Assembly (NCBI GenBank): GCA_032718865.1
Contig: JALUTQ010000046.1
Span: forward strand, 310,001-374,000
Source of the DNA: Tilletia caries
Taxonomy: Eukaryota > Basidiomycota > Exobasidiomycetes > Tilletiales > Tilletiaceae
Length of the DNA: 64,000 nt
Direction of reading: 5' to 3'
Shown here piece by piece: positions 1-64,000 of the stretch (the stretch's first letter is position 1; every line of letters starts with the position of its first letter). The notes under the pieces were generated by a model. The model made no database searches and was not told where the DNA came from. It saw only the letters and a list, made by a program, of their open reading frames with translations. The position numbers were made by a program, and so were the translations under genes.

Positions 1-136
1 TGCCTTGCCTGAATGCTGAACCTGCCCCTCGTATGCCGCCGTCTTACACCTCGTCACGAGGGCCAAGTATCAAGCCCGGCCCATCAGACTCACACAAGGC
101 AAGAACACAAAATGTACACTGCGTCGATTCGGAACA

Positions 137-995
137 TCATCTCCCCCCTAATCTGCTACCGATCCCCCTTGCTAGCCCACTGACACCGTTTGAGAAGGCA
201 GTCAAAGCGATGTTCCCTTGCGGCCATGGCAGACCTGCTCCGCCCGTAAGAGAGGAAGCTGAGGCGGCCAGACCGCTGATTGGTGAGGACGAGGACGCGG
301 CCACGGACGCTTTGCGGGCGACGTCCTTCGCTTTCGCTGTAGGTAAACGGAATCGTCAGCTCCAGTGGTAACGGGTACAGCCAAATTCTTCCACACTCAC
401 CCTGAGCGACGATCTCCCTAATGTTCGTCTCCAGAACAAGCCCACCCTGCACCACCTCCGCCAGCAACGCATGTACCTCGTCAAAGTGGAAGATCAGGTC
501 CAGCTCGCACACGTTCTCGAACATCTGGTCGAGAGACTCGACGAAGACTTGGATGAGGTCGAGAATGCCGAGTTCGGACTCGGAGGCGTCGACGACGAAG
601 ACGAAGTAGAGGGTGGCGTAGTGTCGGTAGATTACCCGGAGACGGTCGTTTCCTATGGGAGGACGGGTGAGGAGGGAGGAGGAGGAGGAGGACGATGCTG
701 TGGCCGATCCTCCTGCCTTGTTATTCGCGCCTGTTCTCCCTCCTCCACCTCCATTCGTCGACCCGGACCCGGACCCAGGCTCTACCGCGCTACCCCTACC
801 CGCCGCATGAGGCAAGAGCGCATCGAGCTCCGGCGCGTCGAGGAAATTGCAGGCAGCGTCTGGGCGCCGGGAGACGAGCTGGTAGATGCGGTTGACGAGG
901 GCCTGTTGGCGCGCGGGTGGGAGGATGAGCGGGGTGTAGAACTTGGAGAGCCGGACCTTGGCGTGGTTGTTGAAGACGAGGACGGAGATAATCAT
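137..995 (-). CDS. APS3: AP-3 complex sigma subunit (clathrin-adaptor small chain)
   Basis: Small subunit of the AP-3 adaptor, which sorts cargo from Golgi/endosomes to the vacuole. Two exons on the minus strand: 995-401 and 336-137. The intron 400-337 has a GTGAGT donor and CTACAG acceptor, and splicing gives 264 residues ending in a TGA at 137-139. The start MIISVLVFNN is the typical opening of adaptor sigma chains. The core reads RHYATLYFVFVVD, then ELGILDLIQVFVESLD, NVCELDLIFHFDEVH and VLETNIREIV, all family signatures. Odd: residues about 52-105 are a Gly/Ser-rich low-complexity insert that ordinary sigma chains (about 190 residues) lack. The second exon encodes a Ser/Ala/Gly tail. The 5' flank is cut by the YR retrotransposon, whose A1 repeat begins 196 bp upstream of the start. 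The family is certain; APS3 rather than another sigma rests on the overall sequence. Confidence 0.88.
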
Positions 996-1190
996 TGCTT
1001 CTCTGTTTCTTCTTCCTTTCCCGCCGCTCAGCTGGCGTCTGTCCCTTTCAGATTCCCTTTCCCAAGTGCCAACTTCCGAGTGCCAACTTCCAAGAAGTCC
1101 TTGCTCGAGATGTCCAAGCGCTCGGTCTGGTTGTGTCAGTGAGTGGGCACTGCTCGGAGCCTTTCTGCCACGTGCTGTGGACCCTTGGGA

Positions 1191-1405
1191 CTGTAACAGT
1201 TGACGTCTGCAGGCGCAGCGGAACAAGCTGCCACGCGAGAAGTGTGGATTGATTCTGTTTTTGTCACGTGCTCTCGTCGCGTCGCGCGTCCGTAGTACTC
1301 ACGACGCGCGACTCCAACACTTCCTCTTCCTCTCTTCACGATCTTCGCTCTCTCATTTGCCCTCGCTCGCTCAGATCATTCTGACCGCAGCAGTTCTTTT
1401 GTTCC
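1191..1405 (+). repeat. A1 split direct repeat of the YR retrotransposon (left terminus)
   Basis: 215 bp from ctgtaacagttgacgtctgc to gcagttcttttgttcc. It is nearly identical to 6862-7070 and 17714-17922, differing by one base in the ctcttc(g)acg stretch. It forms the left end of the element and probably carries its promoter, because the Gag ATG follows 97 bp later. Confidence 0.85.
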
Positions 1406-1501
1406 GACGCCCCATAGATCGTCCCCGCGCTTTGTCCCTCATTTCACCTTATTCCCCCAGCCGTTTCTCTTCCACAGACTTTCTCATTTCATCGTCTCAA
1501 G

Positions 1502-2968
1502 ATGGCCGAGGGCGGTGATGGCGCGGCTTCTTCCGGCCCTTCCACTTCCACTGGTGGAGGTGGGGTTCTCGCTCCCCCCAATCTCCCTCCCACTTCTTCT
1601 TCTTCCTCCTCCACCCTCTCTTCTACCCAGCAGATCGTGTTCAGTTCTGAACAGTTCCAGCAGCTTTTCTCGTCCGCGCTCTGCGCATACAACAAGGACG
1701 CCGACAAGTACGAAGGCCTCTCCTTCCCTTCCTTCAAGATCGACCACTCCTCATCGATCGGTGCATACAAGCTCTGGTTCGGCTGCCCGCTCACGATCCC
1801 CGACGACCTCGTCCGTCTCTTCAACGCTGGCTCGAATCTTCCTCTCTCACTCCTCACAGTCGCCGCAATTCGCGACTTCGGTATCAACCAACGTCGCTCC
1901 TCCTTCCACTCCAAGATGTCCGGCAAGCTCCTGGACGAGTACAACTCCTGGCATCTCCGCGACGAGTTTCTTCCCTTCCCCGAGTGGTCGCAGGCGATCC
2001 TCACCCTCATCCACCTCTTCCGTTCGGTCCGAGGCCCTCCGCCAGAGGACGAGGACATCGAGCAAGACCCGATCCACCAGCTGACGGAACACGTCCTCCA
2101 CATCTCGACCCGGGTCAACAGCTACAACTGGCCGATCTTCCGGGAATACGACAAGCGCATCCGGCAGCTTCTCTGGGCCCCTCGTCCCAAGGGCGTCGGT
2201 ATGCCGTTCAGTATCTCGACGATCCACGCGCAGACTCTGGACGACGCCGAGGTTCTTCTACACGGTCGTTCCGGTGCCGCCGCCGATTACGGCGCGGTTC
2301 TGAACTCTGCCTGGGCTGCGGTCGTGTCAGCTCCTCCCTCGGACATTATCCGAGTTGGCAAGAGACTCGCCGACCTCACTCTTCCATCAGCTGCCAAGGT
2401 CTCTGCGAAGGACGACTCCTCATCCTCCAAGACCTCAACTTCTCACTCTCACACACCCAGCTCCTCCACCAACAACAACTACGGCAGCAATGCCAATGGC
2501 AAGCGCAAGGCAGAAGATGACGGGCGATCTCAATCGCCCCAGTCGTCCTTTCGTGGCCCGCCAACCGCTCCACCCCTCCCTCGCAGCCCAATGTTCTGCA
2601 TCATCTGCCGCATTGTTACGGATCGGCACATCTGGTACCTCTGCCCCGGCCCGTACCCGCAAGACCTCTACCCCAATCCTCCCGGTCAGCCTCGAGGTTG
2701 GACCCGTCGGGGTCAGTCCAAGGACCTTTGTGCCAAGTACAATGCCGGTGTCCCAGAGCCCGGTATGCTGTGCCTCCACGGCCATTACTGCTCCCAGTGT
2801 GGCCGCGACACTTGCCGAGCCATCGACCATGGCCCTCGCGAGAACACCGGTGCTCCCAGCTCCTCGGCCACAGTCACAGTAGCGCCCACTCCCAACACCA
2901 CTTCCAACCCTGTCGGATTCTCCGGCGCCGGTGACGCTCCCACAGCGCCCCCTGCCAAAGACAATTAG
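1502..2968 (+). CDS. Gag-like protein of the YR retrotransposon
   Basis: 488 residues starting at ATG 1502. The first 45 residues are Ser/Thr/Pro/Gly-rich, followed by a probably helical central region (about 45-300) and a Ser/Asn linker with a basic KRK stretch. The C-terminal Cys/His-rich part (about 365-445) contains CIIC, CLHGHYCSQC and CRAIDHG and probably binds nucleic acid. I recognise no named domain; the Gag role is inferred from its place before RT. The frame ends at TAG 2966. Just before it lies a C5 run (2948-2952). With one C fewer, the reading frame would continue straight into the RT frame, so Gag and Pol may once have been one polyprotein, or a programmed frameshift may occur here. 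Confidence 0.7.
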   Translation: MAEGGDGAASSGPSTSTGGGGVLAPPNLPPTSSSSSSTLSSTQQIVFSSEQFQQLFSSALCAYNKDADKYEGLSFPSFKIDHSSSIGAYKLWFGCPLTIPDDLVRLFNAGSNLPLSLLTVAAIRDFGINQRRSSFHSKMSGKLLDEYNSWHLRDEFLPFPEWSQAILTLIHLFRSVRGPPPEDEDIEQDPIHQLTEHVLHISTRVNSYNWPIFREYDKRIRQLLWAPRPKGVGMPFSISTIHAQTLDDAEVLLHGRSGAAADYGAVLNSAWAAVVSAPPSDIIRVGKRLADLTLPSAAKVSAKDDSSSSKTSTSHSHTPSSSTNNNYGSNANGKRKAEDDGRSQSPQSSFRGPPTAPPLPRSPMFCIICRIVTDRHIWYLCPGPYPQDLYPNPPGQPRGWTRRGQSKDLCAKYNAGVPEPGMLCLHGHYCSQCGRDTCRAIDHGPRENTGAPSSSATVTVAPTPNTTSNPVGFSGAGDAPTAPPAKDN

Positions 2969-4900
2969 AGACGCATTCACTTGCGTCTCAACCACCCTCC
3001 ATGCAGATCACTTCCTTCATGCCATCGACTCCATGCCCCCTGCTCTCAGGGATGAATATGCATACATTCCCAACTCTATCACCAATGGCTTCTCAATGGG
3101 CCCTCTCTCTCTCCCTTCCTCAACTCACTTCCACAAGAACCATTACAAGGAGGACCGCCAATCATCCATCGACAACTGGTTGTCGAAATCGCTTGATGCC
3201 GGGTTCATTGCTGGACCTTTCGACACGGCCCAGGTGGAGGCGGAGATTGGCCCGATCCACGCGTCACCGCTCCAGATCGTCGACAAGCACGATGCCAACG
3301 GTCGGATCATCAAGGAAAGGATCGTCTACGACGCTTCCTACCCCAAAGCCCGACCCGGCCGACCACCACCCCCCATCCCTTCCATCAACTCCCAGATTCG
3401 GAAAGAGGACTACCCTTGCGAGTGGTTTACTGCGGTCGAGACAAAGATCTTGGTTAGTACCTCTCCCTCTCCTGCTCCTTCCTCTTACCTCCCTTCTTCC
3501 TCAGCTTGGCAGCTCTGCTTGCTTGCTACCCTTGGCGCATCTGCCCTCTTCTCTTGGCGCTTCTGCCCTCGTCCCCTGGCGCATCTGCCCTTCTCTCTCT
3601 TGGCGCATCTGCCTGGCGCATCTGCCCACTCTACCCTCACACCTCCTACTCTCTACCTCGCTCTCTTCTCCTGAGCTGCTCTCTAACCTACATCTTCTCT
3701 CTCCTCTTTCTGCTCCCTTGATCTCTTCAGATCCGCTCCGCTCCTCCTCACGCACGCTTTGCTGGTTTCGACCTCAAAGACGCTTTCCAACAGCTCGGGA
3801 ACTTGCCGTCTCAACGACGCCTGTTCTGCATCAACGTCCTCGACCGCATTTACGTCTGGCTCGTCGGCATCTTCGGATTGACCTCGATCTGCGGTCTCTT
3901 TGGGGCGTGCTGCGACGTAACTTGCTTCTTCCTCGAACTCCTCTTCCCCCTTCTCCTCACCAAGCACTACGTCGACGACTTTCTCGTCGCCGACTTCGCC
4001 CCTCCATCTTCTCCTCACGCCGATCGGCCCTTCGATCTCATCCTACACGCGGTCCGCGAGTTCGGCTGGGAGGTCCATCCGGAGAAGTTCTTCTCCTGGA
4101 CTCGGCAGTTCACCTTCCTTGGCTTCGAGTGGGACGCCGACTCTCGCTCCGCCACTCTCACTCAGAAGAAGCAAACCAAGTTCCTTGGCAAGCTAATCGC
4201 TCTCAACAACTCTCACGACGTGTCCGAGAAGGAGGTGGCATCTGTGATCGGCTCCTGCCAACACGTTTGCGTTATCGCCACTTATCGACGCTCCAAGCTC
4301 AACGCCCTCTATCGCCTACGCAACTCGTTCATCGGCTCTCACTCTGCTACTCGTCGATATCTCGACACTGCCAGCAAACGCGAAGTTGTGGACTGGATCC
4401 ACTTCTTCCAAGCCGGCCCAGTCACTTGCTCGCTCGATACTTCCTCTTCGTTCTTCCACACTCCGGTCTTCTCCGACGCCAGCGACTTCGCTCTCGGTGT
4501 CGTCCTCGGTTCCAAGGCCCTCTCCATCCCTCTACCCCCTGACTATTGCGACCGTCCCGAAATCAACATCGGTGTCGGCGAGGCCTGGGCTTTCGAACTC
4601 GCTGTCCACGCCGCGATCGCTGCTGGCGCTCGCTCCTGCGTTCTTCTCGTCCACGTCGACAACCAGGGCGTGGTCTACGCCCTGCGTCGAGGAAGATCTC
4701 GCAACCAGCTCGTCAACGAGGTCATTGATCGCACCTCTGAGTACGCTCTCTCCTTCGACGTCGAGCTTTCGGTTCGTTACGTCAGGTCAGAAGACAACCC
4801 CTGCAGACGCTCCGTCGAGGGGGACTCTTCAGGATACGAGCCTCTCATCTTCCCATTCGATCGCCCTTGGGAGTCGATCCTGAACATTCGGTCATCATGA
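2931..4900 (+). CDS. Reverse transcriptase-RNase H of the YR retrotransposon, split by an intron
   Basis: Pol of the DIRS-order element. Exon 1 (2931-3452) contains the RT fingers, with IVYDASYPKARPGRPPPPIP. Exon 2 (3731-4900) has RT motif A (GFDLKDAFQQL), motif C (HYVDDFLV) and a thumb/connection, then an RNase H-like part with VFSDASDFALG and VHVDNQG. The intron 3453-3730 (donor GTTAGT, acceptor CTTCAG) joins in phase 0. Its removal brings motif A into place, and the upstream frame otherwise runs into a stop by 3674. The frame overlaps the end of Gag and has no early ATG; the first internal ATG is about 3033. The stop TGA (4898-4900) overlaps the ATG of the recombinase as ATGA. Confidence 0.75.
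3453..3730 (+). other. Spliceosomal-type intron inside the RT gene, with minisatellite
   Basis: 278-nt intron required to join the two RT exons. It starts GTTAGT and ends with a pyrimidine tract and CAG. Five imperfect copies of tggcgcatctgccc, spaced 13-22 bp, lie at 3533-3627. The rest is C/T-rich. Confidence 0.65.
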
Positions 4901-6445
4901 CCCAGCCTCCTTCTCTTTCACGTCGGCGCTCTTCTTCTTTTTCCGGTCGAGACCTCTTCTCTCTCCTCTTCTTCATTGCTTTCTCAACCTCTCAGCTCTC
5001 TTTCTCTTCGTCGGTCCTTTGAGCGCACGCAACCTTCTTCTTCCTCTACTCCCCTCTCTTCGTCAACTTCGGTTCTCGCTTCCACTTCCAGATCCTCAAT
5101 CTCTTCTTCATTCCAGGCCTCTACTTCAACTGTTCTCCACCCTTCCCTCAATCAATCCACAACGCTTCGTACTTCTTCATCTTCCCCTGCGCTCCGTCGC
5201 GTGCGTGGCTCCGGCAACGCTACTCGTGCTCGGGAGCACGCCGTTGCTACCTTTGGCTCTCTCGACTCCTTCTCCATCGGCTCATCCGACATGGTCGCCA
5301 ATATCTGGGCCACCCTCTCTGAGGACGACGTTCCAACTGCCGATCTCTCTGGCGAGGAAGCCGACAGGATGCCTCGTTCGGAAGCCCTTCCCCGTCTCTC
5401 TCCTGCTCGGCACGTCGTTCGCGCGGTCTTCGGCTCTCTGGACGACGACGCCATCGATCGACTGAGGGAGTTCCAGCTCCAACGGGTCAAGAAGTCGACG
5501 CAAGCCCAATACGCAGGCTTCGTCGTCAACTTCCTGCTCTGGGCTGACGACTTGGACATCCCTCTCCACCTCCGTTTCCCAACTCCAGACAACCTCCTCC
5601 TTCTCTTCTTCTCCTCGATCTCCCCCTACTACGCCGAGGCGACCCTCAACAAGTTCGTGTCCGGACTCAAGCTGTGGCACGCGATTCATGGTCTCCCTTG
5701 GAGCCTTGATCGCGTCCAGGGTCGAACTATCCGCCAGGCCTTCAAGAACATCTCCCTCGACCCCCTCAACCTCCGTCGACCTATCCGTATCGACGACTTC
5801 AAGGCTATGCGCGCCCACATGGATCCTCATGATCCGGGCGACGCCGCTATTTACGCCTGCGTCCTGTTCGCGATGTGGTCGATGTCCCGACATGGCGAGC
5901 TTACTGTCCGCACAGGATCAGACCCTCCTTCTCGCCGCGCTCGACATGGTGACTTCAAGCCCATCCAGGACACTCCTGATGGCCCCATCAACTCATATCC
6001 ACTCCACATCCCCTCCGACAAGACTCATGCTCGTGCCGGTTTTGACCGGGTCGCTTCTGCCCAGCCCAACAACCTTCCCATCTGCCCCGTTACTGCCGTC
6101 CGCTGGCATCTTCACGTCAACAGCTCTGTCCCTAAGGACGCTGGTGCCTTCGCCTATCGAGGAAAGCTTGGGAAACTCTACGAGTTGACCAGCTCCCATT
6201 TCGGCAAGACTATCAACGACTGGCTCCGCAAAGGTGGTCGCCCCCCAATCCAAGGACACTCCTTCCGCATCGGTGGTGCGACTCTTCTCCATGCCAACGG
6301 CATCTCCATCGCTGACATCAAGCACCTTGGAGGATGGAAATCCGATGTCGCCATCCAGTACATCCGGGACATTCATCTCAAGCACGCCGAGTTAACCTCC
6401 AACCTCAACGTCGACATTCTCCACCGTCCCCTCTTCGACTCTTGA
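4897..6445 (+). CDS. Tyrosine recombinase (integrase) of the YR retrotransposon; one-base frameshift near the start
   Basis: The catalytic part is an intact frame up to 6445. It has an N-terminal SAM-like region (FQLQRVKKSTQAQYAGFVV), an Arg box (FAMWSMSRHGEL), HSFRIGGATLLHANG (the HxxR box), HLGGWKSD and the likely nucleophile Tyr in IQYIRDIH. It would resolve or insert the circular DNA intermediate at B|A junctions. The best start is the ATG at 4897, which overlaps the RT stop. That frame meets the recombinase frame only if the T5 run at 4938-4942 is read as T4; as given, the frame from 4897 ends at 5023. Without that ATG the catalytic frame has no Met until about 5290. The N-terminus is Ser/Thr-rich. 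Confidence 0.75.
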
Positions 6446-6666
6446 CTCTCCTACCTCTTCTCTCTGCTTCTCAACTTCTCCTCTCTTCAACTTCTCCTCT
6501 CTTCTCATACCTTTTTCTACTTCTCTTCTCTTGCTCTTCCTCACTCCGCCTTTAATTCCACACACTTTTACGATGTTCCTGTCCTTGTTGGTGCCTCCAA
6601 CGCTCGCCAGCGGGTCTCGTCTTCGACGCTCGAGCTTGACGCTTACCGTCCTTCGGACAGGCGGGA
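6446..6666 (+). other. 3' untranslated spacer of the YR element
   Basis: 220 bp between the recombinase stop and B1. It is C/T-rich, then contains unique sequence with tcttcgacgctcgagcttgacg. No coding signal seen. Confidence 0.5.
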
Positions 6667-6861
6667 TGGCCAGCCCCCGCTGCTGCGTCCAGACTGCGAG
6701 CCCCTACCAGCGTTCCGAGCATCCTATTGCTCTAAGGCACAACAAAGACACACTCCACGTGCGTCTGGGTCTCATTTAGCAGAAAGTTACTGAGTTTCTC
6801 CTCTAAACAAGTCTCACTTCTCTTTCATGAACATAATCACTCCTAAACGCAGCGAGTGTGG
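6667..6861 (+). repeat. B1 split direct repeat
   Basis: 195 bp from tggccagcccccgctgctgc to cgcagcgagtgtgg. The same sequence occurs at 17519-17713 and 22284-22478. It abuts A2 without a gap; such a B|A junction is what circle closure of an Ngaro element produces. Confidence 0.85.
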
Positions 6862-7070
6862 CTGTAACAGTTGACGTCTGCAGGCGCAGCGGAACAAGCT
6901 GCCACGCGAGAAGTGTGGATTGATTCTGTTTTTGTCACGTGCTCTCGTCGCGTCGCGCGTCCGTAGTACTCACGACGCGCGACTCCAACACTTCCTCTTC
7001 CTCTCTTCGACGATCTTCGCTCTCTCATTTGCCCTCGCTCGCTCAGATCATTCTGACCGCAGCAGTTCTT
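6862..7070 (+). repeat. A2 split direct repeat, interrupted by MULE copy 1
   Basis: Copy of A1 starting directly after B1. It is broken after gcagttctt (7062-7070), which is the 9-bp target duplication of the MULE. The last bases of A2 (ttgttcc) reappear at 17461-17467 on the other side. Confidence 0.85.
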
Positions 7071-7343
7071 AACGTCAGTAGCCCATCCCCCTGAAAATCC
7101 GGAGCCACGTGGCTTCCTTGAACTCTTCACACCACGCGTGACGCGCGCGCGTCGCGTCTAGCTACGCGCCGATGGCAGCAAGCGCGCCTTGTGTTATACC
7201 TTATAAGCAATAGACGCGCAAGCACTTTCCTTTACTCTCTCCTCAATCCTCACTCCTCAGTCCTGCTTCCAGTGCTTTCCCCGCTTTTCTTCTTCTTCTC
7301 ACTTCATCATCCATGGACGACTCGACACGATCCTGGTGCACGA

Positions 7344-7927
7344 TGTTGAAGATTGCATCTTCATAGCAACCTCCACGTGGTTGTGACCTTTCCACAGTCT
7401 TTCCTATATAGATGAGACCCTTAGTCTCATTTGTGACTCCACTTCCAGTCTCATCGATTCCTGCGTTTGTGACACGAAATCGTTGCGCAACGATGTGGCA
7501 CACATTGTTCATTGCGCAATGGCTGTCCTCCCCCTGTACCCACAAAGCTATATAAGCAGGCACTTTCCACCACCACTGTTTCCCCCGCTCCTATTGAAAT
7601 TCACCACACACGTTCCTGCTTCCACTCTCCCTCGTCACCTCCTCACCTTTGACCTCGTCCTCCTCATCTTTTACCTTCTCGCCCTCATCCTTGACTTCCC
7701 CGTCAAAGGTTGCATCCTTTCCGTATCTTCAGGCATAGGCTAGAGTTCTGGCAGCACGTCACTTCGCCCTCATTGCGAGGGGGTACTACGTAGCTGACCG
7801 TCCGACACCGAACCTGAGATACTGGGATTGCTCCTGCGACTCGTCAAGCGACGTCGGCCTCTCTCCTCCACCTTGTCGGTCCTCCCAAGGTGAGTAGTCG
7901 AGCACTGAGCACCTAGTATTTACAACA
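7344..7927 (+). repeat. 5' LTR of the Copia element
   Basis: 584 bp, TGTTGAAG...TTTACAACA. It has a TATA-like ctatataagc near 7550, a 16-bp perfect palindrome at 7479-7494 and a 10-bp one (attgcgcaat) near 7515. The 7732-7810 stretch resembles part of the Gypsy leader at 59518-59594. Confidence 0.92.
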
Positions 7928-8499
7928 GATTAAGAGTCTGACTAGCTCTGCTCCTTTCTTCCCTCTGCTCCTGTCCGTGGACTTTCTTCTGGTCCTCGTC
8001 CTCGTCCTCGTCCTCGTCGATCTCGTCTCTGCCATCCTCGACCTCGTCTTCATCGATTTCGATTTTTCGACCTTGTCCTCACGAATCGCTGGTTCTCCAC
8101 GATTGCTGTCGGTTCTCCGCTTGCCGCTGGTTCTCCGCCGCCTGCCAACCTACCACTCTGTTTTTCGGTGCTGCTTCTGGTCCTCCTCGCACACCTCGAC
8201 CTTCGATCTCCACCTTGTCGGTCCTCCCAAGACGGATCCAAGGTTTTCTTCAAGCATCCAAGGCCCGAGCAAGACTTGCCTTTCGGCTTTCTCTCTTCGT
8301 TCTTGTGCCCTCGCTGGCCTCGACCTCCTCGACCGCGACTTCGAGAGCCTTTCTTCTGCTCTGCGTCGCCTTCGATCTCGTCCTGCGGTTTCTGCGTTAT
8401 CGCTCCCGCCTCGTCCTCGACTCTCCAGTCTTCTCGACCTCCGATCCTCTTCTTTCTTCGGCCCTCGGTCTTCTTTCTTCTCTGCCTCTCTTCTTCGAC
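7928..8499 (+). other. Copia leader between 5' LTR and Gag
   Basis: About 570 bp without a convincing gene. It is dominated by ctcgtc repeats. The first bases after the LTR (gattaagagtctgac) are in the primer-binding position, but I cannot name the matching tRNA. Confidence 0.5.
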
Positions 8500-11400
8500 A
8501 TGGACGACACCAACTCCTCCGCCATCTCCGGCATTCCTTCCCTCGTCAGCCTCGAAAACTTCTTCGCCTGGCGAGAGGCAATCGAGCCCGTCTTCATCGG
8601 CATCCGCGCGTTCGACATTGTCCGCGGCGTCGAGACTCAGCCAACTCTGCCGCCCAACGCCACCTCCACCGATGTGCGCCTGTCCGAGTCCTGGAAGGAC
8701 AGGGACGCCAAGGCCATGTCCTACCTCCGCAAGACGGTCAGCGGGGCCCTCAAGGCCATGATTCGAGACCTCTCCTCGTCCGCCGACATGTGGTCCCTCC
8801 TCGCCAGTCTTCACGACTTGGGTTCCTCGGATCATCGGAGCGCCATCAACCGCAAGATGGTGAACCTCTTTCTCGACGAGGGCGGAGACATGGTCCAGCA
8901 CCTCAACTCCTTCATGGAGCTGGTGGCTGAGGCGAGCGCGGCGGGTCTTCCTTGGGGCACGGAGGACAAAGACAAGTGCGACCGTTTCCTCGACACCCTT
9001 CCTTATTCGCTCAGGGTTGTCAGGACGGAGTGGCGGCAGCTTCCGAAGGACGAGCGGACCTTTTTTTGCAGCTCGTCCGGGTCTACAACGAGGAGAACGC
9101 TTCTCAGAAGCACACGGCGGAGCGCAGCGCCAACGCCATGGCAATGGCCGCTGCCAGCCAACATCTCCACATCGCCATCAAGGGCGTGGCAAACAAGGCC
9201 CGCTCCGGCAAGTCCTCTTCGGGTGGCGGCAAGAAGAAGTCTTCTTCTTCGCCTTCTTCTTCTCAGGCGACCTCCGGCAGCAGCAAGGGCAAGGGCAACA
9301 GCAACGGCAACAGCAAGCGTCTGCTCTGCTACGGCTGTGGTGCTCGCGACCACGAACGTCCTGACTGTCCAGTCGCGAGCCACCTTCTTCCCGGCAATGG
9401 TCCGATCTGCTGGACATGCCACAAGCAAGGCCACGTCAAGTCCGAGTGTCCCAAGTCGACTTCGTCGTCCGGAAAGGCTGCCGCCGCCCTCGAGTCTTAT
9501 CCAGACGCCGACGAGATGCTCGCAGCCATGTTTGAGCCCTCCGTTCTTGCCGCCTCCACGACGTCGACCTTGATTCCCTTCATGATCGACTCTGGTGCAT
9601 CACAGCACATTGTCGACCGACCCGAGCTGCTCCTCAACTCTCGGAAAGCGGACAAGACCTTGACGTTCAAGACGGTTGGCTCCAAGCAGGCATCCGACCG
9701 CATCGGCGATGTCACTGGACTTCTTCCCTCCGGCCGCCGCGTCACTTTCCTGGACGTTGTGCTTCTCCCCGGCGCCGGAGTCAACTTGCTTTCGGAGGAA
9801 CTGCTGCGCGAGCGTGGCTGGATCAAAGTCATCGACGAGGATGACAACGCCCACCTCCAGCACAAGGACAACGCCTCTTGGCGCATGCCTTTGACCAAGC
9901 GTGGTCGAGCTCGATGGCTGCTGTTACACGTCGACCTTGCGGCCTCCACATCGTCTCCCTCAGCGATGCTGGCACCAATGCAGCCCGCTCAGCGCGATCC
10001 CGCTCTCGAGGTTCACATTCGCCTCGGTCACTTGGGCTTCAGCACCATCAAGAAGCTCGTCCGTTCGGGTCATCTTCCTCCCATTCCTGGGCTGAACGAT
10101 GCCACGCCTTGGTGCGATAGCTGCGAAGCTACCAAGGCTACCCGTCGACCGTTCAACGACGCGCCTCTCCACGCGAGTTCTCCGCTGGAGATCATCCTCA
10201 CGGATGTTGGCGGTCCCTTGGTGACTTGTTTTTGGTGGTTTCCAGTACTACGCGACCTTCATTGACGAGTACACGGACTACACCAAGGTCGACTTACTCC
10301 GCTCCAAGGCCGAGGTTTTTCGCTCGCCTTGTTGAGTTCGTCAAGGTAGCCGAACGGACTTTCGGCACCAAGGTGCAAGTCATTCGCACCGACGGCGGCG
10401 GCGAGTACGTCAACAAGCACATGTCCACCTGGACTGCTTCTAAGGGCATCCTCCACCACATCACAACGCCCCACACCCCGGAACTCAACGGTGTGGCTGA
10501 GCGCAAGAATCGTACCCTCAAGGAGATGACCGCCGCCATGCTTCACAGTAGCGGCCTCCCGGTTCAGTGGTGGGGACATGCGATTTTATTCGCTGCGGTG
10601 TTGCTCATGAAGGTAACCTTCGTCAAAGACGGTCGGACGGTTTGGGAGTGGGTACACAAGCGCAAACCCTCCCTTGGCAAGACTCGAGCATTCGGTTCTC
10701 CATGCTGGGTTCATATTCCCGCCGCTAACCGCACCAAGTCGGACCTCACCACTCCCAAGGCCTGGAAGGGACGTTTGGTCAGCTGGCCGACACAGCGCAG
10801 CGGCTGGGGGGGTGCACAACGAGACCACGGGGAAGATTGTCTTCTCCCGCAACGTCTCTTTCGGCCCCAAGCTCTCGTCCAAAGTCACCGAGGTCTCCGA
10901 GCCTTCCAACATCGTCCAGCTGGACGTGGAGCCTGGTGATCCCGGCTTCCTCGAGTACGACGAGGAAGACATTTCCGACGATGACGCGGAGCCAGGTCCC
11001 GACGCCAATAATGTCGAACTTCTTCCTCTTGGCCGCAAACGCCCTGAGCCCGAGGGGGGGGGTGAATCATGCGCCCGGCAACAGTCCTGCCGTGGCCGAT
11101 CGACCTCAAGGCATTCGCCGGCTTCCTGCGCGCGCTGGCCGCGGTCAACGTTCGTCTGCTTTTTCGGGACACGTACGCAGCGTTCATGCAGGAGTCGGAA
11201 GGGTTTCTTTGCAAGATTGCCCTCGTCGACGACGACCCCACAAGCTACGGCGACGCCATGTCGAGTCCTGAGCGTCAGCAGTGGGCCAAGGCTTTCGAAG
11301 CGGAGCTGGAGTCTCTGTTCAAGAACGAGACGCTCGAGGAGGTGGTCCTCCCTCCCGGCGCCAAGGTCGTATCGACCAAGTGGGTCTGCAAGACTAAGAG

Positions 11401-12802
11401 GGACGCAGACGGCAACTACCTCAAGCACAAGGCTCGTCTTGTTGGTCGTGGCTTCACTCAGCGCTACGGCATCGATTACGACGAGACATATGCGCCAGTC
11501 GGACGCATGACGAGCTTGAGGATCTTCTTTGTCGAAGCTGCGGTCCAGGGACTTATGGTCTGGCAGATGGACGCCGAGACAGCCTTTCTCAACCCCAAAA
11601 ATGGATCGCGTCCTCTACATCAGCTTTCCGGAGGGGTGGAAGCAGCAAGATCCCAAGGCGACTGGGCTTCTTGTCCGCAAGGGACTCTACGGCTTCAAGC
11701 AGTCAGCTCGCCTCTGGTGGCTCGATGTCGTTTCCAAACTACGCGACCTCGGGTTTGTTCACAGCGACGCCGATTGGGGCATTTTTCGTTCGCGTCGAAC
11801 CCAACGGCAACCGCACGATCGTTTTTCGTCTACGTCGACGACTTCCTGATCGCTGCGAAGACTCAGGCCCTCATCGACTCCGTTCGCGAGGGCCTCAAGG
11901 CCTCCTACAGAATGACCGACATTGGTCTCGTCAGCTCGGTACTTGGAATCAAGGTCCAGCAGCTCGACAACGGCTTCGCCCTCAGCCAAGGTCATTACAT
12001 CGACACAGTCCTGGAGCGTTTCAACATGACCAACTGTCGCCCGGAGTCCTCTCCTATGGCGGTCGGAACTAAGCTCGTCCCAGAGGGAGTGCCTTTGACG
12101 GACGCCCAGCTTTTCCAAGCCCTGATCGGTTGCTTGATGTGGATCGCCCTCTCCACCAGGCCTGACATCAGCTTTGTCGTCAGCGCGCTCTCCCGTTTCA
12201 ATGGCTGCCCGACTCAGGCTCATTACCAAGCTGCCCTTCGCGTCCTCCGCTACCTCAAGGCAACGCGAGACTTGGCACTGGTCCTCGCTCCCGTCAAGAT
12301 CGACGGACAGCCCGAGCTTACTGGCTACTCCGACGCCGACTGGGCCGGAAACGTCGAAGACCGCCGCTCTCAGTCTGGGTACGTCTTCAAGCTGTACGGC
12401 GCAACCGTCAGCTGGGGTTCCCTTCGCCAGCAATGCGTTTCTCTGTCCTCAGTTGAGTCAGAGTACGTCGCCCTCACCGAGGCCGTCAAGGACGCCATCT
12501 GGCTTCGTACAGCCGTTCTCGCGTACGACCAGACCGCTCCTCAGGCTGTCGGCATTGTCCTGAAGGGCGACAACCAGGGTTCCATCGCCCTCGCACAGAA
12601 CCCTGGATGGCATCGACGCACCAAGCACATCGACCTTCGCTACCACTTTGTCCGCTGGCAAGTTGAAGAAGGTGCGATCAAGCTTGAATACGTTGGTACT
12701 TCGGATCAAGTGGCCGACATCTTCACCAAGGCCACTCCGACTCCCGTCCTCGTCAAGCATCGGAGCAGTCTTGGTCTGCTCGACCCCGCCAACGTCGTCT
12801 GA
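8500..12802 (+). pseudogene. Copia Gag-Pol polyprotein gene with many one-base frameshifts
   Basis: Gag starts at ATG 8500 (MDDTNSSAISGIPSLVSLEN). Domains in order: Gag core, two zinc knuckles (CYGCGARDHERPDC and CWTCHKQGHVKSEC), aspartic protease (FMIDSGASQHIV), Cys/His pre-integrase region (HIRLGHLGF...CDSC), integrase core (VIRTDGGGEYVN, NGVAERKNRTL), RT (HKARLVGRGFTQ, FVYVDDFLIA) and RNase H (YSDADWAGNVEDRRSQSGY), ending at 12802. Frames change at T7 9061-9067, T5 10229-10233, T5 10316-10320, G7 10806-10812, G9 11054-11062, T5 11160-11164, A5 11597-11601, T5 11781-11785 and T5 11822-11826. Seven of these nine are repaired by removing one base. The T7 needs -2 or +1 and the G7 area is complex. 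Confidence 0.88.
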
Positions 12803-12847
12803 CGGTCATCACTCGACTTCAGCAACCACGCTGCGGTTGAGAGGGAG

Positions 12848-13431
12848 TGTTGAAGATTGCATCTTCATAGCAACCTCCACGTGGTTGTGACCTTTCCACA
12901 GTCTTTCCTATATAGATGAGACCCTTAGTCTCATTTGTGACTCCACTTCCAGTCTCATCGATTCCTGCGTTTGTGACACGAAATCGTTGCGCAACGATGT
13001 GGCACACATTGTTCATTGCGCAATGGCTGTCCTCCCCCTGTACCCACAAAGCTATATAAGCAGGCACTTTCCACCACCACTGTTTCCCCCGCTCCTATTG
13101 AAATTCACCACACACGTTCCTGCTTCCACTCTCCCTCGTCACCTCCTCACCTTTGACCTCGTCCTCCTCATCTTTTACCTTCTCGCCCTCATCCTTGACT
13201 TCCCCGTCAAAGGTTGCATCCTTTCCGTATCTTCAGGCATAGGCTAGAGTTCTGGCAGCACGTCACTTCGCCCTCATTGCGAGGGGGTACTACGTAGCTG
13301 ACCGTCCGACACCGAACCTGAGATACTGGGATTGCTCCTGCGACTCGTCAAGCGACGTCGGCCTCTCTCCTCCACCTTGTCGGTCCTCCCAAGGTGAGTA
13401 GTCGAGCACTGAGCACCTAGTATTTACAACA
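12848..13431 (+). repeat. 3' LTR of the Copia element
   Basis: 584 bp, with no difference from the 5' LTR seen by eye, directly followed by the target duplication cacga. Confidence 0.92.
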
Positions 13432-15925
13432 CACGAGCTGCAAAGGATACCGTCCTATTGATGACTTCCCTCAAACCAGCAGCGGTCAGAGGCGGAAAAC
13501 TTGCCAGAAACACCTAAAGCGAGCAGTGCCCAATGATCTCTGGGTTGACGTTCAGCAAGCGTTCAAGAACCATGGCCAGAGCGCGTCCCACAGTCTCCAC
13601 ACGGACGTCTGCCTCAGCTATGATGACCTTCCCATCCGCGTATCAAGAGCCAACGCACACGAAGACGCAGACGAGGAGAAGGCGGCTCGAAACGACGCGC
13701 ACGCTATGGCTCGCGTTATATGGGAGACTACAGGTTTTCGCTTCAAGTATCACGATACCTTGGTTACAGTCGACGGATGCGCAAGCCGCTTCCACTGCTC
13801 CCAGGATGCCAGTCGTCGCTGCGTTAGCGGTCCTCATCAGCCCCACGGGAACAAGGGTACCCGAGCAGCAGCAGATTCCGTGGCCCAGCATCAATGCAAT
13901 AGCTCGTTGCGCCTGACGTTCAAACCTCTAGCCCGCCTGCTCAACATACGCTTTCGTCATACCTCTCACGATCCTTACTGTGATCGAACTCTGCCACCTG
14001 TGGTCCTGGAATACATTGAAGGTCGCCTCGATTCGACCCCCGGCCAGATATTTCAAGACATGCGCGCCACCTTTCCAGATGCTGTTGTAGGCCAAATCAC
14101 GCAAAAGCAAGTCTATTATTGGTGGCAGGCGCTTTCCTCGGCTATCTGACGACTTCAAGACGATCCCTTCCAGTCGGCTATGCAGCTCGTCAACGCCGAA
14201 AGTACGCGCGGCGATGGTCCACGCTGTAGAATGTCTGCGAAGTTGATCGAGCGTGATGGGCAGGTGCGAGGAATGCTGCTGATAGCAGAGGAACTGATCA
14301 GCATGCTGGCATCAACCACGGTAGAGATCTCAATAGACTCAACATACGGAACCAACAACGCCGGCCATGAGCTCTTCGGCATCCTCGCTGAGCTGGACGG
14401 GACGGGCGTTCCACTGGCATACTGCTTTCTCAACACGAAGGACATGGAGGCAGATGGGCGCAAAATCAGCATTCTTACGGAGGTGTTACAGGCGCTTAAG
14501 GGTCGTGGGCTCACTCCTACTTTTGTCGGCTGTGACAAGGATAGCGCTGAGCTTGCTGCTATCGCCAACGTATGGCCCACCGCAAAGGTCCAGCTTTGCT
14601 ATTGGCACGTACGACGAGCGGTGCGACAGAAGCTCGCCTCAACGAAACCCACAAGCACGCGCAAATACAACCCTTGGGACGCCATTCGTACGATACCCGA
14701 CCTTGAGCCGTGTTGGGGGGTCGTAAAGAACCTTCGCCATCACTCGGAAAGGTGCAAGTGCGAGTGCAAGAAGGACGCGTCACAATGGGATGAGCCTGGC
14801 AGGCTGGAGTGCAAGAAAGCAGACAGCGTCATCATCCTCGACTTGCTGTCCAAACATCTGAACGAGCACACTGCGTTTCCAACGCTACACGGTATATACC
14901 TCACACAAGAGCAGTTGTATCGCAGGCAGGCCAAGGAGGCCTACGACTTGTGCAAGGCAAAGGGATGGGCACGCGTGTGGGCCTATCTATGGGCCAATTG
15001 GTACATGGGCAAGGAATGGAAGCTGTGGGCAAGAGGAGCAAACGAGTCAATCCCCATTCTCAAGTCGACAATGGTCACCGAATCTCACTGGCGAGTCATC
15101 AAGCATGACTACTTACACCGCTTTGCCCGACCACGTATCGACCTTGTCACCTTCATCTTGCAGACGCGTGTACTGCCGACAGCCGTCAAGCGCGTGGTGG
15201 CATTGCGCGCAGGGAACGACCGGATCGCAAGACCTGCCTGGCGAACAAGCATGGCGGTAGCTTGGAAAAAAGAGGCAGCAAAGGAGGTCAGCGCGGAGGC
15301 TATTCAACGCTACCGAACGGACGTACATGCGTGGAAATGTGCATGCCCTGCTTTGCCCATGCATCGGTTCCTGCTGTGCAAGCATTTGGTAAGCTTGGCC
15401 CCACCCATGACCGTGCCTGCCTTGCGCACAATGAAACGGCATCGTCAGAGCCCCTTCTGGACGCATCCCGACATCGTCAGGCCCGCAGGCGCATCAGATG
15501 GCACAAAAGACGACCCCCACAACAACCAGGCTTCGAATGCTGACGCCGCTACAGCTGGTGCCGACGATGGGTCTGGTATCGACGAAGGTGCCCGTAGCGA
15601 CGATGACAGCGAAGCCGATGCACGCAGCATAAGGGGCGAATGGGACGAGGGAGAAGAGAGGGATGAGGGAGGTGAAGGCAGTTTGTCAGTGCAGGCCCGG
15701 TTCCAGCGAGCACGGCTTATGCTCACGCGTATGCAGGCCTTGCTGGAACGCGAGGAGCCGTTTGCATCGTCAGGATTCATCGACAACTTTTGGGACGCAA
15801 ACTCGAGGGATCAACAACTGCTCCGTAACGTTGACACACGTCTCCGCGCTCACAATCATCAACGCACTTGGGTTCCCGGTCAGCACCCATCGTCTTTGTA
15901 TCTGCGGGGCTCCAGCAGAGTTTAA

Positions 15926-16567
15926 GCTGTAGAAGACTGTGTAAGAAATCAGACAGATTACCATCAGTGATGCAGTTCAATTTGATATCAACGAAGTATT
16001 CAATGCCTGGCAAGTCACACGCACCTCAAGCTGGTCATCCATCAGCCGTCGGGTCTTTGGTCTCGGACAGCAAGGCTCTGGCTGATGGCTGACGCGGGGA
16101 TCAGTACCGCATCGGCCGGACGCACGGAACAGCGAGAGAGAAAGATGCGCTGGATGGATGGCTGCGTCTGTTTGATGATTGATGCGAAGCATAAGCATGA
16201 TGTTCAATATGGTACTCAGAAAAGGAAGAGAAGGGAAGGACCGGGCAGCGCAGACACACACCGCTCTTCTGATGACGGGCGTGACATGATAGTGCCGTGG
16301 GGTAGCCTGGAAGACACGAAAGTATAAACAGGATCAGCTACGAGATAAGATCAATAAGCAGCAATAGCCCAACAGGTGATGAACTGCTAGTAACTTGTCC
16401 TGATGACGAGGGTCGAGGGTGATCATATGATTGATGGCATGGTGATGAATGATGACGCTCACGGACACCAGGAAACGCACGAGCTGGATCTTGAGACGAC
16501 CGGGCTGGACGATGCGGATGCAGGTGCGGTGGCGGGTGGATGGCGAATGAGAAGGCGTTGGCGCGCC
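15926..16567 (+). other. MULE copy 1 internal non-coding segment
   Basis: 640 bp after the transposase stop. Only short frames occur and none looks like a protein. The same sequence is at about 20688-21330 in copy 2. Confidence 0.5.
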
Positions 16568-16569
16568 AT

Positions 16570-17000
16570 ACCATTAGCGGCCAACCATTAGCGGCCAACC
16601 ATTAGCGCAGCGGCGGGCTGAGTGAGGTGGGCGGACGATGAGAGCGGTGAACACGACATCCATTAGCGCAGCGGCGGACTGAGCGACGTGGGCGGACCGA
16701 TGAGGGTGGCGAATTCGGCATCCATTAGCGCAGCGGCGGGCTGTGCGGCGTGGATGAAAGGAGTGGATGTATCGATCAGGGTGGCAACCATTATCGGCGA
16801 AGAGGAGGGAAACCATTACCGCGGCGGCGGACTGGACGACGTGGACGGTGGATGCGCCGATCAGAGTGGTAAACTCGCAACCGTTAGCGGCGGAGGAGGA
16901 GGGTGGCAACCATTACCGCAGCGGCGGAGGCGGCGGGCTGGACGGCAGGCGACGTGGATGGACGGCCACAAGTGGCAACCATTAGCGGAGCGGCGGGCTC
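16570..17000 (+). repeat. Minisatellite in MULE copy 1
   Basis: About ten degenerate units that begin (a)ccattagcgcagcggcgg or close variants, some short (14 bp) and most about 60-70 bp. Unit tails contain variants of gatgagagtggcgaa. The same array is in copy 2. Confidence 0.75.
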
Positions 17001-17518
17001 GGAAGGCTTGGATTGGTGGATGGGTGGATGAGAGTGGCGGAGGGACAGTGACAGCTGCGTAGTGGCTGCCTCGACGCCTTGGCAGACACGGAGTCGGTGT
17101 AGGAAGATGGAGACGACGGGCGACGGGAGTTGCAAAATCACCAGGTCCTGATACGTGAAACAGTGGGAGAGGCAAAAGGGCAAAGACGAATGCCTTCAGT
17201 CGAGGGAACACGACCTAACCTGCTGCGAACCACCGAATCAATAGAAACTCACCAGTGAAAACGATGATTGCTGATAACCGTTCACCTTGAATCTTGATGA
17301 TGTGCTGCTTGCTGACTGTAAGAAAGGCAAAGATGACTAGGTTGAGAGGTGGGGCCGAGAGTAGGGCGGACCGCGAGCCCGAAGAGCTCATCAGTAATTA
17401 GCAACACCGTGTCGCGATTCCGGATTTTCAGGGGGATGGGCTGGATTCGCTGCAGTTCTTTTGTTCCCCACCCACCATCCCCGGTGGCTTGCCTCCCCAT
17501 TAGCGCTTAGGCGCTCCC

Positions 17519-17713
17519 TGGCCAGCCCCCGCTGCTGCGTCCAGACTGCGAGCCCCTACCAGCGTTCCGAGCATCCTATTGCTCTAAGGCACAACAAAGA
17601 CACACTCCACGTGCGTCTGGGTCTCATTTAGCAGAAAGTTACTGAGTTTCTCCTCTAAACAAGTCTCACTTCTCTTTCATGAACATAATCACTCCTAAAC
17701 GCAGCGAGTGTGG
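17519..17713 (+). repeat. B2 split direct repeat
   Basis: 195 bp, same as B1. It is preceded by a linker with a small hairpin agcgc-ttag-gcgct (17502-17515) and followed without a gap by A3, repeating the B|A junction seen at 6861/6862. Confidence 0.85.
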
Positions 17714-17922
17714 CTGTAACAGTTGACGTCTGCAGGCGCAGCGGAACAAGCTGCCACGCGAGAAGTGTGGATTGATTCTGTTTTTGTCACGTGCTCTCGT
17801 CGCGTCGCGCGTCCGTAGTACTCACGACGCGCGACTCCAACACTTCCTCTTCCTCTCTTCGACGATCTTCGCTCTCTCATTTGCCCTCGCTCGCTCAGAT
17901 CATTCTGACCGCAGCAGTTCTT
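17714..17922 (+). repeat. A3 split direct repeat, interrupted by MULE copy 2
   Basis: Third copy of A. It is broken after the same 9-bp gcagttctt (17914-17922) as A2, so this is a duplicate of an already interrupted A. Confidence 0.85.
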
Positions 17923-18164
17923 AACGTCAGTAGCCCATCCCCCTGAAAATCCGGAGCCACGTGGCTTCCTTGAACTCTTCACACCACGCGTGACGCGCGC
18001 GCGTCGCGTCTAGCTACGCGCCGATGGCAGCAAGCGCGCCTTGTGTTATACCTTATAAGCAATAGACGCGCAAGCACTTTCCTTTACTCTCTCCTCAATC
18101 CTCACTCCTCAGTCCTGCTTCCAGTGCTTTCCCCGCTTTTCTTCTTCTTCTCACTTCATCATCC

Positions 18165-20687
18165 ATGGACGACTCGACACGATCCTGGTGCACGAGCTGC
18201 AAAGGATACCGTCCTATTGATGACTTCCCTCAAACCAGCAGCGGTCAGAGGCGGAAAACTTGCCAGAAACACCTAAAGCGAGCAGTGCCCAATGATCTCT
18301 GGGTTGACGTTCAGCAAGCGTTCAAGAACCATGGCCAGAGCGCGTCCCACAGTCTCCACACGGACGTCTGCCTCAGCTATGATGACCTTCCCATCCGCGT
18401 ATCAAGAGCCAACGCACACGAAGACGCAGACGAGGAGAAGGCGGCTCGAAACGACGCGCACGCTATGGCTCGCGTTATATGGGAGACTACAGGTTTTCGC
18501 TTCAAGTATCACGATACCTTGGTTACAGTCGACGGATGCGCAAGCCGCTTCCACTGCTCCCAGGATGCCAGTCGTCGCTGCGTTAGCGGTCCTCATCAGC
18601 CCCACGGGAACAAGGGTACCCGAGCAGCAGCAGATTCCGTGGCCCAGCATCAATGCAATAGCTCGTTGCGCCTGACGTTCAAACCTCTAGCCCGCCTGCT
18701 CAACATACGCTTTCGTCATACCTCTCACGATCCTTACTGTGATCGAACTCTGCCACCTGTGGTCCTGGAATACATTGAAGGTCGCCTCGATTCGACCCCC
18801 GGCCAGATATTTCAAGACATGCGCGCCACCTTTCCAGATGCTGTTGTAGGCCAAATCACGCAAAAAGCAAGTCTATTATTGGTGGCAGGCGCTTTCCTCG
18901 GCTATCTGACGACTTCAAGACGATCCCTTCCAGTCGGCTATGCAGCTCGTCAACGCCGAAAGTACGCGCGGCGATGGTCCACGCTGTAGAATGTCTGCGA
19001 AGTTGATCGAGCGTGATGGGCAGGTGCGAGGAATGCTGCTGATAGCAGAGGAACTGATCAGCATGCTGGCATCAACCACGGTAGAGATCTCAATAGACTC
19101 AACATACGGAACCAACAACGCCGGCCATGAGCTCTTCGGCATCCTCGCTGAGCTGGACGGGACGGGCGTTCCACTGGCATACTGCTTTCTCAACACGAAG
19201 GACATGGAGGCAGATGGGCGCAAAATCAGCATTCTTACGGAGGTGTTACAGGCGCTTAAGGGTCGTGGGCTCACTCCTACTTTTGTCGGCTGTGACAAGG
19301 ATAGCGCTGAGCTTGCTGCTATCGCCAACGTATGGCCCACCGCAAAGGTCCAGCTTTGCTATTGGCACGTACGACGAGCGGTGCGACAGAAGCTCGCCTC
19401 AACGAAACCCACAAGCACGCGCAAATACAACCCTTGGGACGCCATTCGTACGATACCCGACCTTGAGCCGTGTTGGGGGGGTCGTAAAGAACCTTCGCCA
19501 TCACTCGGAAAGGTGCAAGTGCGAGTGCAAGAAGGACGCGTCACAATGGGATGAGCCTGGCAGGCTGGAGTGCAACAAAGCAGACAGCGTCATCATCCTC
19601 GACTTGCTGTCCAAACATCTGAACGAGCACACTGCGTTTCCAACGCTACACGGTATATACCTCACACAAGAGCAGTTGTATCGCAGGCAGGCCAAGGAGG
19701 CCTACGACTTGTGCAAGGCAAAGGGATGGGCACGCGTGTGGGCCTATCTATGGGCCAATTGGTACATGGGCAAGGAATGGAAGCTGTGGGCAAGAGGAGC
19801 AAACGAGTCAATCCCCATTCTCAAGTCGACAATGGTCACCGAATCTCACTGGCGAGTCATCAAGCATGACTACTTACACCGCTTTGCCCGACCACGTATC
19901 GACCTTGTCACCTTCATCTTGCAGACGCGTGTACTGCCGACAGCCGTCAAGCGCGTGGTGGCATTGCGCGCAGGGAACGACCGGATCGCAAGACCTGCCT
20001 GGCGAACAAGCATGGCGGTAGCTTGGAAAAAAGAGGCAGCAAAGGAGGTCAGCGCGGAGGCTATTCAACGCTACCGAACGGACGTACATGCGTGGAAATG
20101 TGCATGCCCTGCTTTGCCCATGCATCGGTTCCTGCTGTGCAAGCATTTGGTAAGCTTGGCCCCACCCATGACCGTGCCTGCCTTGCGCACAATGAAACGG
20201 CATCGTCAGAGCCCCTTCTGGACGCATCCCGACATCGTCAGGCCCGCAGGCGCATCAGATGGCACAAAAGACGACCCCCACAACAACCAGGCTTCGAATG
20301 CTGACGCCGCTACAGCTGGTGCCGACGATGGGTCTGGTATCGACGAAGGTGCCCGTAGCGACGATGACAGCGAAGCCGATGCACGCAGCATAAGGGGCGA
20401 ATGGGACGAGGGAGAAGAGAGGGATGAGGGAGGTGAAGGCAGTTTGTCAGTGCAGGCCCGGTTCCAGCGAGCACGGCTTATGCTCACGCGTATGCAGGCC
20501 TTGCTGGAACGCGAGGAGCCGTTTGCATCGTCAGGATTCATCGACAACTTTTTGGGACGCAAACTCGAGGAATCAACAACTGCTCCGTGACGTTGACACA
20601 CGTCTCCGCGCTCACAATCATCAACGCACTTGGGTTCCCGGTCAGCACCCATCGTCTTTGTATCTGCGGGGCTCCAGCAGAGTTTAA
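18165..20687 (+). pseudogene. MULE transposase, copy 2 (three +1 frameshifts and a TGA)
   Basis: ATG 18165; same protein family and domains as copy 1 (N-terminal Cys/His cluster, MULE DDE core, SWIM finger, acidic tail). Relative to copy 1 it carries one extra base at A5 18862-18866, G7 19475-19481 and T5 20549-20553, each breaking the frame. It shares the in-frame TGA (18907-18909) with copy 1, so that stop is older than the duplication. A TATA-like ttataagc lies about 110 bp upstream. Not functional as read. Confidence 0.82.
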
Positions 20688-21331
20688 GCTGTAGAAGACT
20701 GTGTAAGAAATCAGACAGATTACCATCAGTGATGCAGTTCAATTTGATATCAACGAAGTATTCAATGCCTGGCAAGTCACACGCACCTCAAGCTGGTCAT
20801 CCATCAGCCGTCGGGTCTTTGGTCTCGGACAGCAAGGCTCTGGCTGATGGCTGACGCGGGGATCAGTACCGCATCGGCCGGACGCACGGAACAGCGAGAG
20901 AGAAAGATGCGCTGGATGGATGGCTGCGTCTGTTTGATGATTGATGCGAAGCATAAGCATGATGTTCAATATGGTACTCAGAAAAGGAAGAGAAGGGAAG
21001 GACCGGGCAGCGCAGACACACACCGCTCTTCTGATGACGGGCGTGACATGATAGTGCCGTGGGGTAGCCTGGAAGACACGAAAGTATAAACAGGATCAGC
21101 TACGAGATAAGATCAATAAGCAGCAATAGCCCAACAGGTGATGAACTGCTAGTAACTTGTCCTGATGACGAGGGTCGAGGGTGATCATATGATTGATGGC
21201 ATGGTGATGAATGATGACGCTCACGGACACCAGGAAACGCACGAGCTGGATCTTGAGACGACCGGGCTGGACGATGCGGATGCAGGTGCGGTGGCGGGTG
21301 GATGGCGAATGAGAAGGCGTTGGCGCGCCAT

Positions 21332-21762
21332 ACCATTAGCGGCCAACCATTAGCGGCCAACCATTAGCGCAGCGGCGGGCTGAGTGAGGTGGGCGGACGA
21401 TGAGAGCGGTGAACACGACATCCATTAGCGCAGCGGCGGACTGAGCGACGTGGGCGGACCGATGAGGGTGGCGAATTCGGCATCCATTAGCGCAGCGGCG
21501 GGCTGTGCGGCGTGGATGAAAGGAGTGGATGTATCGATCAGGGTGGCAACCATTATCGGCGAAGAGGAGGGAAACCATTACCGCGGCGGCGGACTGGACG
21601 ACGTGGACGGTGGATGCGCCGATCAGAGTGGTAAACTCGCAACCGTTAGCGGCGGAGGAGGAGGGTGGCAACCATTACCGCAGCGGCGGAGGCGGCGGGC
21701 TGGACGGCAGGCGACGTGGATGGACGGCCACAAGTGGCAACCATTAGCGGAGCGGCGGGCTC
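21332..21762 (+). repeat. Minisatellite in MULE copy 2
   Basis: Same ccattagcgcagcggcgg array as 16570-17000, with no unit gained or lost that I can see. Confidence 0.75.
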
Positions 21763-22283
21763 GGAAGGCTTGGATTGGTGGATGGGTGGATGAGAGTGGC
21801 GGAGGGACAGTGACAGCTGCGTAGTGGCTGCCTCGACGCCTTGGCAGACACGGAGTCGGTGTAGGAAGATGGAGACGACGGGCGACGGGAGTTGCAAAAA
21901 TCACCAGGTCCTGATACGTGAAACAGTGGGAGAGGCAAAAAGGGCAAAGACGAATGCCTTCAGTCGAGGGAACACGACCTAACCTGCTGCGAACCACCGA
22001 ATCAATAGAAACTCACCAGTGAAAACGATGATTGCTGATAACCGTTCACCTTGAATCTTGATGATGTGCTGCTTGCTGACTGTAAGAAAGGCAAAGATGA
22101 CTAGGTTGAGAGGTGGGGCCGAGAGTAGGGCGGACCGCGAGCCCGAAGAGCTCATCAGTAATTAGCAACACCGTGTCGCGATTCCGGATTTTCAGGGGGA
22201 TGGGCTGGATTCGCTGCAGTTCTTTTGTTCCCCACCCACCATCCCCGGTGGCTTGCCTCCCCCATTAGCGCTTAGGCGCTCCC

Positions 22284-22478
22284 TGGCCAGCCCCCGCTGC
22301 TGCGTCCAGACTGCGAGCCCCTACCAGCGTTCCGAGCATCCTATTGCTCTAAGGCACAACAAAGACACACTCCACGTGCGTCTGGGTCTCATTTAGCAGA
22401 AAGTTACTGAGTTTCTCCTCTAAACAAGTCTCACTTCTCTTTCATGAACATAATCACTCCTAAACGCAGCGAGTGTGG
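22284..22478 (+). repeat. B3 split direct repeat (right terminus of the YR element)
   Basis: 195 bp ending gcgagtgtgg. Here no A repeat follows; instead cccgaagt begins, so this is taken as the right end of the whole element. Confidence 0.8.
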
Positions 22479-22486
22479 CCCGAAGT

Positions 22487-23013
22487 GAATGGTTGGCCAA
22501 GACAATTGGCGCAAGCCCGATCTGCTCACAACACGTGGTGACAATCAAGCCAGAGCGGGGGGGGGGTGTGCCCCCCCTCGACCCCCTCTAACCTCGACTC
22601 TAACCGTGTTTGTAATCTATTTTGTAATCTCCACCATATCCATCCTACCTGCTCGGGCTCCCGCCCTCACAGACTCGTCTCTAATCCTAACCCTAACCCG
22701 TCACCTTCTAACCCAGCAGGCCCGTCTCTAACTGAGGATTACACAAGCTCTAGCCCAGCATTACAACCAGATTCTTTGTCACCAGAGAAAAAAATTGCAA
22801 TAAGAGGGATTCGAACCTGCGGCATCCACAGATTTAACCAGACGTCCTAACCGCTCGGCCAGAGTGGGCGGCTTTGGATGAAGGCCCTTAATCTTTGGTA
22901 CAATATATCCCATCAAACCACGAAAGACCCAATGACCATATAAAAAGCTTAATTCTCCTTCCACGTGTTTTGAGCAGATCGGGCTTGCGCCAATTGTCTA
23001 GGCCGCCTAATCA
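22487..23013 (+). mobile_element. 527-bp non-autonomous TIR element (MITE-like)
   Basis: Flanked by the 8-bp duplication cccgaagt (22479-22486 and 23014-23021). Inverted repeats of 39 bp with one mismatch lie at 22500-22538 and 22961-22999, about 13 bp inside imperfectly matching ends. No open frame of note. An 8-bp duplication would fit hAT, but the ends do not show an obvious hAT signature. It contains a G9 run (22558-22566), short ctaaccctaaccc tracts near 22686, and a tRNA-like pol III unit on the minus strand. Confidence 0.7.
22785..22868 (-). ncRNA. tRNA-like RNA polymerase III unit (tRNA pseudogene or SINE head)
   Basis: On the minus strand a perfect A box (TGGCCGAGCGG, 22861-22851) and B box (GGTTCGAATCC, 22817-22807) are 33 nt apart, followed by a T7 terminator (about 22786-22792). 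The text resembles a tRNA-Ser/Leu. The acceptor strands do not pair and the T stem has two mismatches, so a working tRNA is unlikely; a short pol III transcript is possible. Confidence 0.5.
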
Positions 23014-23081
23014 CCCGAAGTACTGACTCGGACTGGAAGCAAGAAGCAAGAAGCTGAAAGAAAGACACCGTCCAGATAGAG

Positions 23082-25860
23082 GCTCATTGCGCTGTTGCCG
23101 ACGTTGGGCAAGGTGCTGGAGAAGGTGGTTGCGGTACGACTGGCGAAGTTGGGTCTGGAGAAGGGATGGATTGCGGAGGAGCAGTTTGGAAGTGTCCCTG
23201 GGCGGTCAACATCGGACGCAGCCCTCACATTGGTTCACGATGTGGAGGCGGGGTGGACGCACGCGAAGCCTTTGACGACTTCTGCGCTCACCTTCGACGT
23301 CCAAGGTGCGTATGATGCGGTCCATTACATTCTGCTGATTTGCCATCTCTATGAGCAGGGTGTCCCTCTGCATCTGCTTCGGTGGATCTTGTCGTTCCTT
23401 CTGGAACGACTGGCAGGGATGAGGCTGGATGGCGAGGAGGGGGAAATGCAGGCGGTCAATGTTGGGATTCCGCAGGGCTCACCAGTCTCTCCCATTCTCT
23501 ACATCCTCTTTGTTGCCACTCTCCACAGGTTGTTTGGGCCAGCAGCGATGGACAGGGATCTCCGCCGAGTGCGGCTGATCAGTTACGTGGACGACAACCT
23601 CCTCTATGTGGCATCAAACAATGCGGATCAGAACGCTCGCATCTTGCGGAAGGCGTACAATGAGGCGCACAAGTGGGCCATGGCGAACGGACTACGTTAC
23701 GATGCGGAGAAAAAGGACTTCATCGAGTTCGTGGCGCCCCGGACCTCCTCTGCAGTGGCAGGGAAAATCGAGCTGCGGGATGGCACCGTGGAAGCGGTGG
23801 AGAAGATGGGCAGCTTTCGGTGGCTTGGGGTGCATTTTGACGCACAGTTACGGTTCAAGCAGCATGTTGGAATCATTGCTGCATCGGCAAAGCAAGCGGC
23901 GGGGGGGATGGCAATGCTCATGAACACGCAGAAGGGCATGCGGGTTTCGGATTCCCGTCGTTTGTACATTGCGTGCATCCAATCGAGGTTGACGTATGCG
24001 GCTGCGGTATGGTGGAGAGGAATGGAGAGAGAGGAACCTGGTCGGCCACACACGCGGCGGCGTCGAGGATCTGACGGCCGACTTCAGATTCCACCACCAG
24101 ATGCCGACACAACCAAGAAGAACCCGGAGTCCCTGGCCAATGCCAAGCGGTTGGAGTCCGCGCAGCATGCGGCCTTGCTGCGTGCCTTTCCGGCATTCAA
24201 GACCACCTCGCAGTCATCTCTGCAAGTGGAAGCGGCCTGTCCCCCGATGCGCTTGGTGTTGGATCACTGCTTGGACCGAGCAGCCCTTCGAATTGCGGGC
24301 ATGGACCAACACAACGCGATGCGGGCGCGGGTGACCATCGAGGCGTCAAACGCAAGCGCCATTCTCCCTTCCACAGGCACGAGCAGAGCGACAACACCAC
24401 CAGTCGCGTTCGACCACAGTCGGAACGCTGTGACCCGTCCCTTCAGCACCCGGCTCACAGCACTCGCGCGAAGAGTACCGAGGAACATCGAGCCTGCCAC
24501 AAGCAGTATGCAGCAAGGCTCAGCGGGCGCACTTGGCAACCATCCGCAGGTCTACATTGAAGGCCGTGCCGATTGGAAGCTTCCTGGAGCTGGACAGATG
24601 CTGGAGAGGACCGGGGACAGCAGCTCCATCGAAATCTACACCGATGGATCGCAGCTGGACGACGGCTCCCGAATCTCCGGCGCGGGATGGGTCATCTATC
24701 AAGAAGGCCAAGTCCTCGAGCGAAATCATCAATGCACGGGTCAATTCTGCGAGGTGTTCGATGCGGAAGCGGTTGCCCTCATGCAAAGCACGGTGCGGGG
24801 CATCACTCTGGCGTCTCAACTCAATGCGAAGGAAATTACGGTCTATACGGACAACCAATCGGTCCTACAGTCTCTGCGATCCATGTCCTCAAGATCCAGC
24901 ACACAAGTGTTTGCGGTCCTCTCCCTGCTGCTTCAGACCTATCTGGACGGGAACCCGGACTGCCGGGTCGCCTTTCGTTGGGTGCGAGGACACACGGATG
25001 TTCCAGGAAATGAAGCGGCGGATCATGAGGCCAAGATGGGGGCGGAAGATGGCTGCTTCCAGGCACCAGGGGCTCTCCCGGCAATGGTTACATTTGCAGC
25101 GGCAGCACGGATCAGCCGCGAGAGGCTGCAGTCTGCTTGGCAAGAGCAGTGGAAACGGGCCCGAGAAAAGAAGGAACGGAGCAATACCCCTCTGCCGATC
25201 TACCTGCAGTCCCGCACCGACCCACCTATCCTCCGGGCAACGCGACTTCACGCATCGTTAAAGCGGCGGGAATACGCGCTGATCCTGCAGCTGCGGACGG
25301 GCCATGGGGATTTCAGCGAGTATCACGGGCGATTTCAACATCAGGAAGCGAGAACGACATGCATCTGCGGAGAAGCATTTACTCGGCTTCATCCCCTTCA
25401 ATGCACGGCCTTCGCACACCATTCACCTCTCCTCCAGGACAAGCACGGGGTGCCCCTCGGAGTTGCCGAGCTGCTCGGCAGTGAGCTCGGTGCGCATCAG
25501 CTGGTCCAGTATGCGCGTGCCTCAAAAGCATTCTCAGCGAACCGGACCCGGGTGACCCTTGAGGCCCAAGCCTCATAAGCACTCGGTCATCTTCAAGCCT
25601 CCATGACCATGCCCTCTTTCTCTTATCATTATTCTCTCTTCTCACCATTTCCGCTGCCCCCACCAGTGTAGGCCAGCTGCTATCAGCCTTCCTGAGGACT
25701 TGGCTGGGTATTTGCACTACCCGGTCTCGTTTCCACGCGATCCCCCTTTCTTTCTGCGGCGTATGATGTACTAGTGACTTTCGCGTCTTCGGATGCGGGC
25801 CATATGGCGTGCAGATTCTTTGCCGTCGACGGTCTAATAAACAACCATCATCATCATCAT
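23082..25860 (+). mobile_element. 5'-truncated LINE (non-LTR retrotransposon)
   Basis: Bounded by a 16-bp target duplication caccgtccagatagag (23066-23081 and 25861-25876), with a 3' tail of cat repeats instead of poly(A). The 5' end starts inside the RT domain, the usual outcome of incomplete reverse transcription. It sits in the 5' flank of the aminodeoxychorismate synthase gene. Confidence 0.88.
23095..25578 (+). CDS. LINE RT-RNase H (5'-truncated)
   Basis: 827 codons open with no ATG at the start. The RT begins mid-domain (IALLPTLGKVLEKVV), then EEQFGSVPGRST, FDVQGAYDAV (motif A), VNVGIPQGSPVSPILY and ISYVDDNLLYV (motif C). An RNase H follows (EIYTDGSQLDDGS, EVFDAEAVALMQS, VYTDNQSVLQSL, RWVRGHTDVPGNEAADHEAK), then a C-terminal Cys/His segment (CICGEAFTRLHPLQC). 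The order RT-RNase H suits I/Tad-type LINEs. Endonuclease and ORF1 are missing because of the truncation. Unlike the multi-copy elements nearby, this frame has no homopolymer break. Immobile without its 5' half. Confidence 0.85.
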   Translation: MPTLGKVLEKVVAVRLAKLGLEKGWIAEEQFGSVPGRSTSDAALTLVHDVEAGWTHAKPLTTSALTFDVQGAYDAVHYILLICHLYEQGVPLHLLRWILSFLLERLAGMRLDGEEGEMQAVNVGIPQGSPVSPILYILFVATLHRLFGPAAMDRDLRRVRLISYVDDNLLYVASNNADQNARILRKAYNEAHKWAMANGLRYDAEKKDFIEFVAPRTSSAVAGKIELRDGTVEAVEKMGSFRWLGVHFDAQLRFKQHVGIIAASAKQAAGGMAMLMNTQKGMRVSDSRRLYIACIQSRLTYAAAVWWRGMEREEPGRPHTRRRRGSDGRLQIPPPDADTTKKNPESLANAKRLESAQHAALLRAFPAFKTTSQSSLQVEAACPPMRLVLDHCLDRAALRIAGMDQHNAMRARVTIEASNASAILPSTGTSRATTPPVAFDHSRNAVTRPFSTRLTALARRVPRNIEPATSSMQQGSAGALGNHPQVYIEGRADWKLPGAGQMLERTGDSSSIEIYTDGSQLDDGSRISGAGWVIYQEGQVLERNHQCTGQFCEVFDAEAVALMQSTVRGITLASQLNAKEITVYTDNQSVLQSLRSMSSRSSTQVFAVLSLLLQTYLDGNPDCRVAFRWVRGHTDVPGNEAADHEAKMGAEDGCFQAPGALPAMVTFAAAARISRERLQSAWQEQWKRAREKKERSNTPLPIYLQSRTDPPILRATRLHASLKRREYALILQLRTGHGDFSEYHGRFQHQEARTTCICGEAFTRLHPLQCTAFAHHSPLLQDKHGVPLGVAELLGSELGAHQLVQYARASKAFSANRTRVTLEAQAS

Positions 25861-26020
25861 CACCGTCCAGATAGAGAGGATTCGGAGACAGCGTCGTCTG
25901 CTCAGTGCTCAGCGCTCCGCCTCGTGCTCGGCCTGCTCGCGCATTCGAATCTTGCGGTGAGCCACAGCTCTTGCGCTCCGGACGGTCCTGGCCAAATCGC
26001 TCCTTCTCATTTCTCGGACG

Positions 26021-29000
26021 ATGAGCGTCGATAGCGTCCACAGTCGCGCAAAGACGGGAGCGCCGGCCTCGGACTGGGCTCCCCGTCTGCTCATAATCGA
26101 CCACTACGACTCCTACACCGCAAACCTGCTCACCCTCCTCCCCGCCGGAGTATGCGCAACCACTATCATCTTACAGCATACCGACGAGCGACTTGCAGAT
26201 CCAGCACGGTACGCTCTCGAGGTTGCGCCCTTCATCGATGCTATCATCATCAGCCCCGGTCCGGGCTCTCCGGAGAATACGTCCGATTTCGGGACGGCGG
26301 CGCGCATTTTGCAGGACTGTATGCGCGTGGTTGATGATGAAGACCAAATTACGTCTCTTCGGCTGCCTGTCTTGGGCGTCTGCTTGGGTCATCAAGGCAT
26401 CGCATGTGCGGGTGGGGCACGGCTCAAAAGGGCTCGTCTGCTGCAGCATGGCTCCCAAAGCTCTCTGCAATGGTCTAGCGCTGACAGCGGGCGGTTCGGA
26501 GGGATGGGAACGGATCTGTTCGCGGGGGTGCCGGAGGGCGCCACTGTCGTTCGGTACAATAGTCTCGTTGTGGACGAGCAAAGTGAGTAAGGTATTTTTG
26601 GCTCAGTATGCAGTATGTATGCGCTGATTTCGTGTGGTCCTTCTGCAGCATTGCCTTCGTTCTTGCGCGTCACCGCATGGGCCATGGATCCCGCACCGAG
26701 AACCCATGTTCCCTCGCCTAGTCCACAATTTCTGGCGTCGTATGCGGGACCTCAGCCTGCGCCAAATGGCCTGGCTTCTACATCACTGTCCACCTCCTCT
26801 TCGTTATCAATACCAGAAGGCGAAGGCGAACGGATCGTTATGGGGATACAGCACGCGTCGCTTCCGATCTTTGGCGTACAGTTTCACCCGGAGTCCATCG
26901 AGAGCACATTTGGGGCACAAATGATGCGCAATTTCCTCGCCTCTGCCCAGGAGTTCTGGTCACGGACAGGCCTCGCTGGCCCGGCTCGGTCAGCCGCATT
27001 GTCACGGCGGCGGGCATGGGATACAGCGCAGGGTCTGCCTCACCACCTTCTGCCCAGAGGTCTGCAACATCAGGCGACGAGCTACAAATTGGACGCATGT
27101 ATCGCCGCGAATGTGCATGATCGACCGCAATCTGCACAGAGCGATGTGAGCTCGACGAGCTGTCCCTCCAGTGCAGCATCGCTAGCAAACGGAAGCAGTC
27201 TTCTCGCTCTGCCGAACTCCTCTTCCACATCGATCACCACCGTCTCAGTGGACTCCCACTCGTATCAACGTTCACCGCCAGGAAGTCCGCCTTTGGACAA
27301 ACTACCAGCACAACACGATAGCTTGCTGGAAGGATCACAATGCCGATGGCGAGTCGTGTCCCAGCTCTTTACTACATCACCGACTGAGCAACTCCCGACA
27401 GCTCTCGATGCGCCTCAAATCTTTGATCGACTGTTCCGCCGGCAAAACGCATCCTCAGTCGGCAGCGTCTGGCTGGACAGCGCTCGTCCTCATGACCCAC
27501 ATAGTCGGTATTCGTACATGGCCAGCCCACGCTTTATGCTGTCGTATACCACAACAACACGAACCGTAAAGGTACGATCTGACCAGTCTGCCTCGCCTGA
27601 CGCCGGTTACGGGATCACACTGGCTCCCGGCACGACGTTTTGGGACTGGCTGAATCAACTGCAAACAGATTTGCAGCAAAGAACTTCCCTCGCGCCGACG
27701 GTTCTTCAGGATGAAGTTACTCTGCCGAATGAAGGATCACCGGATTCAGCTTCAGTCGGGATCGAAGAACAGGATCGAGATGCGACCGTGTTCAAGGGCG
27801 GTTTCACGGGATACTTCGGTTACGAAATGAAAGCCGAAAGTCTAGGGATGGAGCACGCTACACTCGGCGGATCTACGACCTCTGACGCCGATTTCATGTT
27901 CTGCGACAAGGTGCTTTGCTACGACCACATCGCAAATCGGTGGACGGCATACGCTGTGGTGAGCCAGGATGAGGCTGGATGGGGCACTGCGGGCGGGGCT
28001 TCTTCCTCCTCTCAAGCATGTCTCAGCTCCCTGGCTCAAGTTCAACGGGCGATATCCAGGCCTGAGAAGACTCTCAAGAACCCTAAAGGAGACACTCTGA
28101 TGTGCGACACCGAAGTCGGTGCGGCCGCGTGGTTCAACACGGTCTCTGCCGTCCTGCACGAAATTGCTGCGGCAGGGCCTCAGCGTGCAGCACTCTTCCA
28201 TGCCAGTTTGCATTCGCAAAGCCTGCCAACGCTACACGGTGATGACACCCAGAGGACCTATCGGGACAAGGTTGAGATGGCACGCAAGTTCATCGCCGCT
28301 GGCGAGAGCTACGAACTCTGCATCACCACCGCTTTCCGAGGAAAACGAGCACCAATCCCTCCGCGGGCTTCCGAGGCGGAGGCAGATCGCGATCACTTTG
28401 GACTCTACTGCGCTTTGCGTCAGAAGAATGCCGCGCCTTACTCGGCATACCTCCAACTACCTCCGATTGAGGGTTCTGCCTCAGGCCCGGACGGGCGCGG
28501 TCGTGCCATCCTAAGCACCAGTCCCGAGCGGTTCATGCGCGTGCTGCGATCCGGCGAAGTGGAGATGAAGCCGATCAAGGGAACTCTGGCGCGGGCTGGA
28601 TTCGCGAAAGGCGAGGAGCACATGTTACCGCTCACCGCGGGGGATGCCATGCTTTCGCCATCGGAACGGGCCGAGGAGCTGAGAAAGGGGGCTTGGAGGC
28701 AAGAACAAGATCTGAGGCGACGTGCCAAGCTCGCGGCGGACCCGAAGGAACGGGGAGAGAACCTGATGGTGAGTCTAATTCGAGCGTTACGAGAAGCCAA
28801 AACCTTACCGATCTTTTCTGTCCACGAGCAGATCGTCGACTTAATACGAGCCGACTTGCTCTCCTTCTGCCATCCGTCCTCGGTGCGAGTGCCCAAACTC
28901 ATGCGTGTGGAGTCGTATGCCACCATCCATCAGCTGGTCACCACGGTCCGCGGCCAATTACGACCAGGAGTCAGCTCGGTAGAGGCACTACGACGCTGTT

Positions 29001-29411
29001 TCCCGCCAGGCAGCATGACGGGTGCGCCGAAACGCCGAAGCGTCCAGATTTTGGAGCATCTCGAAGGACACGGCCGTCAGCGCTCGGAGGAATACCCGGG
29101 ACGGAGACCGCAGAGGGGCATTTATTCGGGCGCTCTGGGCTGGCTCGGCGTCGATGGAGCTGCCGACTTTGCTGTGGTCATCCGGACTGCTGTGGCTGAA
29201 GGCGATGGTGAGCTTATGTCTCTTCCTCCGCGTTTGCATACCCGCCCCCGCTTATCTGCTGATTGACCCTTTGATGATTGCCCCCCTTGTTCTCACAGAT
29301 ATCTCCGTCGGGGCCGGCGGTGCTGTCACCTTCTTGTCCAGCGCTAACGGCGAGCTGTCGGAGATGCTCGACAAGGCACGGTCTGTGGGACCCATCTCGA
29401 TGTCGACCTGA
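26021..29411 (+). CDS. ABZ1: Aminodeoxychorismate synthase (PabA-PabB fusion)
   Basis: Makes 4-amino-4-deoxychorismate from chorismate and glutamine, the first committed step to p-aminobenzoate and folate. Four exons: 26021-26582, 26649-28768, 28832-29207 and 29299-29411, giving 1,056 residues. The third intron (28769-28831) is 63 nt without a stop and easily missed; its removal yields RGENLM-IVDLIRADLLSFC as in the family. The N-terminal glutaminase has LLIIDHYDSYTANL, the nucleophile in GVCLGHQ (about residue 121) and FGVQFHPES. The C-terminal chorismate-binding part has PIKGT (Lys, as in PabB; anthranilate synthases have PIAGT) and GSMTGAPKRRS. A Ser-rich linker joins them. The 5' flank ends at a LINE 160 bp upstream of the ATG, so the promoter may be altered. 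Confidence 0.92.
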
Positions 29412-30348
29412 AGCTTGAAGACGGACGGACCGCAGCTTCGACATACCACACCTAGACGGCGTTCAAGCACTTCCCAAGGAGTCCACCGGCGACCTCCCGC
29501 CCGCATCGTCGTAGACGTCCCTTCCGGCTTCCTGTAACTGTAATCTGCATGCTTCCCCATTCCTGCTTGCCCTCGTACCACCACCCAAATGCATTCGTAT
29601 CATCCCAGACCTGTCCCTCATCTCACGAAGCCACTCCAGGATCCTGGAGTGGGCTCGAGATGAAAGGGGAGGATCCTTGTCGGGTCATTTCCGCTTCTCG
29701 AAACCTTATTCGGACCAGACAAAACTCGACCGTGAACGTCCCCAAGGCGAGACGGATTTCCACCACGAGCCGACCCTTCTTCCCGCAACCTCATCGGATC
29801 CTCCTAAGACCAGCTTCTCTTCGTCGCGCACACTCCCGACGCCATTCTCCTCGCCCCCGTACCAACGTCGAGGTCAGTCCCGAGGTCGTCGTCAACTGCG
29901 TCTTGAACAAACAAGCAGCTCATCGTCGTCGCCGTCCTACCACAGGCCCAAGCCATCGTACCATCTCGTCGTCCGTCGGTCAAGGCAGGACCCGATACAC
30001 CAGCGCAACCACCAGCTGCGCGCCCGCCCCTCCCCTCTTCGAGCTCGTCCGCAAGTCTTGCCGGTATCGACTGTCCTTCTACTCCAACATCGAACGGAGC
30101 TTAGGGGCCTCTCGAGCTGCACGGCCTCGTCGTCCCACCCATCGACCCCCTCAAGACACGCGCACCCCTCAGCACCAAGGCCCACACTACGCCGGACCTG
30201 AAGACCTTGCTCGCTTCTCCCCCTTCAGCTGAAGAAGCCAGAACGAACCACAGACGGAGCCAGACTTCGCATCAACGCTGCTATCACCGCTCACGTTCCA
30301 CTACGATTCCGTCGCCATCAATCCACACCAACTACACCTTGCGCAGCC
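29412..30348 (+). other. Intergenic / long 5' leader upstream of the Zn2Cys6 factor
   Basis: 937 bp with no gene I can support. An open frame at 29549-30232 is Arg/Ser/Pro-rich and looks like chance in GC-rich DNA. A perfect 22-bp palindrome lies at 29631-29652, centred on ggatcc. Confidence 0.5.
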
Positions 30349-32139
30349 ATGGACATCTACGATCATATGGACGCGTACTACGCTCCATCTCCCGCCCTTT
30401 CCGTCAAGACCGAGCCCGATGACGACGACGCTTACCTCCCACCACCCCACCAAAGCAAGTCGGAGCAGTTCGCTGAGGACTTCCACGACTTCTTCCATTG
30501 CTCCCAGCTCAGCGCGAGCGACGCCGATGGCGCTGTCGGAGAAGGAGACGAGGAGCAGGAGGAGGAGCAGGAAGAGGATGCTGGCATGCACATGACGCAC
30601 AACCAGCTCGCTGTCAAGCTCGAGCCCACGGAGCATGCGATAGGGAGCACAATCCAGGTATGTATTCCAACATCGCAAGAATCAGACGACCTGTGTGACT
30701 GACAGACAGGCCCCTTCTTCTCCCACCTCCAGTACGGTCCAAGTGGCAACTACGGGATGTTTAACCTTGGCTCCGTCGTCGTCAAATCAGAGCCATCTTC
30801 GGTCAGTCGTCTCGCATCTCCCTCCCCCCCCCCTCTCTCTCTCTCTGCCATGCCAGTCACTGCTTCCGTTGCTGATTCTTCTCTCGCTTCTCCTCCTCCC
30901 TCGCTGCAGTCTTCAATGCCTGTCGAGAATTCGTCTGGCGCTTACGACAATTGGCCGCCCCTCACGCCCGGCTGTCTGTCGAGCCTCGCATCCTCACAGC
31001 AGTCTGGCGTGGTCTGGCCCAGTTTCGTGCCTGCTGTGAGTTGAACCCTGCTCCCTACTTCTGCTCCCCCTGTCCCTGCTCATGTCACACACTGATTTGA
31101 CTACCTCTGACATCGTACTGACAAAATCTATTCTCCCTTTTCTTCCGAACAACAGACCGTTCACCCAAATGATACGTTGTTGCCGGCGAGCGGGGGCGCC
31201 GCGGTGGAGCCGTCGCTTCTTCTCGCCAGCTCCTTCGGTGTCCCGCTCTCGAGAGCGGTCTCGCAGCCGTCCTCCTGCCACCCTGTCGCTTCATCCTCCT
31301 CCCACGCCTCGTCCTCTTCGTTGTTCACCTCGTCCTCGTCCTCGTCGTCCTCGTCCTCCTCGTCCTCCTCGTCCTCCTCCTCATCGTCGACTCAAGCATC
31401 ATCGCTGGCGTCAGCGCAGATGCCGGCTGATGATGCCGCTGAGACTGCTGCTGCGTGAGTGTTGCTTCTACAATTAAAGTTGGTGCACACATACTCAGAA
31501 CTCAGTACTCCATTCTTTCCCAACAGCCAAGCCCAAGCCGAACTGCGTAGCATCGTCCAGGATCGCCTGGACGAATCTACGCAGCGGCGGAAGGGCAAGG
31601 TCGAGACCGGCCACCATAGGAAGGCCAGGGAGGTCTTCGCAGACCCGGCAGCAAGGCTACGTCTCGCCGCCGAAACTGAGGCCTTCGGCGGCAGAGCGTG
31701 TAGCGGCTGCCGCAGAGGAGGGAAGAGATGTATAGTGCGACCGCGTGCGCATACGAAGTGCTTTCAATGCGTACTTCAGGGTCTCACCTGCGACATCAAA
31801 ATTCGATCGAAGTCTGTCGGCTCTCGGCCCGTGGGGCCGAAGGTTCCGACGCCACGTGGCCGAGCTTCAAGCGCCCTTAAAGTCTTGGTCCATTCACCCC
31901 ATCTGCACGCCTCCCACCATGACAACCTCTCCCATCAGCTGCAGATCATCCGCCACACTGCTTCTACATCCTCCACACCTTTCTTTCTACATCAGCTTCT
32001 TCAGGAGGGAGAACACCTGCTCACCCGCTGGGACTGGGTGGCAGACAGGCCAGCTAACCAACTTTCCGCCTTTGGTCTCAGCCGGAGTTTCACGGACTCT
32101 TGCTGCGCACGGGCCCCCTCCCACACCCTCCACTCTTAG
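30349..32139 (+). CDS. Putative transcription factor with a late Zn(II)2Cys6 cluster
   Basis: Four exons: 30349-30657, 30733-31035, 31156-31454 and 31527-32139; 507 residues. The binuclear-cluster pattern C-x2-C-x6-C-x9-C-x2-C-x6-C (CSGCRRGGKRC ... CFQCVLQGLTC) lies at about residues 361-390, preceded by a basic region (QRRKGKVETGHHRKAR). The N-terminal half is acidic and Ser-rich, with a poly-Ser run from a cctcgt repeat (about 31315-31390). Three short VKxEP motifs (VKTEP, VKLEP, VKSEP) fit the SUMO consensus. Fungal Zn2Cys6 proteins usually carry the cluster near the N-terminus, so this arrangement is unusual. An extra in-frame intron at 30802-30909 is possible. Target genes unknown; nuclear location inferred. 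Confidence 0.65.
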
Positions 32140-33227
32140 CTCTTCCGATTTTTTCCCACCTCCACCATCATCGCCAGTGTGTCGCGAACCCACTGTTCAA
32201 CCGAGGGCCGACTTCCGCGCTACAATCTGACCGCCCTGTGTTTTGCCATCTCCCCTTCCAAAATATCCTCGACCGTTCCGGCGACCCCCACGAAATGCCC
32301 CCGCCGGCAGATCAATTGCGATTGTTGAACAAGAGGGCGACCGTCGAGTCTACACGAATTCCCGGATTGCGATTCCGAAAATAACCGGTGAACCAAACAA
32401 AGTGTGACAATCCCCCAAAAAAATTTTGACATACCGAATTTTAAAATTTTCTCATAAATCCAAAAATCATGATGTCATTTGTCATGTTGGTGACGACACC
32501 TCTGTTATGAAATGGGCTAGTCTTTCTCGTCCAGAATTTTTTTTTCAAATTTTTTTCACGCCCTATATTTTTAAAAGTGCTTTTGGCGGCAAAAAAAAAT
32601 CTCTTCTTTTTTGAAACATTTGGCATCACGATCGGAAAGGGACATGAGCAGGCTAATTTAGAAAAGCGGGAGACTCTCGACGCGGCATCGGTGCTGTTGT
32701 AAAAATCAGGAAATGAGAAAAATATGTTATGGAACGTGATGTAGATGGGACCAGTATGGCGTCAGAACAGGTTTCAGGTTTTTCAACGGAATCGAGATTT
32801 TTTTTCCGCCGTTGGCACCGTCGGCCGTCGCTGCCGTTGTGCACCACTTAATCAAACGAGAGAGGGGTATCATCCCTCGGGAAACGAGAGAGGATGTTGG
32901 TAAGAAAGTGGGCGCTAGAATTTAGAAATTACGTGTTGTCACTTGTCCGTACAGAAAACCGGAAACATTTGTGAATTGACTGTTAAGTTAGCGATCCAAA
33001 GTTGAGAATAAAACCGGTAACATTTCGGATGCGTGCGAGGGAAAGGGAGAGTTCTGTTAGCTACGCTACGGTTGCCTCGCAGGCGCCGCTGATATGTAGC
33101 TGACTCGCAAGTGCGAAGGTGAACAGGCTCCCTTTGTTCTGGGTCTCTTCATTCCCTTTGTCCCGGTGCTACCATGTTTCGTGTCTCATGCCCTCGAGGC
33201 AGGTCTCCCAGATTTACCCCCTTCCCC

Positions 33228-33295
<68 letters not shown>

Positions 33296-33984
33296 CCTTC
33301 GAACGCCGACAGCCGGGAGACTGCAACGGACCATCTTGTCCTGTCTCCGCCTCTCTCCCGTTTCTTCCATCTTCCCTTTGTCTCTCGTACGCTCTCACAC
33401 CACTCTATCTCTCTCTCTGACTCTCACCTTCCCTCACGGACTTTCTCTCTCTCTCTTCTCTCTCTCTCTCTTCCTGCTTATCGCAATTCTTCCCCTTCTT
33501 CCCCCACCCCCGCGGCTGCTCGAACCCGCCTCCGTCCAATGGCTGTGGGAAGGTTCATTCATTCGTCAGCCAGCAGTCAGTCGAGCAAATTCAAGCCTTT
33601 TTGTACTCAAGGGTCTGCTGGTGAAGAATCTTTGTGCATCTTGAGGTTTTGAGCTGGATAAGTGCCTGTGAATGGAAAGAGAAAAGTGGGGAGGAGCTGA
33701 ATGGATGGATGGACGGGGAGTCGAGGATGCTGGCAGCTGGCCAGACGGGTGTTCCCCGAAATGCGCGTCTCGAGAAGGTTTATTTTTTTGGTGTTGTCGA
33801 GAGGTTTCGAGGAAGGACTGACGTGGCCCGTTGTTTCACCCCGTCTACATTCCTCTCCACCACAACGGGTCAAAGCGCCCCGACGTTCTCCGATCTGCCC
33901 CTCGCCCAGCATTCCTGGTTCCCCGTTCCCACCTGCCAGCGCCGTCTCCCTCGATTCTTACCTTACCCCCAGACCGTGAAGATC
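32140..33984 (+). other. Intergenic region with AT-rich island and CT microsatellite
   Basis: No gene seen. 32395-32640 is markedly AT-rich with A and T runs, unlike the GC-rich surroundings. 33228-33294 is an almost pure (CT)n tract in the upstream region of the Dabb-domain gene, with more CT-rich sequence to about 33480. Confidence 0.6.
33228..33294 (+). repeat. (CT)n microsatellite
   Basis: About 33 CT units with one ttct interruption. It lies some 700 bp upstream of the Dabb gene start. Confidence 0.9.
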
Positions 33985-34785
33985 ATGTCCGTCCTGCACT
34001 GTGTTTACTTCAAGTGTGTATACCTCTGCTCTCCCTCCCTCCCTCCCTCTTCTTCAAAGCTGACCAAACCCATCTGCACCTTCTGCTGACTGACGTCCTT
34101 CTGGTTGATCTTGTGCTGCTTCTCATTTGGCGCTGACCATCATCATCTTCATTTACCCCCTTCATCTTTCCTCCCGCACCCCCAAATTCTCTGCCCTTCA
34201 CCTCCCCTCTTCTTCGATCCCTCCCTATGACCTTCCCACCTCCGATCTATCCCCCAGGTACAAGCCGGACGTAAGCCCCGCCCAACGGGCCGAAGCTCTC
34301 CGTGTCTTCGCCCAGCTCGAGCTCGACTGCAAGCTCAGCAGTGGCGAGCGGTACATCGCGGGTTTCCAATGCGGTGCTGAGAACGTGTCGCCGGAGGGGA
34401 GGGGGAAGGGGTTTGATGTGAGTTCTTTACCGCTGCCAGATGACCTATGCTCTTGGGCTTTTCCTCCTCTTTCTCTTTCTCTCTGGTGTGTATGTCGTAC
34501 CTAACTTCATCTTGTGTCTCTCTTCAGCACGGGTTCATCATCACGTACAGCGACCCGGCGCATTTGGACTACTACCTGAACCAGGATCCAGCGCACATCG
34601 AGTTCAAGGTGAGCTATGCAGAGTCCCTATCACCCCTCTCTGACCCTACATATTGCTCCTAGCCTGCTCTAACCCCTTCACCTCTGTACCTCACCTTCCA
34701 GAAATACATCGGACCGCTGCTGGACGACGTCTTCATCTACGACTTTACGCCGGTCAACCATGCGTCGGCACCGTCGGCAGTCTGA
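33985..34785 (+). CDS. Dabb (stress-responsive alpha/beta barrel) domain protein
   Basis: Four exons: 33985-34013, 34258-34417, 34528-34608 and 34702-34785; 117 residues. The single domain opens MSVLHCVYFKYKPDVS and contains YIAGFQCGAENVSPEG, HGFIITY and a C-terminal HIEFKKYIGPLLDDVFIYDF, matching the small dimeric ferredoxin-like Dabb family. The biochemical role of most fungal members is unknown. The first intron is 244 nt with a GTGTGT donor, and the frame supports it. Small exons and a CT-rich promoter are the only other features of note. Confidence 0.82.
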
Positions 34786-36098
34786 AACCCAGTTCCCCAC
34801 CCCGTATCGAAAGAAAATCGCGGCGCAACCGGGGGACCTGGGGCTGGAAGGAACGATGGGAGGAGAAGACGAACCGCAATCAAGTCACCAAGGTCGTAGC
34901 TGCACCACCACCACCACCAACACCCCCGCCCCCGACCCAGTTCGCAGCTGCCAGCCGCGCTTCTCGTCTCACCGAGCCTTCGACCCACAATCGACCATCA
35001 ACCTTCATTCAAACTCTGTCGGATGGTCAGATCACGCTTCCGAGCCACCCCAAGAAACCTTCAAACACCCACAAACTCGCCCACGCAATCGACGATTCCT
35101 CATCTTATTTCTCCCAGCCGCTCAGATCATGCTTTCGAACCAGCCAAAACTTCGAGCACAAAGATGGGGGAAGAGGGAAAGGGTGTTTGCCATTTGCCTT
35201 TACAGAAGCGGACGCTGGGGGGACAGAAGGGGTGGGGAACGTTAAAGAAAAGGGGGACAAGGGGGATGTAGAGTCCGATAGAAGGAGAACGAACCAGGAA
35301 CCAAGAAGAAGAAGGAAGAGGGGACGTGTAAAAAAGGGCCGAAGACATCGCATGTTGGGGGCTGTCGTGAATGGAAAAAAAAGTAAGGACATGCACGATG
35401 GATATGGGCGTGTGAGGGAGCGCGTGCCGAACGGAGAGCTGATGTGTTCCCCCTCCATAACAGATTCGTTACGAACTTCTCCCCGGGTCCCATAAGCCAC
35501 CCCCTTCGCCTCTCCTAATCCCATCCATTCCCCGTGTCCAGTTCCCGTCCGCATCCTCCGTCCTTTCAAGATATAGATCGAGAACAAAGGTCATTTTCGA
35601 CAGAACGAGAGGAAGAGAGAGGGAGAGGGTGTGGAAACAAAAAAAAAAGAAGAGAAACAAGAGGAGGTATACTTGGAAAAGAGCGGGGCGCGGGAAGCCG
35701 GGGGATGGAGTGGACAGGAGAGCAGAGCAGAGTGAGGTGATAGAGGGGGAGGGACGAAAGGGAGGTGGCATGAATGCTCTTGCTCTTGGGTGGGGGGTGC
35801 GTTGAAGATGTCGAATGGGCGTTTCGGGGACCTTGAGGGGGGCGACAGAGGCGTTCAAAGGGGGGAGGTCATCATTCGTCAATGCGAGAAAGGGAGGAGT
35901 CGAAAAAGGGGGCGTATTAAGTCGTCAAAGGGGAGAAGGAAAAAAAAGGGGGGAGGCCAGGGATCGAGCTTGTCCGCCTCGAGGGGGCGGCCCGGACGGG
36001 GAGGTCGATCGGTCGTTGCGTGCGTGCTCAGCGTCGTGGGTGGTGTCGAAGGTAATCAAAAGGAGGTCGAATCAGGACTTGAAAAGGGGGGGAGTTTT
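34786..36098 (+). other. Intergenic region between convergent Dabb and VAC8 genes
   Basis: 1.3 kb serving as 3' regions. Purine-rich stretches (aaaaaaaaagaagagaaac at 35640, several G runs near 35840-36090). Open frames here lack protein-like character. Confidence 0.5.
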
Positions 36099-37995
36099 TC
36101 ACCGTTGCTCCGCCGCGTCCGAGCCGTCCGCCTGTGCCTTCGGATCCCCTTCCTCCTGCAAGATCTCCAAAATCTTCAACGCAAGCGCAGTAATCTCCGA
36201 CTGGTCATTACTCTGTCCGTCCTCGCTGCCGGCACCCTGTCCATTCGTCCCCTCCGCACCAGCTGCTCCTGCCCCTGCTGCCGATGGTTCTGCGTCCGGT
36301 GCGGACGCGAGCAGTTGGATCAACGGCTGGATCTCGCTGCTGTTCCTGATGTTCTCCTCGAGCTGCGGGTCGCCACTCTCGAGGAGTTGGACCATCGTCC
36401 ACTCGGCGATGTGCTGGAAGGTGGTATCTTCGGACTCGAGGAAACGGACGAGGTAGCCGTGCAGTCCTCCATCGGGTGCGTCCCAGACGTCGTTGAAGGG
36501 TGCGTAGTCGTCTGATTTGGCACTGAGGTTCCCGAGTGCGGCTGCGGAGTTGCCTTGGACTTCGACCGAGGGCGAGTTCGTGAGCGGGATGAGGACCTTG
36601 CAGATGCCCATCTCGAGCAGGTTCGCCTTGTGGTCCTCGCTCAAGGCCAACACGGCGACGCAGGCCGTCATCTCGCTCTGGACGGAGATGGGGACGTGGA
36701 GGATGAGTTCGACGATGCGTTCGACGGCGCCTGCCTCTACGATGGCCGTCTTGTTGCGTTCCGAGCTCGCGGCGAGGTTGCGGAGGGTGGAGATGGCGTG
36801 GCATTGGATCTCCTCGTTGTCCTCGTGGCTGAGGAGGTCGATGAGCGGGTGGAGGAAGCCTGCGTCGATGATGGGGGATTCGTTGAGCGGGTGGATGGAG
36901 ACGTTGCGTACGCAGGCCGCTGCGGACAGGATCAAGGGCAGGAAGGAGGAGCGGATGAGACGGAGGAGGGAGGGCAGACCGTTGGAGCGCACGATCTCGA
37001 TCTGGTACTTCTCGTCCGAGGCGAGGTTACGGAGCGCGAGGGCGGCCTGACATTGTACCTTGAGCGAGGTGGACTCCATGAGGCTGATGAGGGACTGTAC
37101 GAGTTTGGGCTCTGTCTGTGCTAGTTTTTTCCTGTTGAAGCCGTCGACGGCGATGTTGGAGAGTGCGGTGGTGCAGTAGTATTGGACGTCTGTGTCTGAG
37201 CTGCTGAGGAGGGAGACGAGGACGGGGATTGCGCCTGCGTTTACGAGCTGCTGCCTGTTCTCGTCGGAGTGGGTCATGTTGAGGAGGGCGCCGGTTGCGT
37301 TGCGCTGTACGCGCATGTCCTTTGACTTTGCGAGACGGGTGAGTGGTACGAGTGCGCCTGACTTTGCGATCTTGGTCTTGTTGTCGTCTGGGGGAAGAGG
37401 GATGAGCGAAAGATCGAGGGATGGATGCAGTTTGGGACAGAGGACTGACCGTGTGTAGCGAGATTGGTGATGCATCCGACTGCGTTGCACTGTACCTCTA
37501 CGTTTGGACTGAGCATCTGCCGGATGAGGGGTTCGAGGCCGCTCATCTTTACGATCTGCACCTTGTTCTCCGAGTTGACGGCGAGGTTTCCGAGGGCGGC
37601 ACTTGCGGCGCGCTGGACCTCTACGTCGTGTGACTGGAGGAGGAACATGATGGGCTCGAGGGTGTCCCTGCCGACCTCTCTGACCTCCTTCTCTGTGATT
37701 TCTGCGAATGCGAGTGCTGCGCTGCGCTGGAGATCGACGTTGTCGGAGAAGGAGAGGATGCTGAGTGCCTTGAGGGGGTCGCCGGTGAAGAAGTCGACCT
37801 CTGCGCGGTTCTCGAGATACTGGAGCAGATCGGCGACGGCATCGCGCTCGTTGTCCAGCAGCAGGGCCTCGTTCTGCGTCGAGCGTGTGGCCCCGCCTGT
37901 GTATGGAAAGAGAGAGTCAGCACGGAGCCCGCTCGCTCGCTATGGGCAGTGACCAGATGTAAATACTCACAGCAGCTGCTGCAGATGTTTCCCAT
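36099..37995 (-). CDS. VAC8: Vac8-type armadillo-repeat protein
   Basis: Vacuolar-membrane scaffold for vacuole inheritance, nucleus-vacuole contacts and autophagy. Three exons on the minus strand: 37995-37971, 37896-37450 and 37387-36099; 586 residues. The first exon, only 25 nt, encodes MGNICSSC: Gly2 is a myristoylation site and Cys5/8/9 are palmitoylation candidates, as in yeast Vac8. Armadillo repeats fill residues about 40-500 ([108 protein letters not shown]). The C-terminus is an Ala/Gly/Glu-rich tail. It is divergent from the PIP5-kinase with 347 bp between start codons. Intron joints are fixed by frame ([15 protein letters not shown]). Confidence 0.93.
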
Positions 37996-38004
37996 GGCTG
38001 CCTT

Positions 38005-38075
38005 GTTGCTGTTGCTGTTGCTGTTGCTGCTGTGGCCGTCACTCACTCACTCACTCACTCACTCACTCCCAAGCC
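38005..38075 (+). repeat. Simple repeats in the shared VAC8/PIP5K promoter
   Basis: A gttgct repeat (about 38005-38032) followed by seven to eight cact units (about 38041-38070), between two divergent genes. Confidence 0.8.
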
Positions 38076-38342
38076 TCCTCTCACTCACTCACTACTCACT
38101 CATCTCCGAGTCGTCCCGCACGCGCCGCCCCAAGTCACACTCACTCAGCAAGCCAAGATTGTCACGTGCAGCTGGAAAGTGCACCGTTTTTGGATCCAGC
38201 CCGTTTTCTTGGGAGGGGCACATCCTTTGTAAGCGCATTACAACTCCATTACAACAGCTGCACAACGTCCACACTCGACAGCCAAAGGCGCCAGCATCTT
38301 GACACCGACACCGACAACGACAGCAGCGAGACAGACAAGACC

Positions 38343-38577
38343 ATGCTCACGGCCAATCACCACCAGCAGGCACACGCACGCAGAGTCTCAGACGGCACAG
38401 ACTCAGTCTCAGCTCCCATACAGTCCTCGATCCGCAACGCACTCACTGCCAACCAGCAGACGATCCGCGTCTCCGATGACTCCGGAAACACATACCAGCT
38501 CGTGCTCTCCCAGGACCAGGCGTACCCGAACCATCTCCCGCCCCTCCCAGCAGCACCCCTGCCAGTAGTCTCACCCC

Positions 38578-38621
<44 letters not shown>

Positions 38622-39195
38622 CACCAGCCCACCCCCTTCTCCAAGCTCTTCTCCCGCTCACACCACAGCACACAGCCAGAGGTCGGCGCACCCCCGCCCA
38701 GCCCACCCCTGGAGTCAGACCTGCCTCCCACACAGCCACCGCCCACGAAACCCATCACCTCCCTCCCGCCCCTCCTCACCGTCACCGTGCCCTCGCCTCC
38801 CATCAACCCCGTCAGCACCACTCCCGCTCTCCAGCGCAGGACCACCCCGTCCTCGAGCTCCATCAACAAACAGCAGCAACAACAACCACCACCACCACCA
38901 CCACCACCAGCGAATGCACCCCCGATCACCACAGTACGCAGAAACTCAGCGTCCTCCTTGCATCACCACCACACAGCCCAGCCTTCCTCCTCATCCTCCA
39001 CCCACTCATGGAACCCCATCGCAACCAACACCCTCGTACACGAACCACAGAGCATCGTCGGAACCCCCTCCGAGGCCGCCCCCATCTCCCCCCTCCGCAC
39101 CGGCGACGCAGCCTTCGACCACGAGATCGGCAAACAGGCCGAACAGATCAGGAGGGCCAAAAGGCAGAAGGAGAAGGACGCCCAGGCCGCTGCTC

Positions 39196-39238
<43 letters not shown>

Positions 39239-41279
39239 GGGTGTGACTACGCCCGCAGCCACAAACAACCCGACCACCTTGCTCACCAGGGCACGCACCT
39301 TCCGCCGTGATCCCGATGAGGTTCGTGCTGAACGCGAACAGGCCGGCAAGGGAGACGAGCTCCCTGTCCTTGTCGGAAATCTCATCGGCGAAGACCATGT
39401 CAACTATGTTCTCATGTACAACATGCTCACAGGCATCCGAATTGGCGTGCGTATCTTCCCATTACCTTTGTCATGCTTTTCCTGCAGATGTACTAACGCT
39501 GAAGCACACCCCAACAGGTCTCTCGATGTGAAGCCAAGATCAGGAGACCCCTAACCGACGCCGATTACCGGGCCAAGCACAAATTCACCTTTGACATGTG
39601 AGTCTCATCTCCGATTCCAGCCTCATTTTATTCAGCTAAACTGACCTTAAAAAATCTCTCATCACAGCATCGGAAACGAGCTCACTCCCTCGGCCAAGTA
39701 CGACTTCAAATTCAAGGACTACGCTCCCTGGGTCTTCCGCGAACTCAGAGAGTACTTCCATCTCGACCCAGCCGACTACCTGCTCTCTCTCACTGCCAAA
39801 TACATCCTCTCCGAACTCGGCTCCCCCGGCAAGTCCGGTTCCTTCTTCTACTTCTCCCGCGATTACCGCTTCATCATCAAGACGATCCGGCATGCCGAGC
39901 ACAAGTTCCTCAGGACCATCCTGAAGGACTACCACGAGCACGTCAAGGCCAATCCTCATACCCTTCTTAGTCGCTTCTACGGTCTTCATCGCGTCAAGCT
40001 GCCCCATGGTCGCAAGATTCACTTCGTCATCATGAACAACCTCTTCCCGCCCCACCGGGACATTCACGAAACCTACGACCTCAAAGGATCCGCCATCGGA
40101 CGCGAATACCCAGAAGAAAAAGCCAAAGTGAAGAAGGGCGCTGTCCTGAAAGACCTCAACTGGATCCACCGCGACCGCGAGATCCAGCTCGGCCCCGAGA
40201 AATTCGCCCTCTTCCAGGCCCAGCTCAAGAGCGACGTCGCCCTCCTGGCCCGGCTCAACATCATGGACTACAGTCTGCTCATTGGGCTGCATGACATGCG
40301 ACGGGGCAATACGGAGAATTTGAGACAGGATGCGCTGCATGTGTTCCAGCCGGAGACGGACGTGCAGGCGAATGTCGGCGCGGGCGTTCCGGCGTCGGGC
40401 AGTGGGAGCGGCGCGAATGCGGCGGCGGCGGCTGTTGCTGTTGGTGCTGGTGCTGGTACTGGTGCTGGTGCTCCTCCGAAGCCGCAGCGGACGCCGTCGT
40501 CGAGGGGCCCGCAGCGTCGGCAGTCCCAGCAGTCCCAGACGGAGACGCATCACCAGCTTCCGTCCTCGCAGTCCCAGTCGCACGCGGCTGAGGCGGCGAG
40601 CGAACGGCCGCACTCCCGGGCCAATACGCTCGATGGGGGGTCCATCCACGGCGGCGGGCTGGGGAACAACCATGGGGCGTCCCGGTCGTCGTTGGGGCAT
40701 CATGGCAATGCGAGCTTTACGGGGCTTGCGAATGGCTCGGCGTCTGGAGGCGCTCGCGAGGGGTCGTCGTCGTCCGCCGCCGGCCCTGCTGCTGCTACGC
40801 CGTTCTCGGGTCTGAAGCGGTCCTTCACCATTGCCGGAGCGAGTGGTGGTGGGGTCGCCGGAGCGGGAGGGGCAGCAGGTGCGAACGGACCGAAAGCTCG
40901 ACAGACGGAGAAGGACGCCTTCGCACTCCGCGAAGCCGTCCGTCGATCCGACCCCAAAGCGCTCTCCTCCGTCACGACCACGCTGCCGGACCACGACGCC
41001 TCGGAACGTCGACACTTCCTCTTCTACCAAGACGAAGGCGGGTTCCGCTCTACGGACGCGAACAACGTGCCCGGGCAGACGATCTACTACCTCGGCGTTA
41101 TTGATCTGTTCACGCCGTATACGGGGGTGAAGCGCGGGGAGCATTTTTGGAAGGGCTTGACGCAGGATCGGAGGATGATTAGCTCTGTGCCGCCCGGGGA
41201 GTATGCCAGGCGGTTTATTAACTTTTTGGTTAGTGTTTGTTCGAGTGGGGATAAGGGGTTGCGGCCGAAGATGGAGTGA
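38343..41279 (+). CDS. MSS4: Phosphatidylinositol-4-phosphate 5-kinase
   Basis: Makes PI(4,5)P2 at the plasma membrane for actin, endocytosis and signalling. Three exons: 38343-39446, 39518-39597 and 39668-41279; 931 residues. The first intron has a perfect TACTAAC branch site at 39491. The N-terminal 340 residues are low complexity, with a Gly-Thr repeat from ggcaca units (38580-38621) and a Gln tract (39195-39238). The kinase part shows FTFDIIGNELTPSAKYDFKF, YDLKGSAIGRE, LNIMDYSLLIGLHD and the metal-binding IYYLGVIDLFTPYT. An Ala/Gly/Ser/Gln-rich insert of about 180 residues (about 630-810) splits the lobe, common in fungal members. The activation segment is KRGEHFWKGLTQD. The last residues after NFLVS may be intron read-through, so the exact C-terminus is less sure. 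Confidence 0.9.
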
Positions 41280-42719
41280 GTGTTGGGTGTGTGGTGTGGG
41301 TGGTGGGATCGGACCCCCCCCCCAGGCACGACACTTTATCACCCGGACGGACCTTTTCTTTTCTTTTCTCTCTCCTTCCTCGACCTTCAATCGGTATCTC
41401 CTTTTTCTCCCTCTCGCTTCCTCTCTCTACACGGCCGCATTCCGACATCATAGAGCGTGAATCCTCACGTTGGCAAGGCAAGGCAAGGCGGGTCGAATCC
41501 CGACAACGAACCCTCTCTCCTCCTCCTTTTTGAACGACTGGGATCAACACATGGCAGACGGTCTGCCCGACTCGACTGGATTCAAATCGATTTCAGGCGA
41601 ATAGGATGCTCTCCGACTTGTAATTAGCACATACACCTTGGACGAGGATTCCGGACAGGCAAACGGAACCGACTTTTCTCTCTCTCTCTCCATTTGCTGC
41701 CACTCGGAACAGGCACGCACACACACACACACTCCTTTTTGGCCTCAAGATTTCCTCGCATCGCATTTCCTTCGCTCCTCGCTTCGTGGAGGCCTTTCCT
41801 CAAGAGGGGCCTTAACTTTGCGCCATCCCGCGAAACGGCCGAACCGACCCGGCTTTCACACCAATAGGTCGCCTTACACACTCGTTTGAACAATCTCGTC
41901 CCCTCGAAGGACGGATTCCTCCCCTGCTGGCTGGCTGGACCCAGGGCAGGGCCACTTCTCGTACCTTCTCTTTTCACGTTCCCGCCTGCACCCTCTTCAA
42001 AAACCCGTCGATTCCCCCCAACCGGACCCCCCAACGTCGCGCCCCTTTTTCTAACGATCTGCCCTAGCCGCCCGCCACGTCCCCGGGGAGGCCCAAGTCC
42101 GCCAATAAACACGCTTGCTCCATCTCTTTACCAGTCGGCCCATCGGTCCATAAACTCCCGTCCGTCGTTCGCCCAAGATATCCAACCCAACCCAGCCCAG
42201 CCCTGCCATTTCCCGTCCTTCTCATCCTGCCACCGCCACACGAAGCCTCCATCCCGGTCCTCTGCACTATTTTTTTTTTTTTTCCCCTACCACCACACTT
42301 CTTTTTTTCTGATTCCTATCATCTACATCATTTTCTCAGTTTCGCGGAGGAGGGGGTGAGGAAAGGGGGGGGAAAGGTAATCGTCAAGATATCTGCCCCC
42401 CCCCTTCTCACTTTCCCGCGCTTCCGTATTGTACACACTCACACATCATTCAGTCTTGTAACTCTTCTTCCGACTCTTCACATCTCTCTTTTCTCTGGTT
42501 CTGCCCTTTGCGCTTTCTCAATCCCATCAATGAACATCTCCATTCTCTATCTGGCCTGCCTTGGCTGCTTTGGGAGGTGGGAGGGTGTTAGGGTTACGCT
42601 TGGGCCTCCACCGCTCCACCCATGCAAGTTGGGCCCGATGTCCTGAGCCGACGATGAGGAGGACATCTTCGATGAGGCCGCGGGCGACGATGATAACGAC
42701 GAGCAAGACAAGTGCAAGG
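41280..42719 (+). other. Intergenic region between the PIP5-kinase and BET2
   Basis: 1.4 kb with no gene seen. It contains C9 (about 41316), a long T run (about 42271-42285), G and C runs near 42364-42411 and a short cacacacac tract near 41716. Confidence 0.55.
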
Positions 42720-44057
42720 ATGAGCAGCCATACCTCCACCGCCGCCACAGCCAACGCCGCCGAGCCGACACAACCAACAACGAAGCTCCTGCGCTCCCTC
42801 CACCTGTCCTACATCAAGACCCTCTCCACCGCCCAATCCTCCCTCTCACTCACCTACCACCTCACCACCCATCTCCGCCTCAACGCGGTCTACTGGGGGC
42901 TGTGCGCGACGCACTTGCTGCGCGCGCCGGGGACGTTGGGCCGGGAGGAGCTTGTTGGGTTTGTTTGGGAGTGTTATGTGCCAGGAGGAGGGTTTGCGCC
43001 GTTTCCGAGGCATGATGCGCATATACTGCCTACGCTGTCTGCGTTGCAGGTTCTGGCTATGTGCGACGCTCTCGCCACGCTCGACCAAGCTGCCCCCTCT
43101 TCTTCGTCAGGAAAGCAGCAAAGCCGACGACAGGCCATCATCGCCTTCATCCTCTCCCTGCGCCAAGCCTCCGACGGCTCCTTCGTCGGGGACGCCAGCC
43201 AGCTCGAGAACGATACGCGGTTCCTGTACTGCGCTGCGCAGGCGCTCAGTTTACTCGGTGCGATTGATCGCTTGGATCGGGAGATGACGGTGCGATATTT
43301 GGAGCGGTGTCGGAACTTTGATGGGGGGTTTGGGACCAGGCCCGGCGCGGAGAGTCATGCTGGACAAGGTGAGTAGGGTTTACGATTTCTGGGGGGCCAA
43401 CCTCTTCCTTACCCTCCTTTCCCCCTGTGAAAGGGCGGGAAGGGGGGGGGGGGTTCAAATGTACACAAGCTGACGGATTTTGGTAATCGAACCATCGACC
43501 CAGTCTTCGTATGCGTAGCAACCCTCACCCTCCTCGACGCCCTCCCCCCACCCACAAGCCAAGCGCACCAGTCCCTCTCCTCCTGGCTCTCCGAACGGCA
43601 AATCCTGCCCTCAGGCGGCCTAAACGGCCGCCCGCAGAAACTCGAGGACGTCTGCTACTCGTGGTGGGTGCTGTCCAGTCTCAGCATGCTCGGTCGGTTG
43701 CACTGGATCGATGCGGGGATGTTGAGGGGGTTCATTTTGAGCTGTCAGGATGAGGAGGTGGGGGGGATGGCGGATCGGGAGGGGAATGTGAGCGATGTGT
43801 TCCATACGCTTTTTGGCGTTGCTGGTCAGTTCTTCCTTATCTCCCTCTCTTTCGCGAGAGAATGGCTGGTTGAACCCTCCTTTTCTCCCACAGGACTGTC
43901 CCTGCTTGGGGACGCCTCCATCGCCGAAGTCGACCCCGTCTACTGCCTACCAGCAGAACTGACTCGCAAGTTGGGCATCAACAAGCCTTTCCAAGTGCTG
44001 CCGCGGACAGAGTTCCCAACAGACGACGACGTCCCTTCGCAATCAGAAAAGACATGA
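42720..44057 (+). CDS. BET2: Rab geranylgeranyltransferase beta subunit
   Basis: Catalytic beta subunit of the enzyme that attaches geranylgeranyl groups to Rab GTPases. Exons 42720-43368, 43504-43824 and 43894-44057; 377 residues. Prenyltransferase beta repeats are visible: [56 protein letters not shown], and [12 protein letters not shown]. The zinc ligands fit Asp/Cys in [10 protein letters not shown] and His in [17 protein letters not shown]. The latter motif is the Rab-type signature distinguishing it from farnesyl and type-I enzymes. I chose the start at 42720 (MSSHTS); an in-frame ATG at 42651 would add 23 unusual residues. It is convergent with CWC2, 136 bp apart. Confidence 0.9.
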
Positions 44058-44193
44058 GCTGGGCCCCATCGGGGGTATTTGACATTGGGCCGCCTTGATG
44101 CAGGCCAGTGAAATCAATGGGATTGCGAAGTTGCGACCGGGACATGCTCTGAGAATGAGAGAAAGGAAAAGGACCGAAGCGGCGTGGGCATTT

Positions 44194-45857
44194 TCAATCG
44201 CTATCACTCCCGTACCCTGCCAGCGAGCCCAGTCCGTTGGTGGCGGCAGGTTTGGCAGCGCCGGCTGCTTTCTGGGGAGCCTTGCCTTGCCGAAGCGAGG
44301 CGAGATACTGTAACCCTCCCAAAGCATCTGCATTCAACAGCCCACCTCCGCCTCCTGCTCCCGCTCCTCCCACCGCCGCCGCCGCTGATGGCGCCGCAAA
44401 TCTGTGAGCAGGTACAGCCGCGGCTTTCCTAGCCTGTTCAGCAGCAGCCGCTTGCGCAGCCAACCGTGCGGCCTCCATCCTTTCCCTCTCGATCTCCTGC
44501 CACCCACGCTCGTTCTCCTCGTCCATCTTCCGCATCTCCTCCTCCTCCTGTAGTAATCTTCTCCGCTTGGCCGCATGTAGCTCGTTATTGTTGTTCCCAT
44601 CGTCGTCGTACATGTCGGCCTGCGCCTCGAGGAGGGCGAGCGCATGGCCCGCTTCGCGCTGTTCGTCGGTGAGGGTGTCTGCGATGGCGCGTTGGCCGTC
44701 GGAGACCATGCGTTTGCGGTCTCGACGTTGTGCGGCTGGGTTGGGGTCGTCGGTGGACCATCGGACGTTGAGGACTTCGTTGTGGTCGAGAGATTGGTTG
44801 GACATGGCCTCCTTGGCGAACTGGGCGGCTGATTCGGAGACGTAGGTCACGAAGCCACAGGACCGTCCATGTAGTACTCGCACTGTAGAACAATGAAATT
44901 AGCAGAAGACCTAAAATCAGCTGGGAGAGGGGTTATGAGCTTACCTCGTTCAAGCTCGCCCCACTCCTCGAAGTGCCGTCTGAGGACCTTCTCGGATGCA
45001 CTCTCCCCCGTATGCTGCCGCGTCTTCCCCTGACTGCGCATCGCATCACCCACACTCCTTCCACCCTTGACGGTCCGGCCACCATCTCTCCACTGCGCTC
45101 CCATCCCGCCGACATTAGCACCCCCACCGCGGCCGGAGGTATTGGCTTCTTCGACGAGGCGGCCGATGTAGAGGGTCCGGTTGACGCGCTGGAGGGAGCC
45201 GACGCCGCCCATGTCGTCCCGGTAGTCGCCGTGCTTCTCTCGACCGAAGATGTCGCGGCCTTGCTCTGGGTTGTAGTTCGTTGCTGGCAGTCGATGGAGG
45301 AAGGTACAATCCGAGCTGTGGGGGGGGGGGATCAGAAAATGTGAGTTACATGTTTGGGATGCGTGAGCGTGTTGGAGAGAGAGAACTCACCCAAGGGGAC
45401 AATGCCCGCGCGCAAAGAAGAGACAGTACACGTTCCCCTTCCCCGCATCCGCGCGCGTATAACCCGCATCCCTTGCAATATCACACCTCGTCTCCGCCTT
45501 CGTCTTGTTGTTGTAGCCATCCTCCCGATCACCCCCGGACCACTTGTTGTACCAGATGTTGTAGGTCGTGCCGGACTGGGCGCCCTTGTCGGCTGCCACG
45601 CGGATCGCTTCCAGCTTGGCTTGGGTGATTTGCTGGCGGGCAGGACGGGAGCGCGGGGGGTGGGCTGCTGCTGCTGTGGACGGGACGAGGGCGGCGCTGG
45701 ATGAGGATGCGCCTGTCTCTGTCTCTGCCTCGGCCTCCATTTCCGTCTCTTCGGGCGCCGGAGCGGGATCGGGACCGGGAGAGGCCGAGGCTGAGCGCGG
45801 CTCGGATGGCGGCGGCGAGGGCGCGGCTGTGACTCCAGGCGGCGGCGAGGACGACAT
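44194..45857 (-). CDS. CWC2: Pre-mRNA splicing factor Cwc2
   Basis: RNA-binding component of the Prp19-related complex that contacts U6 and the pre-mRNA in the active spliceosome. Exons 45857-45391, 45315-44945 and 44882-44194; 508 residues. An acidic, Pro/Ser-rich N-terminus is followed by the Torus region (QITQAKLEAIRVAADKGAQS, YNIWYNKWSGGDRED), a CCCH finger (C-x7-C-x5-C-x3-H: CLFFARGHCPLGSDCTFLH) and an RRM (VNRTLYIGRL ... SCGFVTYVSE). The RRM contains a Gly-rich insert. A long coiled, Ala/Gln/Arg-rich C-terminal extension ends in SLAGYGSDSD. The 5' flank is a Copia LTR in the same orientation ending 95 bp from the ATG. Confidence 0.92.
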
Positions 45858-45951
45858 CTTCTTTCTGCGCAGATCGTATCGAGGCCTTGAATGACTTTAC
45901 GAAGGTCGAGCGCGATGCTGGGACTTGGGAGCATGAGTTTCGTGTGTGAGG

Positions 45952-46231
45952 TGTTGTGATCGATCGATCAGACTGAGTAAAGAAGAGGAAAGTCTTGCTT
46001 GTTCATTTCATCTTTCACCACAACCACATCCAGAGAGCCTCCTTTTATACCTTCGCAGCCATCCTCCAGAGAACCTTCCAGTCGCATCCTGCTCAGTCCA
46101 GCGCAGTCCTCCGCAGCATCGGTGAGTGATCCTTGTGCTCCTTGAGGTCTTGCTGGTGTATGCTGGAAGCTGGTGGATGGTCCTGGAACGAGCTGGTCCG
46201 TTCGAGAGTCTGTCGACGCTAACATCCAACA
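45952..46231 (-). repeat. 3' LTR of a Copia remnant, upstream of CWC2
   Basis: 280 bp on the minus strand from TGTTGGATG (46231) to ATCACAACA (45952), preceded by a purine tract (CGAGGGGGAG). It is the LTR downstream of the pol remnant. No matching 5' LTR is present. Confidence 0.72.
46041..46049 (-). promoter_or_regulatory. TATA box in the LTR, pointing toward CWC2
   Basis: TATAAAAGG on the minus strand inside the LTR, about 185 bp before the CWC2 ATG and in the same direction. In an LTR this drives the element; here transcription would run into CWC2. Confidence 0.55.
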
Positions 46232-46445
46232 CTCCCCCTCGTCGCAGGTACCCTCGACGGCCAATGCGCATGCCGACATGCTGCTCCGCCGCTGCTCCAG
46301 GATGCGTTGCTGGTATGTGTTGTGTCCTTGCGCGTGCTCCGCTTCCGACGCGATTGATCCCGCCTCTTCCTTCTTGCGCTGCCAGACCCGACCCATGCAC
46401 TGCCCCTCCGATGTGCTCCGTGTGTCTGCGCGCTTCCACCCGCCA

Positions 46446-48188
46446 TCACCAAGCCCAGGAGATGTGAGTGCTGCCACTCGCATGCTCCCCCTGCTCCCTG
46501 CCGCTGACCACTCCGTCCTCCTGCCTCCGCTCCTCGTCCAGCTCATGACCGCGCATAGCATTTCCGGCCTCGCGTCGGCTGCCACGTGCCCGGCCTCCCC
46601 TGCCGCCCCGACCGGCCCGTCCGGGGCCATGAGCCGATGCCTCGGGACGGTACGGATCGGGATGGGGAGTCGGGTGCCCATGCTGACTGATATGAGGACC
46701 AAGGTGGGTAGTGTCGCGTCGCGTGTGTGTGTGCGGCCCGTGCGCGTCACTGACGCGTTTCTGCTGCCGCTCTTCCTCCGCGTCCACCTCATCTCTGCGC
46801 AGTAGGCCAAGGGCGCGTCGATGCTTCTCGTGCGTGGGTGCAGGCAACGGCTTCGTGAGTATATCGGCTTGCTGCTGCGCCGAGCGAATCGACTGGACAC
46901 TGACATCGCCACGTTCCTGTGCTTCTCGGATGTAGTGCCAGCGGACCTCAATGTGTTTCGTCCGCTGGTGGAAGGCTGGCTTCGTCACGAGGGTGAGTGC
47001 TCCCTCGTTGTCGCCGTGCAGTGTGGTGGGCCCGGGTACCGGGTGGTGTAGATCGGAGAGGAGCGTGCGTAGGTAGGCATTCTCGCGCGCGCTCTCGGCC
47101 ATCGCCACGTACTCCGCGTGTACCGTGGACGTCGCCACAATGTCCTGCCGCCGTGCCCCCCAGCTGACCAATGCACCGAAGACCTTGAACGCATAACCAG
47201 TTGTTGATCGACGTGTGTCTCTGTCCCCAGCATAGTCCGCATCCGACCAGCCTTCGAGGTGCTTCGCGACCGTGTTCTTGGCGAAGTAAAGGCCTATGTC
47301 GTGAGTAGTATCCATGTTCCAGTGCTCATACGTCGGTGCCGCACTGTGTCTTCCCAGGTACCCTGCCGCGAATGCTACGTCTCCCCGCGTCGCGATGCCC
47401 ACCCAGAGCAGCATTCCGACGATGGTCTGGTACAGTTGCCGATCTGGGAAGGGTTCACCGTCGCGCGTGGGTAGGTCCGGTGGCAGGGGCGTGTAGGTCT
47501 TGCGCCCGTTCTCCTGTCCGAATTTCTTGGCGAGTGACTTGATGTATGCCGACTGCGAGAGCAATGCCCCTTCCTCCCGACGCTCGATACTGACTCCCAG
47601 CACCCATGCCACAGGCCCAAGGTCCGTCATGCGCCACTGTTGCTTGAGCGCGTCCTTGACGTCGTCGACCTCTGCTTGAGTGGCTCCGGCGACGAGCATG
47701 TCGTCCACATAGATGAGGAGGTAGGTTGGTCCGTGCTTCCCATGGCGCACGTAGATGCACCACTCAGTCACCAATTGCTCGAACCCAAGGCTGACGATGA
47801 ATTCGTGCGCTGCCTTCCACCACAGCCGCGCCGACTGCTTGAAGTCATACAGCCCTCGTTGGATGAGGAGGGTGTTGCAGTCGTTCGGCAAGGTGAGTCC
47901 TTCTGGCGGCTCCATGTAGAGTTCGACGTCGATCTTGGAGTTGAGGAAGGCTGCCTCCACGTCCATTTGGTGGATGATGAGGCCGTGTCGGACCGCGATG
48001 GCGATAAACACGCGGAGAGCTGTGAGCGCCGGCGTGGGTGCGTGTGTCTCCTCATAGTCGAGGCCTGGCTTCTGAGAGAATCCCCGAGCTACGACTCGCG
48101 CCTTGTGCTTCAGTATCTGACCTTCTGTAAGGTGTCTGACATATGTAGGTGCCACGCGTACATTATTCAGCACCTCACAAGTTAACAT
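46446..48188 (-). pseudogene. Copia pol remnant (RT-RNase H only)
   Basis: 580 codons open on the minus strand, starting abruptly within RT (HKARVVARGFSQKPGLDYEE), with IHQMDVEAAFLNSKID, LLIYVDDMLVAGAT and RNase H (GWSDADYAGDRDTRRSTTGY, KHIEVRWHYIREAQERGD). Gag, protease and integrase are absent, so the element is 5'-truncated at about 48160-48190. It belongs to a different Copia family from the 7344-13431 element. The C-terminal 120 residues are His/Arg/Gly-rich read-through beyond the usual pol end. No frameshift in 1.7 kb. Confidence 0.82.
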
Positions 48189-48813
48189 TTCTATCCTCTC
48201 ACCCGTACCGACGCGTGGTGACCGACGCGTGGTGCGGGTTGTTTTTCCCTACAATAGCTAAAGGCGACGTACTTTCCTCATTTCGGCTGCTCCGCTGAAC
48301 GCTGAACCCCTCCGCTGTTTCTCCGAAGAACCTTCCAGTCGAAATTTCAGCTTGGACCATGTGCTTGGAATGATAGGAGGGTCTTCTTCGAAGCACGGTT
48401 TGCTTGCCTTCGAAGCGCAACCACGCTCGAAGGGCAAGCAAGCTGTCTAGCTGGGCGCTCGAAGGGCAATCAATCAGGCTAAAGGTATATAAGGACACCG
48501 GATCTCAGTCTCTTCTCAGATTTCCCCCTTCCCTTTGAGGAAGCCTGCCTTATGCCCGGGCTTAAATATGATCCTTCTACCTCCCATTGGGGGGGGGTTT
48601 GGTATCGGTCCATGGGGTACGGGTGGGGGTCTAGCCTCCTATGATCTCTCTCATGGGGCAGCCCAGGGTTACAGCACCCTGGGTGGTCTCCTAGCGCCAG
48701 CCACATAGCCGGGGTCTTAGACCTTAAAGCTTTTGGCTGGCCAACCATGAGACTTTCATATTCTCGGAAATCAAAAAACAATTGAAACAGCAGAGCAAAG
48801 CGTTCAGAGAGCT
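48189..48813 (+). other. Non-coding segment before the Helitron genes
   Basis: No gene seen. It contains two gacgcgtggtg units (48210-48235), a hairpin with arms 48401-48413 and 48427-48440, a TATA-like TATATAAG (48486-48493), a G9 run and a second hairpin (cccagggt/accctggg, 48662-48669 and 48676-48683). Confidence 0.5.
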
Positions 48814-51060
48814 TTGACCAACAAGGGGAGAAATTTTTTGAGAATACGGAAATTGAATGTTTGGAAATATGCTGAAAAACAGGAAATGTTTCAAAATATG
48901 AAAGCGCAAAAACGAGAAATGTTTGAAAAAAGGGAGGAAATTTTTGATCTCATCCTTCGCGACCTACCAGAGCCCGCCGCAGATGAGGCACAAGCCAACC
49001 CCTCCAATGGCACCGCTGAACCTGCCAGCTCAACAACAGAAGGCATAGCCTCGACCCAGGGAGCATCGACGGCAAGCGCGCCACAGGACGAAGCAGCCCT
49101 ACTCTCTCTGCACGGCAACACAACGATGGTGAGTATACTCTGTTATTGGTTGCTACTCAGCTGCGCGCGTCACTGATGACTTTCCTTTTCGTTCTCGCAG
49201 ATGCACCATCCTTCAGAAGCATGTCTTTCTCCGTTGTCAAATACAAGCAAGCACGGACATGTGAGTGTACTTGTTCATGCTGTCTGTTCGGCTCCTGTGA
49301 TATACCGTTGCTGACTTGCTGTTGCGGCGTGTCAAAGCGCTTTTCTTTTGCATTGTTTGCATGTGCAGCCATGTAGGCAGTGCGCAGCGTGATGCCTGAT
49401 CTCTCCCTTTGCTGTTCAAGGCCGACTGGATCCATACCATGAGATTGCTTCACAGCGCTGGGTGAGTACGAGGCTTCTCTTTTGCTGCGCATGCTTCTGT
49501 CATAGTCAGAAGCTGATCTGATTTCTTTATTCCTTTTTCTTGACCATAGGTCGGCAGTCCACAACCCCTGCTGAACGACGATCAGCATTCAAGCATGAGT
49601 CTGACGCAGCATAGATGTATGCTGGAGCTTCTACATCGGTATGTGAGTGTGATCGCTCTTCTAAAACGCACAGCTACGCGAGTCATGAATCTTATACCTT
49701 TCATCCTCTCCTTCACCGCACTCAGGGAAGAGAGGTCTGCAGTGGCAATGGCCGTGGACATCGCCTTCTGGCAGCTGGCTGCTGCCGGTTTCGACCATGG
49801 TCCTTTCACCCTACGCGTTCACCTCAAGTGAGTAATGGGTCCTGCCTTCGTTTTTCTGCCACGCATAATGCCGACTCTACGATTCTCCCTTACTCGGCTC
49901 CGCGCAGGATCCTGTGGCTTTGCCTTCAGCACGTCCTCTCATTGTGGAAAGGAGCATCACGTTTGGCGTTCCGACAAATGGCATGGTTTCGAAGGAGATC
50001 AGGGACGACCGCATCTTCTCCCACGGAATCAGCGCATGTCGTGAGTTACCCGACCGTTCACTGTTCTACTGGATGTCGATCTCCTAACTGATCTTCTTCT
50101 CCACCTTTTTCCTCTCAGCTGATCCAAATTCGAGTATAAATCAAGCATGGTAAGTCTTACCCGTCAACGTGCTGATGGTGTCGGCAGTCAGTGTTGTTTG
50201 ATGAACTCATTCTTCTTCTGTTCACAGCCCTGATGCATGCTAGGCGCGGTGGCCTGTCTGAGGATGTTGGATGTTTGTTTTTCCTATTGAGCGCGAAGTA
50301 TCAACTGCGACGCGATACTCACCCGCATCAACGAAGCTCACTGTGTTGCTTCTCGGACGATGATGAGCACGAGAATGTAGGCCTGCACGACATCAGTATC
50401 TGACCAACGTGCGATTCTCATTTTTCATGTTCATCTCTTTTTCCGTAACTACCATCAGGTGCAGTCGGGCCGCCAGGGACGCTGTCTTTTATCCTGTCGA
50501 ACGCGCGAGCCGAAGCCGAACAAAGTCTACACCTCATTTCATTCGATTCGATTCCAGCACAGCCATAGGTTTCGACATCATTGTGAGCTCCGCTCTCATG
50601 AGTCATGGGAGCCCCGCCTACCATCTTCATAAGTCATATCCAAGCAAACACACAGCGGTGAGCATGCCTTTCTCACTCTCTCCTTCTGAATCCTTTTTAT
50701 GTCTGTGTGTGTGTATCGTTTCTGTTGCGGGCATGTCTAAGCCATGTTTTCCATCGGTTCACACTTCACAGGTCTCCGATTTCAGTGGTTAGGTCGTCGT
50801 CGTTGAATACTGCCACGATCCCACGACCCATCACGAGGCATGTACACGCGGGCCAGTCGACAGATTCATTCATGAGTCATGGAGAAGCTCTCACGACCGC
50901 ACCTGATCGTGGAGGCGGGGTCGCGGGGATTCACGATGGTCGTTCGTCAAAGCCCAAAGGTCCGATTCGCGATTAGAGTGCGTATTTATTTTCCACCTCC
51001 CCTCCTTTGCTCCTTCCCTCTTCTGCGCTGCCATTCTCACCTGTCCTTCTTGATTTGCAT
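48814..51060 (+). other. Possible multi-exon coding region upstream of the Helitron Rep
   Basis: A first open stretch to 49128 encodes a charged coiled segment (EMFQNMKAQKREMFEKREEI) and an Ala/Ser/Thr part. It is followed by a series of good introns: 49129-49200, then donors GTGAGT/GTAAGT at 49261, 49461, 49829, 50041 and 50150, each followed by a pyrimidine-AG acceptor. The intervening pieces are only 60-200 nt. Exon order suggests one mini-exon-rich gene reading into the Rep at 51070, but I cannot define the protein or recognise a domain. Confidence 0.35.
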
Positions 51061-51090
51061 CCGTGTACAGCCCACATCCTCCAACCCATC

Positions 51091-54000
51091 ATGCCGCTAC
51101 CAACTTCTCACCTGAAGGCACGAAGGCCTATCACTCAGCTTCAGCCTCACTACCTGGGCGCCATGGTCTATCGATGTGGCCACCGCCATTGTCTAGCACG
51201 GCACTGGCTCGACGAAAAGGTCGGCGGTTCTCGCACTGCACCTGTCTTCTCTTCGTGTTGTGCACATGGAAAAGTGAAGCTGCCTCGTATCTTCGACGCC
51301 CCCGCACGGATCGAACAGCTCTACAAAGCAACAGATGTCCTTTCTGAACGATTTCTGGCGTCGACTCGGGACTTTAACAACATGTTCGCCTTCGTTTCTA
51401 TGGGCGGTGGTTCCAGAGACATGAGCGTCGCCGGTCAGCTCGGGGTCTACACTTTCAAGATTCAAGGGCAAGTCTATCACCAGGCTGGCTCTTTGGCGTT
51501 TTCGTCCCCCAACGGTCGTCCCTGCTATGCGCAGACGTACTTCGTCCAGACAGACCCGGACTCCGAGATCGGGACTCGCATTGACGGCGCTGCCCGTCAA
51601 CAGGAGATCGATCGCGTCACGGTTGAACGCGTGCAGGAGGAGCTGTACAACAACAATCCATACGCATCGTTTCTCCGCACGGCAGCAGAAACACTTTCTC
51701 CAGCAGAAGACGAAGGTGCAGACACCGCTATCCGTATCATCGATCCGGGAAGAATCGGCGGAGCTGATCCTCGCACGTACAATCGACCTCGAGCTTCGGA
51801 GATCGCCGCACTCATATTACATGATGCTCACACCGCACCAAGGGGTCGCGATATCATCTTCTACTACAAGGATGGTCCTCTTCACCGTATCTGCGAACTG
51901 CACCCTGCCTTCCTGCCACTTCGGTTCCCCCCTCCTGATTCCGTACGGTCACTTCGGTTGGTACCCATATATTCCTCTTGGACAAGATACCCCACGAGCC
52001 ATCTTCGATGCCGATCAAGCAGTGGCCCGAGCTGCTTTGGCTCTTCCCGAGGGTGAGTACGCGCGGTTTTTATGTTGCTATGTACATACCTGGCCTTGGC
52101 TCTGACCGATGATGAACTCTCTTACAGTGATCGCTAATCGTGGCAGGGGCGGGACCCACAAGGTGACTCTTGAAATGTTTCATGCCTTTCACCTGCACGA
52201 CCGTGGAGCCTTTTCGACTCTATTGTATGCTCGCAATCTTCTGCAAGAGTACGTTGTGGACGCTTGGACCATGATCGAACAAGACCGAGCCGACTGGCAG
52301 CGCCATAATCAGGACAAGCTCCGTGCAGAAGTCTACTCCGGTCTTCAGGACGCACTCATCACCGGTCAAGATCTGAACTCTATCGGGAGACGAACCGTGC
52401 TGCCCTCCACGTTCACAGGTGGACCTCGCTGGTGGCAAGCGCGATATCATGATGCGATTGCTCTCTCACGACAGTATGGCCGTCCAGATCTCTTCATCAC
52501 CATGACCTGCAACGTTCACTGGCGAGAGATCCAAGACGAACTTTACCCCGGCCAGTGCGCTTCCGATCGACCGGACTTGGTTTCCCGCGTATTCTGGCTG
52601 AAGCTCGATCACGTCCTCGAGCAGCTCACGAAGCGTCATGTGATGGGCCATGTGGTCGCTCATTGCTATTCGGTCGAGTTTCAAAAAAAACGCGGTCTTC
52701 CACATTCACACATCCTACTTTTTCCTTCATCAAAGCGACAAACTCAACAATGCGAGGGCGATCGACTCCGCAGTATCTGCCGAGCTTCCCGACATCGAGG
52801 TAGAGCCCGATCTCCACCGCGCCGTGCTTACACATATGATCCATGGTCCCTGTACATTCAATCAGCCGTGCATGCAGAATCCAACAATGCCTGGGCGTTG
52901 TTCTCGGCGGTATCCGCGCCCGATTAGGACCGAGACTGTTGCGGACATAGACGGATATCCCGAATACCGTCGACGGCCGAACGGTGCTACCGCTCAAAAA
53001 CGTACCTCTGGCGGCCAACCTGTTACCGTAGACTCCAGCTGGGTCGTTCCATACAACCCCTTTCTTTTACGCACCTTCGACTGCCACATGAATGTCGAAG
53101 TCTGCACAGCAATTAGTGCGGTAAAGTACCTGTACAAGTACATTTTTCAAAGGCCCAGATCAGGTGACCATTACCACCGACGCTGAAGGCAACGCTACCG
53201 TCGACGAGATCACCGATTACCTCAAAGCACGATATGTGTCTCCCTGCGAAGGTCAGTATCCACTTAGCACTTATGCTTACGCACCAGCATCATCACTGAT
53301 AAGTACTCCTTCTGTTCTTCTGAACAGCGGTTGGTCGTATCCTCAACTTCCAGCTCCACGGCCTCCATCCTAGCGTTCATGCCCTAGATATCCACCTCGA
53401 GAACCAGCATCAAGTCGTGTTTGATCCCGACGATGAAGACAACGCAGCAGAACGCCTGCAAGCAGCCGAACAAAAAGTCCAAACTCCTTGCCTTCTTCGC
53501 GCTGTGCGCCAGTGACCCCGCAGGAACTGCCGACTTGACATACGCAGCAGTACCAGGTCGATATACCTGGGTAGCACGGACATCACTATGGAAGCGCCGT
53601 GCTAACCCCCCGTGCTCAAGGGCAACTCGGACGCATCTACTACGCCCCCTTCTCCAGCGGTGAAAAGTACTACCTTCGACGACTGCTTCACATCGTCCTC
53701 TGCCCTAAGTCCTTTGCCGACCTGCGTACTTTCAACGGGACCGAGTACCCTACCTTTCGGGACGCATGCGCAGCCCGGGGCCTCATTGACGACGATCAAG
53801 AGTGGCACCACTGCCTCCAAGAGGCATCGCAAATTCAGACCGGAGCAGCACTTCGACGTTTGTTCTGCACCATCATCCTTAACCACGAGGTGCAAAGTAT
53901 TGAGGATCTCTATGAGCAAAACAAGGTCGCTCTTGCCGACGACTGCAGGAGGCGACTACTCCGTCGAGGAGTCCCTAACGCCTCTGCAGACCGGGTCCTC

Positions 54001-55632
54001 TCCCTCTCTCGAGCCCTTCTTCGACAGACGCTGCTGAGGATGCAACCAGACTACGACCTCGCCCACTTTCCCATTCCCGGTCCTGACGCTGCCTTCGCGG
54101 ATGACATCAACGACCTACCAGCTGTTCTCGAGGACGAGTTGTCGTATGATCGAGTCGCACAACTCGCATTCGCCCAGCAGGCATACGCATCGCTCAATGA
54201 CCAGCAACGGACGGTGTTTGACGACGTCACACGCGCGGTACAGCAAAGGGCCTACTCCTCTTTCTTTCTGGACGGCCCAGGTGGTTCCGGTAAGACCTAC
54301 GTTGAGAATGCCACCCTTGCCCACGTCCGAGGACACGAGCAAGTTGCCCTCGCTGTTGCATCTTCGGGTATTGCCGCACTCATGCTCGAAGGAGGCCGCA
54401 CCGCACACAATCGCTTCAAGATCCCTTTCACCATCCAGAGCGACTCAGTATGCTCCATCAGTGCTCAATCCGCGGATGCTGCCCTCCTACGCCGCACCGT
54501 TCTTATCGTGTGGGACGAGGCACCGATGCAACATCGTCATGTTGTCGAGGCCGTCAACCGCCTGCTACGAGACATTCGACAAAACGACCATCCCTTTGGA
54601 GGAGTGGTGATGTTGTTCTCCGGCGACTGGAGACAGACTCTACCCATCGTGCGCGGAGGATCCGAAGCCGATGTTCTCTCAGCTTGCCTCCACAAGTCTG
54701 CAGTGTGGAACTACATCACCACCCTGAGGCTAACTGCGAATGAGCGACTTCGAGCACAACCATCCTCAACGTCCGAGCAAGTCCGAGCCTTCCTGACTGC
54801 GTATAACACCTGGGTCATGAACGTCGGTAACGGAACACAGCAGGTCGATCAGTACAACAACATCAGCATCCCGAATTGGATGCGCTTCGAAGATGACGAC
54901 CCGACTCCGCTGATCACCTCCATCTACGGGGATATTCCCAATCACATTTACAATCTCGAATCGTACTGGAGCAGGCGAGCCATTCTACATGCTCGAAACG
55001 TGGATGTCGACGCCACGAACACGCATGTTCTCTCTCTACTTCCCGGAGAAGTACACGTCGCTCATAGTGCCGACACTGCAATCACCCCAGACGGAGATCA
55101 ACATCCAGGGTACCCACCAGAGTCCCTAGCAACCATGACGCCTGCAGGACTGCCGCCACACCAATTGATGCTGAAAGTTGGCGCTCCTGTCATGCTGTTG
55201 CGGAACCTAGATCCTTCTCATGGACTGTGCAACGGCACAAGACTCATGATCACAGCCATCCGGCCCAAGGTCATCGAAGCCAAGATCCTGACGGGAGCTG
55301 CCAGGCACAAAGGTCAAAGTGTCCTGATCCCCCGCATCCGGAACCGAACCGGAGAAGGCGTCCTTCCCTTCATCCTGGACCGTCTTCAGTTCCCCATTAA
55401 GCTATGCTTTGCCATGACCATTAACAAAAGTCAAGGGCAGTCGATCGAGCGCGTCGGAATCGATTTGCGATACTCTACTTTCGCTCATGGCCAACTTTAT
55501 GTTGCCCTCTCCAGAACTACAGATCCATCTCATGTGCGTTGCCTACTCCCCAAGGGACATTCCTTCACCCCCAACATTGTCTTGAAGGCGGCCCTCGCCC
55601 ATGCGTTGCGTCGCAACCTCCCGCCCTCTTAG
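51091..55632 (+). pseudogene. Helitron Rep-helicase (HUH nuclease + PIF1-like helicase), frameshifted
   Basis: Starts in the Helitron N-terminal region (CGHRHCLARHWLDEK ... CCAHGKVKLP). The HUH motif is GLPHSHILLF near 52695-52720 and the Tyr region is KYLYKYIF near 53130. The helicase has Walker A GPGGSGKT (about 54274-54297), Walker B VLIVWDEAPM and the C-terminal motif YVALSR before the stop at 55632. An intron lies at about 52042-52127, another near 53253-53327. The frame breaks at C6 51927-51932, T5 52719-52723, T5 53143-53147, A5 53472-53476 and C6 53606-53611; in each case removing one base restores the expected family sequence. It would nick and unwind DNA for rolling-circle transposition, but is inactive as read. 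The helicase part (53612-55632) is intact. Confidence 0.82.
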
Positions 55633-55919
55633 TCCGTAGCTCATCAATGTACTCAATACTGTATTCGTACCTCCCTACATTATTCCAAGTCCCAACTCCA
55701 GTAACTCATCGCGTTCAACGTTCAATCTATCAAGTCCCAACTCCAGTACCCTACCGCGTTCAAACTTCACCGGTCCGCATTCAATTCACAACTCATTGGA
55801 GTGTCCATTGCGGCATTGCGGCGGCGTCAAGCACCTATGCAGCACCCTCTTCACTACAAGTGTCCTTTGATTCGTGATGGTCCCTTGCGCAATCAGAAGT
55901 CCGTGCCCACCCACTCCAT
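55633..55919 (+). other. Spacer after the Helitron helicase with a short direct repeat
   Basis: Two copies of caagtcccaactccagta followed by a similar cgcgttcaa stretch (about 55687-55720 and 55730-55765). No gene seen. Confidence 0.55.
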
Positions 55920-57674
55920 TCAGCCGCAGTCCTCAACCCGTGCACGCTTCTCTGTTTCGTCCCCAGCGGCATTGTCGTCACGATTGCGCTTCCTCATCAT
56001 CAGCTGAAACGCTTCCTCCGTCAAGACCTTGGAGCCGCTCGGACCAGCTTCGTTCCCGTTTGCGGTCGCGCCATCCGCTCTGGCAGTGACCGCCACCTTC
56101 TTTCCGTCGGAGACCGCTTTCGAGCGTGCCGTCCACGCATTCTTCGCCGTGGTCCCTTGCTTGCCTCCTTCCGCTTGCGTCGGCGTATCGACCTCTCGCA
56201 CCCCGTTCCGCAGCTCTTCAAGGCCAACCACGAGTCGAGGCTCCCCCTCCACCGTCTGCAAAGTCTCCACTGAACCTCGCGCGCCAATGAATTCCCCCCA
56301 TCCCAACCGGCTTATACTTCTCCCATCGCTTTGTGTTGGGAACCAGGTAATGAGTGATCGTAGTCAGCACACCATTTGCCTGCGGATGACAATGAGAACA
56401 AACACAGAACACCTCAAAGTTCATCAGTACTAGAGACGACGCATTGACTTCAGTCGCTTTACTCACGGTATTGACACGACTCTCCAAAGTAAAAGATCGT
56501 GCCTTTGACTCGATCACCTTCCCCGCAGATCGCACCCTCCACGCCTGCTTGAACAGCTGATTCTCCATGTACTCCTCCGTCTCCACCTCTCCCGGACGCA
56601 GTTCGACCCGGCCATCAATCATCTCGAACACGAGCCCATCTTTGTCGAAGCCGACCCAGACGCACATGCTGTAGATTCCGCCGACGATCGGAGCCTCCTC
56701 TACCGTCCAGCGCATTCTGAAATCCAACGAGTCCGCTTTGGTCGTGATCGTGCGGCCCGTGACCGTAGTTGTGCCGCCCTCCTCACACACGTCGAAGACC
56801 AGAAACCGGTAAGAAGACACACAGTAGCTGTTATTTGTCGTCAACATCGATGACGTTGCCTTCGGGGCCATAGCGCCTGTTGTCGACGCCGACGCCGACG
56901 CACTCGGATTCGTCCCGGGGCCAGTAGTCGCTGTCGACGCGGGTTTCTTCTTTGTGTTCCAGGCACTCGACCACTTCGAAGACGCAGAGGGTCCCTTACG
57001 CGCCATACCGAGCTTGGGTTGGTGAGGAATACCATCCTCAATGAACTGGAGCCGAGCCGTGACGCCACCGTCCAGGGAGGTAATCGCTCCAAGGCCTCCT
57101 GCAAACGTACCAACCTTCGGCAGCGTATCCTCGCTCTCCGTCGTAAACATGATCTCGAACGGTATCTTATCCTCCACCTGCTCACTCATCATTCAAAAGA
57201 AAATGCACATCAGTTATCATCCACCTATACAACGTGCACGCATCCACCAGTGACCAGAACGATCAACACACTCACCATGTACGTCTTCCCTGTAATCGTA
57301 AACGAACCACTCCCGCTCGCCGTCACCAGCCCAAACGCGTGGACCTGCATTCGAAGGCTGGAGAAGTGCCTGCCCACGTACTCCTCCTCATCCGCCGGAT
57401 CTCCAGGCGCCACCTCCACCTCAGCACGGTTCCACACGAGCTCCACTCGCTTTCCCGGCGTAGCCAACTGGAAGACGCCCGAAATCACGCTCCCAGGCAC
57501 AGGACGACCTTCGCCCCACCAACCCTTCAGTATCACGTTTCCAATGTCCCCGGAATCCAACAGGCCGACGGACTTCGTCCAAACAAATCCGACCTTCGTA
57601 TCCACGTTGCCGATTTCGTCCACGGGAAACTGGTGAAACACGTCCGCCCAGGTGCTATACGTCGACACCGCCAT
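55920..57674 (-). CDS. Unrecognised protein with two tandem related domains; one frameshift
   Basis: Exons 57674-57276, 57177-56467 and 56379-55920. Total length is a multiple of three only if one G is removed from the G6 run (plus-strand C6 56294-56299), giving about 522 residues. Two segments of about 87 residues look homologous. The first, ending at GKTYM, has PVPGSVISGVFQLA, VEVAPGDPADEEEYVGRHF and SGSFTITGK. The second, ending at SRVNT, has APIVGGIYSMCVWVGF, VELRPGEVETEEYMENQLF and ARSFTLESR. Each ends exactly at an intron. A Thr/Ser/Ala linker separates them. The C-terminus has NHxxP-free, basic sequence (MMRKRNRDD, KRARVED). I know no family that fits; a beta-rich or OB-like fold is only a guess. 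Its place behind the Helitron helicase and its homopolymer break suggest it belongs to the transposon. Confidence 0.5.
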
Positions 57675-59161
57675 TGTGTATGTTGATTGGTTTGATGAGA
57701 TCTGCAGAGAAGAGTAGTTGAAAGACGTAAAAAGGAGAGAAAAGATGAGCGTTAGGTGAGCGCATGCGTTCAAACTCCAGCGTACCATCCCTGCACTCAG
57801 CATCCGTCAACTGCCCATTATATACCGGCCAGTGAAAACAAACCCACCGTCAGCAGCATCCATCACCTCCCCTCTCTGTTCAGCACCCTACCTCCCCCTT
57901 CTCACACCGGCACTCTCTGCTCACTCACTCGGTCACTCACGTCTCACAATCACGTTCTCATTCCATCCGTTGTTGAAGTCACATTCTCATTCCATTTGTC
58001 GGTTTCACACGTGCCTCCACGGCTCCACCGCACTCCGGCGGGCGCCCTTTAGGGCGCCCGCGCCTGTTCCCTTGTCTTCTCTATAATTTACGCATTGATA
58101 TATGGTATCTGCGCGCGCGATATGTGGTGCGCGTTGTTTTTATTTCTCACCTGAGACGCGCCGCGCGTCGACAAGTGTCACGTGGCGCGTGTGGTGTGCG
58201 ACGCGTGGTGCGCGTTGGTTTCTCACGCGCCCAACGCGTGGTGCGCGTCACGTGCCACATATGGTGCGTGTTGTTTACAATTTTGGTGAAGTGTTGGTTC
58301 ACGCGAATTTACCATCGAAACACATTTTTCGCGTGGTGAACCAACGCTCACCACGCGCACCGCGCGCACCACTCACCACCGCTTCCTCTCACCTCACCTC
58401 GCCACACTCACACTTCCCCTTTGACTCGTCCCTGCTCCCATGATGACTGTATGACTGTGTATGTATTTAGCCCGTGTCAAAGGATGACTGTGTATTGACT
58501 GCTGGGTGATTTATGGTGACTGTTGGATGACTACTACACCGCCAAATGAAGTCGGGGACTCCCGAGATGCTAGAGCCGCAAGGCACTACAAAGACTACAG
58601 AAAAACGCCCCGGAGCCCTAGGGAAACGAGGCCTAGGAGTCACACTGGAGTCTCAAGGTCATGAGTGGCTAGGAGTAAATTTCATATCTTCATAACTGTG
58701 CATAGTAAAAGAGTGCTGTTGCGCGCCGTCGTCAAATCTTCATCCACTGCACCAGCTCAGCGCGACAGAATGCCATTTATCGTCGACAACAAAAAAAATA
58801 TGTTTTGGTATATATTGTAACAAATAGAGTGATTTCTGTATCAAACGCTGATAGTATAGGTGGTAGTATGTATGTGTGGAAGTGGGTGTGGTGGCCAGTC
58901 GTGTGATCCATTCCCGCATGCGGAATTTTTATTTTTTGAAATTCAATTTTTAGCTCCTCTGGGATCGGGGCTTATGTAAGCAACCTTCCTGAGTCCCTCT
59001 GGATCCACCACTCGGGAGGGCCTCAGAGGGGAATCCTCCTAGTGGCTCCCATTTATGCTCTAAGCCCTCAGGAAAACTCATGAGCCCACCTCCTACAGGG
59101 GTCTCGTAGTACTCTGAGAAGTTTCGGCTAGCGTTACTCTAACGCTAGAATTTGCCCGCAG
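57675..59161 (+). other. Non-coding region between the unknown gene and the Gypsy element
   Basis: No gene seen. It holds a 10-bp-stem hairpin (58038-58047/58052-58061, loop ttta), four to five variants of acgcgtggtgcgcgttg (58110-58280), AT-rich stretches (58780-58860) and a perfect 9-bp-stem hairpin (59128-59136/59140-59148, loop ctc) just before the Gypsy LTR. Confidence 0.55.
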
Positions 59162-59620
59162 TGTATCTGACGCGTCAGTTGTCACGTGGCTGTGACTCTT
59201 GTGACTCACCAGCACACCGACGCATCCACATCACCACACCTCAGCGCAGCGCACACCACACAATGCGCTGCGCATCAGGGGCACCATGAAAGGTATAAAA
59301 GGAGCGCCCTCGCCGCCCTTCTTCCCTTCTGGTCCCCCCAGCTCTTTCCTCTCGCACTCCCAGACAACTAACTTAGCAATCACAGATCATTGCAGAGTTA
59401 AAGTCTACTGTGTGAAGTCTGAGTCTCATAAAGTTTCATCAAGTGATTGAGAGAGCCACTTTCACCCACACACCTATAGGACCACTGGTATACTGGTTAG
59501 TTATCTAAACATAGTAGCATAGGCCAAAGTTCAGCAGCGCGTCACTTCTGTCTCTATACAACGAGCGGTACTACGCGTCCGACTGTCCAACACCAATTCT
59601 ATTGTGTTTGCAACGACCTT
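59162..59620 (+). repeat. Probable 5' LTR/leader of the Gypsy element
   Basis: Inferred from position. It begins TGTATCTGACGCG and has a TATA box TATAAAA at 59294-59300. The right edge is uncertain because the 3' LTR lies outside the window. 59518-59594 resembles 7732-7810 in the Copia LTR. Confidence 0.5.
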
Positions 59621-59691
59621 ATAACTAGGAAATCTTACACTTTTTTAACTCTCAAAGACCTCTGTGACCAAAAGGTTTACTGAGTCTTACA

Positions 59692-62600
59692 ATGGCACCC
59701 AAGAAGCGTAAAGACCTTCACGAAGGCAGCGAAGCCGCCGCTTCTGCTGCTGATGACATCGCTGGTGCTTCTCAGGGCCAAGCTCAACCTCCCGAAGTCC
59801 CTAGACTTACCTCGGAGTCCTTTCAAGGCAACGAGGACACGGGAGAACATCAAGAGCCCAATCAAAAGGGCAACTCATCTCTCGCGGACACCATCCGCAA
59901 CATCAACAAATCCGATAACGACGATAGCATCGCCGCTGCGTCTCAAGTTGGAACTGAAGCTCCAGAGAAAGATCTCCACGAGCTCAGCGTCGAGGAATTG
60001 GAACTCGAGTTTCAAATCATGTCTCGACAGAATCGAATCGATCTCATCCGCCAAACTATCCTCCAGAAAAAACGTCAAAACAACCAAAACATTCGAAACA
60101 TTCCGGTTCCTCAAGTGCCTGTTTTTGACCCTCCCGTCCGGCAGGCTCCAGTGAACCAACCCATCAGAGAGTCTGCTCTCCCTGACTCTGAATCAGTTCT
60201 TCGCGAACGACAGAACGATCGACTCCGCCGCGCCGGGCTCCTGCCGCCTCGTGCAAGTGAGGCGCGCCAGCAACCCCGAGCCTCGGCACCGGCGCCAGGC
60301 CGTATGTCGTTCCCCCCGCAAACGATACGACACCAGAATGTTCCCATGACGTCCATCCTCTACGGCGTCGACAGAAAGATCTCGGAGATCATGAATTCAA
60401 CCGGTCAAGACGACGACGACCTCCCCGGAGACAAGTCGGAGCTCACTCGCGCCGGGATCAAGATGACCTCTCCAGAGAAATGGAAGGAAGACCGATCACT
60501 CCAGCTGTTCACCGACTGGGTTCACTCGGTAGCCCATTACTTTAAGGTTCACGCCCCGCTCTCAGAACGTCTCAAGGTTAACTTGATTGGCGGGTACCTG
60601 CTAGCCGACCCGTTGGATTGGTACTGGCGCCACGTCGCTCCTCACGCTAAGTCGTGGACCGCGACGGACGTCATGGTCGCACTCCGTCGCAACTTCTTGA
60701 TCGATGAACTCTCACGACAAGCAGCGGACAAATTCGAAAGCGTGGACCAAGGATCGAAAGATATCCACGCTTTCCAGGCATACATTCTCAAGCTCGCCGA
60801 TCAGATGACCGAGTACCCCAGTCCAGTCGCTCTCAACCGTCGATTGCTCAAAGGTATGAAGAGCAATCTGAGCGCGGCCATCATCGCCAACCGCGGCATA
60901 GATGCTGAGCTTTCGCCTTGGGAAGACATTGTGCAGGCTGCCATGGATCAAGAGCGCGCCCAACGCTACGCTGGATCCATGACTAAAGCTGCACCGACTC
61001 GCACGGAAGACCGCAAGGACACTCCCCGCACTTCCCGGCTTAATCAGCCTAATCGTCCCTCGAATGGCCAGGGATTCAATCGACCAAAAGGATCGGCTCC
61101 GGTATACCGGCCGATGGTTCCGGTGAACCGCCCATCGGCCGCCAGCCCCATTCGTAACACGGCAGCTCCGGCTATGAGGCCTACAGGCGCAAAGCCTACA
61201 GACCAATGCCGTACTTGCGGCGCCTTCGGCCACTGGTCGCCGGACTGCCCAAAGCGACTCCGCTCAAACATGCTTGACATGAAGGAATCTGAACCCGCCG
61301 ATCAGGGTACAGATGACGCAGAAGAGTGCTCTGAGCCTGGCGTCATTCTCTTTCAAGAAGAGGATGAAGCCCGTGATGAAGACGGGTGGCTTGACGAAGA
61401 TGAAGACAGTGAGGGCTTGAACTCCAATAACATGACCGACGAGGACTATGAGACTCCTCTCATGTGCAATGGTGTCGCCCACAAAGCCCCTGCCGCCAAA
61501 CCTATCGTTACGCGCGAGTCTAACGTCTCCAATGCCAAGGCTCCTTTCGGTGACGCATCGAAGGTCTCGAAGCACCGGCCGCCGTTGGTTCATCCGATCG
61601 TAGCCAAGATCAAGATCAATGGATACGAGGCCAAAGCCTTGTTTGATTCGGGATCTACAGCAGATCTCATTTCGGCGTCTTTTGTCGATACGCATAAATT
61701 GCCTTCGTTCAAACTGGATGAGCCCTCGCCTTTGCAGCTCGCCATCACAGGTTCCCGTGGCAAGATCAACCGCGCTTGTTTCGTCAAAGTGATCCACGGC
61801 GCGTGTTCGAACAAAGAACGCTACTTTGACATCCTGAACATCGATAGGTACGATGCCATTCTAGGCACCTCTTATCAAAAAGACTTCGGTGTCTTGCTGG
61901 ATGTTTCCGCCAACGAGGTCATCTACAAAACAAATCCTACCCAGTTGATCTTCAACACCAAAGAAATTCCGACTCCGAAGAAGAAGCCGGCGGTCTTGGT
62001 CCGCAAGGCGCCTCTGTCGACTTACGGAATCTCTCACTCTAGATTCGTCAAGGATAAAGTCTTGGTCTCTCCCAAGATCGGACGCCTTGCGACAGTAAAC
62101 TTTACGCGTGCAACTGAGCCTTCAGGTGTGAAGATTGTCAAGACGGTACGTACCGAGATTTGTCAGGATGACCCACTGATGCCCGCTTCACTGGCAGTAT
62201 CAGTACAGGACACGATCATTGATCGTCTTCGCGATAAATGGATGACAAGCACGAAAGACCTGTGGGGTCCTCGTCCGTTGAAGCTCCCCCCTTTTCGGGA
62301 GATCAACCATTCAATTCCACTTATCGACGAAAATTACCGACCTACCAGTCGACCGGCCAAATGTCCGGAACAATTCCGACAAGCGTACATCGACAAGATC
62401 AACACTTACACGGAGGCTGGCTGGTGGCAACGAGCCAGCGTTCCCGCTGCAATGCCAATGATGCCAATCCCCAAAAAGGATAACCGTATTCGTACGGTAG
62501 TCGACGCAAGGCAACGCAACGACAACACTCACAAGGACGTCACTCCGTTTCCCGATCAAGACGTGATTCGACGTGACGTAGCTCGAGCAAAGTTCCGCTC

Positions 62601-64000
62601 CAAGCTGGATCAAGCCGACTTCTTCGAGCAAATCCGTATTATCCCAGAGGATGTCGGAAAGACGGCGTTTGCTACGCCATTCGGCACTTTTGTCAGCCTC
62701 GTGGCTCAGCAAGGAGACTGTAACGTCCCTAGTACAGCCCAGCAGCTGATGATGTTCCTCTTCCGAGAAATCATCGGCAGGTTTGCCCACGCGTACTTGG
62801 ACGATATCTTTATATTTTCCGACACTCTAGAAGAACACGAGGAGCACCTTGCCACCGTGTTCGACATACTCAGGCGGGCTGAGCTCTACCTCTCGAAGGA
62901 CAAAATGGATCTATATTCGAAGTCCATGATTTGTCTAGGGCACGTTATTGATGATAACGGCCTACATGCGGATGAGGATAAACTGAGCAAGATTATCGCC
63001 TGGAAGGAGATGAGTACAGTCAAAGAGGTTCAGCGTTTTTCTTGGACTGGTCCAGTACCTTGCCCAGTTCTTCCCAAACCTTTCCACAATGACGAGCCCC
63101 ATCTCCAAGCTCACGCAGAAAGGACAACCGTTCGAATGGGGTCCCTTACAGGTCGCGTGTCTGGCGCAACTACAACGCGCTGCCGCCAACGCTCCCATTC
63201 TGAAACCAATCGATCCGGCACACAATAAAGAGCCTATCTTTGTTGTTACCGACGCCTCCACGTCTGGCGTCGGTGGCCTGTACGGCCAGGGCCAAACCTG
63301 GCAAACAATGCGGCCCGCTGGGTTCCACAGTCGCAAGTTCAACTCTGCGCAAATGAACTATCGAACGCACGAGCAAGAGCTGCTTGCCGTGCTTGAGGCG
63401 TTGATGAAATGGGAGGACCAACTGCTAGGACGGCAGTTCACAATCATCACGGACCACCGCAGCCTTGAGTATCTACAGACTCAGAAGACACTCAGCGGTC
63501 GACAAATTCGCTGGCTTGAATACCTCTCGCGTTTCACATATACCATTTAGTATGTAGCTGGTGAAACAAATGTGGTCGCAGACTACCTCTCCCGCTTCTG
63601 GGAAGACCCAAAGGTCCCTTCAGAGCCTCACGACTATGTCAACGCCGACGCGCGCCTCAGCGATGACGACGACGGTCCTCCAAACTTGTATACTGCTGCG
63701 ATCCGGCGCAACACTACGGGCGCCAACAACGGGCGTCGGCAAGTCTCGGCACCCAACGCCGCCGAACACACGCCGCCTACTCGACCATCTCTACCTGCTG
63801 CGATCAAAACCGCCATCGACGTCAATGGTCTCGGCGATGACCTCTCTCCTGCCATCCAAGCCGGCTACGCTAGCGACATATTCTTCCGCCTCATCTGGTC
63901 CAAACCTGAAGACCACACCGTCCACTTCGAGGTCGAGGACGAGTTCCTGTGGCGCAAGCAAGATGATGGCAGTCGCACTCTTTGCATCCCAGGGGCCCTT
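59692..64000 (+). pseudogene. Gypsy Gag-Pol gene, broken by a +1 frameshift and a stop; runs off the window
   Basis: Starts at ATG 59692 with MAPKKRK, a basic patch resembling a nuclear localisation signal. The Gag core lies at about residues 260-425, followed by a CCHC knuckle (CRTCGAFGHWSPDC) and an aspartic protease (ALFDSGSTADLIS). The RT has MPIPKKDNRIRTVVDARQRN, SKLDQADFFEQIRI and AYLDDIFIFSD; the RNase H has FVVTDASTSGVGG. The frame is open from 59692 to the T5 run 63036-63040, where one base fewer would carry RT into the next frame. A TAG at 63548-63550 interrupts the end of RNase H (before YVAGETNVVADYLSRF). After that the frame stays open to the end of the window. Integrase and 3' LTR are not in view. 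Confidence 0.85.

Follow-up and report, generated by a model that had tools for sequence, protein, structure and literature searches.

Extra homopolymer bases in transposon copies of a Tilletia caries assembly as probable consensus errors

The extra bases carried by homopolymers in transposon copies of this region of the Tilletia caries genome are, with a probability of about 95%, errors that were left in the consensus of a long-read assembly. Among the copies compared, changes in run length favour lengthening, set in at a sharp length threshold, proceed in near-fixed steps, depend on the strand of the contig and concentrate beside an identical twin copy. Two readings of these runs had been put forward in the first-pass annotation: that of long-read repeats left unpolished is supported by our comparisons, whereas that of an unknown base-adding process is rejected on the grounds of contig-strand dependence and fixed steps. 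In the mechanism that we propose, a base-specific step that sets homopolymer length would over-lengthen many runs of at least four bases on the contig, and this step would most likely be a basecaller or a run-length model miscalibrated for these reads. Short-read polishing would then repair unique DNA, and the errors would persist where reads match another copy equally well or better. We infer the nanopore platform, the short-read polishing and the type of program that made the errors. The transposons here appear more broken than they probably are, and in such assemblies near-identical repeats are an unreliable basis for counting intact elements, for dating by indels or for calling pseudogenes.

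Elements of the window and their lengthened runs

The window is the whole stretch of DNA that was analysed, 64,000 nucleotides in length (G000:C40:310001-374000), from a genome of 38.1 Mb on 40 contigs. The run counts were sampled from five element families, which are represented in the window as follows.

1192..7070, + strand: YR (tyrosine-recombinase) retroelement, with Pfam RVT_1 and Phage_integrase, both under curated cut-offs
7344..13431, + strand: Copia LTR retrotransposon, with Pfam Retrotran_gag_2, gag_pre-integrs, Pol_BBD and RVT_2
13432..22479, + strand: two MULE-like units, from Pfam MULE and self-comparison
50904..57890, + strand: Helitron, given as the compared stretch rather than the full element ends, with Pfam Helitron_like_N and PIF1
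56218-57192, - strand: "unknown gene" in the Helitron stretch, at near-constant spacing to the helicase region in 6/6 near copies
59668..64000, + strand: Gypsy LTR retrotransposon, truncated by the window end, with Pfam RVT_1, RVP_2 and zf-CCHC

For each of the five families, near-identical copies occur at other places in the genome. With the window copy included, the comparison covered 5 copies of the YR element, 6 of the Helitron, 5 of the MULE-like unit, 21 of Copia and 11 of the 15 near copies of Gypsy, for which run comparison was restricted to 61600-64000. Omitted were one of 21 other Copia matches (79% identical), two of seven other Helitron matches (72-73%), one of five other YR matches (69 bp), three short MULE matches at 73%, and four of the 14 other near Gypsy copies together with five weaker or partial Gypsy matches. 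The "unknown gene", for which a Pfam match was not found, is probably part of the Helitron. The two LTRs of the window Copia (7344-7927 and 12848-13431) are identical over 584 bp, and the element is flanked by a target-site duplication of 5 bp.

The arrangement of these elements bears traces of earlier events. The MULE-like units (6667-7343 and 13432-22479) stand head to tail and are 99.79% identical to each other over 4289 columns; the left unit is interrupted by the Copia element and its 5-bp target-site duplication. Self-comparison shows that the YR element, which is putatively DIRS/Ngaro-like, is bounded by a 209-bp terminal direct repeat (1191-1398 and 6862-7070). The same 209-bp sequence is also found alone at 17714-17922 within the MULE stretch, as if a YR copy had once been removed there by recombination.

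Most of the runs named earlier are longer than in sibling copies. The first-pass annotation had listed sixteen runs as over-long by one base, along with two odd ones, and all 18 are present in the sequence, although the run given as 11781 begins at 11782. Two of the sixteen lie within the YR element, and seven of them, with both odd ones, in the window Copia. Against at least one sibling copy, 15 of the 16 are indeed longer, the exception being the run at 2948, and the majority of siblings are shorter at 11 of the 16. Siblings are shorter in 5 of 10 cases at run 63036, in 1 of 5 at three Helitron runs and in 0 of 4 at 2948; at 5 of the 16 runs, some siblings are even longer than the window copy. 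An excess of exactly one base does not hold throughout, since the window run exceeds the commonest sibling length by four bases at 11054 and by two at 9061. The list was also incomplete: two more lengthened runs in the window Copia and two in the window Helitron had been overlooked, as had run variation in the MULE-like units, with nine variable sites among five copies. Four of these nine sites lie outside the 591-aa frame, so coding seems irrelevant. Among the 21 Copia copies, some of which are truncated, more lengthened runs go with a shorter longest open frame (Spearman -0.45, p 0.04).

The C5 run at 2948 is a separate case. Its length does not vary among the five YR copies, of which one is oppositely oriented, and it falls within the overlap of the frames 1418-2968 and 2935-4542, so an ordinary ORF overlap is likely. 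We therefore consider the run to be probably a genuine ORF overlap or a frameshift site, and no error.

Direction, threshold and step sizes

Lengthening predominates at four-base runs. The main counts take each run against its commonest length and are limited to runs flanked on either side by three neighbours in their commonest state, because raw counts from the compressed alignment mix run changes with adjacent substitutions. Under this condition the lengthening claimed earlier is largely borne out, with 101 four-base runs longer and 0 shorter (n=1086). Three-base runs were longer in 5 cases and shorter in 2 (n=6334), five-base runs were longer in 49 and shorter in 7 (n=242), and at six-base runs shorter cases outnumbered longer ones by 11 to 8 (n=68). 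Where most copies are lengthened at a site, the remaining ones would appear "shorter", so the shortening at five- and six-base runs may reflect a commonest state that has already been lengthened. Without the neighbour condition, 113 four-base runs were longer and 33 shorter (n=1224), and larger steps appeared as +3 once at T4 and as +3 once and +4 once at A4. Run-length spectra of the unique and transposon parts of the window were too small to separate.

The size of the step is specific to the base. At unchanged neighbours, all 85 of 85 steps at T4 were +1 and those at A4 were also +1 only, while C4 was lengthened in 0 of 348 runs and G4 in 1 of 242. At five-base runs with the same condition, T5 changed by +2 in 10 of 10 steps, A5 by +2 twice and +3 five times, G5 by +1 once, +2 twelve times and +4 five times, and C5 by +1 twelve times and +2 twice. 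Polymerase slippage should produce mostly single steps in both directions, at a rate that climbs smoothly with run length; instead, four-base runs with unchanged neighbours are never shortened, T5 moves only by +2, and the threshold between three and four bases is sharp. Near-fixed steps of this base-specific kind, together with the threshold, resemble a run-length lookup more than slippage.

Real indels could in principle have been inherited from defective source copies, in which reverse transcription or replication slippage would have made them before insertion. Identical 584-bp LTRs make the window Copia a young copy that has had little opportunity to accumulate about ten indels since inserting, so its changes either pre-date insertion or are unreal. 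The LTR identity fits the former, and at 34 of 64 variable sites the lengthening is found in at least two copies, as inheritance would predict. Against this stand the step sizes, which slippage should have left mostly single and in both directions, and the single spectrum shared by Helitron, YR, MULE, Gypsy and Copia despite their different replication. The pattern of sharing among Copia copies moreover tracks their orientation on the contig, and we regard inheritance from source copies as extremely doubtful.

The preferred reading, residual consensus errors, has partial parallels in published descriptions of nanopore data and software. MarginPolish is described as using a base-specific run-length likelihood, and in MarginPolish/Shasta the run length for each base is picked from a trained matrix (PMC7483855); the likeness to our case is one of behaviour only. 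The same source portrays a simple Bayesian model of repeat counts as sensitive to calibration. R9 nanopore reads are insertion-prone in homopolymers, with insertions making up 63% of homopolymer errors (PMC5466710), although that figure is a read-level statistic from yeast and ours concerns a finished assembly. Nanopore consensus errors are reported to be more often deletions, both for an older chemistry (PMC5466710) and in simulated data (PMC8812927), so the net lengthening here requires a special step.

Dependence on contig orientation

Contig orientation is arbitrary and thus invisible to the cell, which rules out a cellular cause for changes that follow it. When the 21 Copia copies were compared in homopolymer-compressed space, T4 runs of the element were lengthened by one base in 53 of 151 cases in plus-strand copies and in 0 of 74 in minus-strand copies, one of which had a T4 run longer by more than one base at one site. 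A4 runs of the element were longer in 2 of 27 cases in plus copies and in 6 of 13 in minus copies. Sorted by the base on the top strand, across the five families and with unchanged neighbours, T4 was longer in 85 of 271 runs versus 15 of 225 for A4 (p 1.7e-12). Because the sites of one family are not independent, copy orientation was also permuted within families, and none of 2000 permutations reached the observed difference between T4 and A4. T exceeded A in 14 of 18 contigs, A exceeded T in 3, and one was tied; among 50 four-base A/T sites with both orientations, lengthening was higher with T on top at 28 and lower at 10. The contig strand also matters at five-base runs of G and C (18/52 with G5 on top versus 14/106 with C5 on top, p 0.003).

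The T4/A4 asymmetry is carried mostly by Copia. With Copia excluded, T4 was longer in 31 of 134 runs and A4 in 13 of 136 (Fisher p 0.003), but a difference of this size was reached in 85 of 2000 permutations, and the MULE family alone gave no T4/A4 asymmetry (6/32 versus 5/26). Lengthening rates of T5 and A5 were alike (10/50 and 7/34), only the step being different. Mean lengths pooled over all runs yielded a weak effect for T/A (60 versus 38 sites, p 0.03) and a null result for C/G (32 versus 41).

RIP targets repeats, spares single-copy genes and makes C-to-T substitutions. A RIP-like, homology-triggered process of the cell that lengthens homopolymers in repeats would suit the concentration of lengthening where another copy is identical, and the first reading of the window had found no broken host gene. 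Such a process should ignore contig orientation, whereas the T4 and A4 counts follow it and, between copies of opposite orientation, a given site varies with the contig strand. The near-fixed steps, with +1 skipped at T5, are further evidence against it. Unlike the products of RIP, the copies here differ by run length, with 16 of 21 Copia copies at most eight substitutions from the commonest state. The phrase "homopolymer expansion" is also absent among the literature matches listed. We find a homology-triggered process scarcely credible as the cause, and it is barely conceivable that homology-dependent lengthening contributes a minor real share of the run variation, masked by a larger assembly artefact. 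Taken together, the copy-orientation tests leave both biological readings, a process specific to repeats and descent from defective source copies, very unlikely. The orientation test itself works without reads: differences in run length among repeat copies are grouped according to the top-strand base, and any imbalance between the groups reveals an artefact.

Twin copies, repeat edges and host genes

Residual consensus errors should concentrate where short reads lack unique placement, and lengthening is distributed in this way. A run was considered to have a twin when its neighbourhood, 100 compressed bases per side, was identical in another copy. Runs with T4 on top were lengthened in 76 of 190 cases with an identical twin and in 9 of 81 without (p 1.5e-6), and the effect has the same direction in all five families. 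The nine lengthened runs without an identical twin count against an artefact.

Fungal repeats are often methylated, and the basecaller could be misled at these runs by methylated or otherwise modified repeat DNA. Such miscalls would likewise be artefacts and could compound the main error. Copies that share the same context at the same site nevertheless differ, according to the contig strand and to whether a twin exists, and modification as the explanation is in our judgement a long shot.

If errors escape polishing inside repeats, elements should be clean within a fragment length of unique flank, and single-copy DNA should be free of such errors. According to the Polypolish paper (Wick and Holt 2022, PMC8812927), short reads prefer an error-free copy of a repeat, so homopolymer errors persist in the repeats left uncovered, and non-repeat DNA is corrected. 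The concentration beside twin copies is what such polishing would leave behind. The genomes described there are bacterial and the simulated errors mostly deletions, unlike the net lengthening and near-fixed steps found here. In Copia, T4-top runs with unchanged neighbours were lengthened in 0 of 13 cases within 300 compressed bases of an aligned end versus 54 of 124 further in, where the edge sample is mainly one LTR run (0/19 in the two LTRs) and the aligned end does not always coincide with the end of the element.

Host genes without breaks are compatible with the polishing of unique DNA. Six long host ORFs contain 38 susceptible runs, for which 8.2 lengthenings would be expected at repeat rates; these ORFs were selected as open, and the contrast is weak as a test because picking long ORFs favours intact ones. 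With Vac8 and anthranilate synthase only, 14 runs remain and 3.3 lengthenings would be expected (P(0) 0.02). A Pfam match was absent in three of the six host ORFs, and one of those three overlaps a Copia remnant. The PIP5K assignment made earlier near 41143 was not borne out, the ORF at 39636-41426 being without a Pfam match. The Vac8 protein of the window is closest to those of Ustilaginomycotina such as Violaceomyces, Pseudozyma flocculosa and Ustilago, with 68% of the query aligned at 81-82% identity. A prenyltransferase lies in two pieces at 42534-44054, and these are probably exons.
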